Origin: Nereocystis luetkeana | Taxonomy: Eukaryota > Sar > Phaeophyceae > Laminariales > Laminariaceae | Direction of reading: 5' to 3' | NCBI GenBank assembly: GCA_031213475.1 | Contig: JARUPZ010000025.1 | Coordinates: 62,001-126,000 of the forward strand | Length of the DNA stretch: 64,000 nt | Shown: positions 1-64,000 of the stretch, piece after piece | Numbering within the stretch: the first letter of the stretch is position 1 | Layout of the letters: each line of letters starts with the position of its first letter | Position numbers and translations under genes: made by a program | Notes under the pieces: generated by a model | The model's database searches: none | Told to the model about the DNA's origin: nothing | The model's input: only the letters and a program-made list of their open reading frames with translations

Positions 1-2
1 GA

Positions 3-2059
3 GAAAACGAGGACAAGAGGTCGGCTGATGGAGCTTCATCGCCTGGGACGGACGGAACATCATCGCCTGGGGTAATCGGAGCACCATCACCTGGGGCTGA
101 CGGAACATCATCTCCTGGGGCAATTGGAGCATCTTCGCCTAGGGCTGACGGAACATCGTCATCCGGGGCTACTGGAGCATCATTACCGGAGGTCGACGAA
201 TCGACACCGCCTACTCCACCTGGGGTCGCACCAGCTGCTCATAAACTACGCGTGACTCGCGCCTCCACACGAGCCAACCCTAATTCCGAGGACATCTGCT
301 ACGGCGCCCTCACCGACTACCAACTACGGGAAATTCGCACGCTCATGCCAGCGAAGGGGCCACCGCGAGTCAACCTCGCGGTAGGATCTCTGGATTTCGC
401 ACACGATGATGGAGAACCACTTCTGGCATCGACGGCTTTAATGTACGCCACTGGCGGCCTGACAGACAAAGGCATCGCCGAGGAGGAGCAGGAGCGTGTC
501 ATCATCCCCAACAAGTACGAGGACGCAATGAAATCCCGACAGTGCAAGCAGTGGCTAGGAGCAATCGACAAGGAGATGAAGAGCCTGCGGGAGCATGAAG
601 TCTACGACTTGGTGCCTATCACTAGTGTGCCGAAGGGGAAGAAGATCCTCGGCTCCCGTTTTGTGTTTAGGCAGAAGGTGGACGACCGGTTCAAGGCTCG
701 ACTTGTCGTCCAAGGCTACATTCAGGAGCCCGGCATCGACTTCGGAAAGTCCTTTGCACCAGTGTGCCGCCTTGGAAGCCAGCGCGTATTGCTGGCAATA
801 GCATGCGAGCATGGGTGGGCCATCTACCAGCTTGATGTTCATGTGGCGTTTCTGCAGAGCAAGATCGACTCCGAGGTGTACGTCAAGCTAGCTCCGGGAC
901 AAGAGGCTACGGATGGCAACACCGGCGTACCTTTGGTGATGAAGCTGAAGCGAAGCCTGTACGGCCTAGCACAGTCACCGGTCCTCTGGCACGATACCAT
1001 CGACGCGGCGCTGCTGGGTATCGGATTCACGCCTACGTTGTCGGACCCTTGCGTTTACACGCATGGAAGCGACGACACCTTCGCCATCCTAACACTGCAC
1101 GTCGATGATATCCTCATTACCGGGAGGAGCGAGGAAGTGGTGAAGCGGCTGAAGAAGGCTCTTATGGACCGCTTCGCTATGACCGACATGGGCGAGGTCA
1201 GTCTTATTCTTGGCTTAGCCGTCACCCGGGATTACGACGCAGGAACGGTGGCCATCACTCAAAAGGAATACGTCAAGAACATCCTCGAGAGGTTCGGTAT
1301 GCAGGACTGCAACCCCGTGTACACTCCGGGCTACGGGCCGGAGTTGTCAAACGAACAGCCGGAGGAGAAGCTGCTAAGCGCAACAGGCGTTAAGCTTTAC
1401 CAATCTATTGTGGGCTCGGTGCTGCAATTGGCTCAGGTTACCCGCTACGACATCTGCTACGCGGTCAACCAACTCACGAAGGCATGCAGCAAGCCGGCGG
1501 CAATAGATCTGACTGCGGCCAAATCATCTACTCCGCTACCTGAAGGGGCATCCCGACCTGGCCATCGTATACAAGAGAGGGCAGTTCCGGATGACCGGCT
1601 ACACGGACGCATCGTTCGCGGCTTATCCGGATAACCGCAAGTCCATTTCAGGCTTAATATTTTTCATGAGCGGAGGGCCCATCGGTTTCGAGGCCAAGAC
1701 GCAGTCACTGACTGCGCAATCAACAGTGGAGGCGGAACCCATGGCAATCAGCTTCGGGGGAAAGGAAGCTACCTACCTCTCCAACTTCATGCTGGAGCTG
1801 GGCTTCAAATCCTTCAGCTCGGTACCCATCAACTGCGACAGCACCGGTGCGTTGCACGTTGCGGGAAACTCCACGTACAGCTCGAGGACGAACACACATC
1901 GCTTTGCGCTTCTTCTTCCTTGGCGAGCTGGTCAAGGGTGGCTAGATCACCATCCACCATGTACCGACGCAGCAAATGCTTGCCGACTGCGCGACCAAGC
2001 ACCTCGCTAAAACGCAGTTCGGCTCGATTCTGCAACAGATCAAGGACTTCTCGTGCTGA
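3..2059 (+). pseudogene. Ty1/copia retrotransposon pol remnant (reverse transcriptase and RNase H)
   Basis: The frame is open from the window edge, so the true start and any gag, protease and integrase lie outside; the first in-window start codon (GTG, 252) is not meaningful. About 45-190 encodes three 16-residue Asp-Gly-Thr-Ser-Ser-Pro-Gly type repeats, probably the linker after integrase. The reverse transcriptase follows (about 590-1480): QLDV with its catalytic Asp near 830, the KRSLYGLAQSP block near 950, and the second catalytic box near 1096 reading HVDD where copia elements usually have YVDD. RNase H starts at GYTDAS near 1592 and continues through a STVEAE-type block. The copy is broken: a frame change near 1521-1525 separates the two domains, a second shift lies near 1900, and a TAG stop at about 1944 interrupts the C-terminus, which in the correct frame would end at TGA 2057-2059. 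It is an inactive copy; family assignment is confident. Confidence 0.93.
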
Positions 2060-2124
2060 GCAGGGATTCTTCGAACGAGAGATGGGGCATCAACGTCTAC
2101 GGGGTCGGTACAAACGAGGGGCGA

Positions 2125-2800
2125 TGTCTCTCTGGAATAGTGTCGTAGTTATTAACAGCTGTATCATAGCTGGCAGCGCCCCTTTGTTCCTTTGTTACGG
2201 GCGGCACGAACATTGGGAGACCTTTCGGTTCTATGCTTGTTGCGAACTGAAAGGAGTCACCGTTTTTAGACTACTGCTAACATCTTCTATTCTTGGTCGA
2301 TTAACTGACTGGAATATTGTTCAAGCTTGTTTTCTAGCTTTGCGGACCAGTAGGTTAATCTGCATAACACATGCAGATTGTACGGCGCGGGCAGAGACGT
2401 TGCGGGTTGCTACGGACATGGTAGTTTGTTTCTCCATTTCTAGGTCAACTAACTGATCGCAGGAGTACTGTTTTCGCATTTTATCTGGTAGCATACGCAA
2501 GCCACGAGTAGGTTTTACGACAAGACCACACCGGAACCATTCCATCACGCGAACACGGGCGTTGTAAATCCTGCGAGGGGATGCCTCCGGTTGAAGTTGA
2601 TCCTTGACCCTGCAAGCTCCAAGCCACAGTTGTGTGCGTTGCCCCCGACCCCCCACCCTCCCCGCTCCCCACACAGCAACACGTCCCCACCTCCGCGCAC
2701 TCCACAACACGCCCGCACTCCGTCGGGAACGATATCGGGCATATCTATCTGAGCCACAGCAGCACGGGCCTATTAGAGATGATACTTTCTTGTCAGTAAC
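2125..2800 (+). repeat. Possible 3' LTR of the copia element (right end not defined)
   Basis: Just after the pol stop there is a purine-rich stretch (about 2112-2123) that could be the polypurine tract, followed by TG at 2125, the usual first dinucleotide of an LTR. The partner LTR is outside the window, so the right boundary cannot be fixed. No other coding signal is seen here. Confidence 0.3.
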
Positions 2801-4943
2801 CATCATATTCGTTACTCGATTACACTTACATCATCTGGTATACATTTACGCATTATATGTACAACATACAGTTTTCCAGTCTGAGTTATACTGTATAGTA
2901 GGATAGCAGCAGCTGTCTTTTTACGCATATACTGCTGTGCACCCGTACGCACAGAATAAAGTCCCAATGACGAGTAGTGCCATGGATCTACTGTTGTTGT
3001 GGTACGTACGTACATGATCTACGGTAGACAGCACATTTAGTACGTGATATCATTGGTGCATAATGGAAAGGATATCTTCAGTATCCCTCCGAGACCGGTA
3101 GCATAGTTTTACTGTTACAATGTAGTTCTGGTTGGAGGGACAACATAGGCTACACTGGGGTCATGGATATGTACCCCAAGATATATTGTTCTTTACAGTA
3201 AATCTGGGGGTTCTCTTCGTTGTTTTATTTTGAACGGAATACGAGGGTATTCCCTCATTTTGTTTTTGTTTGACCGAAGCGCAAGGGTCGTCCTTTGTTG
3301 CGAGCTGCGAGCGCACACGCGCACCGCCCTCCCCTTTGAGCTCACTCTACTTTTGCTCTACTTTTGCTCACCATCATCAGCTTCCAGCTGAGCAATCAAT
3401 CAACAATGTGGCTTGGGGTCACCACACCATCTTCTTCTCTTCTTTGTTGAAGCTTCACGTACTAGTCACCTGACAGTGACTACGTGTTTGCCTCGAACAT
3501 TTTGACTGTGTATTGCCGGCCATCGGCAATCGAGTCTAGGCGTACACACCAGCTACGAGCTGGTACACACGCCAATCGCCATACCTAGTAGGTTATGCGC
3601 CATAAACCTTTAATAGGGCCGTCCTATCGACAGCTGCGATCTTCCTCGTTCGTGCCTGTCGCCACATGCCACACACATACATGGTCTGTCCCGGTCCGTG
3701 TTTCGCCCAGACATTTATTTCGTGTTTTTCCTTCTCTCTCGTCACGCCCTCCATGATGATGAGCAGCTGCCAGCGCGTTTAGTGAAGCGCGCGTCCTCCC
3801 TCCTCTAGCCGCAGACAACCGACCTATGGCGACAAGCTGCCGCTCTGTGCGGCTGAGGGACCGCTAGGCACTGTCCTTCTCAAGGTTTGCGTGCGCACAT
3901 GCGGCACATCGCATGTCGGGCGTGGCCCTCGTCCGCAACCCATGCCGGCGATTTACGTTTTTTTGCTGGAGACGGAGCAATCCGTTCTACGAAGAAGACG
4001 TATATTCAGCTCTGTGTACTGGCTTTTTTTCAAATAATTTTCTCGGAAAAATCGTTGAATTTTCAGGTAAACTTCGGGCAAGAACTTTCGTGGAAATTTC
4101 CTGATGATCCATAGTTTCTCGAAATTTTCATTCTTGTATTTTCTCAATAATAGGGATTTCCACAAATAAATAAATAACAAAAGCATTCTCCCTAGCCGAC
4201 TTCGAAGGCGTTATCCACTCTCGATTTACTCTACAACCTATGTCAGTAATAATTATTGCCGCCGTTCATACACGGGCCTGAATATGTTGTTCTAATTTTT
4301 CTGCGCGGTAGGCCACCTTTCCTGCAACAAAACCCATTGTTGTACAGGGCTTCGAGATTGCAAAGACATGTAAGTAAGTCGTTTAAGGAATTGTGATAGT
4401 TAATGTCGACTAGTAGTCGACTGTCATTGACGATGTCACCCCCATCGAGGGGTCGTGTTAGTGTTAGGTACTTCGCTACAAGCAGCGAGCGAGTAGCCTA
4501 TACCGAGTCGCTGGTTAGTAGCATAGTCGCGTTGGTCAGTACCAAGCTGCCAAGTAAGTGCTCAGTAGAATGTAGTGCTACTGAAGCATGCACATGGAAC
4601 ACATAATTATGCGGTGTATCCAAACGTAGATACGTAATAATAGAGAATGCGGCGAAATACGAACGGGAATATTCTGGGAATATTGCGGGATGTTTCTAAG
4701 CGGTTCGAGAAAGCCGAGAACAGTAAGAACGGTACGAAGTACGTTGAACGTCTGGAAGGGTACCAAGCCTTCCTGAGAACGTTGCCAAGTACGTTGAGCG
4801 CCCGGAAGCATAGCGTTCTTGAGAACGGTACATAGTACGTAGAACGTCTAGAAGTAGTGTAGAGCTTGACGCTGCTAGCCGACATGGTTCTGAGTTGCTG
4901 AGCTCCCCCTCAAGCTCACTCTCGTTTCTGCCACCAGAATCTC
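2801..4943. other. No gene or recognised repeat seen
   Basis: Only short, unsupported ORFs occur, with no recognisable domain. 3530-3580 has a short hairpin-like stretch around AGCTACGAGCTGG, and 4640-4870 has loosely repeated motifs around ACGTTG and GAACG. I see no convincing function. Confidence 0.5.
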
Positions 4944-5040
4944 TTAACCCCTTTAGAACCGCAGTCCCGTTTTGGGGACAAATTACTTAAAGTTTGAGTG
5001 GTTTGTCCCCGAATCGAGACTGCGGTTCTAAAAGGGTTAA
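4944..5040. mobile_element. Family A foldback MITE, copy A1, TTAA-flanked
   Basis: This is the reference copy of family A: about 90 bp, almost entirely two inverted arms. The arms begin CCCCTTTAGAACCGCAGTCC and contain CCCGTTTTGGGGACAAA, with a short AT-rich centre. Both ends are bordered by TTAA. TTAA duplication plus a CCC-starting terminus is the signature of piggyBac-type transposases, so this is probably a non-autonomous piggyBac-like MITE. No transposase is in the window. Confidence 0.85.
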
Positions 5041-5332
5041 TCCGCCGTGAGAGCGCCTTTTCAACATCTTTCTTTCTGAGATGAAGTTCGCAACTGGATC
5101 TATCTGTCTAACAGCATTCCAAGCGTTTACCTCTCGACTATCATCATAGCCAGTCATATCCAACATTATCAGCCTTCGGGCGGAGGACACAATAATTTAC
5201 CTTGAAATAAGTGTGGTCTGTCTCTATTTTACACCGGATTCACAGTAGTGTTTTTCGTTAAAGGCCTGAACCTCCGTTTCTTTACTGACTGGTTGGTATA
5301 TACCAGGTACCAGATATTTCTTGATAGAGGGT

Positions 5333-5437
5333 CTTAAGCCCCTTTAGGATTGCAGTTTCGTTTTGGGGACAAATCACTTAGAATTTGGCTGGTTTGTCCC
5401 TAAACGGGACTGCGGTCCCAACAGCCCTAGAAAGTTA
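5333..5437. mobile_element. Family A foldback MITE, copy A2
   Basis: Diverged copy with the CCGTTTTGGGGACAAAT arm and its inverse. TTAA is recognisable on both sides (TTAAG at left, GTTAA at right). A TACCAGGTA site lies about 25 bp upstream. Confidence 0.8.
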
Positions 5438-5524
5438 ACTGTATAGCTGATGTGTACATACGCATGGTATCGTATGGTACGGCATTTATTTCGATTTGGG
5501 ATTTCGCGGCCTTACTTGAGTATA

Positions 5525-6060
5525 CTGCCATGACGCGTTCTACGATAGAGCAGAGGTAGCACATTTATTTCCGTTAAATTTGTTTCTGAAAGACGGGGCC
5601 CCTTAACCCAAAATCGTCGGAATGCCACTCTTGTTTCGAAAAATGACCTTGTCGCATACTCGGGCCGTGGGATTGTTGATCGGGATGTAATTTGATTTTT
5701 GCTGATGTCATTTTCCGGTTGAGGTATGGATGCGTTCCACGATACATAGAGGTAGCACATTTCCGCTACTACTACTCTGTTTTCTGAATGATGGTGTTCC
5801 TTAACCCAAAATCGTCGGAATGTCAATCTTGTTTCGAACATGACCTTTTTGTATAATATACTTGGGCCATGGGAATATTCATCGGGATGCAATTCGATTT
5901 TTTTTGCTGAAGTCAACCTTCGGGTAAGGTATGGAGCTCCTTACGTGAGGAGCCTCAGAAAATTCAGGGTGAACCTCTTTCGTAGAACGCCTCTGTGTGG
6001 AGCCCCTTGAGTGAGGAGCCTCACAAAAATTAAGGTGGGCCTCTATCGTAGAATGCCTCG
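5525..6060 (-). repeat. Family R repeat, two tandem copies
   Basis: Two units of roughly 200-230 bp sit head to tail: each contains a bend around TTAACCCAAAATCGTCGGAA (5605 and 5800) followed by CTTGTTTCGAA and a TCGGGATG(T/C)AATT block. The second runs into GTGAGGAGCCTCA and TCGTAGAACGCC motifs at 5955-6060. The reverse-complement copy is at 7690-8110. No coding content is apparent. Confidence 0.7.
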
Positions 6061-7690
6061 CAGATGTGGGCTGGCAACAACGACACGTAATCTCAGTGCT
6101 GACGAGAGGTGGGTCTGCTGCCACTGCCACGCACGAAGGGAGAGCCCCAGTCCACTCTTCTCATGCATGATGCCCTCACGACAGGACACGCGACACCCCT
6201 GACCTAAGCACCTGTGTATGCACAGCAGTAGTAGGATGTCGTACGACCTGGTACGATCTTCACAACAACAAAAAAAGTATATATACCTGTGGTACAGGAC
6301 ACCTACCTGTATAATATCTCAAAATAATAAGAAATATAGAAAAGCTACAGAGAGAGAGCGAGACGGCAGGGACTCTCTCATAGGTGCTACCGATAGCAGT
6401 GCAGACCAGCAACACCGCACGACCTTCTGCGCGTTGAAACATGCGTGTAGTAGTAATAAACCAGCCATTTTGATGGACAGCGGGTTTTTAGTAGATTCTT
6501 CGGGGGTGCTTAAGGAGGGGAGTGGTCGTTTTTTGGTGGACGAGATGGAGGGATGTTGGTTGTAGTAGTCTTCATGAGCGTCACTTCAGTTCTGATTTAT
6601 TTGTCGTAGGATACTGCCGCGCTTTTGTTGTGGAGAGTTCTTCACTTTCTGTTATTATAGTCGTTTATTAGAACAACCCTACACATTGTCGGATGACAAG
6701 CATAATAATAATAAGAAACGGGAAGAAAGTCGGTCCCGAGGGATGGATCTTTCCTTTTCGAGCAGGGGTGCGTTCTACACTCAATTCGGAATTCGGTGGA
6801 ACACATACCCCGAAGTTGCTATACTTTCCACCCAGTAAATATCGTGTCTTTTTTTGTTGTGCTGCAGTTTTGCCTGTATCTCCCTCTCTTTCGTGTTGCT
6901 TCGTCCGCGCAGCAGATACCTACCTACCTGCCCTTCCTGAGTACGTGCGTATGCTTTCCGTCTATTAATAGCAGCCTTTCTGAAGTCCTTGCGTCGTTTG
7001 TATTCTGTTTTTTTTTCTCTTCTTTCATTTCAGATTTTTTGTTTTTGTTTTTTTTTATACCCTGGTAGTCTTTTTGTTCTTTTTTTTCCCTGTCTTGCTG
7101 TGTGTTGTTGTGTTCTCGTACCCGGTACGCTGACATCCACTTGCTTGACACTTGAATTTGCGATTTAGTTTTATTCTTTCGGTCTTCCTCTGTCTCACAG
7201 GGTGTGACCACAAAGAAGAAGAATCAGTATCTCTCTAGGATAGGGAATCAGGACGGACATCGGGTTGTACTGATGAAGCTGGGTAGAAAGGACGATTTAA
7301 TGTGAAGACAACAACAACAGTTCGTTTTCTTACTCACCCCTCTCGAAACCCCTCGGTTATCGATAGACGAAAGCGATGACTGGCTGGTAACTTGGGTGTT
7401 ATGTGTTATATCTCAGCCGAGCGAGGTACGAATATCGCATCACATTTGGGGGGGGGGGGGGGGGGACATTCTGCCAGCCACCACGCACCTACGCCGTCCT
7501 TACCGGGCGCCTCATCGCCTTATCGTGTTTCAGACCTAGATAGACCATGGCCGCACACGAGTATGTATGTAGCCTGTGCTCTTCATCGTTGGGCGTAATG
7601 CGTACGCACGTACACGTACGAGTTGCGTGCAGCATTCAATTTATTCTAGTCGTATTCACGCGTGGTGCCCCCTACAATTCCGCAGTTATA
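6061..7690. other. No gene seen; low-complexity T-rich stretch
   Basis: 6980-7110 is T-rich. 7290-7325 ends in a short (CAA)n run resembling the tails at 49680 and 51665. 7447-7465 is a G-run. Confidence 0.45.
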
Positions 7691-8110
7691 CCCTGGGGGG
7701 GACATGGGAGCCTCAGACAAAATAGGGTGAACCTCCATTATCGTAGAACGCCTCCAGGGCGTTCTACGATAGAGATTCACCCTAAATTTGGGAGGAAGGC
7801 GTTCTATGATAGAGGTTGACCCCAGGTTTTGTGAGGCTCCTCACATAAGAGGAGCTCCACACCTCACCCGAAAATTGGCATCAGCAAAAATCAAATCGCG
7901 TCCCGATGGCCCAAGTATGCAGTTAATTGCGACATTTTTCCAACAAGATTGGGATTCCGACAATTTTGGGTTACAACCCCTTTAGTACCGCAGTCCCGTT
8001 TTGGGGACAAATTACTTAGAATTTGAGGCGGGTGCCCCCAAAACGGGGCTGCGGTTCGAAAAGGGGCAAGGAGCCCCGTCATTCAGAAATCTTTTTAGTG
8101 GAAATGTCTT
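7690..8110 (+). repeat. Family R copy interrupted by MITE A3
   Basis: Inverse of the units at 5525-6060: it contains GCGTTCTACGATAGAG, GTGAGGCTCCTCAC and ATTCCGACAATTTTGGGTTA. Family A copy A3 splits it exactly where the uninterrupted copies read TTAA. 7725-7815 also holds a small local inverted duplication of the TTCTACGATAGAG motif. Confidence 0.75.
7975..8068. mobile_element. Family A foldback MITE, copy A3, nested in repeat R
   Basis: Arms CCGCAGTCCCGTTTTGGGG and inverse. The flanks have decayed to ACAA and GCAA, but the uninterrupted R copies at 5604 and 5799 show the ancestral target was TTAA. Confidence 0.85.
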
Positions 8111-8286
8111 ACCTCTAGCATACAACGCGTCGTCCTCGGTGCAATCAAGCTGCGTGAGTGCCCAGCGATACGGGCAGGATGGTGTTGATCACACACCGGA
8201 CGACTCTCTGCATTGCTATCTCAGACTCCGACCACAACATCAGTGTAGTATCACATCATCCTCCAATCACACAGTGGGCGTTGCTC

Positions 8287-8400
8287 TTACGGGGGGACCA
8301 TATTAAATAGGACCTATACGGTACGGACAAAAACCTATATATTTCGGAATTTTTACCACCAATATTTGGTCCTATTTGATTTACTATGGACCCCCGTAAT
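8287..8400. mobile_element. Family B foldback MITE, copy B1
   Basis: Family B elements are about 105 bp, with inverted ends TTACGGGGGACCATAGT and ACTATGGTCCCCCGTAA, inner blocks AATAGGACC and GGTCCTATT, and an AT-rich centre (CCTATATATTT). Most copies are bordered by TA, the target of Tc1/mariner-type transposases. No transposase is present in the window. In B1 the left end reads TTACGGGGGGACC and the right arm carries an insertion of a few bases before CTATGG. Confidence 0.85.
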
Positions 8401-9767
8401 AAGAAACCGTTCGCTTTTCGTTGTAAAAAAAAAAACCCTCCCTGATCAAGTCCCAAGAGGAATGATACAGCAGTAATAACATTAATAGTAGACAGCAGCA
8501 CATGGGTCTGCCAAACAAAAAAAAACACCTACGAGTACTGTACCTACCTGGTACGTGTATTAAGGGCAAACGAGTCCCAAACAGGGGGGGGGGGGGGGAG
8601 GGGGGGGGATTACCTAAAATCAAGCATTAGTAAAACAAAACTGAAAAAAGAAAGAAAAGTTCTACCTGGTATTTAATTTCTGACGAAAATCCCAACCCGA
8701 TTTTAGTTTGTTTTCAGTTCCGAGATAGTGGCGAGTGTGACCCCGATCTCTCCATGTTTCGTCTGCCCTTGCTGCTGCCGTACCAGGTACGTGTACTATG
8801 CCATGGGATTCATGGTATCCCCGTTTCCCTCTTTATTGCCTATTAATAGGAGGCCCAGACACATTATCATGCTTATTAACGTAAGCAAGGCTTAACAACC
8901 ACCCCTTGAACAATCCGGATGGGCTTTCAGTCAAAAATCATCGTTTGGTTCGGTTCTGAAAACATAAAAAAACGTTATAATATGACAAACGTTGCGAACC
9001 AAAAAAAATATCGTCATAGTTTGGTCCATGGGTTTTACAGTAACGGGTACACGCGAGAATAAAAAAAAACGCAACTACAGGTATGCTGGTAAAACCACTA
9101 ATCAAACAAACTGTCTGGTCCCACCCGCCCGGCACACTAAAACCGAAACAGTTATGTTGTCAAGAAAAAAGCCCACCCTGCCCCCCCCCCACCCGTATTT
9201 TGCCGTGCCACACCCAACACCACCAACTCTCCCACCGCCACAGCCGCTGTCACCTAAAAAAAAAAAAAAATCCGCGCCCACCCCGACGGAACTCCCGAGG
9301 CGTGTCTTTCCAAAGGGGAGGTGCAACCGAAACGAACCAACCGTAAACCAATCGCAGCCGGTGACAGGGCCGAGCCATCAGACACAAAAGAGACACGCAC
9401 GGGAGACTCGACGGTACCGGGATCTCCCTCCTGACGTGCCGTGTGACGCGCAGGACGATCTTAGGGTACTCCAGGACACACATTTTTCCGAGACGATTTT
9501 CTCCGAAATTAGTCGAGCGTACGACAATTTTTATTTTGACTTTTTCTGAAAAAATATGTCGTCGTGGCCTTTCCATAGACAGAAACACCGTTCGGTGTTT
9601 GCGCTTTCTTTGCCCGTTGAAGCCGACAAAATCATGTTGGAATTTTGTCCGAGGAGGTGTGCTGTCTTGTTTGTTACCAATGCAGTACCCCCCCCCTCGC
9701 CTCCCCGCCGACCCCTTCTTCTTCCTGTCATCCTCCCCTCCATACCCCTCCCCTCCCCTCCCGTCTC
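8401..9767. other. No gene seen; homopolymer-rich
   Basis: Contains TACCWGGTA sites at 8545, 8663 and 8781, a G-run at 8585-8608, and C-rich stretches at 9180-9250. The C-rich sequence at 9680-9765 might belong to the minus-strand gene, but no clear splice sites were found. Confidence 0.4.
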
Positions 9768-10020
9768 CTTTTCCCACTCGACGCTGTCATCCATACGCAA
9801 GGGAAAACCTACATCTCAAGCAGCCGGTTCTTATAGTATTCCTATTGAGGATGCAGCTCACCCTCCATACGGCTCGCCAGACACCTCGCGGCGCGTTTCG
9901 CACTTGGTTTCCAAGAGCAACGTCCGCCTGTTCGGTGAAAACCCGACGTGCTGCTCCGTCGGGGCATTACGGGAATGCGAGGGTCTAGTGGTCATACGAC
10001 TACGGCCAAGCATGATATCC
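9768..10020 (-). repeat. Family F repeat copy, inverse orientation
   Basis: Reverse of the family F core: motifs CTCGCCAGACACCTCGCGGC, AAACCCGACGTGCT, GCGAGGGTC and CGACTACGGCC. It ends at a C-run at 10026-10055, the mirror of the G-run seen at the corresponding edge of forward copies. The 9780-9850 end contains the ATCCATACGCAAG block found deep inside full-length copies. Confidence 0.75.
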
Positions 10021-10022
10021 AG

Positions 10023-10057
<35 letters not shown>

Positions 10058-10064
10058 ACCTTAC

Positions 10065-10093
10065 CGTCTCCGCCCCTCGTCCTCCCACCATCG
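10065..10093 (-). CDS. Candidate 29-nt exon of the minus-strand gene (speculative)
   Basis: On the minus strand a T-rich tract ending in CAG precedes 10093 and GTAAGG follows 10065. The segment supplies two bases plus nine codons (MVGGRGAET), the phase needed after exon 8. With only 29 nt and no homology this may be chance. Confidence 0.2.
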
Positions 10094-10321
10094 CTGAAAC
10101 AAAACGCTGCTTTGTCGACAACGTGGTCATAGTCGACTCTCTGGGCCCGCTACAGTCCCGGCCAATCAAGAGGGGACAGCGAAAGGGCAACGCCCGCCCG
10201 AACGAAGCCAACGCGGCACAACGTGGCCAACAAAAAGCCTCGGGAGGCATGCAACACCCCCAGGCTCCCAACGAGGGCACGGCGCAAACACAACTCTCAT
10301 TGGAGCACGCGTCGAGCCAAT

Positions 10322-10340
10322 AACCCCCCCCCCCCCCCTC
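10322..10340. repeat. C-run
   Basis: Pure or nearly pure C tract. Similar C or G tracts of more than ten bases occur throughout 7-46 kb and repeatedly abut family F or the acceptor-unit array. Confidence 0.9.
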
Positions 10341-10814
10341 CCCCCCTCACGCCTCCCGCCGCCTACGACCCGACAAATAGGTCACACCCACCGAAAAAAA
10401 CAGATCCTCATGTCATTATCTAAATATTTCGGGACCGTTTCATGCCGTAGATCATTCGGGGTCATTTCATTATCTAGATAATTCAGCATCCAATCACATG
10501 GATCCACATTTTCGAACAAAAAAGGTTGGAACCCCACCATTTATGATATTTACTCGGAAACACTTTAGAAAAAACTCGCTCACTTGTGTGCAGTAGTTTT
10601 TGCAAAAAAAAAAAAAAACGGACGAAACACGAGCAATAGAGCCTAAAAACTTTGCCTGAGGACTATAGATGAAGAAAACAAAAACTGCATCAACAACCCC
10701 CCCCCCGCCCCCCTCCCCCCTCCCCCCCCTACGCTACCCCGTCCCTCTTTAAACCTTGAAAGAGAGGAACACTGACGATGAAAAATGGCCATCACAGCAG
10801 CGGCTACCGCATGA
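10341..10814. other. No gene seen
   Basis: AT-rich sequence followed by a C-rich tract (10697-10730) just before the assembly gap. No convincing ORF. Confidence 0.4.
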
Positions 10815-10914
10815 NNNNNNNNNNNNNNNNNNNNNNNNNNNNNNNNNNNNNNNNNNNNNNNNNNNNNNNNNNNNNNNNNNNNNNNNNNNNNNNNNNNNNN
10901 NNNNNNNNNNNNNN
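10815..10914. other. Assembly gap of 100 N
   Basis: Exactly 100 N bases, a conventional placeholder size, so the true gap length is unknown. It lies beside a hexamer microsatellite, which probably caused the assembly break. Confidence 1.
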
Positions 10915-10918
10915 CCGC

Positions 10919-11040
10919 TACCGCCGCTCCCGTTCCGTTCCCGTTCCCGTTCCCGTTCCCGTTCCCGTTCCTGTTCCCGTTCCCGTTCCCGTTCCCGTTC
11001 GTTCCGTTCCCGTTCCCGTTCCCGTTCCGTCCGTTCCCGG
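10919..11040. repeat. GTTCCC hexamer microsatellite
   Basis: About twenty copies of GTTCCC or GTTCC with occasional irregular units. All frames give low-complexity dipeptides (Arg-Ser, Pro-Val, Asn-Gly) that should not be read as protein. Confidence 0.95.
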
Positions 11041-11381
11041 TCCAGCGACATTTGCCACCTTCTCTGATCTCGTTGTACGCCATTTTTGTCTAGGCCACTA
11101 CCGCCCCTGTGTCCGCGGTGCTACCACCGCTCTTCCCCCCCCCGGCCGCTTGTCGAAAAGCGGTGGGCGAAGGGGACAGGGTCTCGGTGATGCTTTGAGC
11201 GGGAGGCGACTTCGGTGCCGAACCAGCAGCGCCTGGGGGGGGGGGGGGGGTGATTAAGGGTGGGGGTGATAAGGGGGGGGGGGGTGATAAAGGGGGGGGG
11301 GGTGAGGACTGGTGCCACGATAGACCTTCCACAGTGGTGTACCGGTGTACCAGGTACCGATTTTCAAGCCCATCTGGTGTA

Positions 11382-11474
11382 TCCCCTTTAGAACCGCAGT
11401 CCCGTGTCGGGGACAAACTATTTGAAATTTGACTGGTTTGTCCCCAAAACGGGACTGCGGTTATAAAAGGGTTC
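11382..11474. mobile_element. Family A foldback MITE, copy A4
   Basis: Both arms are intact (AACCGCAGTCCCGTGTCGGGG and inverse); the TTAA borders are decayed. A TACCAGGTA site lies about 30 bp upstream. Confidence 0.85.
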
Positions 11475-11819
11475 AGGCCGTAAGAGGTGGAGAAAGTACT
11501 ATTAATAGGCGAATCGGCTTTTGCCACGAGAAATAAAACCTCTCGTACCTACAAGTATGGGATCCTTTTTCTCAGTAGTTGTAAGACGAAAAAATAAAAA
11601 AATACCGCTCTGCTCGAAAAAACAAGGACAGGTTGGCCTTCATACTACATAGTAGTTAGTGTCTTAACCTTCCTAAAAATTCCAACCCAAAAAAAAGTGG
11701 TATCAGGTATCAGAGATAAAGAAGACCACGCCTTTGGGTTTGTCGCAGGGTGGTAATAAAATGGGTACGTACATCCCTCGTGGCACTTTTTCTGACGGGG
11801 GGGGAGGGGGGGTATCCTT

Positions 11820-11913
11820 GACCCTTTTTGGCGTTACAGTCCCGTGTTTGGGGGCAAACCGCTCGAATTCTGAGTGCTTTGTCCCCAAAACGGGACTGCT
11901 TACACTAAAAGGG
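11820..11913. mobile_element. Family A foldback MITE, copy A5
   Basis: Diverged arms (CAGTCCCGTGTTTGGGGGC and GTCCCCAAAACGGGACTG). It starts directly after a G-rich tract and lies 8 bp before the outer family B copy B2. Confidence 0.75.
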
Positions 11914-11921
11914 ATACAGTA

Positions 11922-12140
11922 TTACGGGGGACCATAGTTCATAGGACCAAATGTTGTTATTACGGGGGACCATAGTTAATAGGACCAAATATTGATACTA
12001 GAAATGGTTAAATATATAGGTTTTTATGTATACCACAGGTCCTATTAACTACGGTCCCCCGTAATAGTAGAAATTGTTAAATATATAGCTTTTTATGTAT
12101 ACCACAGGTCCTATTAACTACCTGGTACGGTCCCCCGTAG
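11922..12140. mobile_element. Family B foldback MITE, outer copy B2, split by another B copy
   Basis: The left arm (11922-11957) and right arm (12067-12140) belong to one element. The inner copy is inserted at a TA in its centre. Near its right end, at 12119-12127, it carries a TACCTGGTA that the inner copy lacks. Confidence 0.9.
11960..12064. mobile_element. Family B foldback MITE, inner copy nested in B2
   Basis: Complete element from TTACGGGGGACC to GGTCCCCCGTAA with TA on both sides (11958-11959, 12065-12066). Removing it and one TA restores the normal family B centre of the outer copy. Confidence 0.93.
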
Positions 12141-12250
12141 ATGGTTATCCCCGCTATTAACAGTACCGCACTGTGCATGCTCCCAAATCTGACTCTATTC
12201 CTGAGTGTTTGGGCGACACAAAGGGAGTGCACTCCTATTAATAAGTGGGG

Positions 12251-12349
12251 CTTGACCGTTTTGGTACTGCAGTCCCGTTTTTGGGGGCAAAAACACTTAG
12301 AATTAGAGTGTTTTGTCGCCAAATCGGGAATGCAGTAACAAAGGGGTTA
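12251..12349. mobile_element. Family A foldback MITE, copy A6
   Basis: Arms ACTGCAGTCCCGTTTTTGGG and inverse with several mismatches. It ends in AAGGGGTTAG. Confidence 0.75.
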
Positions 12350-12420
12350 GAGGGGGTTAACCAACTGAGGAGTTGCTGTTGACCCTCTCGGTGTTTCAGG
12401 GGCGGGGGGAGGGGGGGGGG

Positions 12421-12665
12421 CGGTGTACTCGATAGGAGAGATGTACTCGACCTCATGCGTGGCCGTAGTCGTATGACCATAGACCCTCGCATCCCTACAA
12501 TGCCGGGACGGAGCATGTCGGGTTTTCACCGACCAGGCAGACATTGCTTGCACCAAGCGCGAAGCGCCGTACGGTGTCTGGCGAGTCGCATGAAGGGTGA
12601 GCTGCATCCTACACATGACCGCTTTTGAGGCGGACTTGCATATGGACGACAGCTTCAATGAGTTG
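12421..12665 (+). repeat. Family F repeat copy F1
   Basis: Family F, read in this orientation, starts at a G-run, then GTACTCGATAGGAGAGATGT, CATGCATGGCCGTAGTCGTA, CGCATCCCTACAATGCCGGG, TTTTCACCGACCAGGCAGAC, AAGCGCGAAGCGCCG, and in longer copies AACCGCTTTTGAGGCGGA, TGTGGCCACTTCCAGAGACA and GTGTCGTTGCCAACCGAC. Copies share the G-run edge but stop at different points on the other side. F1 runs to the GACAGCTTCAATGAG block and ends at a second G-run (12666-12680). Confidence 0.85.
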
Positions 12666-13020
12666 GGGGGGGGGGGGGGGATTGACGACAACAATGACGG
12701 TTTCCGCAACGACAACTGCGTGATTGCAGGGGTTGTCCGAACTGGTGCCCGCGCTACCATGGTTTATAGCAAGGACCCATGCGGCACACGGGTGCAGCAA
12801 TACCCTCTATATACATGCCCGTACACAAGACGTACACACTGCGGGGCGTTCACGCCGCTCCTAAACGGTTGGTTCATCTCACCGAAGCTGCCCACCAACC
12901 ATTGTTCTGGTCGCTATGCCGGCGTCCCGACGGGGTTGAAAACAAATACAGCAGTAGCGCCTGGTACATGTTCGTCATACACCTTTTGGCCCTGGGGGTT
13001 GTGGTCCGGGTTGTAAATAA

Positions 13021-13111
13021 GCCTTTTAGGACTGCAGCCCCGTTTCGGGGACAAAGGCACTTACATTCTGAGTGGTTTGTCCCCAAAACGGGACTGCGGT
13101 TCTAAATGGGT
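13021..13111. mobile_element. Family A foldback MITE, copy A7
   Basis: Clear arms (ACTGCAGCCCCGTTTCGGGG and CCCCAAAACGGGACTGCGGT); no TTAA remains at the left, and the right side reads GGGTAAATTAA. Confidence 0.85.
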
Positions 13112-13171
13112 AAATTAACTCCCTTGGGGGTCTTCAGAGGAGGAACTCGACGATAAGAAGTGAAAGACGAT

Positions 13172-13276
13172 TATTCACGGGGAACCAAATATTGTTAATA
13201 TTAATAGTAAAAATAGAAAAAAATATGTATGTTTCTGTGTGTACCATAGGTCCTATTTGATTTGGTCCCCCGCAAT
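13172..13276. mobile_element. Family B foldback MITE, copy B3
   Basis: Degenerate left end (TTCACGGGGAACC) and right end GGTCCCCCGCAA. The centre contains an additional TTAATATTAATAG relative to most copies, shared in part with B13. Confidence 0.8.
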
Positions 13277-13539
13277 ACAGCAACTTCCACTGCGAGATTG
13301 AGGGACGATGCAATGGTTGGTGTCCGAGATGCGATGGTTGAATGCAAGGGGGTTGCACGGCATAGGCCCAACATGGCCCTACCCCTGCTGCTGTACTGCT
13401 GGGCGCTCACGCTGCTCCTGTGTAGACCGTTCAATGGTAGATAACACCGGAGTTACCAACCATTGTCTCGGTCGCTGTCTCTACACACCCAAAGGGCCCA
13501 AACTTGCGTTCTTTCTATAATAGGAGTCGTGGGTGAGGC

Positions 13540-14105
13540 ACCACCGTATCACACGGGTGATAATATAGCAGTACATCAAACGGGTGGTGAGAGAACACTA
13601 CAGTATCACACGGGTGATAAGATAACACTACCGTATCACACGGGTGATAAGACAACACCCCGTACATCACGGGTGATAATGTAACACACTACCGCATCAC
13701 ACGGGTGATAACATATAAAGACAACGCACCGTATCACACGGGTGATAAGATCACACACCGTATAGTGCGGGTGATAAGAAAACCCTACCGTATCACACGG
13801 GTGATGAGATAAACACACCGTACATCACCGGTGATGATATAACACACTACCGTATAACACGGGTGATAAGATAACACTACCGTATCACACGGGTGATAAG
13901 GCAACACACTATATAGCGCGGGTGATAAGACAACACACCGTATAGCACGGGTGATGAGAAAGCACACCGTATCACACGGGTGATAAGATAACACACCTTC
14001 GGGTGATAAAATAACACACCCTATAACACGGGTGATACGATATTACCCCGCCGCATGTCAAACCCGTGTGATAGGATAGCACACCCTACCGTATCACACA
14101 AGGGT
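13540..14105 (+). repeat. About eighteen tandem 30-bp units (family K terminal subrepeat)
   Basis: Units read roughly CCGTATCACACGGGTGATAA followed by GATAACACAC, with point differences and a few shortened units. There are no unique spacers. The unit is the outermost part of the family K inverted repeat; inverted units reappear at 14322-14545. Confidence 0.9.
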
Positions 14106-14545
14106 GATGAGACAACATACCCCCTCGGAGGAACTTTCTGAGCTGATTTTCTCGATAGCGGGGACAACAGAACGTGCAGACGCCGAGCGATACGCCTCTA
14201 TGGAAATATTTGGACCAGATCTTTCCCAAAGCCGCTATTTCCTACCAGTACAAACTTTCGTTGCGTGCGCGCCCTCCTGGTTTCGGAGAAACCGGTTCCA
14301 AAATTCATCCCAGAGGGGTGAGTTATCTTATCACCCTGGTGTGATACGGTATGGGGGGTGTGTTATCTCATCGGCCGTGTGATACTGCAGAGGCGGGGTG
14401 TTATCTTGTCATCCGTGTGATACAGGATAGGGGGGGTGTTATCTTATCACCCGTGTGATACGGATAGGGTGTGTGTTATCTAGTGAACCGTGTGATACGG
14501 AATCGGGGGGGGGGTGTTATCTTAACACCCGTGTGATACGGCATA
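14106..14545. mobile_element. Family K terminal-inverted-repeat element, core plus right terminal units
   Basis: After the 30-bp units comes CCCCCTCGGAGGAACTTTCT and an internal region with TAGCGGGGACAAC and CGCCGAGCGATACGC. The right part returns through TTCATCCCAGAGGGGTGAG to five or six inverted terminal units (TTATCTTATCACC and GTGTGATACGG). Related copies are at 37920-38175 and 61252-61750. No ORF is present, so it is non-autonomous. Confidence 0.8.
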
Positions 14546-14637
14546 GAACTCCTCAGGTGAGGAGCCTCGGAAAAAAGAGGTCCGCCCCCCCCTGACATGC
14601 GCCTCTTGGTATGCCTTTGGAGGGGAGCGGGGGGGGG

Positions 14638-14765
14638 GGTGTACTCGATAGGAGAGATGTACTCGATCTCAGGCATGGCCGTAGTCGTATGACCATAGAC
14701 CCTCGCATCCCTACAGTGCCGAGACGGAGCATGTCCGGTTGTCACCGACCAGGCAGACATTGCCT
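14638..14765 (+). repeat. Family F repeat copy F2 (short)
   Basis: Starts at a G-run with GTACTCGATAGGAGAG and stops after GCAGACATTGC at another G-run. 14545-14600 just before it resembles a piece of family R (GTGAGGAGCCTCGG). Confidence 0.8.
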
Positions 14766-14789
14766 TTGGTGGTTGAGGGGGGGGGGGGG

Positions 14790-14950
14790 GGGGTACTCGA
14801 TAGGAGATATGTACTCGATCTCATGCATGGCCGTAGTCGTATGAGCAGGGGGGGGGGGGGGAGATATGTTGTCTGTATGATCTAGCTCATGTTGTCGGGC
14901 GGGAGCCGTATGGCCTGCACCATCTCGCACATATTCCCTGGGTTGTGGAT
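14790..14950 (+). repeat. Family F fragment joined to family D fragment
   Basis: 14790-14845 is a very short F copy between two G-runs. From about 14865 the sequence matches family D (GTATGATCTAGCTCATGTTG and TATTCCCTGGGTTG). Confidence 0.65.
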
Positions 14951-15220
14951 TCTAAGAAAAAACGCCGCGTAGGGCAATATTGCAGGGTAATCCCCAAGTA
15001 AATATATACCTGGTAGATGGTGCACAGATCCTGGCACAAGAGCTCACTGTCTTTCGGATAGGATCTAGATGATCGAGTGCTGCAGTTCGTGATCTACATG
15101 TCCGATGAGTCAACGTATTGTAGCCAGCCGGAGACAAGAGAGCAAGCAAAAATTGTTGCGCGAACCTGCTGCCGCAAAATCCGCCGCGGCAGCGAGAGCC
15201 TACCGACGCCCAGCACTCAC

Positions 15221-16032
15221 CGCCACCCCCGCTTTTCTTCGCCTTCTTTTCCTTCCCTTCCTTCTGTTTCTTTTCCTCCTTCGCCTGCTTCCCCAGCTTG
15301 CCCCCCTTACCCTTCTTCCCGGCTTTCCCATCCGTTTCACCACCCGTCCCTTCGGCTGCCTGCTTGCCTCCCTTGTCTTTCTTCTCCTTCCCTGAGGCTT
15401 TGGCCTGCTTCCCTCCAAGCTTTCCTTCCTTCCCTCGCGTCGCTTCCTTCCCTTGCTTGCTGTCAGCTTTCCCCCCCTTCCCGTCTTTCCTAACCTTGAG
15501 TTTCTTCCCACCCTTCCTTTCCCTCCCGCCCTCCGCTGCCTCCCTTTCCGTCTCATCCCCGCCCCCCTCCCCCCCCCCCCCTCTCTTCGTGATCACCCTC
15601 TCCATCTTTCACGTCACCCCCTTCCTTTCTGCCCGCTCCTTCAGCGGCTTGCTTCCCGCTCTTCCCTTTCTTCTCCTTCTTCTCCTTCCCAGTTTTCGTC
15701 TGCTTCCCTCCCTTGCCGTCCTTCGCAAGCTTCGTCTGCTTCCCCGCCCCCCCCCCCCGCCCCCTCCCCCGCCTCCCCTTCCTCCCTCCCCCTCGCTTTC
15801 TTCCCCCCCTTGCCCTCCTTCGCTTCCTTCGCTTCCTTCTTTCCCTCCTTGCCTTGCTTCTTGCCTTTCCCTTCTTTTGCGTCCTTCCCGTCCTTCTTGG
15901 CCTTGGCTGCCTTCGAACCCGCCCCTTTCTTCCCTTTCTTCCCATCCTTCTCTCCCTTCCCGTCCTTCGACAGCTTCCGCTTTTTCCCCTTCGTCAGACT
16001 CGTCTCGTCTCCCTGCTCCCTAGAACGCCGAC
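15221..16032 (-). CDS. Exon 8 of the minus-strand low-complexity gene: Lys-rich region
   Basis: The acceptor is a pyrimidine-rich tract ending TTTTGCAG before 16032; the donor after 15221 is GTGAGTGC. The entering phase (two bases) matches the end of exon 7. The translation is dominated by Lys, Gly, Glu and Asp, with GKKRKLSKDGKGEKDGKKGK near its start. No known domain was recognised; such basic tails occur in nuclear and nucleic-acid-binding proteins, but that is only analogy. The Lys-rich reading moves between frames at C/G tracts near 15738-15775 and 15566-15590. Either these homopolymers are miscounted in the assembly, there is further splicing, or the exon is decaying. The next exon was not identified with confidence. 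Confidence 0.55.
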
Positions 16033-16127
16033 CTGCAAAACACGTGTAAGGAGGCGTGTCAAGCAAGGCCTAACGTGCGCCGTCAAAAAAATACGTAGGC
16101 CCGAGTGTTCCACATTAAAAGCAACTA

Positions 16128-16239
16128 TTACGGGGGGCCATAGTTAATACCTGGTAGGACCTATGGTATAGATAAAACCCTATATACCTAACCATTTTTA
16201 CTGACAATGTTTGGTCCTATTAACTTTGGTCCCTCGTAA
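16128..16239. mobile_element. Family B foldback MITE, copy B4, with TACCTGGTA inserted
   Basis: Ends TTACGGGGGGCC and GGTCCCTCGTAA, bordered by TA. At 16148-16156 it reads TTAATACCTGGTAGGACC where other copies read TTAATAGGACC, a clean 7-bp gain at a TA. Confidence 0.9.
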
Positions 16240-16339
16240 TAGTCTGGTGGCAGTCAAGGCGTACCGAGGCCGTGTTGCTGCCTTGTCCTTCAAGGGGTGA
16301 AAAAGCTGTCTTCCTCACATCTATTGCAGACGTGAGTCC

Positions 16340-16590
16340 GCAACATAATACGGGAGTTGCACACTTATTCGACGGCAGCACGTATACCGGGGGCGTGGCG
16401 AAAAATCAACTTTTTTTTCTTGCTCAACAATTACGGCTCTTTTATTGCTAAACCCCACCGCCCTGCTACTTTTCTCGCTTCAGTCAGCTTCTTCGACACG
16501 ATCGGACTTGTGGCATATTCCTGCACCCTAGAGCGCCGACCGGAGTCAGCAAAAAAATGCGGGAGTTGCACACGTATTTGACGGCAATAC
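16340..16590. repeat. Local duplication beside exon 8
   Basis: GGGAGTTGCACAC followed by GACGGCA occurs at 16351 and 16560. Between the copies, 16530-16545 (CTAGAGCGCCGACC) resembles the first bases of exon 8. This may be a decayed duplicate of the exon start. Confidence 0.45.
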
Positions 16591-16599
16591 ATATACGGG

Positions 16600-16970
16600 G
16601 GGGGAGGGGGTTACTCATCATCATGCATGGCCGTAGTCGTATGACCATAGACCCTCGCATTCCTAGAGTGCCGGGACGGAGCACGTCGGGTTTTCACCGA
16701 CCAGGCAGACATTGCTCGCACCAAGCGCCGTGAGGTGTCCAGCAAAACGCATGAAGGGCGAGCTGCATCCTTCTAAGAACCGCTTTTGAGGCAGATTTTC
16801 TTGCATATGGATGACAGCGTCAATGAATTGATTTGATTTCTGGTGTGGCCAGCTCCAGAGACGGCAATGGGTTTACTATGGAACTGCCTCGTGGATGCCT
16901 TATCACATACCTGGTACACACTACGCGATACGATCATCCCCCTTGTGCGGAGGGAAGGTTCTCCCCGCAC
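16600..16970 (+). repeat. Family F repeat copy F3, with TACCTGGTA inserted
   Basis: Starts after a G-rich tract and extends to the GCGGAGGGAAGG block. At 16908-16916 it has CATACCTGGTACACACTACG where copy F11 (31112-31440) reads ATATACACACTACG. Confidence 0.85.
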
Positions 16971-17160
16971 AAAAATGCTCTAGGCTGCACGCCTACACGA
17001 ACTCAGATCAGGTTCTTTGGGGCATTGTTGGAGTTTACGGCATCTCGGGCGTTTCGTGCATAACAACCAGCAGTCGACGGTAAGGGGGGTGCTTGGCCGC
17101 GATCAAGTACTTCCACAAGGTGTGCACGGGTTGGACACTGCCCACTCCGCACTGTATGGT

Positions 17161-17235
17161 ATTACGGGGGGCCATATTAAACAGGACCTACGGTACACAC
17201 AAAAACCTACATATTTAGCTACTTTTGCTGACGAG
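17161..17235. mobile_element. Family B fragment B5
   Basis: Left half only: TTACGGGGGGCCATATTAAA through CCTACATATTT; the right half is missing. Confidence 0.75.
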
Positions 17236-17373
17236 CGCACGGCATGAACCTGTGTTCATCGAAATACCTGGGTAAAACAAAAGTGGGAATCGATGATCCA
17301 TCTGCCCCAGGTGCGATATATTATAAAAGAGCTCTATTGGATAGGAAAGGTAACCTTCAGTACTAGCCATCGG

Positions 17374-18560
17374 ACAAGCGCGAGTCTGACCCTTGAGTAT
17401 GCTCACACAAATAGGTTATCTATCCCTTTTGATCAACAAGCCTCACCCGTGAGTTCGACTCTGAGTAGGCTCGTACAAGTAGGATGCATCTTCTAATCGA
17501 CAGACGATAACGCGCGAGCGCGTCTCCGAGTAGGCGAGCACACTAGGTTATCCCGTCTAATCAGCCAACGGCATGCGTGAGTCCGGTTATTAGTGGACGA
17601 GTAGGTTATTCCTTCCCCTTCTATTAACAATTAATGAACAAACCATGGGCGCGAATTCGACTTTCGAGTAGGCGAGTACAGTAGGGTACCCCTTCCAATA
17701 AAAAAAATAACATGCTAGAAATTGACTCTAAATAGGCCACAGTGGTACATCAGGTCTAACTAGGCTACAGTCGTAGTACATCAGGGTATCCCTTGTAGTA
17801 AAAAAATCAACTTACGCGAGTTCGACTCTGAGTAGGCTCGTGCAAGTAGGATATCTCTTCTAATGAAGACTGAACTCTGAGAAGGGTCGCACAGTGGATA
17901 ATCCCTTCCACTACAGAAACGAACATGCACAAATTCGACCATGAGTAGGCTACCGTAGGACACGTAGGTTATCCCTTTTAACCAACGAATGACATGCGTG
18001 AGTTCGACTCTGAGTAGGATAGTCCAAGTAGGGATGTATTTTCAAAAGTAAAACATGAAAACGCGCGGATTCGATGAGTAGGCTGTACGAGTAACAGTAC
18101 GGCAGGTTTCTCGCGTCAAAATCAACCAAAGATAAGCGTGAGATCGACGCTGAGTAGGCTGGGACCGTAGGTTATCCCTTCTATCAATGCCGAACAAGCA
18201 AATGATAATGCGTGACTTCTACTCTGAGTAGGCCAGTCAGTGAGTAGGCTATCCCTTTCACTAAAAAAATGAGCATTCGTGAGTCGAATTCGACTCTGAG
18301 TAGGCCAGTCCAGTAAGTTATGCCTCTGAGTAGGCCAGTCCAGTAAGTTATGCCTTCCGACAAAAAACGCACAAGCGCGAATTCGACTTTAAGTAGGCTA
18401 TTAATAGCACAGTCACCACCGCGCGAGGGAGATTGGAGGGGGGGGGGGTTATCCCTTATCCCCTTATAATAATGCCGATCATATGGTACGCGGGAGTTTG
18501 ACTCTAAGTAGGCTACTGTATTACGGATAGGGTACCCCTTCTGATCAACAAACTCCTGCG
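17374..18560 (+). repeat. Tandem array J, about twelve units of roughly 100 bp
   Basis: Units contain GCGTGAGTTCGACTCTGAGT, AGGCT, a variable GTAC/GTAGG segment and GTTATCCCTTCTAAT. Divergence between units is substantial. A CTATTAATAG occurs within one unit at 18398. No coding frame runs through the array. Confidence 0.85.
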
Positions 18561-18689
18561 CCAATCGGAAGGCAGTTGTTACGAGTAAAAATATTTAGAT
18601 AATGACGTAGGGATCAATGCCAGGCACCTATCCCTGCGATGAAACATCTAGACTATCACGTAGGAATCGAATACCTGTGCGAGTTCCGG

Positions 18690-18765
18690 AACCTATCTCT
18701 GCGATGGTAGATCCAGATCATGGATTCAGGAATGGATGGTTTGTCCGAGGCGTGAAACGCTTCGT
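18690..18765. repeat. Family D end fragment
   Basis: Contains GATCCAGATCATGGATTC and TTGTCCGAGGCGTGAAACG, the right terminal block of family D. Confidence 0.55.
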
Positions 18766-19080
18766 TTGTATGGCGTTCAGCATAGTATACTGAAAGACAT
18801 ATATATGGATAACGTGGCGTTTTGGTGTAGTCATACTAAAATCCATACGACGTAACTGTACACTAAAACACATGCATTTATTTGTATAGAGTTTTTAACG
18901 GGCATTCTACAACCCATGCCTGGTACGCGTTATTCGCAAGGCGTCTACTAATAGTGTACCATCCTAAAAAATCTTACAGCTAAGATAAGACAATAAGCAA
19001 GCCCTGGTTTCTTCGGTTGTGCTCACAGTCAAGCAACCCGAATGGGCCACAAGGAGCATGCCGTTTTTAGTCGGGCTCAC

Positions 19081-20069
19081 CTCTGGCGTCCGCAGCATCG
19101 GCGGCAGCGCCGACAGCAACAGCCTTGTCCGCTTCCTTCTTGGCCTGCTCCTCGGTAGCGTCACTGTTAGCGCTACCGTCAGCCTTCGAGTCAGCAATAC
19201 TGTCAGCGATAGGCGTGGCGACCGTGTCCTCGTTAGGGACAGGGGTAGCGGTGGTGATAGAGGTGATGGTGGGGGCAGCTCCGGGGGTAGCCGTAGCTGC
19301 TCCACCGCTGCCTGTAGCCGTAGAACTAGACGCACCTGTAGCCACACCGCTAGCTGAAGCGCTAGCTGGAGCGCTAGCTGGAGCGCTAGCTGGAGCGCTA
19401 GCTGGAGGGCTAGCTGGAGGGCTAGCTACGGCCGTAGCGCTAGCCGCAGCAGAGGCGCCACCTGTAGCTGGGGCGCTAGCTTTCGCGGCAGGTTTAGCGC
19501 TAGCCTTCGCGTCAGCTTTAGAGCTATTAGCTTTGGCGGCAGTTTTGGCGACAGTTTTGGCACTTCCACCCCTTTGTCCCCCAACACCCGCAGCATTACC
19601 CACAGGCGATGTGGTGGTGACGGAGGTTTTCGAACCAGCAGCAGCAGCAGCGCCAGCTTTAGTAGTAGTAGCAGCAGTCCCAGCTTTCGCAGTACCAGCA
19701 GTGCTTCCTTTAGCGATAGCACCCGTAGCAGTTCCAGATTTCGTAGAACCAGCGGTGCTGGCTTTAGCTTTACCAGCCGTGGAAGAAGCAGCAGCAGCGG
19801 CAGCAGCAGCAGCACCGCCAGTTTTCGCGGCAGCAGCAACCGTAGGGCCAGAAGGCGGGCTGGCTTTAGCAGCAGAGGCAGCAAAAGCAGCCGCATAAGC
19901 CGCAGCAGTAGTAGAAGCAGCCGGATCACCAGCAGCAGCAGCAGCAGGAGCAGCAGGAGAACCAGCAGCTGGAGAAGAACCAGAAGTAGTGGAGGCTGCA
20001 GCAGCTTCTTTGCGAGCCAGCTTTACTTTTTCGAGCTCGCCTACCAAGAGAACACGTGCCATCGCTTCC
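19081..20069 (-). CDS. Exon 7 of the minus-strand low-complexity gene: Ala/Thr/Ser/Lys-rich region
   Basis: A C-rich tract ending TTGCGCAG precedes 20069; AGAG then GTGAGC marks the donor after 19081. The 989-nt exon enters with one base (matching exon 6) and leaves with one base (matching exon 8). It begins EAMARVLLVGELEKVKLARK, the least simple part and probably helical, then about 300 residues of Ala, Thr, Ser, Lys and Gly. Internal repeats include a 12-bp unit (GCTAGCTGGAGC on the plus strand, about 19349-19428). The C-terminal part is acidic (VPNEDTVATPIADS, DATEEQAKKEADK). The plus-strand ORF across the same interval is its shadow. No known family recognised. Confidence 0.65.
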
Positions 20070-20172
20070 CTGCGCAAGCGTCCGCCGGAGGTGGGGGTGG
20101 GGAGGGAGGTGGGCAGGTCGGTAGATGGGGTGAAGGGGGCGGCGACGGCAGCGGCGTTGGTGGGGCTCATGC

Positions 20173-20642
20173 CATGCATGGCCGTAGACGTATGACCACA
20201 GACCCTCGCATCCCCACAAAGCCGCACAAAGCCGGGACGGAGCTGTGTCGGGTTTCTACCGACCAGGCAGACTATGCAAGCACCATGTGCGAAGGGCCGA
20301 GAGGTGTTCGGCGAGTCGCATGAAAGGCGAGTTGCATCCTAGCTAGGAACCACTTAAGGGGCGGACTCGTACCTCGATGACAGCTTCGACGAGTTAAGTT
20401 ATTTTCCGGCGTGGCCACTTCCACAGAGAGCAATGGGGTACTATGTAACTGCCCTGTGGGTGCCTTGCCATACACACGACGTGACGCGATCATTTCTCTC
20501 CGGCCCCGCATACGTGATCTATAACCCGATCGCCAGCTGCGACCGACTGCCACCCCCCCCCTCCCGAAAAAAAAACGGCACCCTGGTTGTCTAGCTTACG
20601 TAGTGGACGGCCTGCTCTACAGTGTCGTTGCCAACCGACGCC
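20173..20642 (+). repeat. Family F repeat copy F4, nearly full length
   Basis: Runs from CATGCATGGCCGTAGACG to GTGTCGTTGCCAACCGAC. It lacks the GATAGGAGAGATGT leader and G-run of other copies; instead, about 100 bp of C-rich (minus-strand) sequence separates it from the exon 7 acceptor. Confidence 0.85.
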
Positions 20643-20831
20643 AACCTAACCTATGTAAAATAAATAGGGGAGGGGGGAGGGGTGGGGGCAGAGGTTCAAC
20701 ACGCGCAAAAAACAAGACGAGATAAAAACTCAACAAAAAACGTAAAAGACGGAACCCAAACCTTCCCTCAACTCGCGCAGGCCGGAGATGGAGGCAATAG
20801 TAAGGGAGGTGAGCATGTGAGGGGGTGTGTG

Positions 20832-21045
20832 TGTACTCGATAGGAGAGATGCACTCGATCTCATGCATGGCCGTAGTCGTATGACCATAGACCCTCGCAT
20901 CCCTACAATGCCGGGACGGAGCATGTCGGGATTTCACCGACCAGGCAGACATTGCTTGCACCAAGCGCGAAGCGCCGTGAGGTGTCTGGCGAGTCGCATG
21001 AAGGGCGAGCTGCATCCTACTAAGAACCGCTTGTGAGGCGGACTT
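20832..21045 (+). repeat. Family F repeat copy F5
   Basis: Starts GTACTCGATAGGAGAGATGC after a GTGTGTGT run and ends at GCTTGTGAGGCGGACTTGAG beside a G-run. Confidence 0.87.
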
Positions 21046-21057
21046 GAGGGGGGGGGG

Positions 21058-21165
21058 AGGGGAGCGTACTCATTTGTTGCTTGCCTTAGTCATTTGACCA
21101 TTGACCACGCATCACTTTTGAGACGGAGCACTGTTCCTACTCCTAATAGAGAGACCCCCAACAAT
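21058..21165 (+). repeat. Family S (diverged F-like) copy
   Basis: GTACTCATTTGTTGCTTGCC, TTTGACCATTGACCACGCAT and GAGACGGAGCAC parallel the start of family F at low identity. Also found at 34895-35075 and 43320-43530. Confidence 0.65.
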
Positions 21166-21188
21166 TAGCATGGGGGTGGAGCGGGGGC

Positions 21189-21245
21189 GAACTCGATAGG
21201 AGATATGTACTTGATCTCATGCATGGCCGTAGTCGTATGACTATA
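21189..21245 (+). repeat. Family F fragment F6
   Basis: Only the leader and CATGCATGGCCGTAGTCGTA remain, followed by a G-run at 21259-21273. Confidence 0.8.
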
Positions 21246-21966
21246 CGAGTAGCATGTGGGGGGGGGGGGGGGGTAAATCACAAGCCAAAGCCTGAGGTGG
21301 GCAGACGAGGGGACGGAAGGGGAGGGGCAAGGCACAGAGTCAATCAAGAGCACCGAAAAAAAAAAGAAAAAACACACCCACCACGAAAGACATGGAGAAC
21401 TCAGAACACTAACATATACCTGGTACCTGCTATTACTACCTGGAACGCAGAACACAAACGAATCCCTAGATCCTACTTCGCTGCTATTCGTACCTGGTGT
21501 TTACAAAAACAACACACACACACACAAAGCTTGCAAACTTGGGCCTCGGCTACGCAAGAGGTCAATGGACTAACAGAACCAAGAACAGTCACTTTTTTTC
21601 GACAATCCAATTCGGTTTTGTGTTAAAAAAAACAAGCAAACCGACAAACATGAGGACCTGATTGGCGAAACCGGCGAATCATGAGTTGCTCCGTTTCTTA
21701 ACCCAACCCGAGGATAGTAAGTAGGTAAACGTCGCCATTTTGATCACCTTTTCCCGCAGCAATTATTTTCGTCGTGGGTAGGGATTGCCATTTATACACC
21801 AAGGTAGGGAACAGGCTACAAGGAACGCCCAACCCAACCAAACCCCTTCGCAAAACTCCCTAAAGACGAAACAAGACGAACAGGTTTTTTACTCAACAAC
21901 ACAAATGCGCCAACCACAAAAACACACGAAACGCAGAGACATCCCATCCCCGGGGAACACCATCAC

Positions 21967-22162
21967 CTTCGCAAGGCGTTTTTCCCTCCAGGTGTCGGGG
22001 GTCGCCCCCTCCCCCGCTTCAACACGACCACAGGTACACCATCCGGGCCCACCGCCCCCCCCTCATCCCACTCTCCATCCTCTTCCTCGTCCCACGCGGG
22101 GTGTGCGGCCGCCGCCGCCGCCGCCGCCGCTGCAGCCGCCGCGGCTATTTCGCCGACAACGC
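21967..22162 (-). CDS. Exon 6 of the minus-strand gene: polyalanine, acidic and AT-hook-like
   Basis: This exon has no Met, so it is easily missed. On the minus strand TACTCCAG precedes 22162 and GTGATG follows 21967. Its 196 nt carry no stop in the frame that continues exon 5 (phase 1 in) and enters exon 7 (phase 2 out). It encodes a run of about thirteen Ala from a GCC/GCG microsatellite, then HPAWDEEEDGEWDE, then KRGRGRPPTPGGK. The core RGRP of the last segment is the minor-groove-binding core of AT-hook motifs (known family feature), suggesting DNA contact; that function is inferred. The GTGATG donor is weaker than those of exons 3, 7 and 8. Confidence 0.5.
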
Positions 22163-22500
22163 CTGGAGTACGTAGTGATACGATGGCCCATCACGGAACA
22201 AAAAAATCGGGGGTGTTGATTTATTGGATTGTTGATTCTTCGGGGCTGAACACATACCAGGTACGAAGTATCATTATTACTTCTGCTGCGGCGATTTCGT
22301 CTATATCGCCGGTGGAGGCTGAGAGGAGATCGATGGCAATCACGGACAATGGAAAGGGGGCTTGGTTTGATTATGACCTGTTTGGGATAATTGAACCACC
22401 AGGACAATTTGGTATTTACATTTTTTTTTCAGAATATATCGTAGGACCATCAATGGAAGCCCTTTTAGGACTGCTCGTAACACTACAGTCTATCAACATT

Positions 22501-22594
22501 CATCCTTCTAGGACTGCAGTTCTATTGCGGGGATAACCCACTCAGATTTCAAGTAGTGCGTCTCAAAACGGGACTGCAGTCCTATCAGGATTAA
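22501..22594. mobile_element. Family A foldback MITE, copy A8
   Basis: Diverged arms: AGGACTGCAGTTCTATTGCG at left and AAAACGGGACTGCAGTCCTA at right, followed by TTAA at 22591. Confidence 0.75.
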
Positions 22595-22599
22595 CGTAC

Positions 22600-23400
22600 A
22601 TAGTCACATGAGCAAATGAGTGTCATATAAACGTACGTAAAGAAAGGCCCTCCGGAAACGAAACAGGAACAAAAGCAATGAAAAACGGAATGAAGGAAAA
22701 AATCCGAAAAAAAAAAAACTGTCAAACTCTACTTGCTCGCTGGGATGTTTCTTTGAGGACACATCGATAAAAGCTCGACGACACGCTTGCTGCCTTTTGA
22801 CAACCCTGTCTGCTTGCTTACGTCGTCGTGCTCTCTGCTCGGCACGAGCATGCGTGCTTTGCTGTGCTTTGTGCACGGCTGACTGCGCGTTGTGTTAGCC
22901 AGGGTCGCGGTAGATGCTCGACATAACGCTGGCTCTCTCGGATACAGCTTGCTCTCGGCGACTTTCGGCCCCGGCCTGCTTGCGTTCGAGCGCTTTGCTG
23001 CTGCCCTGTCCTGGACTGACTGCGCCGTGTTGGTGCTTGCTGTAAATGCCCGGCGATATACTGAGGTTCTCGGAGCTTGGGAGCGTGCTTTTCTGGTGTG
23101 CTCAGAAGCCCAAGGAGCCACTATAAACGTACACGCCCGTGTCGGACCCAGTACTCCCATATGATGCGTATTAAAACGAATCGCTCGTTAAAAAAAAATA
23201 ATCCGAAAACAACGAAGAAAAAAAAAAAAAAAAACGAAGCGGAATAAAAATCGGAAAACATGGAAAATACAGTGGTATCGGAAAACCGCATCGAACCGCA
23301 CCGTGCGTAGTTTTTTCCGATTTCTGCAAACCGCAAACCTCACCGTGTACGAACGGATAAAAGTACAGAAACCTGGTAAAATATATATGCACCGCACGTA
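22600..23400. other. No gene seen
   Basis: 22735-23165 shows internal similarity (GCTTGCTCTCGGCG and CTCTGCTCGGCACG variants), perhaps old tandem sequence. 23220-23236 is an A-run. Short ORFs have no recognisable domain. Confidence 0.4.
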
Positions 23401-23402
23401 CA

Positions 23403-23712
23403 GATCACCCAACAGATCATCTAACAGATCATCTAACAGGTACCGGATTATGATCTAGATCTTCCAAGGCAGATATATCATCTATCCCCGAGTTTGTACG
23501 ATCTGCAGTAGAAGTTCCTGTTGTCGTGTCGGACCCCTACAACCTGTATGATCTAGCACAGCGTATGCCCCCTGGATTGGAAACCGCACTTCGTAAGCAG
23601 ATCCTGCTCAACTTAACCCCACAACGGCAGACGAGGAACTGCAGTGGATGATCTAGATGATCTATTTGTAGGTAGATAGATCATGATATGTCCGAGGGGT
23701 GGGAAATCTGAA
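23403..23712. mobile_element. Family D foldback element, copy D1
   Basis: Family D is about 260-310 bp, rich in GATC, with inverted ends built from TTTCACACCTCGGACAGATC and GATCTGTCCGAGGCGTGAAA. Internal blocks include CCACAACGGCAGACGAGGAA and GTTTCCTGGGTTGGATC. In D1 the left terminus is replaced by repeated AACAGATCATCT. No ORF is seen. Confidence 0.75.
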
Positions 23713-23785
23713 ATAAGGATGTTTGTAAATGCCTGCCATATCGGTACTGCTACAAAATATTTCATGCTACAAAATATTTCAGAGC

Positions 23786-24028
23786 TTTTCACGGGCCGGG
23801 TCGAACCTCGCGGGTCGGGTTGTGTCGCGCCACCTAACCCGACCCCGACCCGACGAGTGAGACTTTGAACAAATCCTGACCCAACCCGACCGGAGCCGAC
23901 CCAACCCGACCCGACCCGAGCGGACCGGACCGGACCGGGCCGGACCGGACCCGACCCGATCTGTAAGATGTTGAAGACCTCCTGATCCGACTCGAGGGTC
24001 GGATCATGATGACCCGTGAAAAGCCCTG
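23786..24028. mobile_element. Family E foldback element, copy E1
   Basis: Inverted ends AGAGCTTTTCACGGGCCGGG and GACCCGTGAAAAGCCCTGA enclose degenerate tandem CCCGACCCGA sequence. It lies about 75 bp after a family D element, the same arrangement as E2. Confidence 0.8.
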
Positions 24029-24538
24029 AAAATATTCCGTTTCAGTTGTTTTTTTCGGGAGGGGGAACTCTAAAGGGAAAACTTACACGTATACGACGAA
24101 TACACAAATTATTTGGCTAGAATATAAATGTACCCGGTGTGGCAGCTTATATATAGACATACTTGCCCACACCCGTAGACTTTTGGTTGTAAGCTCAAAC
24201 ACATACCAGGTATGTGCCAGGTATGTACCCGGTGTAAGTTGTGTATGGAGCATAGAATGGGCATCCTAAAATCGCTATACTTTTTTGGTGTATACTTAGT
24301 GGCGCTTAGCACAAAAACTAGGCCAGAGAGCGAGCCACTTGCAACGAAACCCCCGAATAACAACGTATTTCGTGATTTTCATGTGTATCACAAGCTATTA
24401 ACAAAGCACGTGAAATAATCAAACGAACCCTGTGCGCAACAAAAAAACGAAGGCAGGCACGGGGGGGGGAAGAAGGGAAGACACTTGTGTGACGATGGCT
24501 TATTGTCCACAAGGCTGAGGCTGCTGAGGGCATAAAAT

Positions 24539-24800
24539 CTTCACACCTCGGACAAATCATCTACAGATAGATCATACAGATCATCTACAGATGATCTAGT
24601 TTCCGTGGTGGGAGGTTGGGCAGGATCTGGCTACAGAACAGATCCAAGAGATTCAACCCAGGGAACACGTGCCAGATCGTGCAGACTAGACGCGGTCCCA
24701 CATGGCAACATGAGCTAGATAATACAAGATCAGGACTATATCTCTCTGCCTTGAAGATCTAGATCATGATCTGTTAGATGATCTGTCCGAGCTGTGAAAA
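24539..24800. mobile_element. Family D foldback element, copy D2
   Basis: The most complete copy: starts CTTCACACCTCGGACAAATC and ends GATCTGTCCGAGCTGTGAAA. Contains CCCAGGGAACACGTGCCAGA and a GATCTAGATCATGATCTG palindromic stretch. Confidence 0.85.
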
Positions 24801-25930
24801 CAAACACCTCCTACAAATTGAGCTGGAGCGGGAGGACAGAAATAGTATAACCTGTCGCTGGGGACTTGCGCGGCAAGTACATCGGGAGACACCACTTTTA
24901 CCCCTTGACAGACACCGTCAAGGCAAATGTCTTGACAGACAGCCTTGACAGCCAGACCCGGGGGACGCTAAGAAAAATCCCCGTTCTTCAGGAAACGAAT
25001 GAAAATATTGTCGAAAGTAATGTGTTTTCCTGTACTTTGATACCTCTCCGAGTCTGATCTACAGAAAAATGCGATTGAATATTAACAGAATCTCTATTTA
25101 AAAAAAAGCTAAAAAAACAAAAAAACGAGTAAAACAGATGCACGTTGACATATAAAATATGGGTTTCAACACACGTAATGAGGCTTTTTCTGCCAGGGGG
25201 AGTAGGGGATATGTGTCTAGACAGATGGGATTTCCATGACAGACAGGCTTGACAGACAGACAGCTAGACACTGACATGTCTCCTGACATCTTTGTTGCGC
25301 GGCAGCACATTTGTGCCTGCCGTCAACTTGAAGCGTTACGAAGGGGTTTTCCTACGTTTCGAGTAGGCATTGGCTTAGGGGGCATGTCACTCACACCAAC
25401 TCGTGAAATAAAGTAGTGAGACCTTTCGATGAAAAACTGCAGACGAAAATAAAAGCTTGATCAAGCTAAACGACAAGCTTCGGCCATCTCGAAAGGGGGT
25501 CCAGACGTTTCCATTTTTTAGTGTCGTCCAAACTTGAAGCTTGGATTCGTTCTTAGAAGACATTCTACTCTGTCCTGAAATAAAAGCAACGTTGGATTTA
25601 ACAATTAGTGTAAAAAGGTGCTTATCTTATGGGACAGAGTGGCGCCTGGTGTATATAGAGATAATTAAAAACTCGTGGTGGCTGGTCGGTCGCTATGGGG
25701 GCCTTTCGGTTGACTTTTGCTTGATATTCGCTATTAATAGCCATCAACCACAACTCGCGCGAGACTCAAAACTCCTGCCGGGAATAGCTTCAAACCTTTC
25801 ACGACTTTCGATCTCTTCTCGGGAACAGTTTTCGACAGGATTGCCAGTTCTCTGCCCAATTACAGTAGACAAAAATCTCCCTTTTTTAGGTACATGTGCA
25901 AATCAAAACTGTTTTTTTTAATTGGTTTCG
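24801..25930. other. No gene seen; CTTGACAGACAG repeats
   Basis: 24905-24955 and 25235-25275 contain several short GACAG(A/G)C units (CTTGACAGACAG types). A CTATTAATAG palindrome is at 25731-25740. Confidence 0.4.
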
Positions 25931-25940
25931 CTGATTGCTA

Positions 25941-26045
25941 TTACGGGGAACCATAGTTAATAGGACCTATGGTATACGTAAAAACCTATATATTTAACCA
26001 TTTTTACGAACAATATTTGGTCCTATTAACTATGGTTCCCCGTAA
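25941..26045. mobile_element. Family B foldback MITE, copy B6
   Basis: Well-preserved: TTACGGGGAACCATAGTTAA to TTAACTATGGTTCCCCGTAA with TA on both sides. The paired changes in both arms are compensatory (GGGGAACC and GGTTCCCC). This is the empty-site reference for B4. Confidence 0.93.
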
Positions 26046-26066
26046 TAACACATTTAGCTGATTGTG

Positions 26067-26163
26067 ACCCTTTTCAAAACTGCGGTCCCGTTCTGGGGAC
26101 AAACCACTCAATTTCCAAATAATGTGTCCCCAAAACGGGACAGAAGCCCTAAAATGGGGCTAA
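26067..26163. mobile_element. Family A foldback MITE, copy A9
   Basis: Arms AACTGCGGTCCCGTTCTGGG and CCCCAAAACGGGACAGAAGC, diverged at the right. It lies 22 bp after B6. Confidence 0.8.
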
Positions 26164-26223
26164 AACAAATATTTTCTACCAACCGGCCGGAGGATAAACA
26201 ACAAACACGTTTTTTTTGTGCCT

Positions 26224-26311
26224 TACCCCTTCTATTACCGCAGTCCCGTTTTGGGGACAAGCTACTTGGAATTTGAGTGGTTTGTCCCCAAAACGGGACT
26301 GCGGTCCTAAA
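26224..26311. mobile_element. Family A foldback MITE, copy A10
   Basis: Arms TACCGCAGTCCCGTTTTGGG and inverse. It sits immediately inside the intron, 1-2 bp beyond the exon 5 donor hexamer. Confidence 0.88.
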
Positions 26312-26318
26312 CACTGAC

Positions 26319-27284
26319 CTGGAGCCACTGCTGGTTTCGCAGCTGTTCCTGTGCCCGGCCCTTTGCTTGCTCCTGGACCGCTGCTGCCGCTGCTGCTGCC
26401 GCTGCCGCTACCGCTGCCTGTAATGGCTCCTTGCTTCGCCGAGGCAGCTTTGGAAGAAGGACTCTTGGCCTTGCCCGACGGAGTCTTTGGTTTTCCGGAG
26501 GTGGGAGAAGTGGCGGGGGTCTTTTTTGGGGTGGGGGTTGCAAGGGAGGGGGCGACAGTAGCCGCAGTACTTGACGCGGTAGACGGGGTAGCAGCCGCAG
26601 TAGATGTCGTAGCAGCAGCAATAGTCGCGGATGACGCAGTAGCAGCTGTGCTGGTAGCTGTAGTAGATGGTTTAGCCGCAGCAGTCGTAGCAGGCGCAGC
26701 GGCCGGAGTAGACGTAGCAGTAGGCAAAGCAGTAGTAGGAGTAGTAATCGCAGCCGCAGCCGCAGTAGGCGCCATACGAGCCGCAGCAGACGCAGCAGAA
26801 GCAGCGATAACAACAGGAGCGGCAGCATCCGCAGCAGCCTCCACAGTAGCCTTCGCAGTAGCCTTAACAGTAGCCTCAACAGTAGCCTTAGCAGTAGCCT
26901 TAGCAGTAGCCTTAGCAGTAGCCTTAGCAGTAGCCTTAGCAGTAGCCTTAGCCTTAGCAGCAGCACTACCCGAAGAAACAGAAGGCGGAGAAGCACTCAC
27001 GCCCTTCGCGACAGCGTCGACTACCGCCCCTCCCGCCTTACTAGTGGTCGAAATCCCTTTTTTGGACGAAACTTTTACTGCTCCCTCCTTCATCATCGAA
27101 ACCACCTTCTTCGATGAGCCCGCCCCCCCACCACCCTCGACAGTGGTGGACTCGACCAACTTCTTGGAAGGAGCGTTTGGTGTCCCAACGCCTCCCCCAC
27201 CCCCGCTTCCGCCTGCACTGTGACCGCCATCCTTTCCTTGGGAGGGCCTCGGGGAGACGGGGGGCTTAAGCGACTGCTTCGCAC
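26319..27284 (-). CDS. Exon 5 of the minus-strand low-complexity gene: Ser/Gly/Lys then Ala-Lys-Ala-Thr repeats
   Basis: The acceptor tract TTCTCCTGTGCTCAG precedes 27284 and CTCCAG then GTCAGT marks the donor after 26319. The hydrophobic peptide MLLFALLLCSG sometimes read upstream is this pyrimidine tract, not a signal peptide. The 966-nt exon is open, entering with two bases and leaving with one (matching exon 6). It begins GAKQSLKPPVSPRPSQGK, then a Gly-rich and Lys-dotted region (KKVVSMMKEGAVKVSSKKG), a run of AKAT repeats from a 12-bp unit (about 26868-26955), a long Ala/Thr region, and SPTSGKPKTPSGKAKSPSSK, an SPxK-like basic stretch. Such composition resembles linker-histone-like tails, but no homology is claimed. 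Confidence 0.65.
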
Positions 27285-27375
27285 CTGAGCACAGGAGAAG
27301 GGCGAAGAGGAGCATGAAGGGGTGGGGGGGCGTGAGGGTGGGGGGGAGGGGCGGGGAGATGGAGTGGGGGTGTGT

Positions 27376-27495
27376 GTACTCGATATGATGCATGGCCGCT
27401 GTCGTGTGACCATAGACCCTCGCACCCGTACAACGCCGGGACGGAGCATGTCGGGTTTTCACCGACCAGGCAGACATTGCATGCACCAAGCGCGA
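27376..27495 (+). repeat. Family F fragment F7
   Basis: GTGTACTCGATATGATGCAT to GCATGCACCAAGCGCG; directly followed by G-rich sequence and copy F8, in the intron just upstream of exon 5. Confidence 0.85.
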
Positions 27496-27535
27496 GTGGA
27501 GTCGGGGGTGGGGTGGGGGGGTGGGGGTGGGGGGC

Positions 27536-28012
27536 GGGTACTCGATATCATTCATGGCCGTAGTCGTAAAACCAGCGACCCTTGCATCCCGATGACGCCG
27601 GGACGGAGCACGTCGAGTTTTCACCGACCAGGCAGACATTGCTTGCACCAAAGCGCGACGGCGCAAGGTGTCGGCGAGTCGCATGCAGAGTGGGTTGTAT
27701 TCTACTAACGACCGCTTCTGAGGTAGACTTGCATACGGATGACAGCGTCGAGGGGTTGATGTATTTTCTGGTGTGGCCACTTCCAGAGACAGCAATGGGG
27801 GTACTATGTAACTGCCTTACCATAAAACACTACCAGGTACCTGGCACGTGATACGATTGTTCCCGTCGCGCGGAGTCGAGTGTCTCCACCCCGCAAACAT
27901 GATTTAACTCGATCGCCAGCTGTGGCCGACCGCCAGGAACAAAAACAAAAAAAACGGCACCCTGGTTGTCTACTGTAGCTCGTTTTACAGTGTCGTTGCC
28001 AACCGACAAAGC
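27536..28012 (+). repeat. Family F repeat copy F8, full length, with double micro-insertion
   Basis: Runs from GGGTACTCGATATC to GTCGTTGCCAACCGACAAAG. At 27831-27846 it has TACCAGGTACCTGGCA where F11 and F12 read only TA, giving a 14-bp gain (two units, the second slightly decayed). Confidence 0.9.
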
Positions 28013-28023
28013 ACGCAGAGTGC

Positions 28024-28041
28024 GGGGGGGGGGGGGGGGGG
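28024..28041. repeat. G-run at the far end of F8
   Basis: G tract directly past the GCACGCAGAGTGC sequence. A second one is at 28089-28096. Confidence 0.9.
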
Positions 28042-28429
28042 AGAGAGACGTGGGGTAAGGTGGAGAGGAGGAAGAGACCGAGGAGCAGGGGGGGGGGAGA
28101 AGACAGCGTTTGAAGCAGCAATGCCGAGATCTATTATAACTACAGGTAGAAATAGTTCGAACGAGTAAAGGGACATAACTGCCCACGGAATCAACAACCT
28201 ATTTCGTTCACAAGGAAGAGGCGGTGTGTGCGTTGGGGAGGGCGGGGGGGGTGGCGATCAATATCATATCCATCATCATGGTCATGCTTATGCTCACCCC
28301 GTGCGCCGGCGGCCAAGCTTGGGATCAGCCTAGAGATGGAAGGCGACAGCAACACAGACGAAGACGGCGATGACGAGGCACCCAACGACAACAACAACGG
28401 TGACGATTTCACTAAGCCACCTCCACCCA

Positions 28430-28555
28430 CCCCGCCACCACCACCACCACCACCACCACCACCACCATTCCCACCAACACCGCCACCACCACCACCCTCA
28501 CCACTCCCACCACCACCCCCACCCCCACCACCACCACCACCACCACCACCACCGG
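28430..28555. repeat. CCA/CCG trinucleotide microsatellite
   Basis: Long CCA-type repeat encoding Pro or His on one strand and Gly on the other. It falls at the presumed 3' edge of exon 4, so the exact splice donor cannot be chosen. Confidence 0.95.
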
Positions 28556-28559
28556 CACC

Positions 28560-29308
28560 GGCACTGGCATCGCCGCTACCGCAGAAACCGCTACCGTCGC
28601 CGCTACTGCTACCTCCGCGAGCGGTAGTGGTAGTGGTGGTGGAGGCAGCAGCAGCAGCAGCAGAGGGGGCGGTAGGACTAGTAGTAGCGGCGCTGTCAGC
28701 AGCAGCAGCGGTACCGCAAGTCGCAGCGGTATCGGAACTAGTAGCGGTAGCGGTGGCGGCGGGGGTACCCTCCGTGGTGGCATAGACTTTTCCCTTCTTC
28801 TTGGCGCTTTTCATCATCTTCTTCTTTTTGTCCTCCACGAGGTCCGGGGACGACGCGCCTCCGACCCCTCCCAACACACCGCCTCCTTCCTCGTCTTTTC
28901 TCGGCCGCTTGTTGCCCCCCCCGCTCCCTTTCCCTCCTCCTCCTGCCCCCACCCCCGCCTCTCCTCCTCCTCCTCCTTCCCTTCCTTTGACTGCTCCTCC
29001 CCTCCCTCCCCCTCCCGCCTTTCCTTTTCCTCCTCTACCTCCTCTGCCTCCAGACGCTACCGCCCTCCCTTTAGTCAGCCCCCCCCCTCCTCGTCCCCCT
29101 CCTTTAGCCCCTCCTCCTCTCCGGACAACGGGGTTTGCATCCGCCGCTGCTGCTGCCGCGGCGGCTGCCGCCTTTGTCGCTTTCGCTTGTGCTGCCGTTG
29201 CCGCTGCTGTTGCCGCTGCCGCTGCTCCCGCCGCTGCCCCCGCTGCCACCGCCGCTGCCACCGCGGCTGCAGTTGCGGTTGCTGCCGTCGCGGCCGCTGT
29301 TGCCGCTG
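28560..29308 (-). CDS. Exon 4 of the minus-strand gene: Ala-rich, RGG/GRG-rich, NLS-like
   Basis: The upstream edge is an acceptor-like TTTCCGTCAAGCAG at 29308 (29311 or 29305 equally possible), behind a C-run at 29336-29355. The lower edge is uncertain because the exon runs into a GGT repeat with many GGTG donors. Encoded order: Ala/Thr-rich, AQAKATK, a Gly-Arg region (GRGGRGGKGKAGGGGRGG), NKRPRKDEE (a plausible monopartite nuclear localisation signal), SPDLVEDKKKKMMKSAKKKG, then Thr/Ala/Ser-rich. The entry phase does not match exon 3 with any tested acceptor, so an unrecognised exon may lie between them, or the boundary is wrong. Exon 5 would require this exon to end in phase 1, which several GGT donors allow. 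Confidence 0.5.
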
Positions 29309-29582
29309 CTGCTTGACGGAAACCGCGGCGAGGTGGGGGGGGGGGGGGGGGGGGGATGTCGCGAGCATTTTTTTCTTGTTTTGTTGTTAAAAACGAAAAC
29401 AACATTAGGGAAAAGAAATTTCGTGATGTGCCAGAGGGTGCGGAGGCAGCGTCTGTTGTTTCAACTATTGCATCGCAAGGGAAATGGCAGGAAAGAGGAA
29501 ACTGGTGAGGGTGGGTGCTTTCTCCGTCACACCGCTAATTCCACCCGTCCGACATCCAGCTCCTCCTACATAGAGCGATACC

Positions 29583-29745
29583 ACCCTCCCGTTTTTCATG
29601 CGACTCGCCGAACGCCTCACGGCGCTTTGCGCTCGGTGAAAGCAACGTTTGCGTGGCCGCCGAAAACCCGACGTGCTCCGTCTCGGCATTGTACGGATGC
29701 GAGGGTCTATGGTCGTACGACTACGGCCATGCATGATAATGAGTA
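29583..29745 (-). repeat. Family F copy F9, inverse orientation
   Basis: Reverse motifs CATGCGACTCGCCGAACGCC, AAACCCGACGTGCTCCG and CGACTACGGCCATGCATGAT, ending in GAGTACACCCC. Confidence 0.85.
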
Positions 29746-29756
29746 CACCCCTCAAT

Positions 29757-29850
29757 GTCTGGTCGGTGAAAACCCGAGGCGCCCCCTCCCAGCAATGTAG
29801 GGATGCGAGGGTCCCTAGTCATAAGAATACGGTCACGCATGACATGAGTA
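29757..29850 (-). repeat. Family F fragment, inverse orientation
   Basis: A second, more diverged fragment starting at TGTCTGGTCGGTGAAAACCC and ending in GAGTACCCCCC plus a C-rich tract (29850-29885). Confidence 0.8.
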
Positions 29851-29910
29851 CCCCCCCTCCCATCCCTCCCTCCCACCCCCCCCCATTCCCCAACCAACAC
29901 CACCACTCAC

Positions 29911-30179
29911 CCGACGAAACGGGTGTCAGCTCTCCTCCCCCCCTCCCCCCCCCCCTTCCCTGTGCCTCCACCGCTGTCCTTCCCCGCTTTACCCATTAAT
30001 GCCTTTGGCTTAACCTTGGAACTCCCTCCTTTTTTCCATCCAGCACCAGCACCAAGGCCTCCTGGGGCTCTAAATCCCCCAGGGGTTGATGGCGGCGGAG
30101 GCGGCAGCGACAAGGAAGGGGACGCCGCAGAATGTCCCCGGAATTTAGGGTGGGAAGCGGGTCCGCCCGGCGCCTTGAC
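29911..30179 (-). CDS. Exon 3 of the minus-strand gene: Pro/Gly-rich
   Basis: The acceptor is CGAGGGGTCAG before 30179, with a modest pyrimidine tract; the donor after 29911 is the strong GTGAGTGG. Length 269 nt, entering in phase 0 (matching exon 2) and leaving in phase 2. It encodes VKAPGGPASHPKFRGHSAAS, a PPPPPSTPGGFRAPGGLG stretch, then GWKKGGSSKVKPKALMGKAG and a Gly-rich end. No known domain. The low-complexity basic Gly/Pro composition fits its neighbours. Confidence 0.6.
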
Positions 30180-30423
30180 CTGACCCCTCGAAAAGCGATC
30201 GACAGAGCGACCACGTGTCAACGGTTAATTTTTTCGCGGATAGAGTTGGGGTGGTGGGCGAGGGGCGAAGGGGTGGGCAGGCACCCGTGGTGAGCACTGA
30301 TGGACTGACGAAAAACCCAACCCGCTACATACTCAGTTTTGTTTTCAATTCCGACATGGTGACGAACGTGTCTCCGTTCTCCGTTTTTTTTTTTTTGTTT
30401 CCCCATTTTCCTTCAAAGTGAAG

Positions 30424-30575
30424 TGTTTTCGCCAACCACCTCACGGCGTTTCACGCTTGGTGCAAGCAGTGTCTGCCTGGTCGGCGAAAACCCGAAGTGC
30501 TCCATCCCGGCATCGTACCTAGATAGGGATGCGAGGGTCTCTATGGCCATACGACCACAGCCATACATCAACACG
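30424..30575 (-). repeat. Family F copy F10, inverse orientation
   Basis: Reverse motifs CCACCTCACGGCGTTTCACG, AAACCCGAAGTGCTCCA and ATACGACCACAGCCATAC; ends at a C-rich tract 30578-30600 followed by A10. Confidence 0.8.
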
Positions 30576-30628
30576 AGCACCCCCACCCCCCCCCCCCCCA
30601 AAAAAAAAAACGCAAATGTCTGCCTCAC

Positions 30629-30873
30629 CTTAGCCCGAGCTGACGAGTCGCCGCTTCCAGCGGTGGCATCGCTCTCAGCACCCGATCCGGAGATGCGCGA
30701 TTTTTTCTTCGCCTTGGCCGCATTCATACTCCCCGCACCCCCGCCCCCGCCCCCGCCGCTATTGCTAGGGGTGCTCTCTTCAGGAGCGGGTCGTTTCCGG
30801 CTGGTGCCGGCGCTGGTGCTGGTGCCGCCGGTGGTGTTGCTGCCCGCCCCGCCTTCCCCTCCCGAGCTTCCGC
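30629..30873 (-). CDS. Exon 2 of the minus-strand gene: Gly/Ser-rich with NLS-like RKRP
   Basis: The acceptor reads GATGTACCGACTTAG before 30873 and the donor after 30629 is GCTAAG then GTGAGG. The 245-nt exon enters with two bases (matching exon 1) and leaves in phase 0 (matching exon 3). It encodes a Gly/Ser/Thr-rich start, SRKRPAPEESTPSN, a Gly8 run, then MNAAKAKKKSRISGSGAESD. Two basic clusters (RKRP, KAKKKSR) suggest nuclear localisation. The acceptor lies inside the first unit of the tandem array at 30867-31950. Confidence 0.6.
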
Positions 30874-31125
30874 CTAAGTCGGTACATCAAAAGGAGGCGT
30901 GCCGTAAAAAGGGGTCGAGCGGGGGGAGGGGGGGGGGGGGTACACTTGGTGTCCGTTGGAATATCACACAGTAGCTTCCGTCTAAATAGGTATATCAAAA
31001 GGAGGCATATCGCAAACGGGGGGAGGGGCGGGGTACATTTGGTGGAGTCCCCTGGGATATAACACGGCGGTAGCTTCCGTTAAATCGGTAAATCACAGGG
31101 AGGCGTGTCGTAAAGGGGGGGGGGG
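30867..31125 (+). repeat. Tandem array G, part 1: duplicated splice-acceptor region
   Basis: About three units of roughly 80-110 bp, each with GGTAGCTTCCGTCTAAAT, CGGTACATCAAAAGGAGGCG and TGTCGTAAA, separated by G-runs. On the minus strand each unit is a C-run, a TTTTGATGTACCGA stretch and a TTTAG, the same arrangement that ends in the exon 2 acceptor. Confidence 0.85.
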
Positions 31126-31130
31126 GGGGG

Positions 31131-31440
31131 TGTACTCATTATCATGCATGGCCGTAGTCGTATGACGATAGACCCTCGCATCCCTACAACGCCGGGACGG
31201 AGTACGTCGGGTTTTTACCGACCAGGCAGACATTACGCCAAGCGCGAAGCGCCGTGAGGTGTTGGGCGAGTCGCATGAAGGGTGAGCTGCATCCTACTAA
31301 GAACCGCTTTTGAGGCGGATTTTCTTGCATATAGCGTCAATGAATTGATTTAATTTCTGGTGTGGCCACTTCCAGAGACAGCAATGGGTTTGCTATGTAA
31401 CTGCTCCGTGGGTGCCTCACCATATACACACTACGTGATA
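31131..31440 (+). repeat. Family F copy F11, inside array G
   Basis: GTACTCATTATCATGCATGG to CACACTACGTGATACGG, bounded by G-runs on both sides, interrupting the acceptor-unit array. Reference empty site for F3 and F8. Confidence 0.88.
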
Positions 31441-31737
31441 CGGGGGGGGGGGGGGGGTTGTACACTTGACGTCCGATGAAATATCACACGGTAGCCTCCG
31501 TCTAAATCAGTACACCAAAAGGAGGTGTGTCATAACATGGGGGGGGGGGGGGTTGTACACTTGATGTCCCATGGAATATCACACGGCGGTATCTCCGGTC
31601 TAAATCGGTACATCAAAAGGAGGCGTGTCGTAAAGGGGGGCGGGGGGGTACACTTGATGATGTCCCAGGGAACATCACACAGCGGTAGCTTCTGTCTAAA
31701 TCGGCCCATGAAAATGAGGCGTATTGTAGAGGGGGGG

Positions 31738-31775
<38 letters not shown>

Positions 31776-31950
31776 ACACTTGATGACGTCCCAGGGAACA
31801 TCACACGGCGGTAGCTTCCGTCTAAATCGGCCCAATGAAAATGAGGCGTGTTGTAAAGGGAAAGGGCGGGGGGGGGGGGGGTTGTACACTTGGTGGCGTC
31901 ACATGAAAACATCCCACGGTAGTTCCCACACGGTTTCCCGTATGGTGGTC
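31441..31950 (+). repeat. Tandem array G, part 2, with very long G-runs
   Basis: About four more units, each opening with a G-run, then GTACACTTGATG, CCCAGGGAACATCACAC and the GGTAGCTTC(C/T)GTCTAAATCGG block. The longest G-run spans 31731-31774 with one C. The Gly and Pro ORFs read here are artefacts of the runs. Confidence 0.9.
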
Positions 31951-32215
31951 TGTGGATTTCCTACGGGATCAATGACATCCATTGATATATCCCTCGCCCC
32001 GGTGATCTAATGGTTACCCTGGAACGCTGTTATTACTTGTGTCGATCGAATCCCACCATGATGGCATTGCGAAAGTATTGCCGAACCCCAAAGGAATCAA
32101 CTGCCGAGAGTGCCTACTGCGGAGTAGGCGCAATTTTTGGACGCGAGTTCACGAGGGGAGATTGGGCTGGAGTCTTCTCGCGATAAAAAAAGCAAGGCAC
32201 GACCCATCGTGGGCC
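31951..32215. other. No gene seen; tRNA-like fragment possible
   Basis: 31998-32060 has GATCTAATGGTTACC and GATCGAATCCCACC spaced like Pol III A and B boxes, but no acceptor stem can be paired. Confidence 0.25.
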
Positions 32216-32230
32216 GGGTGGGGCGGGGTG

Positions 32231-32660
32231 TGTGTACTCAATAGGAGAGATGTACTCGATATCATGCTTGACCGTAGTCGTATGACCATAGACCCTCGCA
32301 TTCCTACAATGCCGGGACGGAGCACGTCGGGTTTTCACCGACCCGGCAGACATTGCTTGCACCAAGCGCGAAGCGCCGTCAGGTGCCCGGCGAGTCGCAT
32401 GAAGGGCGAGCTGCATCCCGCTGAGAACCGCTTGTGAGGCGGACTTGCGTGTGGATGACAGCTTCAACGAGTTAATTTCATTTCCGGTGTAGCCGCTTCC
32501 GGAGACAGCAATGGGAGTACTATGCGCCTGCCTTTTGGGTGCCTCACCGTGAGCACTACGTGATACGGCAATTCCTCTTGTGCGGAGTGCAGGTTCTTCA
32601 CCTCGCACACATGATCTAACTCGACCCACCAGCTGTGGGCGACCACCCAAAAAAGAAAAA
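32231..32660 (+). repeat. Family F copy F12, long
   Basis: GTACTCAATAGGAGAGATGT through GACCACCCAAAAAAG. The G-run edge is replaced by GGGGCGGGGTGTGT. A G-run follows at 32681-32694. Confidence 0.88.
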
Positions 32661-33119
32661 GAAAGCGGTATGCGGGTGTTGGAGGGGGGGGGGGGGAGGG
32701 AAGCCTGCCATGTGACCCCGGATCTGAATTCGACCTCGTTAGAACGGCGACCATAACGAGTGGGATGGAAAAGTAGAATAAAATAAACTAGAAAAAGGAA
32801 AGTATCCCACGGGCTACATCGATTACTGTCAATCATCAAGAGAGAGTACAAGTCTTCAGAGAGGAAAAAGATGATCAGTTTTAGCAAACGTTGCCGAAAA
32901 AAAAAAGCGGTGTCATGGCGGGATCTTCCCCCAAGATCCCGCTACATAAGCAACACCCAGGCGAAACGGTAAATTTCGAAGCGGCGAGACTCCGAGTCCT
33001 CGACAAGGGCAGCGTACCACTCTGTCGGGAAATGAAAATAAACGTCTGCCAGGTATATAGGCATGAACTACGAAGACAACATCGTCCTGACATCCTTCCC
33101 GTCCAGCTTGTTAGGTCAA

Positions 33120-33400
33120 TAGGAGGCGAGGGGTATTTTGTTGGCTCTTCGCCGAACGGGAGACGGAGCGACAAGTGTTTGCCCATTAGGGGTAGCGCCT
33201 AATGTTTCACTCGATTATAGTGGAGGAGCTCTAGACCTCACCGCAAAAACGATTTAGAGAAAATCTAACTGGGGGGAGGGGTATTCGTTGGCTCTTCGCC
33301 GAACGGGAGAGGGAGCAACAAGAGTGTGCCTTGTAGGGGCAGCGCCTAATTTTTCACTTGATTACAGTATAGGAGCTCTGGACCTCACCGAAAAAGGGCA
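33120..33400 (+). repeat. Direct duplication of about 135 bp
   Basis: 33120-33252 and 33270-33400 share GGGGTATT, TTGGCTCTTCGCCGAACGGG, GGGGCAGCGCCTAAT and GGAGCTCTGGACCTCACCG. The units are adjacent with moderate divergence. Function unknown. Confidence 0.8.
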
Positions 33401-33601
33401 ACCCGATGAACAATGCCGCAGGCCATTAATGGGTAAACCACGTAAAACAGTGTAAACGTGGATACCAGGTCCCATCCCCTTGCTCGTACCGCCTCGCCAT
33501 CACTAGAATGTTGCCCGGCCATCCTGGCTCTTGGGGGCACACTCTGATACCGCCTCCATATATGGTTGCTGACCCCCGAGAGTGTAGTACGTCGTATGTA
33601 T

Positions 33602-33680
33602 ACAACGCCACACAAGCCACCTCGGCGTGTCTCCACACCCACATGACAGAAAGAGATTACTTGCCGCGGGACCACCGTCG
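33602..33680 (+). repeat. 75-bp repeat, copy 1
   Basis: Begins AACGCCACACAAGCCACCTC and contains GAAAGAGATTACTTGC; nearly identical to 34056-34132. A (TA)n microsatellite follows at 33688-33722. Confidence 0.8.
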
Positions 33681-33689
33681 TGTGGTATG

Positions 33690-33720
<31 letters not shown>

Positions 33721-33954
33721 TTTTAAATCATCACTTTTACTTTCCAGCCTAACTCGTACCAGGTAGGAGGTTTCACCCTCGGCGATCTTCTGGACAAGCC
33801 GTGGTCACAGGTGTCGTCCCTTCTCCCCCCCGGTACGCGCCTTTACTTTTTGTCGCGCATAGGTTTCAGCGTTCCCACTGCTCGTCGATTTTCATCGAAT
33901 GTACCCAACTCACGCTTTCGCGCTTTCCGCTGATCCATTTTTTCGTGCAAGAAA

Positions 33955-34045
33955 AAGTCCCCACGAGCATGCACTCGGTGAGGCTTGAACCCACGAAATT
34001 GATCTTGATAGGCACGCGGACCACCTACCAAGCCACCGGGGACGC
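33955..34045 (-). ncRNA. tRNA-like Pol III unit or tRNA-derived fragment (uncertain)
   Basis: On the minus strand GTCCCCGG is followed by TGGCTTGGTAGG (A-box-like), then GTGGGTTCAAGCCTCAC (a good T-arm and B-box) at typical spacing, an extra CGAG-TGCATG-CTCG hairpin, GTGGGGAC (pairs with the 5' GTCCCC) and TTTTT, a Pol III terminator. The D and anticodon arms do not fold well, so it is not a normal tRNA; a tRNA pseudogene or SINE head is possible. Confidence 0.3.
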
Positions 34046-34055
34046 CGGCTATATA

Positions 34056-34132
34056 ACGCCACACAAGCCACCTAGGCGTGTCTCCACACCCACATCACAG
34101 AAAGAGATTACTTGCTGCGGGACCACCGTCCC
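34056..34132 (+). repeat. 75-bp repeat, copy 2
   Basis: Second copy of the element at 33602-33680, starting immediately upstream of the tRNA-like unit. Confidence 0.8.
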
Positions 34133-34543
34133 CACCCAAACACTTACGGTGTTCCAGCGATATTGGGGCAAGGAACCCGGCCCGTCAGAATTATTTCCGC
34201 GCCAAAAAGGCGTTACTTCTCCGTGGTAAACAAGACGCGTCGGGCCAGGGTGGTGGGCGGAAAAAACGACGAAAATCGACGAATTCCCAATGAATTAAAT
34301 ACAGCCTACTGTGCGTATGCGCGATAAAAACGCGTGCAAGCATTAGGGGGGGGTCAGCAACAACTAAGAACGGTACCGTGTGAGAGCCAATATTGAAGAC
34401 GATGCAACAACAAGAGCAAGAATAACATCAACACCACCACCACCACCACCACCACCACCATCACCATCACCACACAGAACTCCCAACTCCCCCAGCCATA
34501 TCACCCAACAAACCCACACAAAACCTCCCCTTCCCCCTCCCAC

Positions 34544-34844
34544 CTTTCGTCGTCGATTTATTCTGGCGCTTCTTATCCCGCTTATCCTTCTTTTCCGACT
34601 TCTCTGCCGCGGCCACCGCCGCCGCCACGGCTGCCGACGACGCTCGATAGCCACCGCCGCCGCCGCCGCCGCCGCCGCCCACACCTGCACCTGCACCCCC
34701 ACCCCCACCCCCGGCACCACTACCGCCTCCTCGTTCGTCTGACGGCCCAGCAGAAGGTTTGCCCTTCGATTTCGCGGAGCCTGTAGACCCCAAGCCGAGG
34801 CTGTTGCTGCTACCGGCGGACGATGACGAAGATGAAGACTTCTG
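34544..34844 (-). CDS. Exon 1 identified of the minus-strand gene: Ser-rich, poly-Gly, Lys/Arg-rich
   Basis: The acceptor is AAACAG (34845) behind a C-rich tract, or three bases later. The donor after 34544 is ACGAAAG then GTGGGAG, weaker than those of exons 2 and 3. The frame enters in phase 0 and leaves with one base, matching exon 2. It encodes SSSSSSSAGSSNSLGLGSTG, AKSKGKPSAGPSDERG, a Gly-rich run with a microsatellite, an Ala run, then EKSEKKDKRDKKRQNKS, a basic, probably nuclear-targeting stretch. Because it opens with an acceptor it is not the first exon; the start codon and promoter lie at higher coordinates and were not found. Confidence 0.55.
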
Positions 34845-34894
34845 CTGTTTGGTGGCGGTGGTGGGTGAGCGCGGCGGGGGGGAGGGGTGGGGGG

Positions 34895-35075
34895 GCGTAC
34901 GCATTCGTTGCTATCCTTAAGTCATCCAACCATCGACCACGCATCCTTTTCGAGACGGAGCGCTCATTTTTCGCTAGCCTTGGTCATCTGACCATTGACC
35001 ACGCATCCCTTTCGAGACGGGGTACCGTTCCTTCTCCTGATAGACACACCTCCGTTAGTTGGAGCGCTCGCTCAT
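34895..35075 (+). repeat. Family S (F-like) double copy
   Basis: Two partial copies in tandem, each with CTGACCATTGACCACGCATC type sequence and TTTCGAGACGG. It begins at a G-rich tract bordering the exon 1 acceptor. Confidence 0.65.
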
Positions 35076-35197
35076 TACGTGCTTGCCATGTCTTACATTA
35101 AACCTTTTTACTCTACCTTATCCCTTCCTGTTTTTGCCTTTTGTGGCCACCATCCATCTCCGAGGATAGCGAAAGTTTTCTTGGAGCGGGGGGGGGT

Positions 35198-35520
35198 GTA
35201 CTCATGCCATGAATGGCCGTAGTCGTATGACCATAGACCCTCGCATCTCTACAATGCCGGGGCGGAGCACGTCGGGTTTTCGCCGACCAGGCAGGCACTG
35301 CTTGCGCCAAGCGCGAAGCGCCGTGAGGTGTTGGCGAGCGACATGAAGGACGAGCCGAGACGGAACGTGTCGAGTCTTCACCCCACCAGGTAGGCATCGA
35401 TTGCTTGCTCCAGGCGTGAAGCGCCGTGAGGTGTTCGGCGAGTCGCACAAAAAGGCGAGCTGCATGAGCTGCACGCAGCCGCATCCCGTGACATCTAAGA
35501 ACCGCTTTGTGAGGCGGACC
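35198..35520 (+). repeat. Family F copy F13 with internal duplication
   Basis: GTACTCATGCCATGAATGGC to AACCGCTTTGTGAGGCGGAC; the GGGTTTTCGCCGACCAGGCA to GTGAGGTGTTGGCGAG segment is partly repeated at 35360-35450. Confidence 0.85.
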
Positions 35521-35525
35521 TTCTA

Positions 35526-35631
35526 TTACAAGGGACTCTAGTTAATAGGACCAAATAGTGTCCGTAAAAATGGTTAAATATATAGGGATTTTACGTACAC
35601 CGTAGGTCCTATTAACTATGGTCCCCCGTAA
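35526..35631. mobile_element. Family B foldback MITE, copy B7
   Basis: Left end TTACAAGGGACTCTAGTTAA (decayed), right end ACTATGGTCCCCCGTAA. TA on both sides. It directly follows F13. Confidence 0.88.
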
Positions 35632-35709
35632 TAGTGTTTTGGATGACAAGGTCGAGTCAATTTTGTTTGGGTTTTCTTGTGTGGCCACTTCCAGGGGGGT
35701 GGGGGGGGG

Positions 35710-35787
35710 GGTGCTCGATAGGAAATATGTACTCGATCTCATGCATGGCCGTAGTCGTATGACCATAGACCCTCGCATCCCTACAAT
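35710..35787 (+). repeat. Family F fragment F14 between G-runs
   Basis: GTGCTCGATAGGAAATATGT to CGCATCCCTACAATG, bounded by G-runs at 35697-35709 and 35788-35805. Confidence 0.85.
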
Positions 35788-35809
35788 GGGGGGGGGGGGG
35801 GGGGGTGAT

Positions 35810-36760
35810 GGCGGTCCTGGTGGAGCCGTGCTGCCGCAGGGATCGCACGCGGGGGTTGCAACCCCAACAAGAGGCTATGCCTCGGCTGTGTGTACCGACA
35901 TCTAAAACATCGGTTTCCCGAATCCGGCGTGTGTGAGTGAACCCTCATTTTGAACCCTTGTTTTCACGATAAATGTGAGTGAACCCTACCGGTAACTTGT
36001 AGGCATGCAAAATAGGGACCATGTTTTACCAAAAAAAAAAGAAAAAAAGTGGTCGGTAAAAAACAAATACCGTCCCGATTGACCGATTTACCGTTTCCGA
36101 TTTGGATCGCTCCGATCAATTGTGTCGATCGGCATATTGCCGGCTCACGGCCCTAGGTTATGGTGGGTCCGTGCTGCGGTAGTGGTTTTACTTGATTACA
36201 GTACAGCCCGAACATTTCTCACAGGCGAGGCTCCCACACCAAGGAGATATGAACCCGGTACATTGTAGAACTAACTGTAACAGGTAGAATGGTTCTGGGC
36301 TGGTCGGTTGGTGTTGGTTTGGTGCTACTTGCCCGCTTACTTGCCCGTATAGGTGGCTACTTATTCTTTCTTAGCTTCAACATGAGTTTTTGACGCGGAA
36401 TTTTCGGCGTTCTTGCTCGACGGCTACGTAGCCAGCTACCCTGTGTTCTCCCTTTTCAGCTTGCGACGCTTCCCGGGATTTTCAGGTCAGCCGTATCCCG
36501 AAGGGGAACCTTGTATAGAAGTAGGTGGTCCCCCTATAGTACCCGGTGCCCGCTGTGTTGCCGGTGTAATCGTTCTTGGTACGTACGGGATTGACCGGTG
36601 TGTGGCAGTGTGCCGAATAGTGCCGGCTGCCGCAAAATTGCTGACTGGCGCATGTGATAGCAGCACTATATATAGAGGGACCGGCACTACTGCTGTAAAA
36701 ACAAAATACAAACGTCGGTCGGACAGACAGATCACGATCTGGCGGACCGTCTAGAACTTC
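35810..36760. other. No gene seen
   Basis: 35930-36000 has a duplicated GTGAGTGAACCCT motif. No domain-bearing ORF. Confidence 0.4.
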
Positions 36761-36761
36761 A

Positions 36762-36872
36762 ACTCTTTTTTGGACAGCAGTCCCGTTTCGGGGACATACC
36801 AGTCAAATTTCAAGTAACTTGCCCCCCATCGTCCCCAAAACGGGCCTGCAGTCTTTGCCTCAAAAGGGTTAA
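36762..36872. mobile_element. Family A foldback MITE, copy A11
   Basis: Arms AGCAGTCCCGTTTCGGGGAC and CCCCAAAACGGGCCTGCAGT, right end AAAAGGGTTAA. A small local duplication (CCCCCCATCGTCCCC) interrupts the right arm. Confidence 0.8.
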
Positions 36873-36895
36873 CTTGCCGTTCCAAGGCAGTTGTA

Positions 36896-37076
36896 CAGGA
36901 TCTGCACAGTGCAGATCCAACCCAGGAAACACGTCCTTGCAGGTCACGCAGATTACACAGCTCCCACCCGGCAACGTGATCTACAGTAGAGGATAACAGA
37001 TCAGGGATCTACAATACCTCGAGCTGAAAAATCTGGATCATGGAGTGGGAACCGATGATAGCCTGTCCGACGCTGA
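36896..37076. repeat. Family D partial copy D3
   Basis: Contains CCAACCCAGGAAACACGTCC, CTCCCACCCGGCAACGTGAT and the GATCTGGATCATGG block; the left terminus is missing. Confidence 0.7.
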
Positions 37077-37079
37077 ACC

Positions 37080-37915
37080 AGTTAACCACGTGGTGAAAAT
37101 ACTTCCGCCACAGGTCACAGGGCTCTCCAAGTGCCATGACCGAGGCCCCGTGAGGAGCGTCGACTCGCACAGGGGGTGGATGCGACCCTTTTTCAGCGCT
37201 CTGTCCTATCTCAACGACGCCAAGGGTGCTGAAGAAAGTCCCCAACACCTTTATACCAGTCCTGATCGTAAATGTAGGGCATGTATAGACAGTAAGAAAA
37301 AAGGTCAAACTGTACCTTATATTGCTGGTCAGGCTGGTAGTTTGGGAAGGCTCTCGACCGGCGTCTTTCCGAAAACGCCTCGTTTCGCTATTTTGGCAAA
37401 ACCTTTTTCCCGTTCTGGAAAAAAAAAACCAGGTGCTGGAAAACGATCGTGTACCCCTACTCAACGCCCTCTTAAGTACCCTCGCAACTATGAATAGGGC
37501 TGTGACTTGCCTGACCATAAGTTACCGATGACCTGGTAATAAATATCAGTTGGCTCACGATAAGTTGCTCACTAATGACTAAAAGTTGCCTGACCATAAG
37601 TTGCTCACCATGACTACTAGTTGGCTTACAGAGGGTAATATGGGTAGTTGGGTCCGGTGATTCGCGGAAGTTCCGCGTCGTTGTATCTGACTTGACGCGG
37701 TTGAGGCTCGAGGTGTGTGTGTGCGTGTCTTTTCACTGAGAGGAACGAACAATATGGACGGAAAAATAAGCAACGGTTTGTATTCATATTAATGTCTAAA
37801 TGGTCCCCATATTTCCGTCCAGAGTGGTTAGTCGGTTAGTTGGCGTTACTCTCGCCATGCAACTATCGCGGTGGAACCTACTAGAGTGACGAGAACCGAA
37901 AATGGCGGGTAAACG
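37080..37915. other. No gene seen
   Basis: 37540-37620 contains repeated GACCATAAGTTG(C) and CTCAC(C/T)ATGACTA motifs. Both strands have unsupported ORFs of 120-170 codons without recognisable features. Confidence 0.35.
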
Positions 37916-37919
37916 TAGG

Positions 37920-38175
37920 GGGATACAGTATCACACTATCACACCAGAGTGATAATATAACACACCCCCTCGGGCGATTTTCAAAGCTGGGTTTCTCGAC
38001 AGCGGGGAGGGCGTACTGCATACGCCGAGCATTGCGTCTATGCAACCTTCTCTACCAAACCTTTCCAAATAAGCAACACTTTTCGTTGTGTGTGTGCCCC
38101 CCATGTTTTGGAGGAAAACCCAGTCTGAAATTCGTCCCAGGGTGTGTGTTATCCTATCACCCAGTGTGATAGGCT
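37920..38175. mobile_element. Family K element, second copy
   Basis: Left GTATCACAC, GTGATAATATAACACACC and CCCCTCGGGCGATTTTCAAA; centre GACAGCGGGGAGGGCG and CGCCGAGCATTGCG; right GAAATTCGTCCCAGGGTGTG and TGTTATCCTATCACC. Unlike the 13.5-kb copy there is essentially one terminal subrepeat per side. Confidence 0.8.
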
Positions 38176-38683
38176 GTTTCCTATGCGGTTCGATTTTCGA
38201 GCTTCACATTTGACCCGATCGAATATTCAGATGTGACCTTGGCAAATCGAAACAGCCTTCCTATGCGAAAAAAACAGCTTATTGTGCGTGCAGATATTCG
38301 AGAAAACGCCGAAACTAGCTGTTGTTGTGGTCTGGCGCCGCTAAGAGACGCGCTGAGGCGCTGCACTGTGCGTAGGATCCAAGCGTCCGAGCCCACGCTG
38401 ACTGCCTCTGGTCTGGCGGCGAACAGACGTGCCGAGTGCGCTAGAGTCAACCAGTCTTGGTAGTTTGTATTGTGACACAATGCGGCTGACTGCTGCTGCT
38501 GTAGTCTACGAACCCACCGAGAGGTGCGCGCCGAGTGCGCTTCTCTTGGTATCTAGGTTCGAACCCGCGCCAGCCGACTGTAGGCTGGCCACGGAGAGAC
38601 GCGCCGCCCGCCGACTGCGCGTCGGGCGCTACGCAACGTCGATATCCAGCTGTGTCACCATCCAACGCATCCATCGTTCTGCT
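38165..38683 (-). mobile_element. Family M element, copy M1, inverse and truncated
   Basis: Family M has ends AGGCTGTTTCCTATGCGGTT and inverse, and an inner region with repeated GCACTCGGCRCG, GCCAGACCA and GGGCTCGGACGCTTGGGTCC motifs. M1 begins GGCTGTTTCCTATGCGG next to family K and ends at the GATGAGTTGGATGG-equivalent block. Confidence 0.75.
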
Positions 38684-38689
38684 ATGCAT

Positions 38690-38815
38690 TATTATGTATT
38701 ACCATATATTACTATATAGTGCAAGGTTTCGTATGTATCTCTACCAGGTAGGTATTTCTACTATGTACTATAGTACTATGTACTGTCATGTATTGCTATG
38801 TATTACTATGTACTA
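38690..38815 (+). repeat. ATGTAYTACT short tandem repeat
   Basis: Degenerate ten-base units such as CTATGTATTA and CTATGTACTA, flanking B8 on both sides (also 38921-38960). Contains TACCAGGTA at 38742. Confidence 0.75.
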
Positions 38816-38920
38816 TTACGGGGGACCATAGTTAATAGGACCTATGGTATACATAAAAACCTATATATTCTACCACTTTTACTAACAATATTTGGTCCTA
38901 TTAACTATGGTCCCCCGTAA
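38816..38920. mobile_element. Family B foldback MITE, copy B8
   Basis: Near-consensus, TTACGGGGGACCATAGTTAA to TTAACTATGGTCCCCCGTAA, with TA on both sides. Inserted in the ATGTAYTACT repeat. Confidence 0.94.
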
Positions 38921-38959
38921 TATTAATACTCTCTACTACTATATACTACTATGTAGTAC

Positions 38960-39400
38960 CATGGCCCCCGTAAGAATAACTAGTCGTGAAGTCCCGCCAA
39001 CTGGCAGTCGGCACAGAACTACGCGTTTGGCTTCCCCCCCCCCGGCATCCCCCGCCGGGTTTTTTATGCAGGCACTGAACGAAACCTTCCGGTGCATCAA
39101 ATATCGAAATGGTATCGACTATGTTTTTTGTGATGATGGTTATCGTATCACACTCGATTCCGATATCGATAACCGATATCCAACATCCAACACCACCCAC
39201 ACCACAGCTTTCGCGTGTACTGACTACAGTAGGGGTTCTCCCGTAAGGCAGTCTGAGAAATGCGGTATCCCGACATAAGGCGCTACTGGAGAATTGCACT
39301 CACAACCTGGAGTGGATAAGGCGCCTTCCAGCAATAAGGCGGTCATATTGCTCTGGCCCCCCACCGCCTATACCGGGGGGACCTCTACAAGTACGGTGCC
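38960..39400. other. No gene seen
   Basis: Short ORFs only; no recognisable feature. Confidence 0.35.
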
Positions 39401-40260
39401 GGCACAGAATCGCACCTTCAGATTCGGCGCCTTGACGTTGATGGTGTACTTTACAGGTGCGATGTCGGGATACCTGGTGGCAGCAACAGGAAGTAACGGG
39501 AGCGTTAGAGGTGGGGCCGTGAGTAGGCTGGCTGTGTAGGGGTCACCGACTTCAAGTCGTTGACTATAAGTCGCGGACTATATAGTGGTCGGCTATGTTC
39601 GATACTGGGATTCCTGGCGAAGGCGTTAAATGTGGCGGTGGCGGTAGCAGTAGCAGCAGTGTTGAACCCAAGGCCGTGAGCTGGCCGATCATAAGTCGCC
39701 GAACAGTCATCAGTCGGCTAGGTTCGATGTTGGGATACCTGGTGAGGGCATCAAATACCACAGTGGTGGGTGGCAGTACCGGCAGCGTCAAAGGTAGGGC
39801 CGTGAGTTGGCTGAGTACACAAGTCACCGACTACAAGTCATCGACTATAAGTCGCCGACTATATATTAGTTGGGTATGCTCGATGTTGGAGATTTCTGGC
39901 GACGGCGGTAACTATGGCGGGGGGGTGCGGTCGGGGTGGCAGTAACGGCAGCGGCAGCGTTCAAGCACAGGCTGCGGGTTGGCCGGCTACAGGTCGCCGA
40001 ACAGTTATTAGTTGGGTAGGTTCGATGTTGGGATACCTGGCGAGGGCGTCAAATACTAGAGTGGCGGGTGGCAGTACTGGCAGCGGTAAAGCTTATAGGG
40101 GTGTGAGGTGGCTGACTATACTTCACCGTCTGTAAGTCGCCGACTATAAGTCGCCGACTATTTACTAGTTGGTAATGCTCGATGTTGGGATTTCCGGGAA
40201 AAAAGCGTAAACAAATGGCGGTCGTAGTGGTAGTAACGGCAGCGGAAGCGTTAAAAGTTA
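39400..40260 (+). repeat. Tandem array I, about five units of 150-170 bp
   Basis: Each unit has AAGTCGCCGACTAT(A), TAGTTGGGTAGGTTCGATGT, TGGGATACCTGGCGAGGGCG and GGCAGTAACGGCAGCGGCAG type blocks. Units vary and some are partial. The TACCTGG here is part of the unit, not a separate insertion. Confidence 0.85.
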
Positions 40261-40860
40261 AAAGTGTCAGTGCATACTGTAAATTACATACCATGGTACC
40301 AGGTACCAAGTGTTGTATCTTCGCCTCTAAGAAAAATCCCAGAAAATTCGTATCGAATACAGCGAACCCCAACCATAGTGCCGAACAAGCAGCGAGGCAA
40401 CCTTCCTGTACCTCTCCACTTTTCGCCACGTTCTGTGTCCGACCGTCTCGGGATGCTATCGGAAACATCCGACGTAATGAGGACTTCACGTAGACATGCC
40501 GCACATGTTGTCGAAACTGGACCAAGTCGTACACGATTTCATACTGCTCACTTCGTGCTCTTGGCCGAGAAAATGAAGACGAATTTCCCCGGTAGAAGAA
40601 ATTCCACGGCCTGGAAGAAGTAGTACTGCGCTTTTTGGACCTGCCACGGGTTGTAAGAGCGTAATAATATTTTAGGTCTACCGGTTGGAAGAACGTCTTC
40701 ATATTTCAGTTTTAGCTCTGTTTCAATCCCAGGAAGAGAGCTCTAGACTACAGTAGATTTCTATATTTCTATATGTCCAAACTGATACGACCGGGCACGA
40801 AGTAGTTTGCGTACTCAGTGCTGTACACCTCCTTAAGTTTTGTTTCGTACCTTTTTCCAA
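40261..40860. other. No gene seen
   Basis: One TACCAGGTA at 40297, adjoining CCATGG. ORFs on both strands are unsupported. Confidence 0.35.
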
Positions 40861-40864
40861 CAGT

Positions 40865-41335
40865 CACGCCCAGGGAACACATCTCGAGACCCACCCGTCC
40901 TGAACCCACGCGCAAAACGCCTACTCGTTTTCTTGCATCCGGCGACGGGTAGTTGCGCCCCCTCCTCAAAACTAACGCCCAGGGGACACATCTCTACCCC
41001 CCCCCCCCCCCCCCCCCAGCCCACGCGCACCCCAAAAAATGAAGAAGAGATATACGCAGGGGGCGCATCTCTGCACTCCCCCCTTCACCCCACGTGAAAA
41101 TGCCTACTCGCCTTTTTGCATTCGGAGACGGATAGTTGCATCCCCTCTTGGAAATTTCACGCTCAGGGGACACATTTGTATCCTCCTCCCCCCTCACCCC
41201 TCGAGCACCCTAAGAAATAAAATAACCATGCCCAGGAGGGGCACCTCTTCCCCCCTCCCCCCGCCCTTCACTCCACGCGAAAAAGCCTACTCGCCTTTTT
41301 GCATTCGGAGACGGACAGTTGCACCCCCTCCCCCC
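40865..41335 (+). repeat. Tandem array H, C-rich units
   Basis: Three to four units with CGCCCAGGGGACACATCTC, a C-run (40998-41018 in one unit), CACGCGAAAAAGCCTACTCG and TTTGCATTCGGAGACGGA followed by AGTTGCACCCC. Unit length is roughly 120-180 bp and irregular. Confidence 0.8.
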
Positions 41336-41463
41336 CGCCGGTCATATCCCTGATCTCGAATCTCACTGTCACCTCCTTGCCATCCTGCAGCACAAAGGTC
41401 GAGTTGACGAAAGTTCAAGGGATACTGCACATCTCGGGACAGATAATCGATTCCCATTTCATT

Positions 41464-41703
41464 ACCTAGATCATTTAGCGCAAGTTTATTCCTGATCTGT
41501 ATCATCTGTAAGATCTTTATGATCTAGCTAAAGTTGCCGGGTGGGGGTCGTGCAATCTGCATGATCTACAGCACCTTTACTGGGGTGGATACATCTGTGC
41601 TACGATGCGTTGGCAGATCTGGCGCAACCTCTCACAACGACAGACGAGGAACTAGATGATCTGTGGATAGATAGATATATCATGATCTGGCCGAGGCGTG
41701 AAA
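41464..41703. mobile_element. Family D foldback element, copy D4
   Basis: Contains GTTGCCGGGTGGGGGTCGTG, CACAACGACAGACGAGGAAC and the right end GATCTGGCCGAGGCGTGAAA; the left end is diverged. Confidence 0.75.
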
Positions 41704-41818
41704 CGCCGTAAAAATTAAAAATGTACGTAAATCGGGTCAGGGCTAAAAAATCCATAAGGTCGACGTTACGGTAGGGAAAATGCACAAGCAAATATCCCAC
41801 ACCGTAACAGAAATATCC

Positions 41819-42010
41819 AGGACCGTTCACGGGTCAGATCAAACCTCGCGGGTCGGGTCGGATCGGATCGGGCCGGGTCAGGGTGGCCTTGCACGACCCG
41901 TAATATTTTGAAACTTCCTGACCCGACCCGACCTGACCCGACCCGTGAAATTTTGAAGACCTTCTGAACCCGACCCGCGGGTCGGGTTGTACCCCGTGAA
42001 GAGCCGTGGA
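41819..42010. mobile_element. Family E foldback element, copy E2
   Basis: Ends GACCGTTCACGGGTCAGATC and CCCGTGAAGAGCCGTGGA around CCCGACCCGACC repeats. About 115 bp after D4, repeating the D-then-E order of D1/E1. Confidence 0.78.
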
Positions 42011-43180
42011 AACATCTGCATATCGAAAACGAAAAAAAAACAGGCACAACATCTGCTCTGACCTTGTTATCCTACCCCTAGCCTACTATATAGTAGCGAC
42101 TCTGACGGATCTAACTGGCCAAAACACAACGTCCGTCCCGGCCGTTTCACCTTTTGCCTTATCTGGATGGGGTGCTGCCCCACCCTCTGCTTGCGAATAT
42201 AGGGCGACTGGAAAGTATCCCTTATCCCGAATAAACCCAGTGAGCCATCGGGTTTATCGGTCGAAAACCCTCAACAATTAACACCAACACTACCTCAACA
42301 GATCCATGAAAACACACCGAAAACCTCAACAAATAGAACTCCATCACAAGCCCTGAAGACGACGCTCACGTTAGGAATCTCCACCCAACGAATATATGTA
42401 TACGCATCAACGTTTCTGGGCATTCACCGGTCGAAAAATAACCCGTCCTGGTCATCCCACCTTATCGCACCTGGATACGATTCCGTCCGAGTCTGACGGC
42501 GGCATAGTAACCCTAACCCAAACCCAACGTACCTATCGGTTGAAAAACCCCAACGCTATCCCTACACCACCCCAACGGACCCATGAAAGAAGAACGACAT
42601 TCTCAACATTTTGAAACCCCAACGCCAGCTCTGACGCTTCCTTCCGCCCACCCTGAGAACCTCAAACCTCACGGATCTACTCGTACGACGACAAAACAAA
42701 GGTCCGTGGATCTAATGTTCGTTACTAAAGGATACACCACCAGCGCTGACAACGGGCTTGACCAACCCCCAGAGGATGTTATCGGCGCGAGGCCGTATCG
42801 AGAGCCCGAAGGTACTAATCTCGTTCGTTTACTAGGGTAAATTAAACCACTGAACCACTCAGACAGCCCTGATGGACTGGCTGAGTGGGTTAACCTTTAT
42901 AAACGAAGAGAAGATCTACAGATCTGATGTTAATAGCAAGAAAAAAATGAAGCCACGGCCGTTTTTTCTCACACCTTGCCGCATCTGGACACCATCCCGT
43001 CCTCCGCGTAGGGTGCGACGGCGTAGTATTTTCCTGGTTCCCAACCATAGGCATCCGATCCCGACCGGCCGATGGCGTCCGGCGCCAAAAGAATCTGCGC
43101 GTAGGAACAAGGAACAGGAACAGGTACAGCCGGGGTGCACGTAAACAAAACAAATCCGACACCCATTTTCGAAACGTACA
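42011..43180. other. No gene seen; weak internal repeats
   Basis: Segments around ATCGGTCGAAAACCC and CCCAACGGACCCATGAAAG recur at 42255, 42425, 42535 and 42570 in degraded form. No domain-bearing ORF. Confidence 0.4.
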
Positions 43181-43195
43181 CAGGGGGGGGGGGCT

Positions 43196-43315
43196 CACCT
43201 CGATATCATAAATGGCCGTAGTCGTATGACCATAGACCCATGCATCCATACAATGCCGGGACGGAGCACGTCGGGTTTCCACCGACCAGGCAGGCGAACA
43301 TTGCTCGCACCCTCG
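43196..43315 (+). repeat. Family F fragment F16
   Basis: CTCACCTCGATATCATAAAT to GAACATTGCTCGCACC after a G-run at 43181-43191. A family S piece (CGTACCCATTTGTTGCC) follows. Confidence 0.82.
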
Positions 43316-43353
43316 GGGGGCGTACCCATTTGTTGCCTATTGTTGCTCGCCGT

Positions 43354-43442
43354 ATCCCCTTTAGAGCCGCAGTCCCGTTTTGGGGACAAACTACTCAAAT
43401 TCCAAGTAGTTTGTCCCCAAAACGGGACTGCGGTCCTAAAAA
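43354..43442. mobile_element. Family A foldback MITE, copy A12, inside family S
   Basis: Arms AGCCGCAGTCCCGTTTTGGG and inverse. It splits an S copy: CATTTGTTGCCTATTG before and TAGTCATTTGACCACTGGCC after. Confidence 0.88.
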
Positions 43443-43683
43443 TTATAGTCATTTGACCACTGGCCACGGATCCCTTTACAGGCAAAACACCGTTCTCACT
43501 CCTAGTAGAAACACCTCCAATATTTGCGGGGGGTGGGGAGTATACTAAAACCAAGTAAACAACTCTTGAAAAAAAAAATCGGTCGTCACAAATTTCGCCT
43601 AAAAACAAAAAAAACATCTCACCGCACTGGTTTGTTCCTTCAGTTTGGCCTCTTTAGGTAGGACTGGGCACTGGCACAGCATG

Positions 43684-43780
43684 CGCTGGCAGTAGCAATC
43701 TACTGCCAGTATTCGTCTACTGCCAGTACTCATCTACTGCCAGTATTCATCTACTGATTCACCTGGCCAGTATATTCGCC
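43684..43780 (+). repeat. 20-bp tandem repeat TCTACTGCCAGTATTCATCT
   Basis: Four to five units with small changes. Confidence 0.85.
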
Positions 43781-44790
43781 AGCACTTTGTATTTTACGTG
43801 CGCCCAAGAAACACACCATATTGTAGTATAGTACGGATACCCACTATTTGAAGAAAAAAAAGAAGCGTTTCGGCAGGAGAGAGTAGAGAGGAGAGACCGT
43901 ACACTGCCGCAATCCCGTTCACTACCAGGTTATTGGTTTCAACGACAGTACACTCGCTACTGATTGGGTCAGCCAGTGCCCAGCCCTATTTTTAGGAGTA
44001 TCGTGGTGTGCGTACGAAGTTTTTGTTGTTGTTGTTTGTTGTCGTGCGCCCATGGGTACATGCACAGGAGCAAGAACGAGAACAGGAAAGCGAACACAAA
44101 TTTGGTAAAAAATACACCTGAGCTGTCAGTTCGAGGGCATTACACGTCGGACAGACCATCTACTGTAGGTCATCTACAGCTACTAACAGATCATCTACAA
44201 ATTCACCTGCAGTAATCCAAATTTCTTGCCGTACCCCCCCCGCACCCTAAAATGACTCTCAAGTTCCTATCGCATTAGGTATATTCTATTCGTGGGCCTA
44301 TACCGTGGTACTTGGGTAAAACACACAGGTACACCTGTTCCATTTAGAGCCGAAAAAAAGACGCGTATTGGAACCAAAATAGAAGCACATATGTACCACG
44401 AGCGGTGTTTCCGGCATTAACCATTGACGAGAAATCACAAACAGGTTTGCTTTTTTCGCGTGCGGCCTCCGAATCTGAACAATGTACATACCAGATAGGT
44501 ACCCGGTATGCATCAAAATTAGAAAGCAAATGCCTCGATTGTTTTCGTGATTGCACTTACTCGTGCTCTGTACCCGGTGCATTGTACGGTATGCACAGAT
44601 GCTCGTTATGATCGCATGCAGGAATTTATTGCCGCTTCGCCGTGAGCGAGTCTCCGCTTCTAAACGTAACCCTTGGACCGTTTTCGAGATACCAAGCGTT
44701 GAGGTGCACCTCTCGGCCCAAACCCCCCTGCCCTCATCGCACTCAAACTCTGCCAAGGACGGCCTCGGCCGTGCCCAAGCCGTGTCTCAC
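43781..44790. other. No gene seen; D-like fragment at 44140-44206
   Basis: 44140-44206 has GTCGGACAGACCATCTACTG and AACAGATCATCTAC, a decayed family D end. The remainder shows only unsupported ORFs. Confidence 0.4.
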
Positions 44791-44805
44791 GGGGGTGGGG
44801 GGGTG

Positions 44806-45012
44806 TACTCGATAGCAGAGATGTACTTATTATCATGCAAGGCCGTAGTCGTATGACCATAGACCCTCGCATCTCTACAATGCCGGGACGGAGCATGTTG
44901 GGTTTTCACCGACCAGGCAGACATTGATTGCTTCCGCCCACAGCGAGGCGCCGTGACGTGGAGGGCGAGTCGACTGAAGGGCGAGCTGCATCCTACTAAG
45001 AACCGCTTGTGT
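44806..45012 (+). repeat. Family F copy F17
   Basis: GTACTCGATAGCAGAGATGT to CTACTAAGAACCGCTTGTG, after a G-rich tract. A second GTCTCACGTGGGGGG adjoins the far side, resembling the GTCTCACGGGGGTGGGGG before the copy (possible target duplication GTGTCTCACG at 44784 and 45010). Confidence 0.85.
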
Positions 45013-46740
45013 CTCACGTGGGGGGTGTTTTTTTGAGGATTTCATGCCTTCAGGACATGCTCGCCACACCAAGTAGTACATATATTTTTTATAGTCCCTA
45101 CTAATAGAGCAGTACCACGCGAACATCGGGGGGGGGGGGGGTATACGATATCTATATATACCCCCGCATAAAACATGACGAAGTCATGAAAATTAAATAT
45201 TTCTGAGTCATGTCCATGTACCACGGACATTTTCCGTTATATCGCGATGGTATGTGATACATGCAGGGTATGTGATAAATCATGTGATAGACCACATGTA
45301 TCACGTGATATATCACTTGCTATCTGCCCTATATCCTGCGATTTCGTGTGACGCTCTCGAATATACATCCGTACAACAGCGCCGCACCACATCCGTACTT
45401 ACTTGCTCGGTACTCAACGATCTGTGCCCGCTCCGTACACAATACAGTATGTACGGATGACACATAAAATTCCCTTCTCCACGAGGTTACATTTGATGCA
45501 AATGTGTTGTATGTGGTGTAATGCAGACGGCAGTACATTGCGATGACGCACCACGATATTGTGGACTGCCAGTACGCGGAGTACCAGGTATACAATGTTT
45601 TCTTTCCAGTGTTTCCTTCCTGGCGTCCATAAAGCGACCCCTCCGATCCAAGGCCAAAAGGATATTATTGTGCTTTTCATGACTGCAACCGCCCGGGACA
45701 AGGAATAGCCCCGAACCGACCAAAAAAGAGAGACAAAAAAAAAAAACCGGGAAAACTACAATGAATAAAAAACTAAACGACAGAAACAAAACAGACGGAG
45801 CAAGCTGACGGTGCAAGGGCCAATAACACCGAGAATTCGATACCGCTGGCAAGGACGAGCAACACTCCGAAGCCGCTAAAAAACGAGCTTCGTCTTGCAA
45901 CAAAGACAAGCACCTCCCACTACGCAGGCATTTAATAGAGAAAAACACACGTGCGTGCCAAATCTGCTCCGATGTGAGTTTTGTTGGAAAGAAATTACAA
46001 ACTCGAGGAAAGGACGTGAGAGCGGAATTAATCGGGAACGATGGTGGCGTTATGTTGTTGGTGATAGGGGTTGGGCCCAAGAATTCCATGCTGCACAAAC
46101 ATGACTGACGGGACTGACACAGCGACACATCCAGCATGAAGACCCATCAGAGCTCGTGGCGGAAACATTACACCATCAGAGATTAGAGCGGGAAAAAATA
46201 CGAAATCCACGGCCGCTACTGCACCAACTCCCAGATGACAACACCACCAACAGTGGTGCGCTGCAAGCTAATAATACAACAGGTAGTGCAGGAAAACGAC
46301 GTTTTCGGTACTGGTTAGAGTGCAGGAAAATGACGTTTTCGGCATTCTCGTTTGGCAGACTTGCAGGGTTTCTCCGTGATGGAGTTCCCCGCCAAGGAAG
46401 GCGGGGTATCTACAATAGGTGCTCCAGTACCTCGCCATCCGAAAGCTTAACGACGAATATTAAAAGTCAAGACAGCAAATCGTCACATTCTACCAAATGT
46501 AGGGTAGCTGTATCACCTACCCCATGTTATCTAGGCCGATATACAAACCTTTATTGCCTGTTTTAGGTCGATATGACAACTTGCATCACCTTATGTAAGC
46601 CGATATATCACGTCCCTTCATAGCGGTCATACATATAATAAATAAATATCGTATCACCTTTTGGTCACATCTTGCTGAAAGCCCCTATATATAGCGATGT
46701 AATACGACATGATATACAGAACACATTCCGGGGAAACAAA
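45013..46740. other. No gene seen
   Basis: 45128-45141 is a G-run. 45240-45320 has a local palindromic cluster of ATGTGATA and TATCACAT motifs. A TACCAGGTA is at 45582. Confidence 0.35.
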
Positions 46741-46744
46741 GAGT

Positions 46745-47632
46745 ACTACCTGGTATCACATTCCGGCGAAAAAAACATGATTAAGACCGGCGCCAATGGA
46801 AACTCCGAGTCAAAAAGTTTTCCTTCAACAAGACTGCTTTCAAAGAACAGCCGAAAATATCCCCCTACCGCCGTTGTGGGGGGAAAAAAAAGAAGGGGAA
46901 AATGTTTGTTTTTCCCTCTTTTTTTTTCTAACGGCTGCAGGCGGCGCAGTTTGTTTTTTCTCGTTGCAAGTTGTCAACACGGTGATAAAAATCAGCTCGG
47001 GCGACGATAGACGCTCGATCTCGACAAAGACTCATCCCACGGCCAACCCGCTTGGTGACGGGCAAGGCCAACGAGTGCAGATGACGGCCTCGAAGATATC
47101 ACGTGGATCCATGGTCTAGGAGGCGAGAGTTTGCCGGCGACGTCCTACCGTATCCTCCCATACCTGAAAAAACAAACAAACTATTTTTTAATGTTCGAGA
47201 CGGAACGAGAAATTTTGTCATCTGATTCGTGCACACCAGCGGCCAATTATTTTTCATCATACGCCTGGCCAACGCCCGCCGCATGTCACCGGCTATTGGG
47301 TGAACATGGTGACCTTAAGGGGCGTCGGAGCCCCTAACGAGCGTTCTCCGTTCAGAAATAAAATTCATGACGCAGTCGTTGGTTTTGTCGATCGATGTCT
47401 GCCGAGGACTCGGAATCTCGCCGCTATGGACCAAACATCCGCCCGAGTGTTTCTGAAAGCGATCTTGGTCCAACGTAAGCCCCAGATTTGCTTTTTTCGG
47501 GCTTTTCCAGAAGTTTGGAACTTTCCGTTTTAAGAAACGTGTTTAAAGCAGGCTGAACCTGTTTTTTTTTACGTGTATCGTTGGAATTCAAACTTTTTAT
47601 GGAAACTTTGCGTTTCCATTGGCATATAGACC
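46745..47632 (+). repeat. 0.85-kb direct duplication, unit 1
   Basis: Starts ACTACCTGGTATCACATTCC and shares with unit 2 AACGGCTGCAGGCGGCGCA, ACGCTCGATCTCGACA, GGATCCATGGTCTAGG and GATCGATGTCTG. Both units have scattered differences and homopolymer length changes. ORFs differ between units, so coding is not supported. Confidence 0.9.
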
Positions 47633-47653
47633 TATGCCAATGGAAACGCGAAG
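47608..47653. repeat. Perfect 16-bp hairpin at the unit junction
   Basis: CGTTTCCATTGGCATA (47611-47626) and its exact reverse complement (47633-47648) are separated by six bases. It sits at the junction between the two direct units. Confidence 0.95.
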
Positions 47654-48469
47654 TTCAAAAGTTTTTTTTCAAATATATTGCTTTAAAAAAACAGCCGAAA
47701 ATTTTCACGTATCGCCGCTGTGGGAAAAAAAGAGAAAAATGTTTCTTTTTTTCTTTTTTTTCCCCCCAACGGCTGCAGGCGGCGCAATTTGTGTTTTTCT
47801 GGTTGCAAAATGTCAACACGGTGATAGAAACCAGCTCGTGCGACGATCGACGCTCGATCTCGACATAGACTCAGCCCACGGCCAACCCGCTCGGTATCTG
47901 GCAAGGCCAACGAATATAGATGACGGCCTCGAAGATATCAGGTGGATCCATGGTCTAGGGGGCGAGAGCTTGCCGGCGGCGTCTTACGGTATCCTCCCAA
48001 ACTTGAAAAAAAGTCTATTTTTTGCCATTCGAGACGGATGGAGAAGTTTTGTCTTCTGTTTTGTGCATGCCAGCGGCCAAATGTTTTTTTATCATGCGCC
48101 TGATCAGCTCCCGCCACAGGACACCGGCCATGGTGTGAAGACGGTGACCCTAGGGTGGGTCAGAGCCCCTAACGAGCGCACTCCGTTCAGAATTCATGAC
48201 GCCATCGTTGGTTTTGTTGATCGATGTCTGTCGAGGACTCGGAATCTCGCCGCTTCGAACCAAAGATCGGCCTGAGTTTTTCTCAAGCAAGCCGATGTTG
48301 GCCCAACATCGGCCCCAGATTTGCTTTTTTCGGGCTTTTCCAAAAGTTAGGAACCTTTTTTTTTTTTTCACGTGGCCCATAGGAAGCGTGTTCTGATTTT
48401 TTTTGGTGGGTATCTTTGAAATTCAAACTTTTTAGTGAAACTTCGCAGTCCCAGTGGCATAGGTCTAAC
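47633..48469 (+). repeat. 0.85-kb direct duplication, unit 2
   Basis: Lacks the first about 45 bp of unit 1 but ends with ATTCAAACTTTTTAGTGAAA as unit 1 does. A third partial unit starts at 48470 with TACCTGGTACCACATTCCGG. Confidence 0.9.
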
Positions 48470-48479
48470 TACCTGGTAC

Positions 48480-50110
48480 CACATTCCGGCAAAAAAAAAC
48501 ATGATAAATACTACCAGGTACAATACCAGTCTGACAAAAATATATACCAGGTACCCTGGTAAGCAACGTTTGGACGTTTTTGCGGCGTGTATTGTGTTGT
48601 TTCGTGCTTTTTGAGACCCTGTTTATGGCATCGTACTCGCGGGTATCACGGGAATGGCATGTAGTTATGGATATAGAATATCGTATATCATACCTGGTAT
48701 TAATAGCGTGTATACATACAGTGGCAGTAGGGTATCCCTAGAGTGATACCAGACTCTAGCCCCTCGTACTCGTACCCGTATCGCATTTATACTACACCTG
48801 TAGTTATCCCGTGATCTACACGCAAGATCCAAGATTCCGTTTTTATGTCGACGGCACTGGATTTTATAGACTATTTACTGCCGGTACACGTACGTACGTA
48901 CCAGTACCACAGCAGCAGTAGCAGTGGTAGCAGTATATACAGCAGCAGCAGCAGTACCAGGAGTATCCTATCTTATTATCTGTGGCATCCACTCAGCATT
49001 ATTCACACGTAGTTTCGAGCCATTTTCGCTCGTCCTGGCGATGAGGTCCACCGCTCGATCGGCTACTTCCTCATCGCGCTCACCGACCCCTAGTTTGCAT
49101 ACTCTGCCGAAGGGAGCCTCGGCCGTGCTCGCGCCGTGCTATTCTGGCGCCGGGGCGTTCAGTCTACACCCAGAGTCTCGTTGTCTCGGCGGATTCCAGT
49201 ACTGCTGTAGTTTAATGGCAGTGGAGTGATGATACTGCAGGAGCCGTGGGTTTGTTAGGATGTAGACTACGTATACACGCACAAGAAGAATGGAGTACGT
49301 ATCCCTTCGGACGTCGGTTGTTCAGTCCTCGGGGTTTTATAGCCCGTTGCTGCTCGCTGTTCACCCTCCCCACTACAATCCCAGCAGTGCTACGTACACC
49401 TACCTGCACCAGTACATCCATGATCTGTGTACATCGTATGATATGATACGATACTGACGATGTTTGTCGTTTATGTTCGTAGATATTATACGAAGATACT
49501 GCTGTAGTATCCGTAGTATTTTAATACCTTGGTAGTGTTTTTCGCGTTGGCTTACTCGGGTACTGTTAATACATACGTACCAGGTACGTACCAGGTATGT
49601 ATGGAGCCTGTCCTGCGACCACGGACTGCATTGTATGGTGGCGATGAGTTGAAGTGAGAACAACAACACATACGTGAATGTAATGTATACAAGCGGTGTG
49701 GTGCTGCGTGTGCTGTTGCCATGTGTGTATCTATACTGCTTTCATTGTTGCCGTTGCGACTGTTGTCCGTCGTTGTATACCTGCCATCCGAGGTGAGATG
49801 TTTTTCGTACAGCAGTACGTACTTACCGCCACTCTTTTTTTTTATCTCGAATGAACGTACTTTACTGCTGTGCACCCCTTGGCAGTACGGTTGCTGTTGT
49901 GCGGCTTCGCTTCACCTATGACGAAACCTCTCTTCGCCACTACAGTCATGCGCGAAGCCGTAGGCGGGCATCAGTCCGCCGCGGCGTAGCCCCACTTATA
50001 TATCCTTACGTACCACTCCAGCAAGAAGCAGAAGAAAGTTGCAGCAATACAAATCGGAGAGACCTCGTATATCATCATAAGTGTAGCCTACCTGGTACAT
50101 CAGTACATTA
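48480..50110. other. No gene seen; dense GTAC and TACCWGGTA sequence
   Basis: TACCWGGTA at 48512, 48545, 48691, 49578, 49589 and 50089. (GCA)n-like stretch at 48905-48955. 49610-49695 is a short dispersed repeat ending in (CAA)n (see 51610). Confidence 0.4.
49609..49680 (+). repeat. Family Q SINE-like tail, copy 1
   Basis: GAGCCTGTCCTGCGACCACG, ACTGCATTGTATGG, then GTGAGAACAACAACAC. Shares its 3' part with 51615-51688 but not its upstream sequence. Confidence 0.55.
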
Positions 50111-50204
50111 TCCCTTTTAGAACTGCAGTCTCGTTGTGGGGACAAAACACTCAAATTCCAAGCAATTTGTCCTCAAGCGGGACTGCAGTCCTACAAGTGA
50201 AAGG
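50111..50204. mobile_element. Family A foldback MITE, copy A13
   Basis: Arms GAACTGCAGTCTCGTTGTGG and AGCGGGACTGCAGTCCTACA. Confidence 0.8.
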
Positions 50205-51614
50205 TCTTCTGGCCATTCATTGACGATGTCCTCTTCATTTTAGATAGATTAGTGCTCCTACTACTGCTGTCTACCAGGCATAACTGCTGTACGTGCTACC
50301 ACTGCCACTGCTGCCGCCGCTGTTAGGGTCAGTATTAATAGTCCTGCAACGTAAGCACGTTATCCAACTACTCGTACGGTCCAGCAGTACCACAATTCCA
50401 GTTATAACCGAAATTATTACAGCCGAAACGTGCGTGCATTGCAAACAAGCAATTGCACGCTTCTGCAAACAAGCAGTTGCACGCTTCTTCTGATATCGCA
50501 GGTTTTTCATTCTGCTTTGGGTGTGGCGATTGTGCGAGCGACAAAATGGGTATGAGAGACGAGACCGAGCTCAAGCCGTCTCCCAATTTGCCGTATACTC
50601 CTGCTGTACCAGTATGAGGTCGGTACTTGAACCGCTGGGTCGTGTCGTGGTTGGTGATGCGCCGGGTAGTGGCGCGTTCACCACTAAGTAAAGCGCGCGA
50701 AGGCGGAGGCGGTGGCGTCCGTGTAGGGGGTATAGGGAGAAAACAGTGTATGGCCTCTGATTGGCTCAGAACAGGAAAAAAAACAGTTGAAAGCTACGTC
50801 GTATTTACTGCTGCAGGCAAAATAGGTGTACATGGTCCGCTTGAAGATGAAAATAGAAAATAGGTACCAGGTGTGTACGAGTATGTATTTAGAAAAATGC
50901 CTGGTATATTTAAAAAAAAACCATCAGAGATCCAAGATTTCGTCGGAACTCATCTTTGCAAGCTGTGTGTCATCACACTTCGATCGCGCGTACTACTGGT
51001 TTTAAACTGCCTTATGAAGGAAACACAGCAGTCCCTGTGTATGTACGATGTGAGGCTGGCCAATCGCAGGGCTCCTGGCGTGTGGTTTTTACTTGGTTTA
51101 GTGTTACCAGTTTTTTTCCCAAATGGGTCTAGGTACGTACGTACGTATCATACCTGGTATTATCCCTGTTTTTTTATAACACCCTACCAGGGTACTGCCT
51201 ACCTGGTATTGAAAACGTTATATTTGGAACTCTCAGTGAACCATGAACCACCCCCGATTTAAATACCAGGTACGTCATTTTTTCAAAAACGAATCCCTGT
51301 CGCCAGCATTTTTCATTTTTTTCAAAGATCGTCACAACGTCACGACAACACTCAAGTATACGTACCTCTTTGTGTCTCTGTTATTAATAGTATGGCCCGT
51401 TTTGCCTTTTTTGCGTTTTGCTACTTGCTTCTGTTTGTTTGTTTGTTTGTTTGTTTTTTTTTTGCTTCGCTTCATCTTCTTTTTTAGGTTTTTGTCTGCA
51501 ATGAATAGTCTCCTTTTTGCTTCCCTGGTGTCCGCAGTGGTGGAGTGCGTATGCTTGTTTTTTGTTTTTGCCTCTGTTTTACTACCGATGTATTTCTTCC
51601 ACTCCAGAGTTATT
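50205..51614. other. No gene seen
   Basis: TACCWGGTA at 51151, 51200 and 51264. 50440-50490 has a tandem GCAAACAAGCA(A/G)TTGCACGC pair. ORFs are not domain-bearing. Confidence 0.4.
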
Positions 51615-51688
51615 GGAGCCCGTCCTGCGACCACGGACTGCATTGTATTGTGAGTTAATGTGAGAACAACAACAACAACAACAACAAG
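51615..51688 (+). repeat. Family Q SINE-like tail, copy 2
   Basis: Same 3' block as at 49609, then GTGAGAACAACAACAACAAC with a longer (CAA)n tail. A variable tail plus differing upstream sequence suggests 5'-truncated retroposon copies. Confidence 0.55.
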
Positions 51689-51839
51689 TGGTGCGCAGTT
51701 TAGATGGGTAGGTGCTCCAAGTACGAGTAGGTATACCAGAGTACCATTAATTCAGCAGTTTACCAGTATTACTACTGCTTGTTCGTAGCTGCCACTACTC
51801 ACAGCAGTACGAGTACGAAAGTACTAACGGTAGAAAAAA

Positions 51840-52600
51840 CAGCCAGTGCTGGCAGCATCTGCAGTACGTACAGAACCCCAAAATACTGCCAGTACTCTGT
51901 GCTGGCAGTATCCGCTCAAAGTACTGCGAGTACCGGCAGTATACCCAGTGTCCGCAATGCCCACAACAGCAGTATAGTAATAGTATCGAACCCCCAAACA
52001 CTTCAAGTTGTACAACAACAGCAGTATGCCCGCAGTGCAGAACCCTTAAACAATGCGAGTACTCCCAGTATGTTATGAGCAATACTGGACCAGTGACTTA
52101 TGGCATGTGTAGGTACTGACGGTATTTTCCAGTGTATCCCTCGCCAAGTAGTTTACCCCAACTCCCACCTTTGGCTGGATCATGCGTTTAGTTTCTGCCG
52201 AGAAACTGCAGTACTGCTGTATCTGGTGGATACTCCTGACACTATCGAAACGGTGTACATCACGTGCTGATTTTATACGGGGCACTTCATACTCCGAGTA
52301 TGCTACTCTGTAGGAGTATTTCAGAGTGCTTTGCACTAAATACCTGGTACCTGGGACTACTGTAGTGAGTACTCGTAGTACTAACGGCCGTAATACTGCC
52401 AGTACTGGTAGCAGCATCCGCATTACAAAGCCCTGAACTGTTTAGAGTGTGGGCAGTATCCTTTACCCGCAGTATCGTACCCCCAAGAAAGTATAGGCAG
52501 TGTCCAAAGCAGCCGAACAGCACAGAACAGCAGCAGTACCCCGAATACCGGGAGTATCGAACACACAGCAGCGGTACGTACCTGAGCAGTATCGACCCCT
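51840..52600. repeat. Family P dispersed repeat, AGTACTGCCAGTA-rich
   Basis: Several degraded copies with GGCAGTATCCGC, AGTACTGCGAGTACCGGCAG and CAGTATCGAACCCCC-type motifs. Also at 54940-55060 and 58895-59310. Confidence 0.6.
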
Positions 52601-55405
52601 AAACTACGCAGTACAACTGGAAGCATCTGATGTGCATCTTTGTACGGGTATGGCATGATCTACGACAAAAATGAACTATTAGTACGTACTTGGTGCGGGT
52701 GTACTGCTGTCTGCTGCATATCTGCACTACCAGTACTACCTGCACCACCAGCAAGATAGAAAGCCACAGGGCCACGCATATCCGGCAGTCATACCTCAGT
52801 GTCCACGAGCACCGCCTGAGCAGTCTTGTTGCTGAGAGCGAGCCTCTTGGGCGGAGCAGTCGATGCCGCCTTCCCGGGCTCCACCTTCCTCGTCGCCATC
52901 TTCCCCTGCACTTGTCCGAGACCCGGGGCTTGTCCGTGCGCAGCCTCTAGCAGGAAGCAGAAGAAGCAGCAGCAGCACTAGATCTAATGGACGGCCAAGT
53001 CAACCTGTTCTGCCTCGCAAAAGATGCTCGACGGTTTGGTCTGACCCGAAGGCCTTGCTTGATACCGGCTGCTGTCAAATACAACTTGTATTTCACAGCT
53101 TGGAAAGATTGTCGCGCGACAACGCCGAAACAACACCAGCTCTGGTGTGTTCGCCTCGAGATAAAAGAGAGCGAGAGTAGGGCGCACGGCGGATACTAAG
53201 CGCCGAGGCGTCACAGCACGGTCGGGCTTGCGAGTGCTGCCGAAGTCCGCGTGGCAACCTTCCAGATGGACATGTATTTGGCTCGGCAAAGGGAGAGAGA
53301 AGGGTCTTATGTGGATTTTGAAATGGCTCTTTCGCTGCTTCCTCTCGTGCTCTTGCCACGAGAGCACACCAACACCGGCACGAGCGCCGCCTCAGTCGAC
53401 CAAATAAGCAGGCAGGGATCCGGCAGCGTGGACCCGAAGTATCGTCCGGAAATCTGTTCAGGATTTTATCCTTCAATCCTTTCTCCCCTCGCTTCCCCGG
53501 TTGTAATTCGATTTCCCGCCTGGCAAGAGAAGGAGCAAGCAGGGAGTTCATATGCGCCTACGAAGGGAAGTTTCAGGGGGATATTTATGATTGTTTTAGG
53601 TTCAATCCCGGGTGAAAACGATGCAAAAATAACACAAAATCCTGTTCGGCGTACCTTGAGTGGAGAGGAGCAGGTGTGGAAGAAGGAGGGAACTAGAGGG
53701 GGAAACCCGATATGGATACGGATTGAACCCTCCCGGACCAGCCTCTACGGTGGCCTGATCCTACAGGCCTTATTCCTGGAGCTTAATTTCGCTGCACTTC
53801 GTGACACCGAAAAAACTTTTTTTTTTGTTGCTCTTGATTGTTTTCACGCCTACCATCATCCGTGTTCCTCGTGGATTGGTTCTCTCCTCTTAACTCTCAC
53901 ACTGCTGCGATCCAGACTCTCGGCAGCAACAGCCCAGCCCACGCGGCTTCCCTGGGGGGGGTGGTACCGTGAGAGAGAGAAAGAGCAAGAGAGAGAACGG
54001 AACACATAGAGCTTGCACCTTCGACGTTCATCTTCAGACGCGTGCTGGAGGGCGAACCGCGCGGCTTGTTCGCTCTAAACTTCGGGGTTAATTGCGCCTG
54101 ACACAAGGCAGCAGCAGCGACACCAGTACCAGCACCTTCGGGGAGGGGTGGAGGGGGGGGGGGGGGGAACCTGGGAGCCTCAGCCGTACCCTTCAATGGG
54201 AAATCAGGTGCGTTGCATAGTGCCCGGTCCTTGTCTATTGGTGTGAGATGACCCGGCCCTCGTAGGGCTCGAGCTTGTTCGCGAGCGACCGAGTGGCCGA
54301 GAGCAAGTATGTAGCGTTTGGCGGAGGCTGGATTTCTGCTACTACTATTAAGAGATAGCCTGTCTCGGGTGTTGCACGTGCGGGTGCCGCTGCAGACAGC
54401 CGCAACAGCACGTGTGTGCTCGCACAGCCGCAGCAGCGGTTTTGCTGTCTATGACACAGCGACGCATCAACAGTTTGCACGAGTATACATTCTCCTGTTG
54501 TACCTGTGCGCCCAGGTACACAGCAGCAGCAGTTCGTACCTGTATAAACTGGTACCAGGGATACACGCATGTGTGGCATAGAGATGAGCAATGAAATTGG
54601 AGTAGGAACTCAACCGCCACTGCTGCTGTCTTGGCCAGAGGGGGCAACGTCCTTCTCAGGAGGAAAAAAACGTGCTGGTCCAAGCGGCAGCAGTGTACCA
54701 GTACCCGGTACTATTAATAGCGGTGTATCGTACCTGGCACGACGCACGTGCCGGAAAAGCCATTCGGGCAGCTTGACAATTGGTACTGCTGCTATAGTCA
54801 CCCGTACGTAATGATCATATCTTGCTTCAATCATACTTTGCTTTCGCTTTTGATTTGCCAGGTAAAGGACCCCTGTGTGCTTGCGCTTTTTACGAGTACA
54901 TACCTGGTACTCATTAGCCAGAATACACGCACTGATGCAGACAGCACTCAGGCATGCTCCCAGTATACTTCGTGCACCAAGCATACTCGGGAGTTTCGAG
55001 AGTATTTTCGTACTGCGAGTGCTTGGAGTATTGCAGCACCGGTAAGATTTTGCGAGTCCCGATAGTATGAGCAGTCTGGCGCCCAACACACCAAGAGTAC
55101 AGCAGTACTGGCGGCTGGAAGTACAGCAGTACGTACTGTTTGTAATGGTATGCACTGCTGTACGTGTATTCGTAACTTTCACATAATTTGTACCTGGGCA
55201 ATTCTGAAAACCTACTTCGTAAAACGCGCGATCGAATTATCACACTACTCGTAGGCTTTCAGAAATGAAGAGTTTTGAGTAATTTTTCAGTCTCACAAGT
55301 TCACAGCTTCGTTTTTTTCTTGTTTTTCGCTTTTCTTCTTTTATTGTGAAAAAAGCACAACCACACAGCCGTCGACATAATAAGCCAAGTATTTCCTACC
55401 AGGTA
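52601..55405. other. No convincing gene; ORF of 252 codons at 53251-54009 not supported
   Basis: Both strands of 52860-53550 have long ORFs, which indicates GC-driven openness rather than coding, and no motif was recognised. 52945-52980 and 54520-54545 have GCA microsatellite stretches. 54150-54165 is a G-run. P-like sequence lies at 54940-55060. Confidence 0.35.
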
Positions 55406-55406
55406 T

Positions 55407-55492
55407 TTTATAGGCGGTTCGATTTCGAGCTTCAGATTTGTATTTTTCGATCTCGAAAATGAATGCCCCTGCTTGTGCAGCCCGAATATGCT
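55407..55492 (+). repeat. Family M partial left end
   Basis: First about 85 bp of family M (GGCGGTTCGATTTCGAGCTT), directly before the complete copy M2. Confidence 0.75.
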
Positions 55493-55944
55493 TAGGCTGT
55501 TTCTTATGCGGTTCGATTTCGAGCTTCAGATTTGTATTTTTCGATCTCAAAAACGAATGACCCTGCTTATGCAGTCGAAATATGAATATGCAAAATCTGA
55601 CCGGATTTTTTTCGATTGGAGAATCCGATGGCCCAAGTCGTCGGATTTTGGCCCAAAATCCGACGACCTGGGTCATCAGATTTTCAAATCGAAAAATGGC
55701 ATGCTCTCTAAATTCGAGATGTTATCCATGACAGCAAACAGCAGCAGAATGCTCGATGAGTTGGAAGGTGACACAGCTGTATAGCGGCGTCGCTTCGCGC
55801 CCGACGCCCGGGCGGCGGGCGGCGCGACCCTCCGTGGCCAGACGTCAGTCGCCTGGCGCGGGCTCGGGCCTAGAGACCAAGAGAAGCGCACTCGGCACGC
55901 ACCTCTCCGTGGATACGTACGAGTACTTATACGTACACTGCTGT

Positions 55945-55988
<44 letters not shown>

Positions 55989-56306
55989 CAGTCACAACAT
56001 GAAGCCCAAAATACCAAGACACGTGGCTCTAGCGCACTCGCCACGTCTCTTCGCCGCCAGACCAGAGATGGTCAGCCTTGGCTCGGACGCTTGGGTCCTA
56101 CGCGCAGTGCAGCGCACCCAGCGCGTCTCTTCGCGGCGCCAAACCACAAAAACAGCAGTTGGTCTCGGCGTTTGCTCAAATCTCTACACACACAATAAAT
56201 CTGATTTTTCCGCATAGGAAGGCTGTTTCGATTTGCCAACTTGACATCTGAAAATGCGATCGGGCCAAAATCTGAAGCTCGAAAATCAAACCGCATAGGA
56301 AACGGC
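55493..56306 (+). mobile_element. Family M element, copy M2
   Basis: About 810 bp from AGGCTGTTTCTTATGCGG to AACCGCATAGGAAACGG. It contains a hairpin around GATGGCCCAAGTCGTCGGAT (55629-55679), a CAG microsatellite (about 55949-55988) and the tRNA-like-sounding GCACTCGGCACG and GCCAGACCAGAG motifs. No transposase. Confidence 0.8.
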
Positions 56307-56335
56307 GTTTATGACCGGATTTTTTTCGATTCGAG

Positions 56336-57176
56336 GCTGTTTCCTATGCGGTTCGATTTCGAGGTTCAGATTTGTATGTTTCGATCCCTAAAATGAAAGC
56401 TTATTTTATGCACTCCGAATCTGCAATATCCGACCGGATTTTTTCGATTGGAGAAACCGATGGCCCAAGTCATCAGATGATGGCCCAAAATCCGACGACT
56501 TGGGCCATCAGACTGTCATATCGAAAAATGGCATGGTCTCTAAATTCAATATGTTGACTTGGGCCATCAGATTTTCAGATCGAAAAAAGGCACGGTCTCT
56601 ATATTCAACATATTTATCCACGAGAGCAAGCAGCAGCAGCAGCAGCAGAACGTTCGATGAGTTGGATGGTTACACAGCTGTATAGCGACGTTGCCTCGCG
56701 CCCGAGGCGCAGTCGGCGGGCGGCGCGTCTCTCCGTGGCCAGACCGCTGTCGGCTGGCGCGGGCTCGGGCCTAGACACCAAGAGAATCGCACTGGTCGCG
56801 TACCTCTCCGTGGATGCGTACTCGTAGACTACAGCAGCATCAGCAGTCAATCACATTGTGTCAAAATACAAAATACAGGTTGACTCTAGCGCACCCGGCA
56901 CGTCTCTTCGCCGCCAGACCAGAGGCCGTCAGCGTGGGCTCGGACGCTTGGGTCCTACGCTCTGCTCAGTGCAGCGCACTCGGCGCGCCTCTTCGCGGCG
57001 CCAGACCACAACGATAGCAGTTTGTCTCGGCGTTTGCTGGAATATCAGCACGCATCATAAATCCGTCTTGTTCGCCTACCTGTACGAAGACTGTTTCGGT
57101 TTGCAAACCTCACAGTTGAAATTGCGATCGGGTTAACATTCAGAGCTCAAAATCTGAAGCGGATAGGAAACAGCCT
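56336..57176 (+). mobile_element. Family M element, copy M3
   Basis: About 840 bp, ends GGCTGTTTCCTATGCGG and GCGGATAGGAAACAGCC. Hairpin at 56458-56514. Shorter CAG tract at 56627-56648. Tandem with M2, separated by about 30 bp. Confidence 0.8.
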
Positions 57177-58107
57177 AAGGGCCGCGGTCCTAACGAGGAA
57201 CAAAAAAAGCAAAAAAACACGAAATAAACGAACAGACTTTTGCGTGCACAAAACAACAGGTTGAGTCCTACCGAGAAAAAAAAAACGAAAAAAAATCCGA
57301 AAAATAAACAAGACGCCGAGCGATTTTTTATGCGGTCCAATTTTCCTGAAGGACTCAACCGCCACAGCACGTGATTCCCGGCGATAGACACAACAACGAC
57401 GACGGATAGACACAACTCGCACACGCGAGGCACCCTCCACAGCAGGCGGTTATCGTGGTCCAACCCGCTCCCTCCAGAGTGCTCTAGAAGTTGTGTGTCG
57501 GCCATCGCTGTTCGATGGCAGACGTTTGAATGTTGAGTGGCACTCATATAGAAAGTACACCGCCACAGCCACTTCCTGATCCCCCGGTTTCTTGAGGGCA
57601 CACCTTGGTCATTGCCTACCCATATCGTATGCTGGCGCAGTTAGCAAACAAGCCGCGTGGCAGCCACGTGCAATGCGACGCGCATCGTGCGCTGGCCAAC
57701 CGGTCATCCCAACGCTTCGAGCTCCTCCTGTGTTCCTCTGGGCCCCTGTGTAACCTACCATGGTACAGCAGTATTCTTCGTTTATTTCACACCCTTTTCG
57801 CAAACATCAAGTGCTCTGGGACTTGAAAAAAAAACGAAATGTGAAAACGGAGGCATCGAGATCTCTAATTTTATTTTTCTTAACTTGACCAATAACGCTC
57901 ACGTGCTCTTTGGTTCTGCTCTTCGTTTTTGTGTCTCGTTTTTTTTCGTTTTTTTTTTCGTTTCGGTCGGACCCACCCTGCTAAGGGTTTATTTCCGGAT
58001 CGCCCGCAATGCAATGAAAACAAAGACACGGCCAATCTTGGCGTAGCAAGCGACTCCCCGGGATGTACGAGTGTAATCCAGGGTCAAAAATAGGCAAATC
58101 TAACAGA
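57177..58107. other. No gene seen
   Basis: Short unsupported ORFs with T/A-runs. Confidence 0.35.
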
Positions 58108-58200
58108 TTAACCCTTTTAGAACTGCAGTCCCGCTTTGGGGACAAAGCACTCAAATTTTAAGTAGTTTGTCCCCAAAACGGGACTGCGGTTCTAAAGGAA
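58108..58200. mobile_element. Family A foldback MITE, copy A14
   Basis: TTAA at left, arms AACTGCAGTCCCGCTTTGGG and CCCCAAAACGGGACTGCGGT; the right border is decayed. A tandem TACCTGGTACCTGGTA follows at 58216-58231. Confidence 0.88.
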
Positions 58201-58294
58201 TATCGAATTAACCTGTACCTGGTACCTGGTATGCCGAAACTATTGATTTCTTGATGGGATATTAATAGTAACACGCCGGTGTCATATCTGTATA

Positions 58295-58345
58295 TTACGG
58301 GGGACCATGTTGAATAGGACCTACGGTTAATACAAAAAACAACAT
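58295..58345. mobile_element. Family B left-end fragment B9
   Basis: TTACGGGGGACCATGTTGAA through AATAGGACC; the right arm is absent. Confidence 0.75.
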
Positions 58346-58894
58346 TTTATGTGAATATCCGAAATGGCAATTTCCAAGAACGAATTCTGCATTAGCAGGA
58401 AACCACCTTTTAGACACGATGATATAAATATATTCAAGGACAAATATAGTGATACCCTAAACCCGTATATAGGACCATCATCCAAGATTTTTGGTGTAGT
58501 TTTTTTTTTTTTTATGGCGATGATCGCTTTTCCGTTTTGTCGACTTTCCCTTACTCCGAAATATCATGTCTAGAATGTGGTTTCATGATACTGCAGGATT
58601 TGATTATCTTGGAAAATGGCCACTTTGGATCTTTGCCGGCAACGCTTTTTTAAGGATACCGCAAAAACGGAAACAAAGTTTAAGTGAACATCGATAACGC
58701 GAATGTGCCTTTTTACTCAGGGCGTGGTTGGAAATAAACGGCGTGCGAAATGTTGTCGCGGTTCTATCAATTACACAGCAATTGTCAGATCCTAAAGACG
58801 ACATTCCATTCTCAAATGAAAACCCCTGTAGTTTCGGGAGGAAGCGGTATAAAATCAAATGCTGTACAAACAAAACCTGCATGGGTGCTCCCTG
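58346..58894. other. No gene seen
   Basis: No domain, repeat or RNA recognised. Confidence 0.35.
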
Positions 58895-59310
58895 TATACC
58901 TCATACTCCGAGTAACTGGGATTTGGGAGTATTTAGTAATGCGAGTAGTCGCAGTATTAAGCAACCCGCAATACCCTTTTGAGCTCGCAGTACTGATGAC
59001 GGATACACTGTCAGTACGGGCAGTCTCTGCAACACAAAACGACCAAATGCTGCGTCGGGGCATCATCCGCTAGTATCACCCCCCGAAATACTTGAGGTAT
59101 GGACACTATCCACAGAACACCCCGAGATGCCTCGGAGACTCGCTGTTACAGCTGCAGCAGTCAGCAGCAGTACTTGTATCGATCGTAGTTGATACTGGTT
59201 CGTTGCAGCATCTTCGGTTTTAATGCTGTTTGGGATGGGTAAGCACTCGCGGTATGAGCGTATCGAACCCTGAAACATTCCCGGTACTCGCAGTACCTTC
59301 AGTGTGCTTG
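58895..59310. repeat. Family P copy
   Basis: CATACTCCGAGTAACTGGGA, GCGAGTAGTCGCAGTATTAA and GTACTCGCAGTACC motifs, as at 52290-52600. Confidence 0.55.
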
Positions 59311-59670
59311 GTACTACGTATGTACAGCAGTACTGCTGTACAGGCACTCTGTTGATGATGGACACTGAGCACGAACGGAGATGAACACCGCAGCGCCTGG
59401 TGCACTACTGCCGCACTGTTGTAGTCGAGATTCGCTGACACAGCAGAGATATGGTATGCACGTACGTCGTAGCTGTTCGCTGGTTTCTCATTGTTGACTT
59501 GCTTATTGGCGTACAGGCAAGTATTCTATTAAATAGCCTTCGACACGAGATTGCACGAGGAGCTCTCAGGCAATCTACCGCAGTACGTGTACGTACAGAC
59601 TGTAGTCAGTTAGTTAGTCAGTGCAGAGTGGGTACCCCCCTGACAGACCCATTGACTGACAGTCAGTGGG

Positions 59671-59760
59671 GCACCTTTAGTACCGCAGTCCCGTTTTGGG
59701 GACAAACCCCTGAATTTCCAAGTAGTTCGTCTCCAAAACGGGACTGCGGCACTAAAAGGG
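59671..59760. mobile_element. Family A foldback MITE, copy A15
   Basis: Arms TACCGCAGTCCCGTTTTGGG and AACGGGACTGCGGCACTAAA. Just upstream lies a short TGACTGACAGTCAGTG palindrome. Confidence 0.88.
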
Positions 59761-59837
59761 ACAAGACCACCTCATGACATCGACAGTTACGTGGTCTCAT
59801 CCTTTCCTACTCCAAAAAATATACCAGGTATCGTGTT

Positions 59838-60082
59838 AGGGTCGATCTTAACCCCTTTAGAACCGCAGTCCCGTTTTGGGGACAAAACTACTTGAAATTT
59901 GACTGGTTTGTCCCCAGAACGGGACTGCGGTTCTAAAAGGGTTAACGAGGAGTGTTTTTCAGTTTTTTCCAGTATTTTCCCGAAATTTCGTTTTGTTCCC
60001 TGAGGAAAATACGGAGGAATACCGGAATTTCGATAAAATACTGAAAAAAAACTAAAAGGCAGTCTTCGTTAAGATCGACCCT
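59838..60082. mobile_element. Foldback element T, host of MITE A16
   Basis: Arms begin AGGGTCGATCTTAA at left (59838) and TTAAGATCGACCCT at right (60069-60082), continuing with CAGTATTTT and CGAAATTTCG against CGAAATTCC and AAAATACTG. About 145 bp without the insertion. One copy only in this window. Confidence 0.8.
59848..59945. mobile_element. Family A foldback MITE, copy A16, nested with TTAA duplication
   Basis: Complete element between two TTAA. The opposite arm of host element T preserves the empty site GATCTTAACGA in inverse, proving target TTAA was duplicated on insertion. Confidence 0.95.
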
Positions 60083-60619
60083 TGATCCCAAGTAGTTTTT
60101 TTTTCGCGACGAGCCATTGGTAATTACTAATTACCTGGTCTCATCTCCCCAAAAGTCTCGAACCTGAAGGTACACCATTGTTGTATACCACTCTGTCCGA
60201 AAATATAATACCGCTTGGATTGAATATTAATACAAATGCGCTCCTTACATTTCGGGGGAGAGTGGTGGGTAGAGGAAAAAAACAAGCGCGACTCAGTCGA
60301 GGTCCCAGGTCCCAGGAAGGTACTCGTACTGGCAGTCGGTTCCTGGTACAAACACTGCTGCATTAGTACTGATGCTCCCAGCAGTGAGGACTGAAGCGAG
60401 AAGCCGCCCGAGGAGGGGAAATGATGGAGGTAGTGCGAGTAATGGAGGTAGTGCGAGTACTGGCACTATTTCAGGCTCGATCCTCTCATCCTCTCTTGCT
60501 GCAAGTATGCTACCAGGTGTATACGAGTACCGATATTATTTCAGTGGGTATTTCTCGATATAAGGCAGGAATGGGACAAGGCGCAGCTGAACCTGCCTTT
60601 TTGCTTTATCCTTTTTTGA

Positions 60620-60702
60620 ACAGCAGTTCCGTCTTTGGGGATATTTCACTCGAATTCTAGCTAGTTTGTCCCCCAAACGGGACTGCAGGACTCAAAGGGT
60701 CC
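60620..60702. mobile_element. Family A foldback MITE, copy A17, diverged
   Basis: Arms AGCAGTTCCGTCTTTGGGGA and GTCCCCCAAACGGGACTGCA. Flanks decayed. Confidence 0.78.
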
Positions 60703-61041
60703 AGGCCACATACGCGTCAACTCGAGATAACGCCGGAACCGGCCTGAAAGCGGGAGAAATCTCTTGGACACCATGTTTAGTTCAAAATCGGGACAAGCTG
60801 ATTGGGCCTGCCTTATCTCTATATTTTTTTTCGGCTTATCAATGACCGCCGGGTTGCGGGGTGGGTACCCACGACTGCTGTATCCTGAACTGCAGCACAT
60901 AAACATGAACTGTGCTGGAACGGGCAGTATCCGGTGCGACACGCGTTCTACTGCTGTTAATAAATGCCGCAGCTGTATCGGCGAGTTACTATTGTCACTC
61001 CTGTGAAACAGTGTACCGTATACATTGTACCTGATAGACGC

Positions 61042-61256
61042 TAATTCGGGGGACCGCAGTAAATAGGACCTACGGTATACACAAAAACTATATACCTGGT
61101 ACCTGGTATTTACCTATTCTATTGACAATATTTGGTTCTATTTACTATGTTTTTTTTTTTTTTTTTTTTTTATCCTCCGGCGGATTGGTAAAAATAAAGC
61201 TTAAGCTCACCACACTTCCACGTTCGTGAAATTTACTATGGCCCCCTGTAATAGCG
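61042..61256. mobile_element. Family B foldback MITE, copy B10, with two insertions
   Basis: Left AATTCGGGGGACC, right GGCCCCCTGTAA. At 61093-61108 it has a tandem TACCTGGTACCTGGTA relative to other copies. At 61150-61230 a poly(A)-tailed sequence interrupts the right arm with duplicated ATTTACTATG. Confidence 0.9.
61150..61230 (-). mobile_element. Poly(A)-tailed retro-insertion with 10-bp target duplication
   Basis: Read on the minus strand: 59 bp (TTCACGAACG at its start, CCGCCGGAGGAT at its end) followed by a 22-base A tail. ATTTACTATG is present on both sides (61140-61149, 61231-61240). This is the hallmark of target-primed reverse transcription by LINE machinery, here moving a 5'-truncated transcript or SINE. 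A related block (ACCAACCGGCCGGAGGATAA) is at 26177. Confidence 0.85.
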
Positions 61257-61359
61257 GTAACACACCCCCTGGGGAGATTTTTACAGACGGTTTTCTCTCG
61301 CAACAGGTTTAGCACACACAAACGAAAGTGGTGGCTCGGGGTAAGCTCTCGTCGAAAGC
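61257..61359. repeat. Family K piece, left of D6
   Basis: AACACACCCCCTGGGGAGAT and GACGGTTTTCTC match one K terminus. Confidence 0.65.
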
Positions 61360-61641
61360 TTTTCACACCTCGCAACAGATGATCTATTCCGACAGCTCAT
61401 GGTTTAGATCATCCAAGGAAGATCTCTCCCCGATCTTTGTATGATTTACGGTAGCCCCCGTTGGTGGATGGGACCCGTGTAATCTGCACGATCTACAGTA
61501 GTACGTGCGTGTTTCCTGGGTCGGATCTGCCATATAAAGCATATCCTGCGCAAGCTATCACAACGGCAGGGGAGGAACTAGATCATCTAGACCATGATCT
61601 ATCTGTAGATGATCTGTCGATGATCCGTCCGAGCTCTGAAA
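61360..61641. mobile_element. Family D foldback element, copy D6
   Basis: TTTTCACACCTCGCAACAGA to GATCCGTCCGAGCTCTGAAA with inner GTTTCCTGGGTCGGATC and CACAACGGCAGGGGAGGAAC. Lies between two family K termini. Confidence 0.82.
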
Positions 61642-61750
61642 TATTCCCGTAAGCGCATCGCTCGGCGTTTGCGCTGTCCCCGTTGTCGAACCAACCCGCT
61701 TGGAAACTCGTCCGAGGGGGTGTGTTACCTTTTATCACCCGTGTGATACT
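61642..61750 (-). mobile_element. Family K terminus, inverse
   Basis: Inverse of the K left arm: GCGCATCGCTCGGCGTTTGC, CCCCGTTGTCGA, GTCCGAGGGGGTGTGTTACC and ATCACCCGTGTGATAC. With 61257-61359 it may be one K copy interrupted by D6. Confidence 0.7.
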
Positions 61751-61930
61751 GCTACTGTTGCTGCACGTACGGCACTCTTTGTTGTTTAGACGAGTTTAGC
61801 ATGCAGCTGCAGTACAAAGCCCCTATTTTATACCAGTACGTATATGCGATATAAGACCAGTGGAACACAGCTGTAGTACGAAGTAGCAGGCACGTGAGAA
61901 AACGAGCACGGAATAAGCTACCACCAGGTA

Positions 61931-62174
61931 TTACAGGGAACCATAGTAAATAGGACCGATGGTACACATAAAATCCTATATATTTACCTGTTTTTACTAT
62001 TACGGGGGACCATATTTACCTATTTTTACTAATATGGGGGACCATATTAAATAGGACCTATGGTACACACAAACACCTATATATTTCGCTATTTTTACCA
62101 ACAATATTTGGTCCTATTTACTATGGTCCCCCGTAATAGCAATAGTGGGTCCTATTTACTATGGTGCCCCGCAG
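61931..62174. mobile_element. Family B, three nested copies
   Basis: Outer copy: TTACAGGGAACCATAG at left and ACTATGGTGCCCCGCAGTA at right. A second, internally deleted copy starts at TTACGGGGGACC (62000) and a third starts near 62033 and ends GGTCCCCCGTAA at 62137. The outer element resumes at GCAATAGTGGGTCC after the TA. Confidence 0.85.
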
Positions 62175-62425
62175 TAGTGGGAGAAAGGTGATACAATTTG
62201 AAATTTCGGGAGTAATACGAAACTCTCGTGCACCTGGACGCGGTTATTTCGAAAAATCGTGCGGGGTTTGGGTTGGCCAATCGTCTCCGCATCCTACACC
62301 TGGGGATGTTTTCCTACTGCTGTAGGGGAGATTTCGTCTCGCTGTTGTTTTGGAGTTCGTTTTGAGTTTTTCACCACGTGGGTCATGGCACTCTGTCCGA
62401 GCATGCAAAACCCTTTCGAGTACTA

Positions 62426-62530
62426 TTACGGGGGACCATAGTTAATAGGACCTGTGGTATACATAAAAACCTATATATTTAACAATTTCTACTAACAATA
62501 TTTGGTCCTATTAACTATGGTCCCCCGTAA
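62426..62530. mobile_element. Family B foldback MITE, copy B12
   Basis: Near-consensus with TA on both sides. Confidence 0.94.
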
Positions 62531-63189
62531 TAGTAATAATACGGGTACCACCACGGTCTTACACACACTTGCGGACGGGTTGCTACTGCTGCTTACCGTT
62601 CCGCCCGGAAATGTAGGGGGGGTTCGGATATTTATACGATTTACGCTCATGAATATCAAAGCACTCTTCATCGACGGACAAAAAACACACGTCCTGCCAC
62701 CTGCAAGTACGAGGCTCGTGCACACTGCTTCACGCGAGCGCCAGGGCTCGAGCCCACGGAGACGAAGCTGCTTCCGCGGGTGCTGTAGTCTGGCGCTGAT
62801 GTTGTCGTGGTCTGGCTGTACGCACGCGCTCGAAACCTGTGCCTCTGGCCTCTGGGCTGATGATTGTACGTACAGTGGAGGGACTCAGCAGCCTGCGCCG
62901 GGCCTGGCTCTCTACCCTTTCACGGAGACAGAGGACAGGCTGCGAGAAATATGACTACGCACGTGTTACAGGGGATACACACCGCCACGTCAGGATGGTG
63001 TTGGGCCGCCCTCCCCTGCGTCGGTTGTCTGAGCGTCGGAGGTGCACCAGCGGCCTCTCTCTCTGTCTCGCACTCGCTCGCCACCTCTCGGCACGCCTCG
63101 ACAAGCCGCGCGATCGTGGCGGCCGCCGCGGCCAAGCACCAACATTTGTCCCAGCACCATTCCTACCAAACTCGTGTTCTACCGGTCCT
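62531..63189. other. No gene seen
   Basis: GC-rich 62700-63160 has open frames on both strands but no recognisable domain. GAGCGCCAGGGCTCGAGCCC resembles motifs of family M. Confidence 0.35.
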
Positions 63190-63316
63190 ATAACGGGGGG
63201 CCATAGTATATGGGACCAAATATTATTATTAATATTAACAGTAAAAATAGCGAAATATATACCTGGCGAGTTTTTTTGTGTGTGCCGTAGGTCCTATTTG
63301 ATATGGTCCCCCGTAA
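63190..63316. mobile_element. Family B foldback MITE, copy B13
   Basis: Ends TAACGGGGGGCCATAG and ATATGGTCCCCCGTAA with TA borders. Contains the extended TTATTAATATTAACAG centre shared with B3 and a TACCTGGCG that may be a decayed micro-insertion. Confidence 0.88.
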
Positions 63317-63674
63317 TAGTTGGCCGATTTTTCCCGTATATAGAGCACTCTATTGGTCGAAGGTTTTCCGATGCAGAAAAAAACCCGATTAAAATGTCTC
63401 ACGTACTGGTGCTGTGCCAGGTAGTCAACGAATATATAATGACGGTTAATGTCGATTACTTATCGTGATTTTTATCAGCAACCGTAACGAAGGCTCTGGT
63501 TTTGCGGGGTTTTTCGAGCGTCAGCGATTTTGTAATTTTCACGGCCCCTAAGAATACTCATCGAGATGGCTGGAACTGTTTTTTTCCTGATTACATTGTT
63601 TTTTTCCTTCGCGGCGCAACCTCTCCAACGCAAAACCCCAAAAAACAATTCCGGGCCGTGCTGCGGAACATAAC

Positions 63675-64000
63675 TAACTCACAGAAGTTCTTGGTAGGTA
63701 CACGAATTCTGTACCCGTACCCGTACCCGTGCCCGTACCCGGGTATTTACATGGGCGCACCCGTACCCCGGGTATTGTGCCACGGGCGTACATAACGTAC
63801 AGAAGTTCCGGGTACGCCAGGGTACGCGTGTGAATATCGTACAGAACCCATAAAAGTTCCGGGTACCGGTATGGAAGCATTGCAGAAGTCATAGAAGTTC
63901 CAGGCACTACCAGGTACTACACGGTATGAGAGTCTTACCAGAGCTCACAGAAGTTCTGGGTTGGTATACGAATGTTGTACCCGTACCCGCACCCAGGTAT
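63675..64000 (+). repeat. Degenerate tandem repeat, GAAGTTCCGGGTAC units
   Basis: ACAGAAGTTC(C/T)(G/T)GG recurs about every 60-100 bp with GTACCCGTACCC stretches between. TACCAGGTA at 63908. Continues to the window edge. Confidence 0.75.

Follow-up and report, generated by a model that had tools for sequence, protein, structure and literature searches.

The palindrome TACCWGGTA is hyper-abundant in the kelp Nereocystis luetkeana and arises by 7-bp insertion at TA: a possible transposon excision footprint

How does a single 9-bp word come to be scattered by the thousand through the genome of a brown alga? The DNA analysed here, called the window throughout, is a stretch of 64,000 nucleotides from Nereocystis luetkeana (contig JARUPZ010000025.1, positions 62,001 to 126,000). 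An earlier note on it had counted by eye about 37 sites of TACCWGGTA against about 0.5 expected. The exact count is 37 against 0.48, and none of 100 shuffled windows reached 37 (mean 0.48, maximum 4). When repeats of period 1-3 are excluded, TACCWGGTA exceeds expectation more strongly than any other 9-mer in the window; its central base on the plus strand is A in 18 sites and T in 19. The 17 sites that had been claimed between 48 and 61 kb have to be corrected to 16 within 48.0-61.0 kb, or 18 if those at 61,093 and 61,100 are included. Throughout the 465-Mb genome the frequency is likewise far above expectation, with 182,395 occurrences (one per 2.5 kb) versus 1,744 for the same pattern read backwards. 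Hyper-abundance in both window and genome is confirmed. The sites in the window are as follows (window positions, no strand assigned):

5301..5309, TACCAGGTA unit, exact match; then degenerate second unit CCAGATA
8545..8553, TACCTGGTA unit, exact match
8663..8671, TACCTGGTA unit, exact match
8781..8789, TACCAGGTA unit, exact match
11348..11356, TACCAGGTA unit, exact match; single, versus two in the paralogue at 58216
12119..12127, TACCTGGTA unit, 7-bp gain versus empty paralogues
15007..15015, TACCTGGTA unit, exact match
16148..16156, TACCTGGTA unit, 7-bp gain versus several empty paralogues
16908..16916, TACCTGGTA unit, 7-bp gain versus paralogue 31117-31442
21417..21425, TACCTGGTA unit, exact match; then degenerate second unit CCTGCTA
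22255..22263, TACCAGGTA unit, exact match
24204..24212, TACCAGGTA unit, exact match
27831..27839, TACCAGGTA unit, exact match; then degenerate second unit CCTGGCA
33757..33765, TACCAGGTA unit, 7-bp gain versus an empty paralogue
38742..38750, TACCAGGTA unit, exact match
40297..40305, TACCAGGTA unit, exact match
45582..45590, TACCAGGTA unit, exact match
46747..46755, TACCTGGTA unit, exact match
48470..48478, TACCTGGTA unit, exact match
48512..48520, TACCAGGTA unit, exact match
48545..48553, TACCAGGTA unit, exact match
48691..48699, TACCTGGTA unit, exact match; adjoins a TATTAATA word
49578..49586, TACCAGGTA unit, exact match
49589..49597, TACCAGGTA unit, exact match; starts 11 bp after the start of the 49578 unit
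50089..50097, TACCTGGTA unit, exact match
51151..51159, TACCTGGTA unit, exact match
51200..51208, TACCTGGTA unit, exact match
51264..51272, TACCAGGTA unit, exact match
52341..52349, TACCTGGTA unit, exact match; then degenerate second unit CCTGGGA
54901..54909, TACCTGGTA unit, exact match
55397..55405, TACCAGGTA unit, exact match
58216..58231, tandem double TACCTGGTACCTGGTA (sites 58216 and 58223), exact matches; paralogue 11348 single
59822..59830, TACCAGGTA unit, exact match
61093..61108, tandem double TACCTGGTACCTGGTA (sites 61093 and 61100), parsed as 14-bp gain versus empty paralogues
63908..63916, TACCAGGTA unit, exact match

Comparison of filled and empty sites shows that the word arose by insertion of 7 bp at TA. 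At sites 12119 and 16148 a TA has cleanly gained 7 bp relative to several paralogues within the window; 16908 shows such a gain relative to 31117-31442, its alignment with other paralogues being less clean, and the empty paralogue of 33757 lies on another contig (G000:C1:63178-63497). One unit at 11348 corresponds to two at 58216/58223. At 61093/61100 the gain at TA is 14 bp, a parse made by eye where the aligner had opened gaps of 12-13 next to a difference of 1 bp. A search within the window found no informative paralogue for the remaining sites. In a 264-kb sample, one member of about 10 independent repeat pairs has acquired CCWGGTA at a TA (10 once one shared repeat position is merged), and 2 further loci carry tandem units. 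An unbiased tally of indels in this sample found CCWGGTA to be the commonest among the listed paralogue inserts of at least 5 bases, with 12 bins and 11 sites (12 sites in a second tally); one insert is common to several copies of one repeat. Window loci and sampled pairs agree with the earlier claim that paralogues differ by multiples of 7 bp at TA, and the doubles at 58216/58223 and 61093/61100, together with doubles of mixed centre genome-wide, bear out the proposed reuse of the TA. Neither of the two outcomes that the earlier note had named beforehand as refuting it, an expected-level frequency or differences other than multiples of 7 bp, occurred.

The specificity for TA is pronounced. 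In the 264-kb sample CCWGG is flanked by TA 96 times (1.89 expected) and by each of the 15 other dinucleotides 1-5 times. C- or G-centred cores number 5 in all (1.9 expected) versus these 96, which upholds the A/T centre noted before; such a bias would follow if overhangs complementary to themselves paired with a single mismatch in the middle. The pairs, in which TA becomes TACCWGGTA, display the TA target and duplicated TA of the Tc1/mariner-pogo group. Outward from the TA the flanks prefer Y-R-W-n-n-T-W, according to a profile of 76 non-tandem, de-duplicated sites versus 14,040 TAs, which was symmetrised and whose symmetry is imposed by the method. Position 1 is Y in 77% (A in 5%), position 2 R in 63%, position 3 W in 72%, position 6 T in 48% and position 7 W in 78%; positions 10-12 are near signal-free. 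A preference on both sides of TA, another mark of the Tc1/mariner-pogo group, is present in this symmetrised profile. It is an addition to what the earlier note contained, would be expected of a transposase-type integrase and points to one. One-mismatch variants (n = 107) have a mean target score of 5.87, intermediate between intact units (6.83) and any TA (4.85), and about half of them therefore look like mutated scars; their transitions exceed transversions per kind and their target signature is weaker. The words TCA and GCAG have some target signal at positions 6-7.

The best explanation, to which we assign a probability of about 0.68, is that a TA-targeting DNA transposon of the Tc1/mariner-pogo kind, moving by cut and paste, left the units behind as repair footprints. 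On insertion the element would duplicate its TA. On excision the transposase would cut five bases inside each 5' end, leaving each flank with a 3' overhang of 5 nt that reads CCAGG on the two sides alike, or else CCTGG. Once annealed, the two overhangs could form four G-C pairs with a single A.A (or T.T) mismatch in the middle, whose repair to A or T would give a clean TACCWGGTA scar. Scars would accumulate with each departure while the element itself stayed rare, and tandem units would form because the newly made TAs can be used again. From the scar interpretation put forward earlier, the 7-bp insertion at TA, the A/T centre, the tandem reuse and the genome-wide excess stand; the 5-nt stagger, and with it the identity of the units as excision scars, is what we infer from sequence. 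A rough decay model gives about twice as many units formed as are intact, over ~0.2 substitutions per site, so that a few active copies at a time would suffice. If the units are scars, one TA-targeting lineage left ~182,000 intact marks and perhaps formed twice that number. Cut-and-paste excision would then rank among the main processes by which a multicellular lineage gains small insertions, frameshifts and new palindromes, and its marks would form a record of transposon activity that can be dated and still be read long after loss of the elements. A 5-nt stagger with near-uniform overhang repair, if true, would broaden knowledge of DDE transposases.

Known systems were compared through excerpts of the papers cited. 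Sleeping Beauty and Frog Prince share with the kelp units the TA target, the duplicated TA and a W-centred footprint, C(A/T)GTA in Sleeping Beauty (PMC3878927), but their 3' overhangs are 3 nt long (PMC3878927, PMC7827188) and their core is 3 nt versus 5 nt in kelp. The passages on them in these two papers hold nothing comparable to copy numbers like ~182,000. The Sleeping Beauty-type word TACWGTA, with its 3-nt core, is a separate word in the 264-kb sample (84 versus 28.5 expected), and identity with it was rejected, the core here being CCWGG. Footprints of Tc1/mariner and pogo elements measure 0-4 bp (PMC7913693, PMC9976928, PMC9632168), a range that is customary and perhaps not defining, and the dominant core of 5 bp lies outside it. 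Like the kelp units, the pogo transposon Passer targets a palindrome centred on TA, AAGTACTT (PMC9976928), and the kelp genome encodes DDE_1 transposases; Passer footprints are 0-4 bp, however, versus a 5-bp kelp core for which no multi-copy CCAGG-ended pogo element was shown. The plant mariners Ppmar2 and Osmar5 resemble the proposed scars in TA cut-and-paste and in footprints derived from terminal bases, but these are 1-4 nt long, and diverse in Ppmar2 (PMC9632168), whereas kelp has one dominant 5-nt footprint. Another brown-algal host, Ectocarpus, carries 17 Mariner-Tc1 families with almost 12,000 copies, mostly non-autonomous (PMC12477816); the main text of that paper contains none of the strings excision, palindrom and mite.

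The search for a CCAGG/CCTGG-ended element with a DDE transposase, proposed in the earlier note, returned one single-copy, pogo-like candidate and, in the sequence covered, no multi-copy element. The candidate donor is a 6,130-bp stretch (G000:C2:6447062-6453191) with HTH_Tnp_Tc5 and DDE_1 domains, TACCAGG at both ends and a terminal identity of 23/28. Its role as donor is suggestive only. Part of the likeness between its inverted repeats could be due to scars and nothing else. Without the scar-like letters, 8 of 12 positions match, which is expected ~0.12 times among the 33 end pairs of four extended loci. Its left 188 bp are single-copy. The 62 genome matches to its terminal pattern comprise its own 2 ends, 23 copies of one identical word in an array on contig C29, 20 that start like tandem scars and 17 others; at the 6 matching places fetched, no end-anchored alignment extended beyond 45 bp. 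At the three other extended pogo-like loci, CCWGG pairs reach at most 11/21 inward matches, and one pogo-like locus has the ends TA-CAGTACCGGCC. Five DDE_1 loci besides the candidate have 40-56% identity to its transposase frame. The 37 half-sites listed for the window revealed no common inward sequence, and 33 listed half-site flanks no multi-copy CCWGG-ended element; nor did such an element turn up in the 264 kb among the TA-flanked inverted pairs, of which 60 out of 197 were listed. For pairs of CCWGG ends from this sample and 20 short loci, inward matches reached at most 10/14 among the 12 of 18 pairs shown, the best being scars. PF13358 was found in 0 of 30 candidates, which counts against the scar reading; PF01359 was found in 0 of 3, where the control was also silent.

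It seems rather unlikely that what goes in is the 7-bp unit on its own, with a transposase, or a pogo-like protein domesticated by the host, inserting or leaving a minimal CCWGG plus TA at TA and no long element ever present. The failure of the window, 264-kb and left-end searches to yield a multi-copy element with matching ends favours this, as do the uniformity of the unit relative to the alternative words counted and the 3 of 4 extended DDE_1 loci without convincing CCWGG ends, for which reason some DDE_1 loci could be host genes. However, annealed overhangs explain the central W and the flanking G-C symmetry simply, rare donors are enough for scars under the rough decay model, and we know of no enzyme that inserts such a minimal unit by itself. 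We judge it unlikely that the 5-bp core plus TA is a self-standing micro-insertion and not a scar, put in at TA sites across the germ-line genome by a domesticated pogo-like host transposase or through an inserting unit of extremely small size. Scars of several elements (pogo-, Minos-, piggyBac-like), with CCWGG merely the commonest class, are improbable, and this reading extends the main explanation and does not replace it. Other TA-core-TA words are enriched in the 264 kb (CGAG 61 versus 6, TTAA 45 versus 3.1, CAG 84 versus 28.5, CAGCAG 45 versus 0.45), paralogue gaps of CGAG (4), TTAA (4) and CAG (3) occur, and the TA-CAGTACCGGCC locus fits as well; but these words are either less strongly enriched or hard to separate from CAG repeats, and at positions 6-7 the CWG, CGAG and TTAA classes show no target signal.

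It is very improbable that the units stem from slippage, from tandem duplication or from a spreading repeat in which the word happens to lie. Although 7 of 10 doubles in C1:1-276,408 plus the window have the same centre, and the insert shared by copies of one repeat fits repeat spread, site flanks are mostly unrelated, 76 sites are left once duplicates and tandems have been taken out, and the genome holds 6,378 doubles of mixed centre (4,522 and 1,856; both reversed controls 0), which cannot have come from exact tandem copying of a single unit. In bacteria CCWGG serves as a methylase site, and a palindrome excess this extreme and uniform might suggest a functional motif, for binding or methylation, raised by selection or biased mutation; this is still harder to believe, as paralogues differ by whole 7-bp gains and the variants, transition-rich and with a weaker target signature, resemble neutral decay. 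Scars of endogenous phaeovirus integration and excision deserve next to no credence. Such insertions are present in Ectocarpus, but in the excerpt of PMC13236599 they go into CC dinucleotides, by an activity ascribed to a tyrosine recombinase, and not into TA with a duplicated TA; the TA specificity (96 versus 1-5 for other dinucleotides) contradicts this origin.

Some short products may count against the scar reading. At a low level we found TACCATGGTA (6 versus 0.25 expected), TACCGGTA with the core CCGG (12 versus 3.7) and TACCAGTA/TACTGGTA (26 versus 7.3). Products that retain both overhangs are very rare: TACCWGGCCWGGTA occurs 27 times in the genome (control 3), with 10 A-T and 1 T-A. Among the doubles, A-T outnumbers T-A by 2.4:1, an excess that the simplest scar model does not predict and that might arise if T were favoured at target position 3.

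The window contains 37 copies of the 9-bp unit TACCWGGTA (18 A-centred and 19 T-centred), against 0.48 expected and a maximum of 4 in 100 shuffles, and when repeats of period 1-3 are excluded this is its highest-ranked 9-mer. Over the whole Nereocystis luetkeana assembly (465,085,209 bases), in which the window is G000:C25:62001-126000, the unit was counted 182,395 times, or about once per 2.5 kb, versus 1,744 times for the pattern read backwards. A 264-kb sample, made up of the window and 200 kb of a second contig (C1:1-200000) and aligned to itself, holds 96 exact sites where 1.89 are expected, and words with C or G at the centre number just 5 (1.9 expected). The hyper-abundance and the A/T centre claimed in the earlier note, which had proposed a genome-wide count as a check, are thereby borne out: the excess is real, extreme and genome-wide. 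Literature searches with spellings of the unit returned titles on gene expression, infection and extracts (one on the seaweed Codium), none of them on transposons or algal genomes, and no paper on such scars was found in the literature searched, as judged on titles and the beginnings of abstracts.

At about ten independent sites, TACCWGGTA units are insertions. When matching flanks were demanded of inserts between paralogues in the 264-kb self-alignment, CCWGGTA was the most frequent insert of at least 5 bases among those listed, with 12 bins at 11 sites; the runner-up 7-bp inserts reached 9 and 8 bins, and the 4-bp insert AAGC 18. A second rule, with slightly altered flanks, accepted a pair if the empty copy had TA where the filled one had TA-core-TA. 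It gave 12 sites for CCWGG and 12 and 10 for one-base cores; among cores of two or more bases, those following CCWGG had 4. C1:61225, C1:92262 and C1:114563 occupy one common position in a repeat family, and because there is a single empty copy, the difference could also be a deletion in that copy. After merging, 10 independent sites remained, 4 in the window and 6 in C1.

Sites with a 7-bp gain relative to paralogues
Window: 12119, 16148, 16908, 33757
C1: 48194, 61225, 88615, 93898, 124861, 184079

The best alignments are those at C1:184079 and C1:48194, with 87-89% identity and closely matching flanks, and the alignments at C1:61225, C1:93898 and C1:124861 (67-72% identity) give weaker support for a gain. 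Two more window loci differ in tandem units (61093/61100; 11348 versus 58216/58223). The 7-bp gains at 12119 and 16148 and the 14-bp gain at 61093 lie in a MITE-like family whose members, about 110 bp long and flanked by TA, have ends close to TTACGGGGGACCATAG (window 25939-26047, 38814-38922 and 62421-62535, among others).

The requirement for TA is strict. When the flanking dinucleotide of CCWGG was varied, TA gave 96 sites and each of the 15 other dinucleotides 1-5. Flanks of 76 de-duplicated sites without tandem neighbours were then compared with 14,040 background TAs. Counting outward from the TA, position 1 is Y in 77% (A in just 5%), position 2 R in 63%, position 3 W in 72%, position 6 T in 48% and position 7 W in 78%, and positions 10-12 are nearly free of signal; since the profile was symmetrised, its symmetry is imposed by the method, but its extent is not. 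Compared with a CCWGG set that included tandem sites, CWG, CGAG and TTAA words lack the signal at positions 6-7, and TCA and GCAG words show part of it. The target of Tc1 is CAYATATRTG. A TA-centred flank preference of this kind resembles the palindromic, TA-centred target AAGTACTT of the pogo transposon Passer, as given in the excerpted part of PMC9976928.

Units also adjoin each other, sharing a TA. C1:1-276,408 and the window together contain 10 such doubles, 7 with equal and 3 with mixed centres (p 0.34 against equality), and the 264-kb sample has 5, where about 0.6-1.2 would be expected if the TAs of scars were used like any other TA (0.6 is the computed value, the range our own). Genome-wide, the mixed-centre doubles TACCAGGTACCTGGTA and TACCTGGTACCAGGTA occur 4,522 and 1,856 times, and both reversed controls are at 0. 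Exact tandem copying of a single unit cannot yield a double with mixed centres, so reuse of the TA by successive units is common, as had been suggested for tandem scars, and plain tandem spread was rejected as the source of the units. A-T doubles exceed T-A doubles 2.4:1, an asymmetry that random repair would not lead one to expect. A possible reading is a preference for the central TA where position 3 reads T outward; this predicts about 6,400 equal-centre doubles (TACCAGGTACCAGGTA, forward and reverse).

The best-supported explanation is that the units are excision footprints of a TA-targeting DNA transposon of Tc1/mariner-pogo type, scars of a kind already known, with a 5-nt core that is new. 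On excision with a 5-nt stagger, an element whose 5' ends both read CCAGG (or both CCTGG) would leave two 3' overhangs that pair as C-G, C-G, mismatch, G-C, G-C, and repair of the mismatch would yield exactly TACCAGGTA or TACCTGGTA, the TA having been duplicated earlier, at insertion. Annealed overhangs with a central mismatch, as proposed here, would explain why C, C, G and G are invariant, why W is free and why each step is 7 bp. We infer both the stagger and the donor. The excerpted sources describe the same overhang-repair logic for Sleeping Beauty, with three bases instead of five (PMC3878927, PMC7827188), and footprints of 2-4 bp for Tc1/mariner (PMC7913693), 1-4 for Ppmar2 and Osmar5 (PMC9632168) and 0-4 for Passer (PMC9976928), all shorter than the core of 5 nt found here. 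Some other words are raised, far less than TACCWGGTA: TACCATGGTA (6 versus 0.25 in the window and C1 sample), possibly a minor product or an unrelated palindrome, and TACCGGTA (12 versus 3.7) and TACCAGTA/TACTGGTA (26 versus 7.3), which may be minor products too. Products retaining both overhangs are rare and number 27 genome-wide versus 3 in the control (10 A-T, 1 T-A, 16 equal-centre), with A-T against T-A at 7 to 1 in the large contigs; this excess is not diagnostic of CCAGG or CCTGG ends, because A-T doubles exceed T-A doubles as well. Phaeovirus integration, whose target is CC, was rejected as a source, as was a reading of TACCWGGTA as a functional motif.

The earlier note had called for an element with CCWGG ends and a DDE transposase. 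Among the candidates listed, none was found in the window, the C1 sample or 20 short loci. Profile searches of the genome matched 0 of 30 candidates for DDE_3 and 0 of 3 for mariner Transposase_1, where the control was silent as well, and gave 28 matches for DDE_1; 12 of these 28 loci were cut out and 4 of the 12 extended to about 8.5 kb. In one, a pogo-like stretch (G000:C2:6447062-6453191), an open frame of 331 aa includes HTH_Tnp_Tc5 and DDE_1, both ends read TACCAGG and 23 of 28 terminal bases agree; the left 188 bp of the stretch are single-copy. Taken naively, such ends would hardly arise by chance (33 end pairs at 2e-6 each), but once the letters supplied by scars are dropped the expectation is about 0.12. 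In the three other extended loci, no CCWGG pair matches inward at more than 11 of 21 positions. With two mismatches allowed, the terminal pattern of the C2 candidate matches the genome 62 times (control 0): its own two ends, 23 copies of one identical word in C29, 20 matches beginning TACCAGGTACCTGG, which look like tandem scars from their sequence, and 17 others. Six of these places were fetched, and no end-anchored alignment extended beyond 45 bp; at least 3 of the 6 (in contigs C37, C15 and C4) have full TACCWGGTA at a 21-bp step, the C29 place is not scar-like, and weak interior matches link C10 to the right end of the C2 candidate (38 bp at 79%) and to C4 (84 bp at 62%). In the light of the pattern search and the six places, the terminal repeats are suggestive and no strong proof, and the element is a lead to the donor only. 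The 23 copies of the 25-bp word in C29 (G000:C29:785088-1507571) lie at steps of about 33 kb, which suggests a large tandem array. Another pogo-like locus (G000:C33 near 1924202) has inverted ends CAGTACCGGCC, flanked by TA and separated by about 2.2 kb.

One-mismatch variants, centre excluded, number 107 in the 264 kb, 55 across 8 kinds of transition and 52 across 16 kinds of transversion. Their mean target score (5.87) is about midway between those of intact sites (6.83) and of any TA (4.85), so roughly half of them are probably decayed units. A crude model of steady formation, fed with our own estimate of 58 decayed per 96 intact units, gives about 0.2 substitutions per site elapsed and a total of two units formed for each that is still intact, which makes an accumulated record more likely than a single burst; a small number of simultaneously active donors would suffice.

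The copia-like polyprotein at window 252-1634 has its best organism-named relatives, among the 120 of 123 listed, in Ectocarpus sp. CCAP 1310/34, and one in Sphacelaria rigidula, which points to a brown-algal host. A contig of 6.9 kb, assigned to a Rickettsiales MAG, has a copia element 70% identical and, on this sequence resemblance, is probably contaminating algal DNA. TACCWGGTA occurs in it twice, for which P is about 0.001 given the chance rate of the window; by eye, one of the two seems to lie inside gag-like coding sequence. This is a weak hint that the process may reach beyond this species. In viral_contigs, a search with one double spelling gave 5 stretches, each with just that double's two overlapping sites, so that none was rich in scars, and no copia relatives were found.

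Other short TA-flanked words were also frequent. TACAGCAGTA/TACTGCTGTA occurs 45 times versus 0.45 in 264 kb, a count confounded with CAG repeats. TATTAATA, often as CTATTAATAG, occurs 45 times versus 3.1 expected in 264 kb (in the window, for example, at 48698, 51382 and 54712); it has 4 paralogue gaps and, at positions 1-3, a strong flank signal of its own, and is possibly a second scar type. TA-CGAG-TA, whose CGAG is the Minos-type 4-nt footprint, was found 61 times versus 6 expected in the window and C1 sample, with 4 paralogue gaps.
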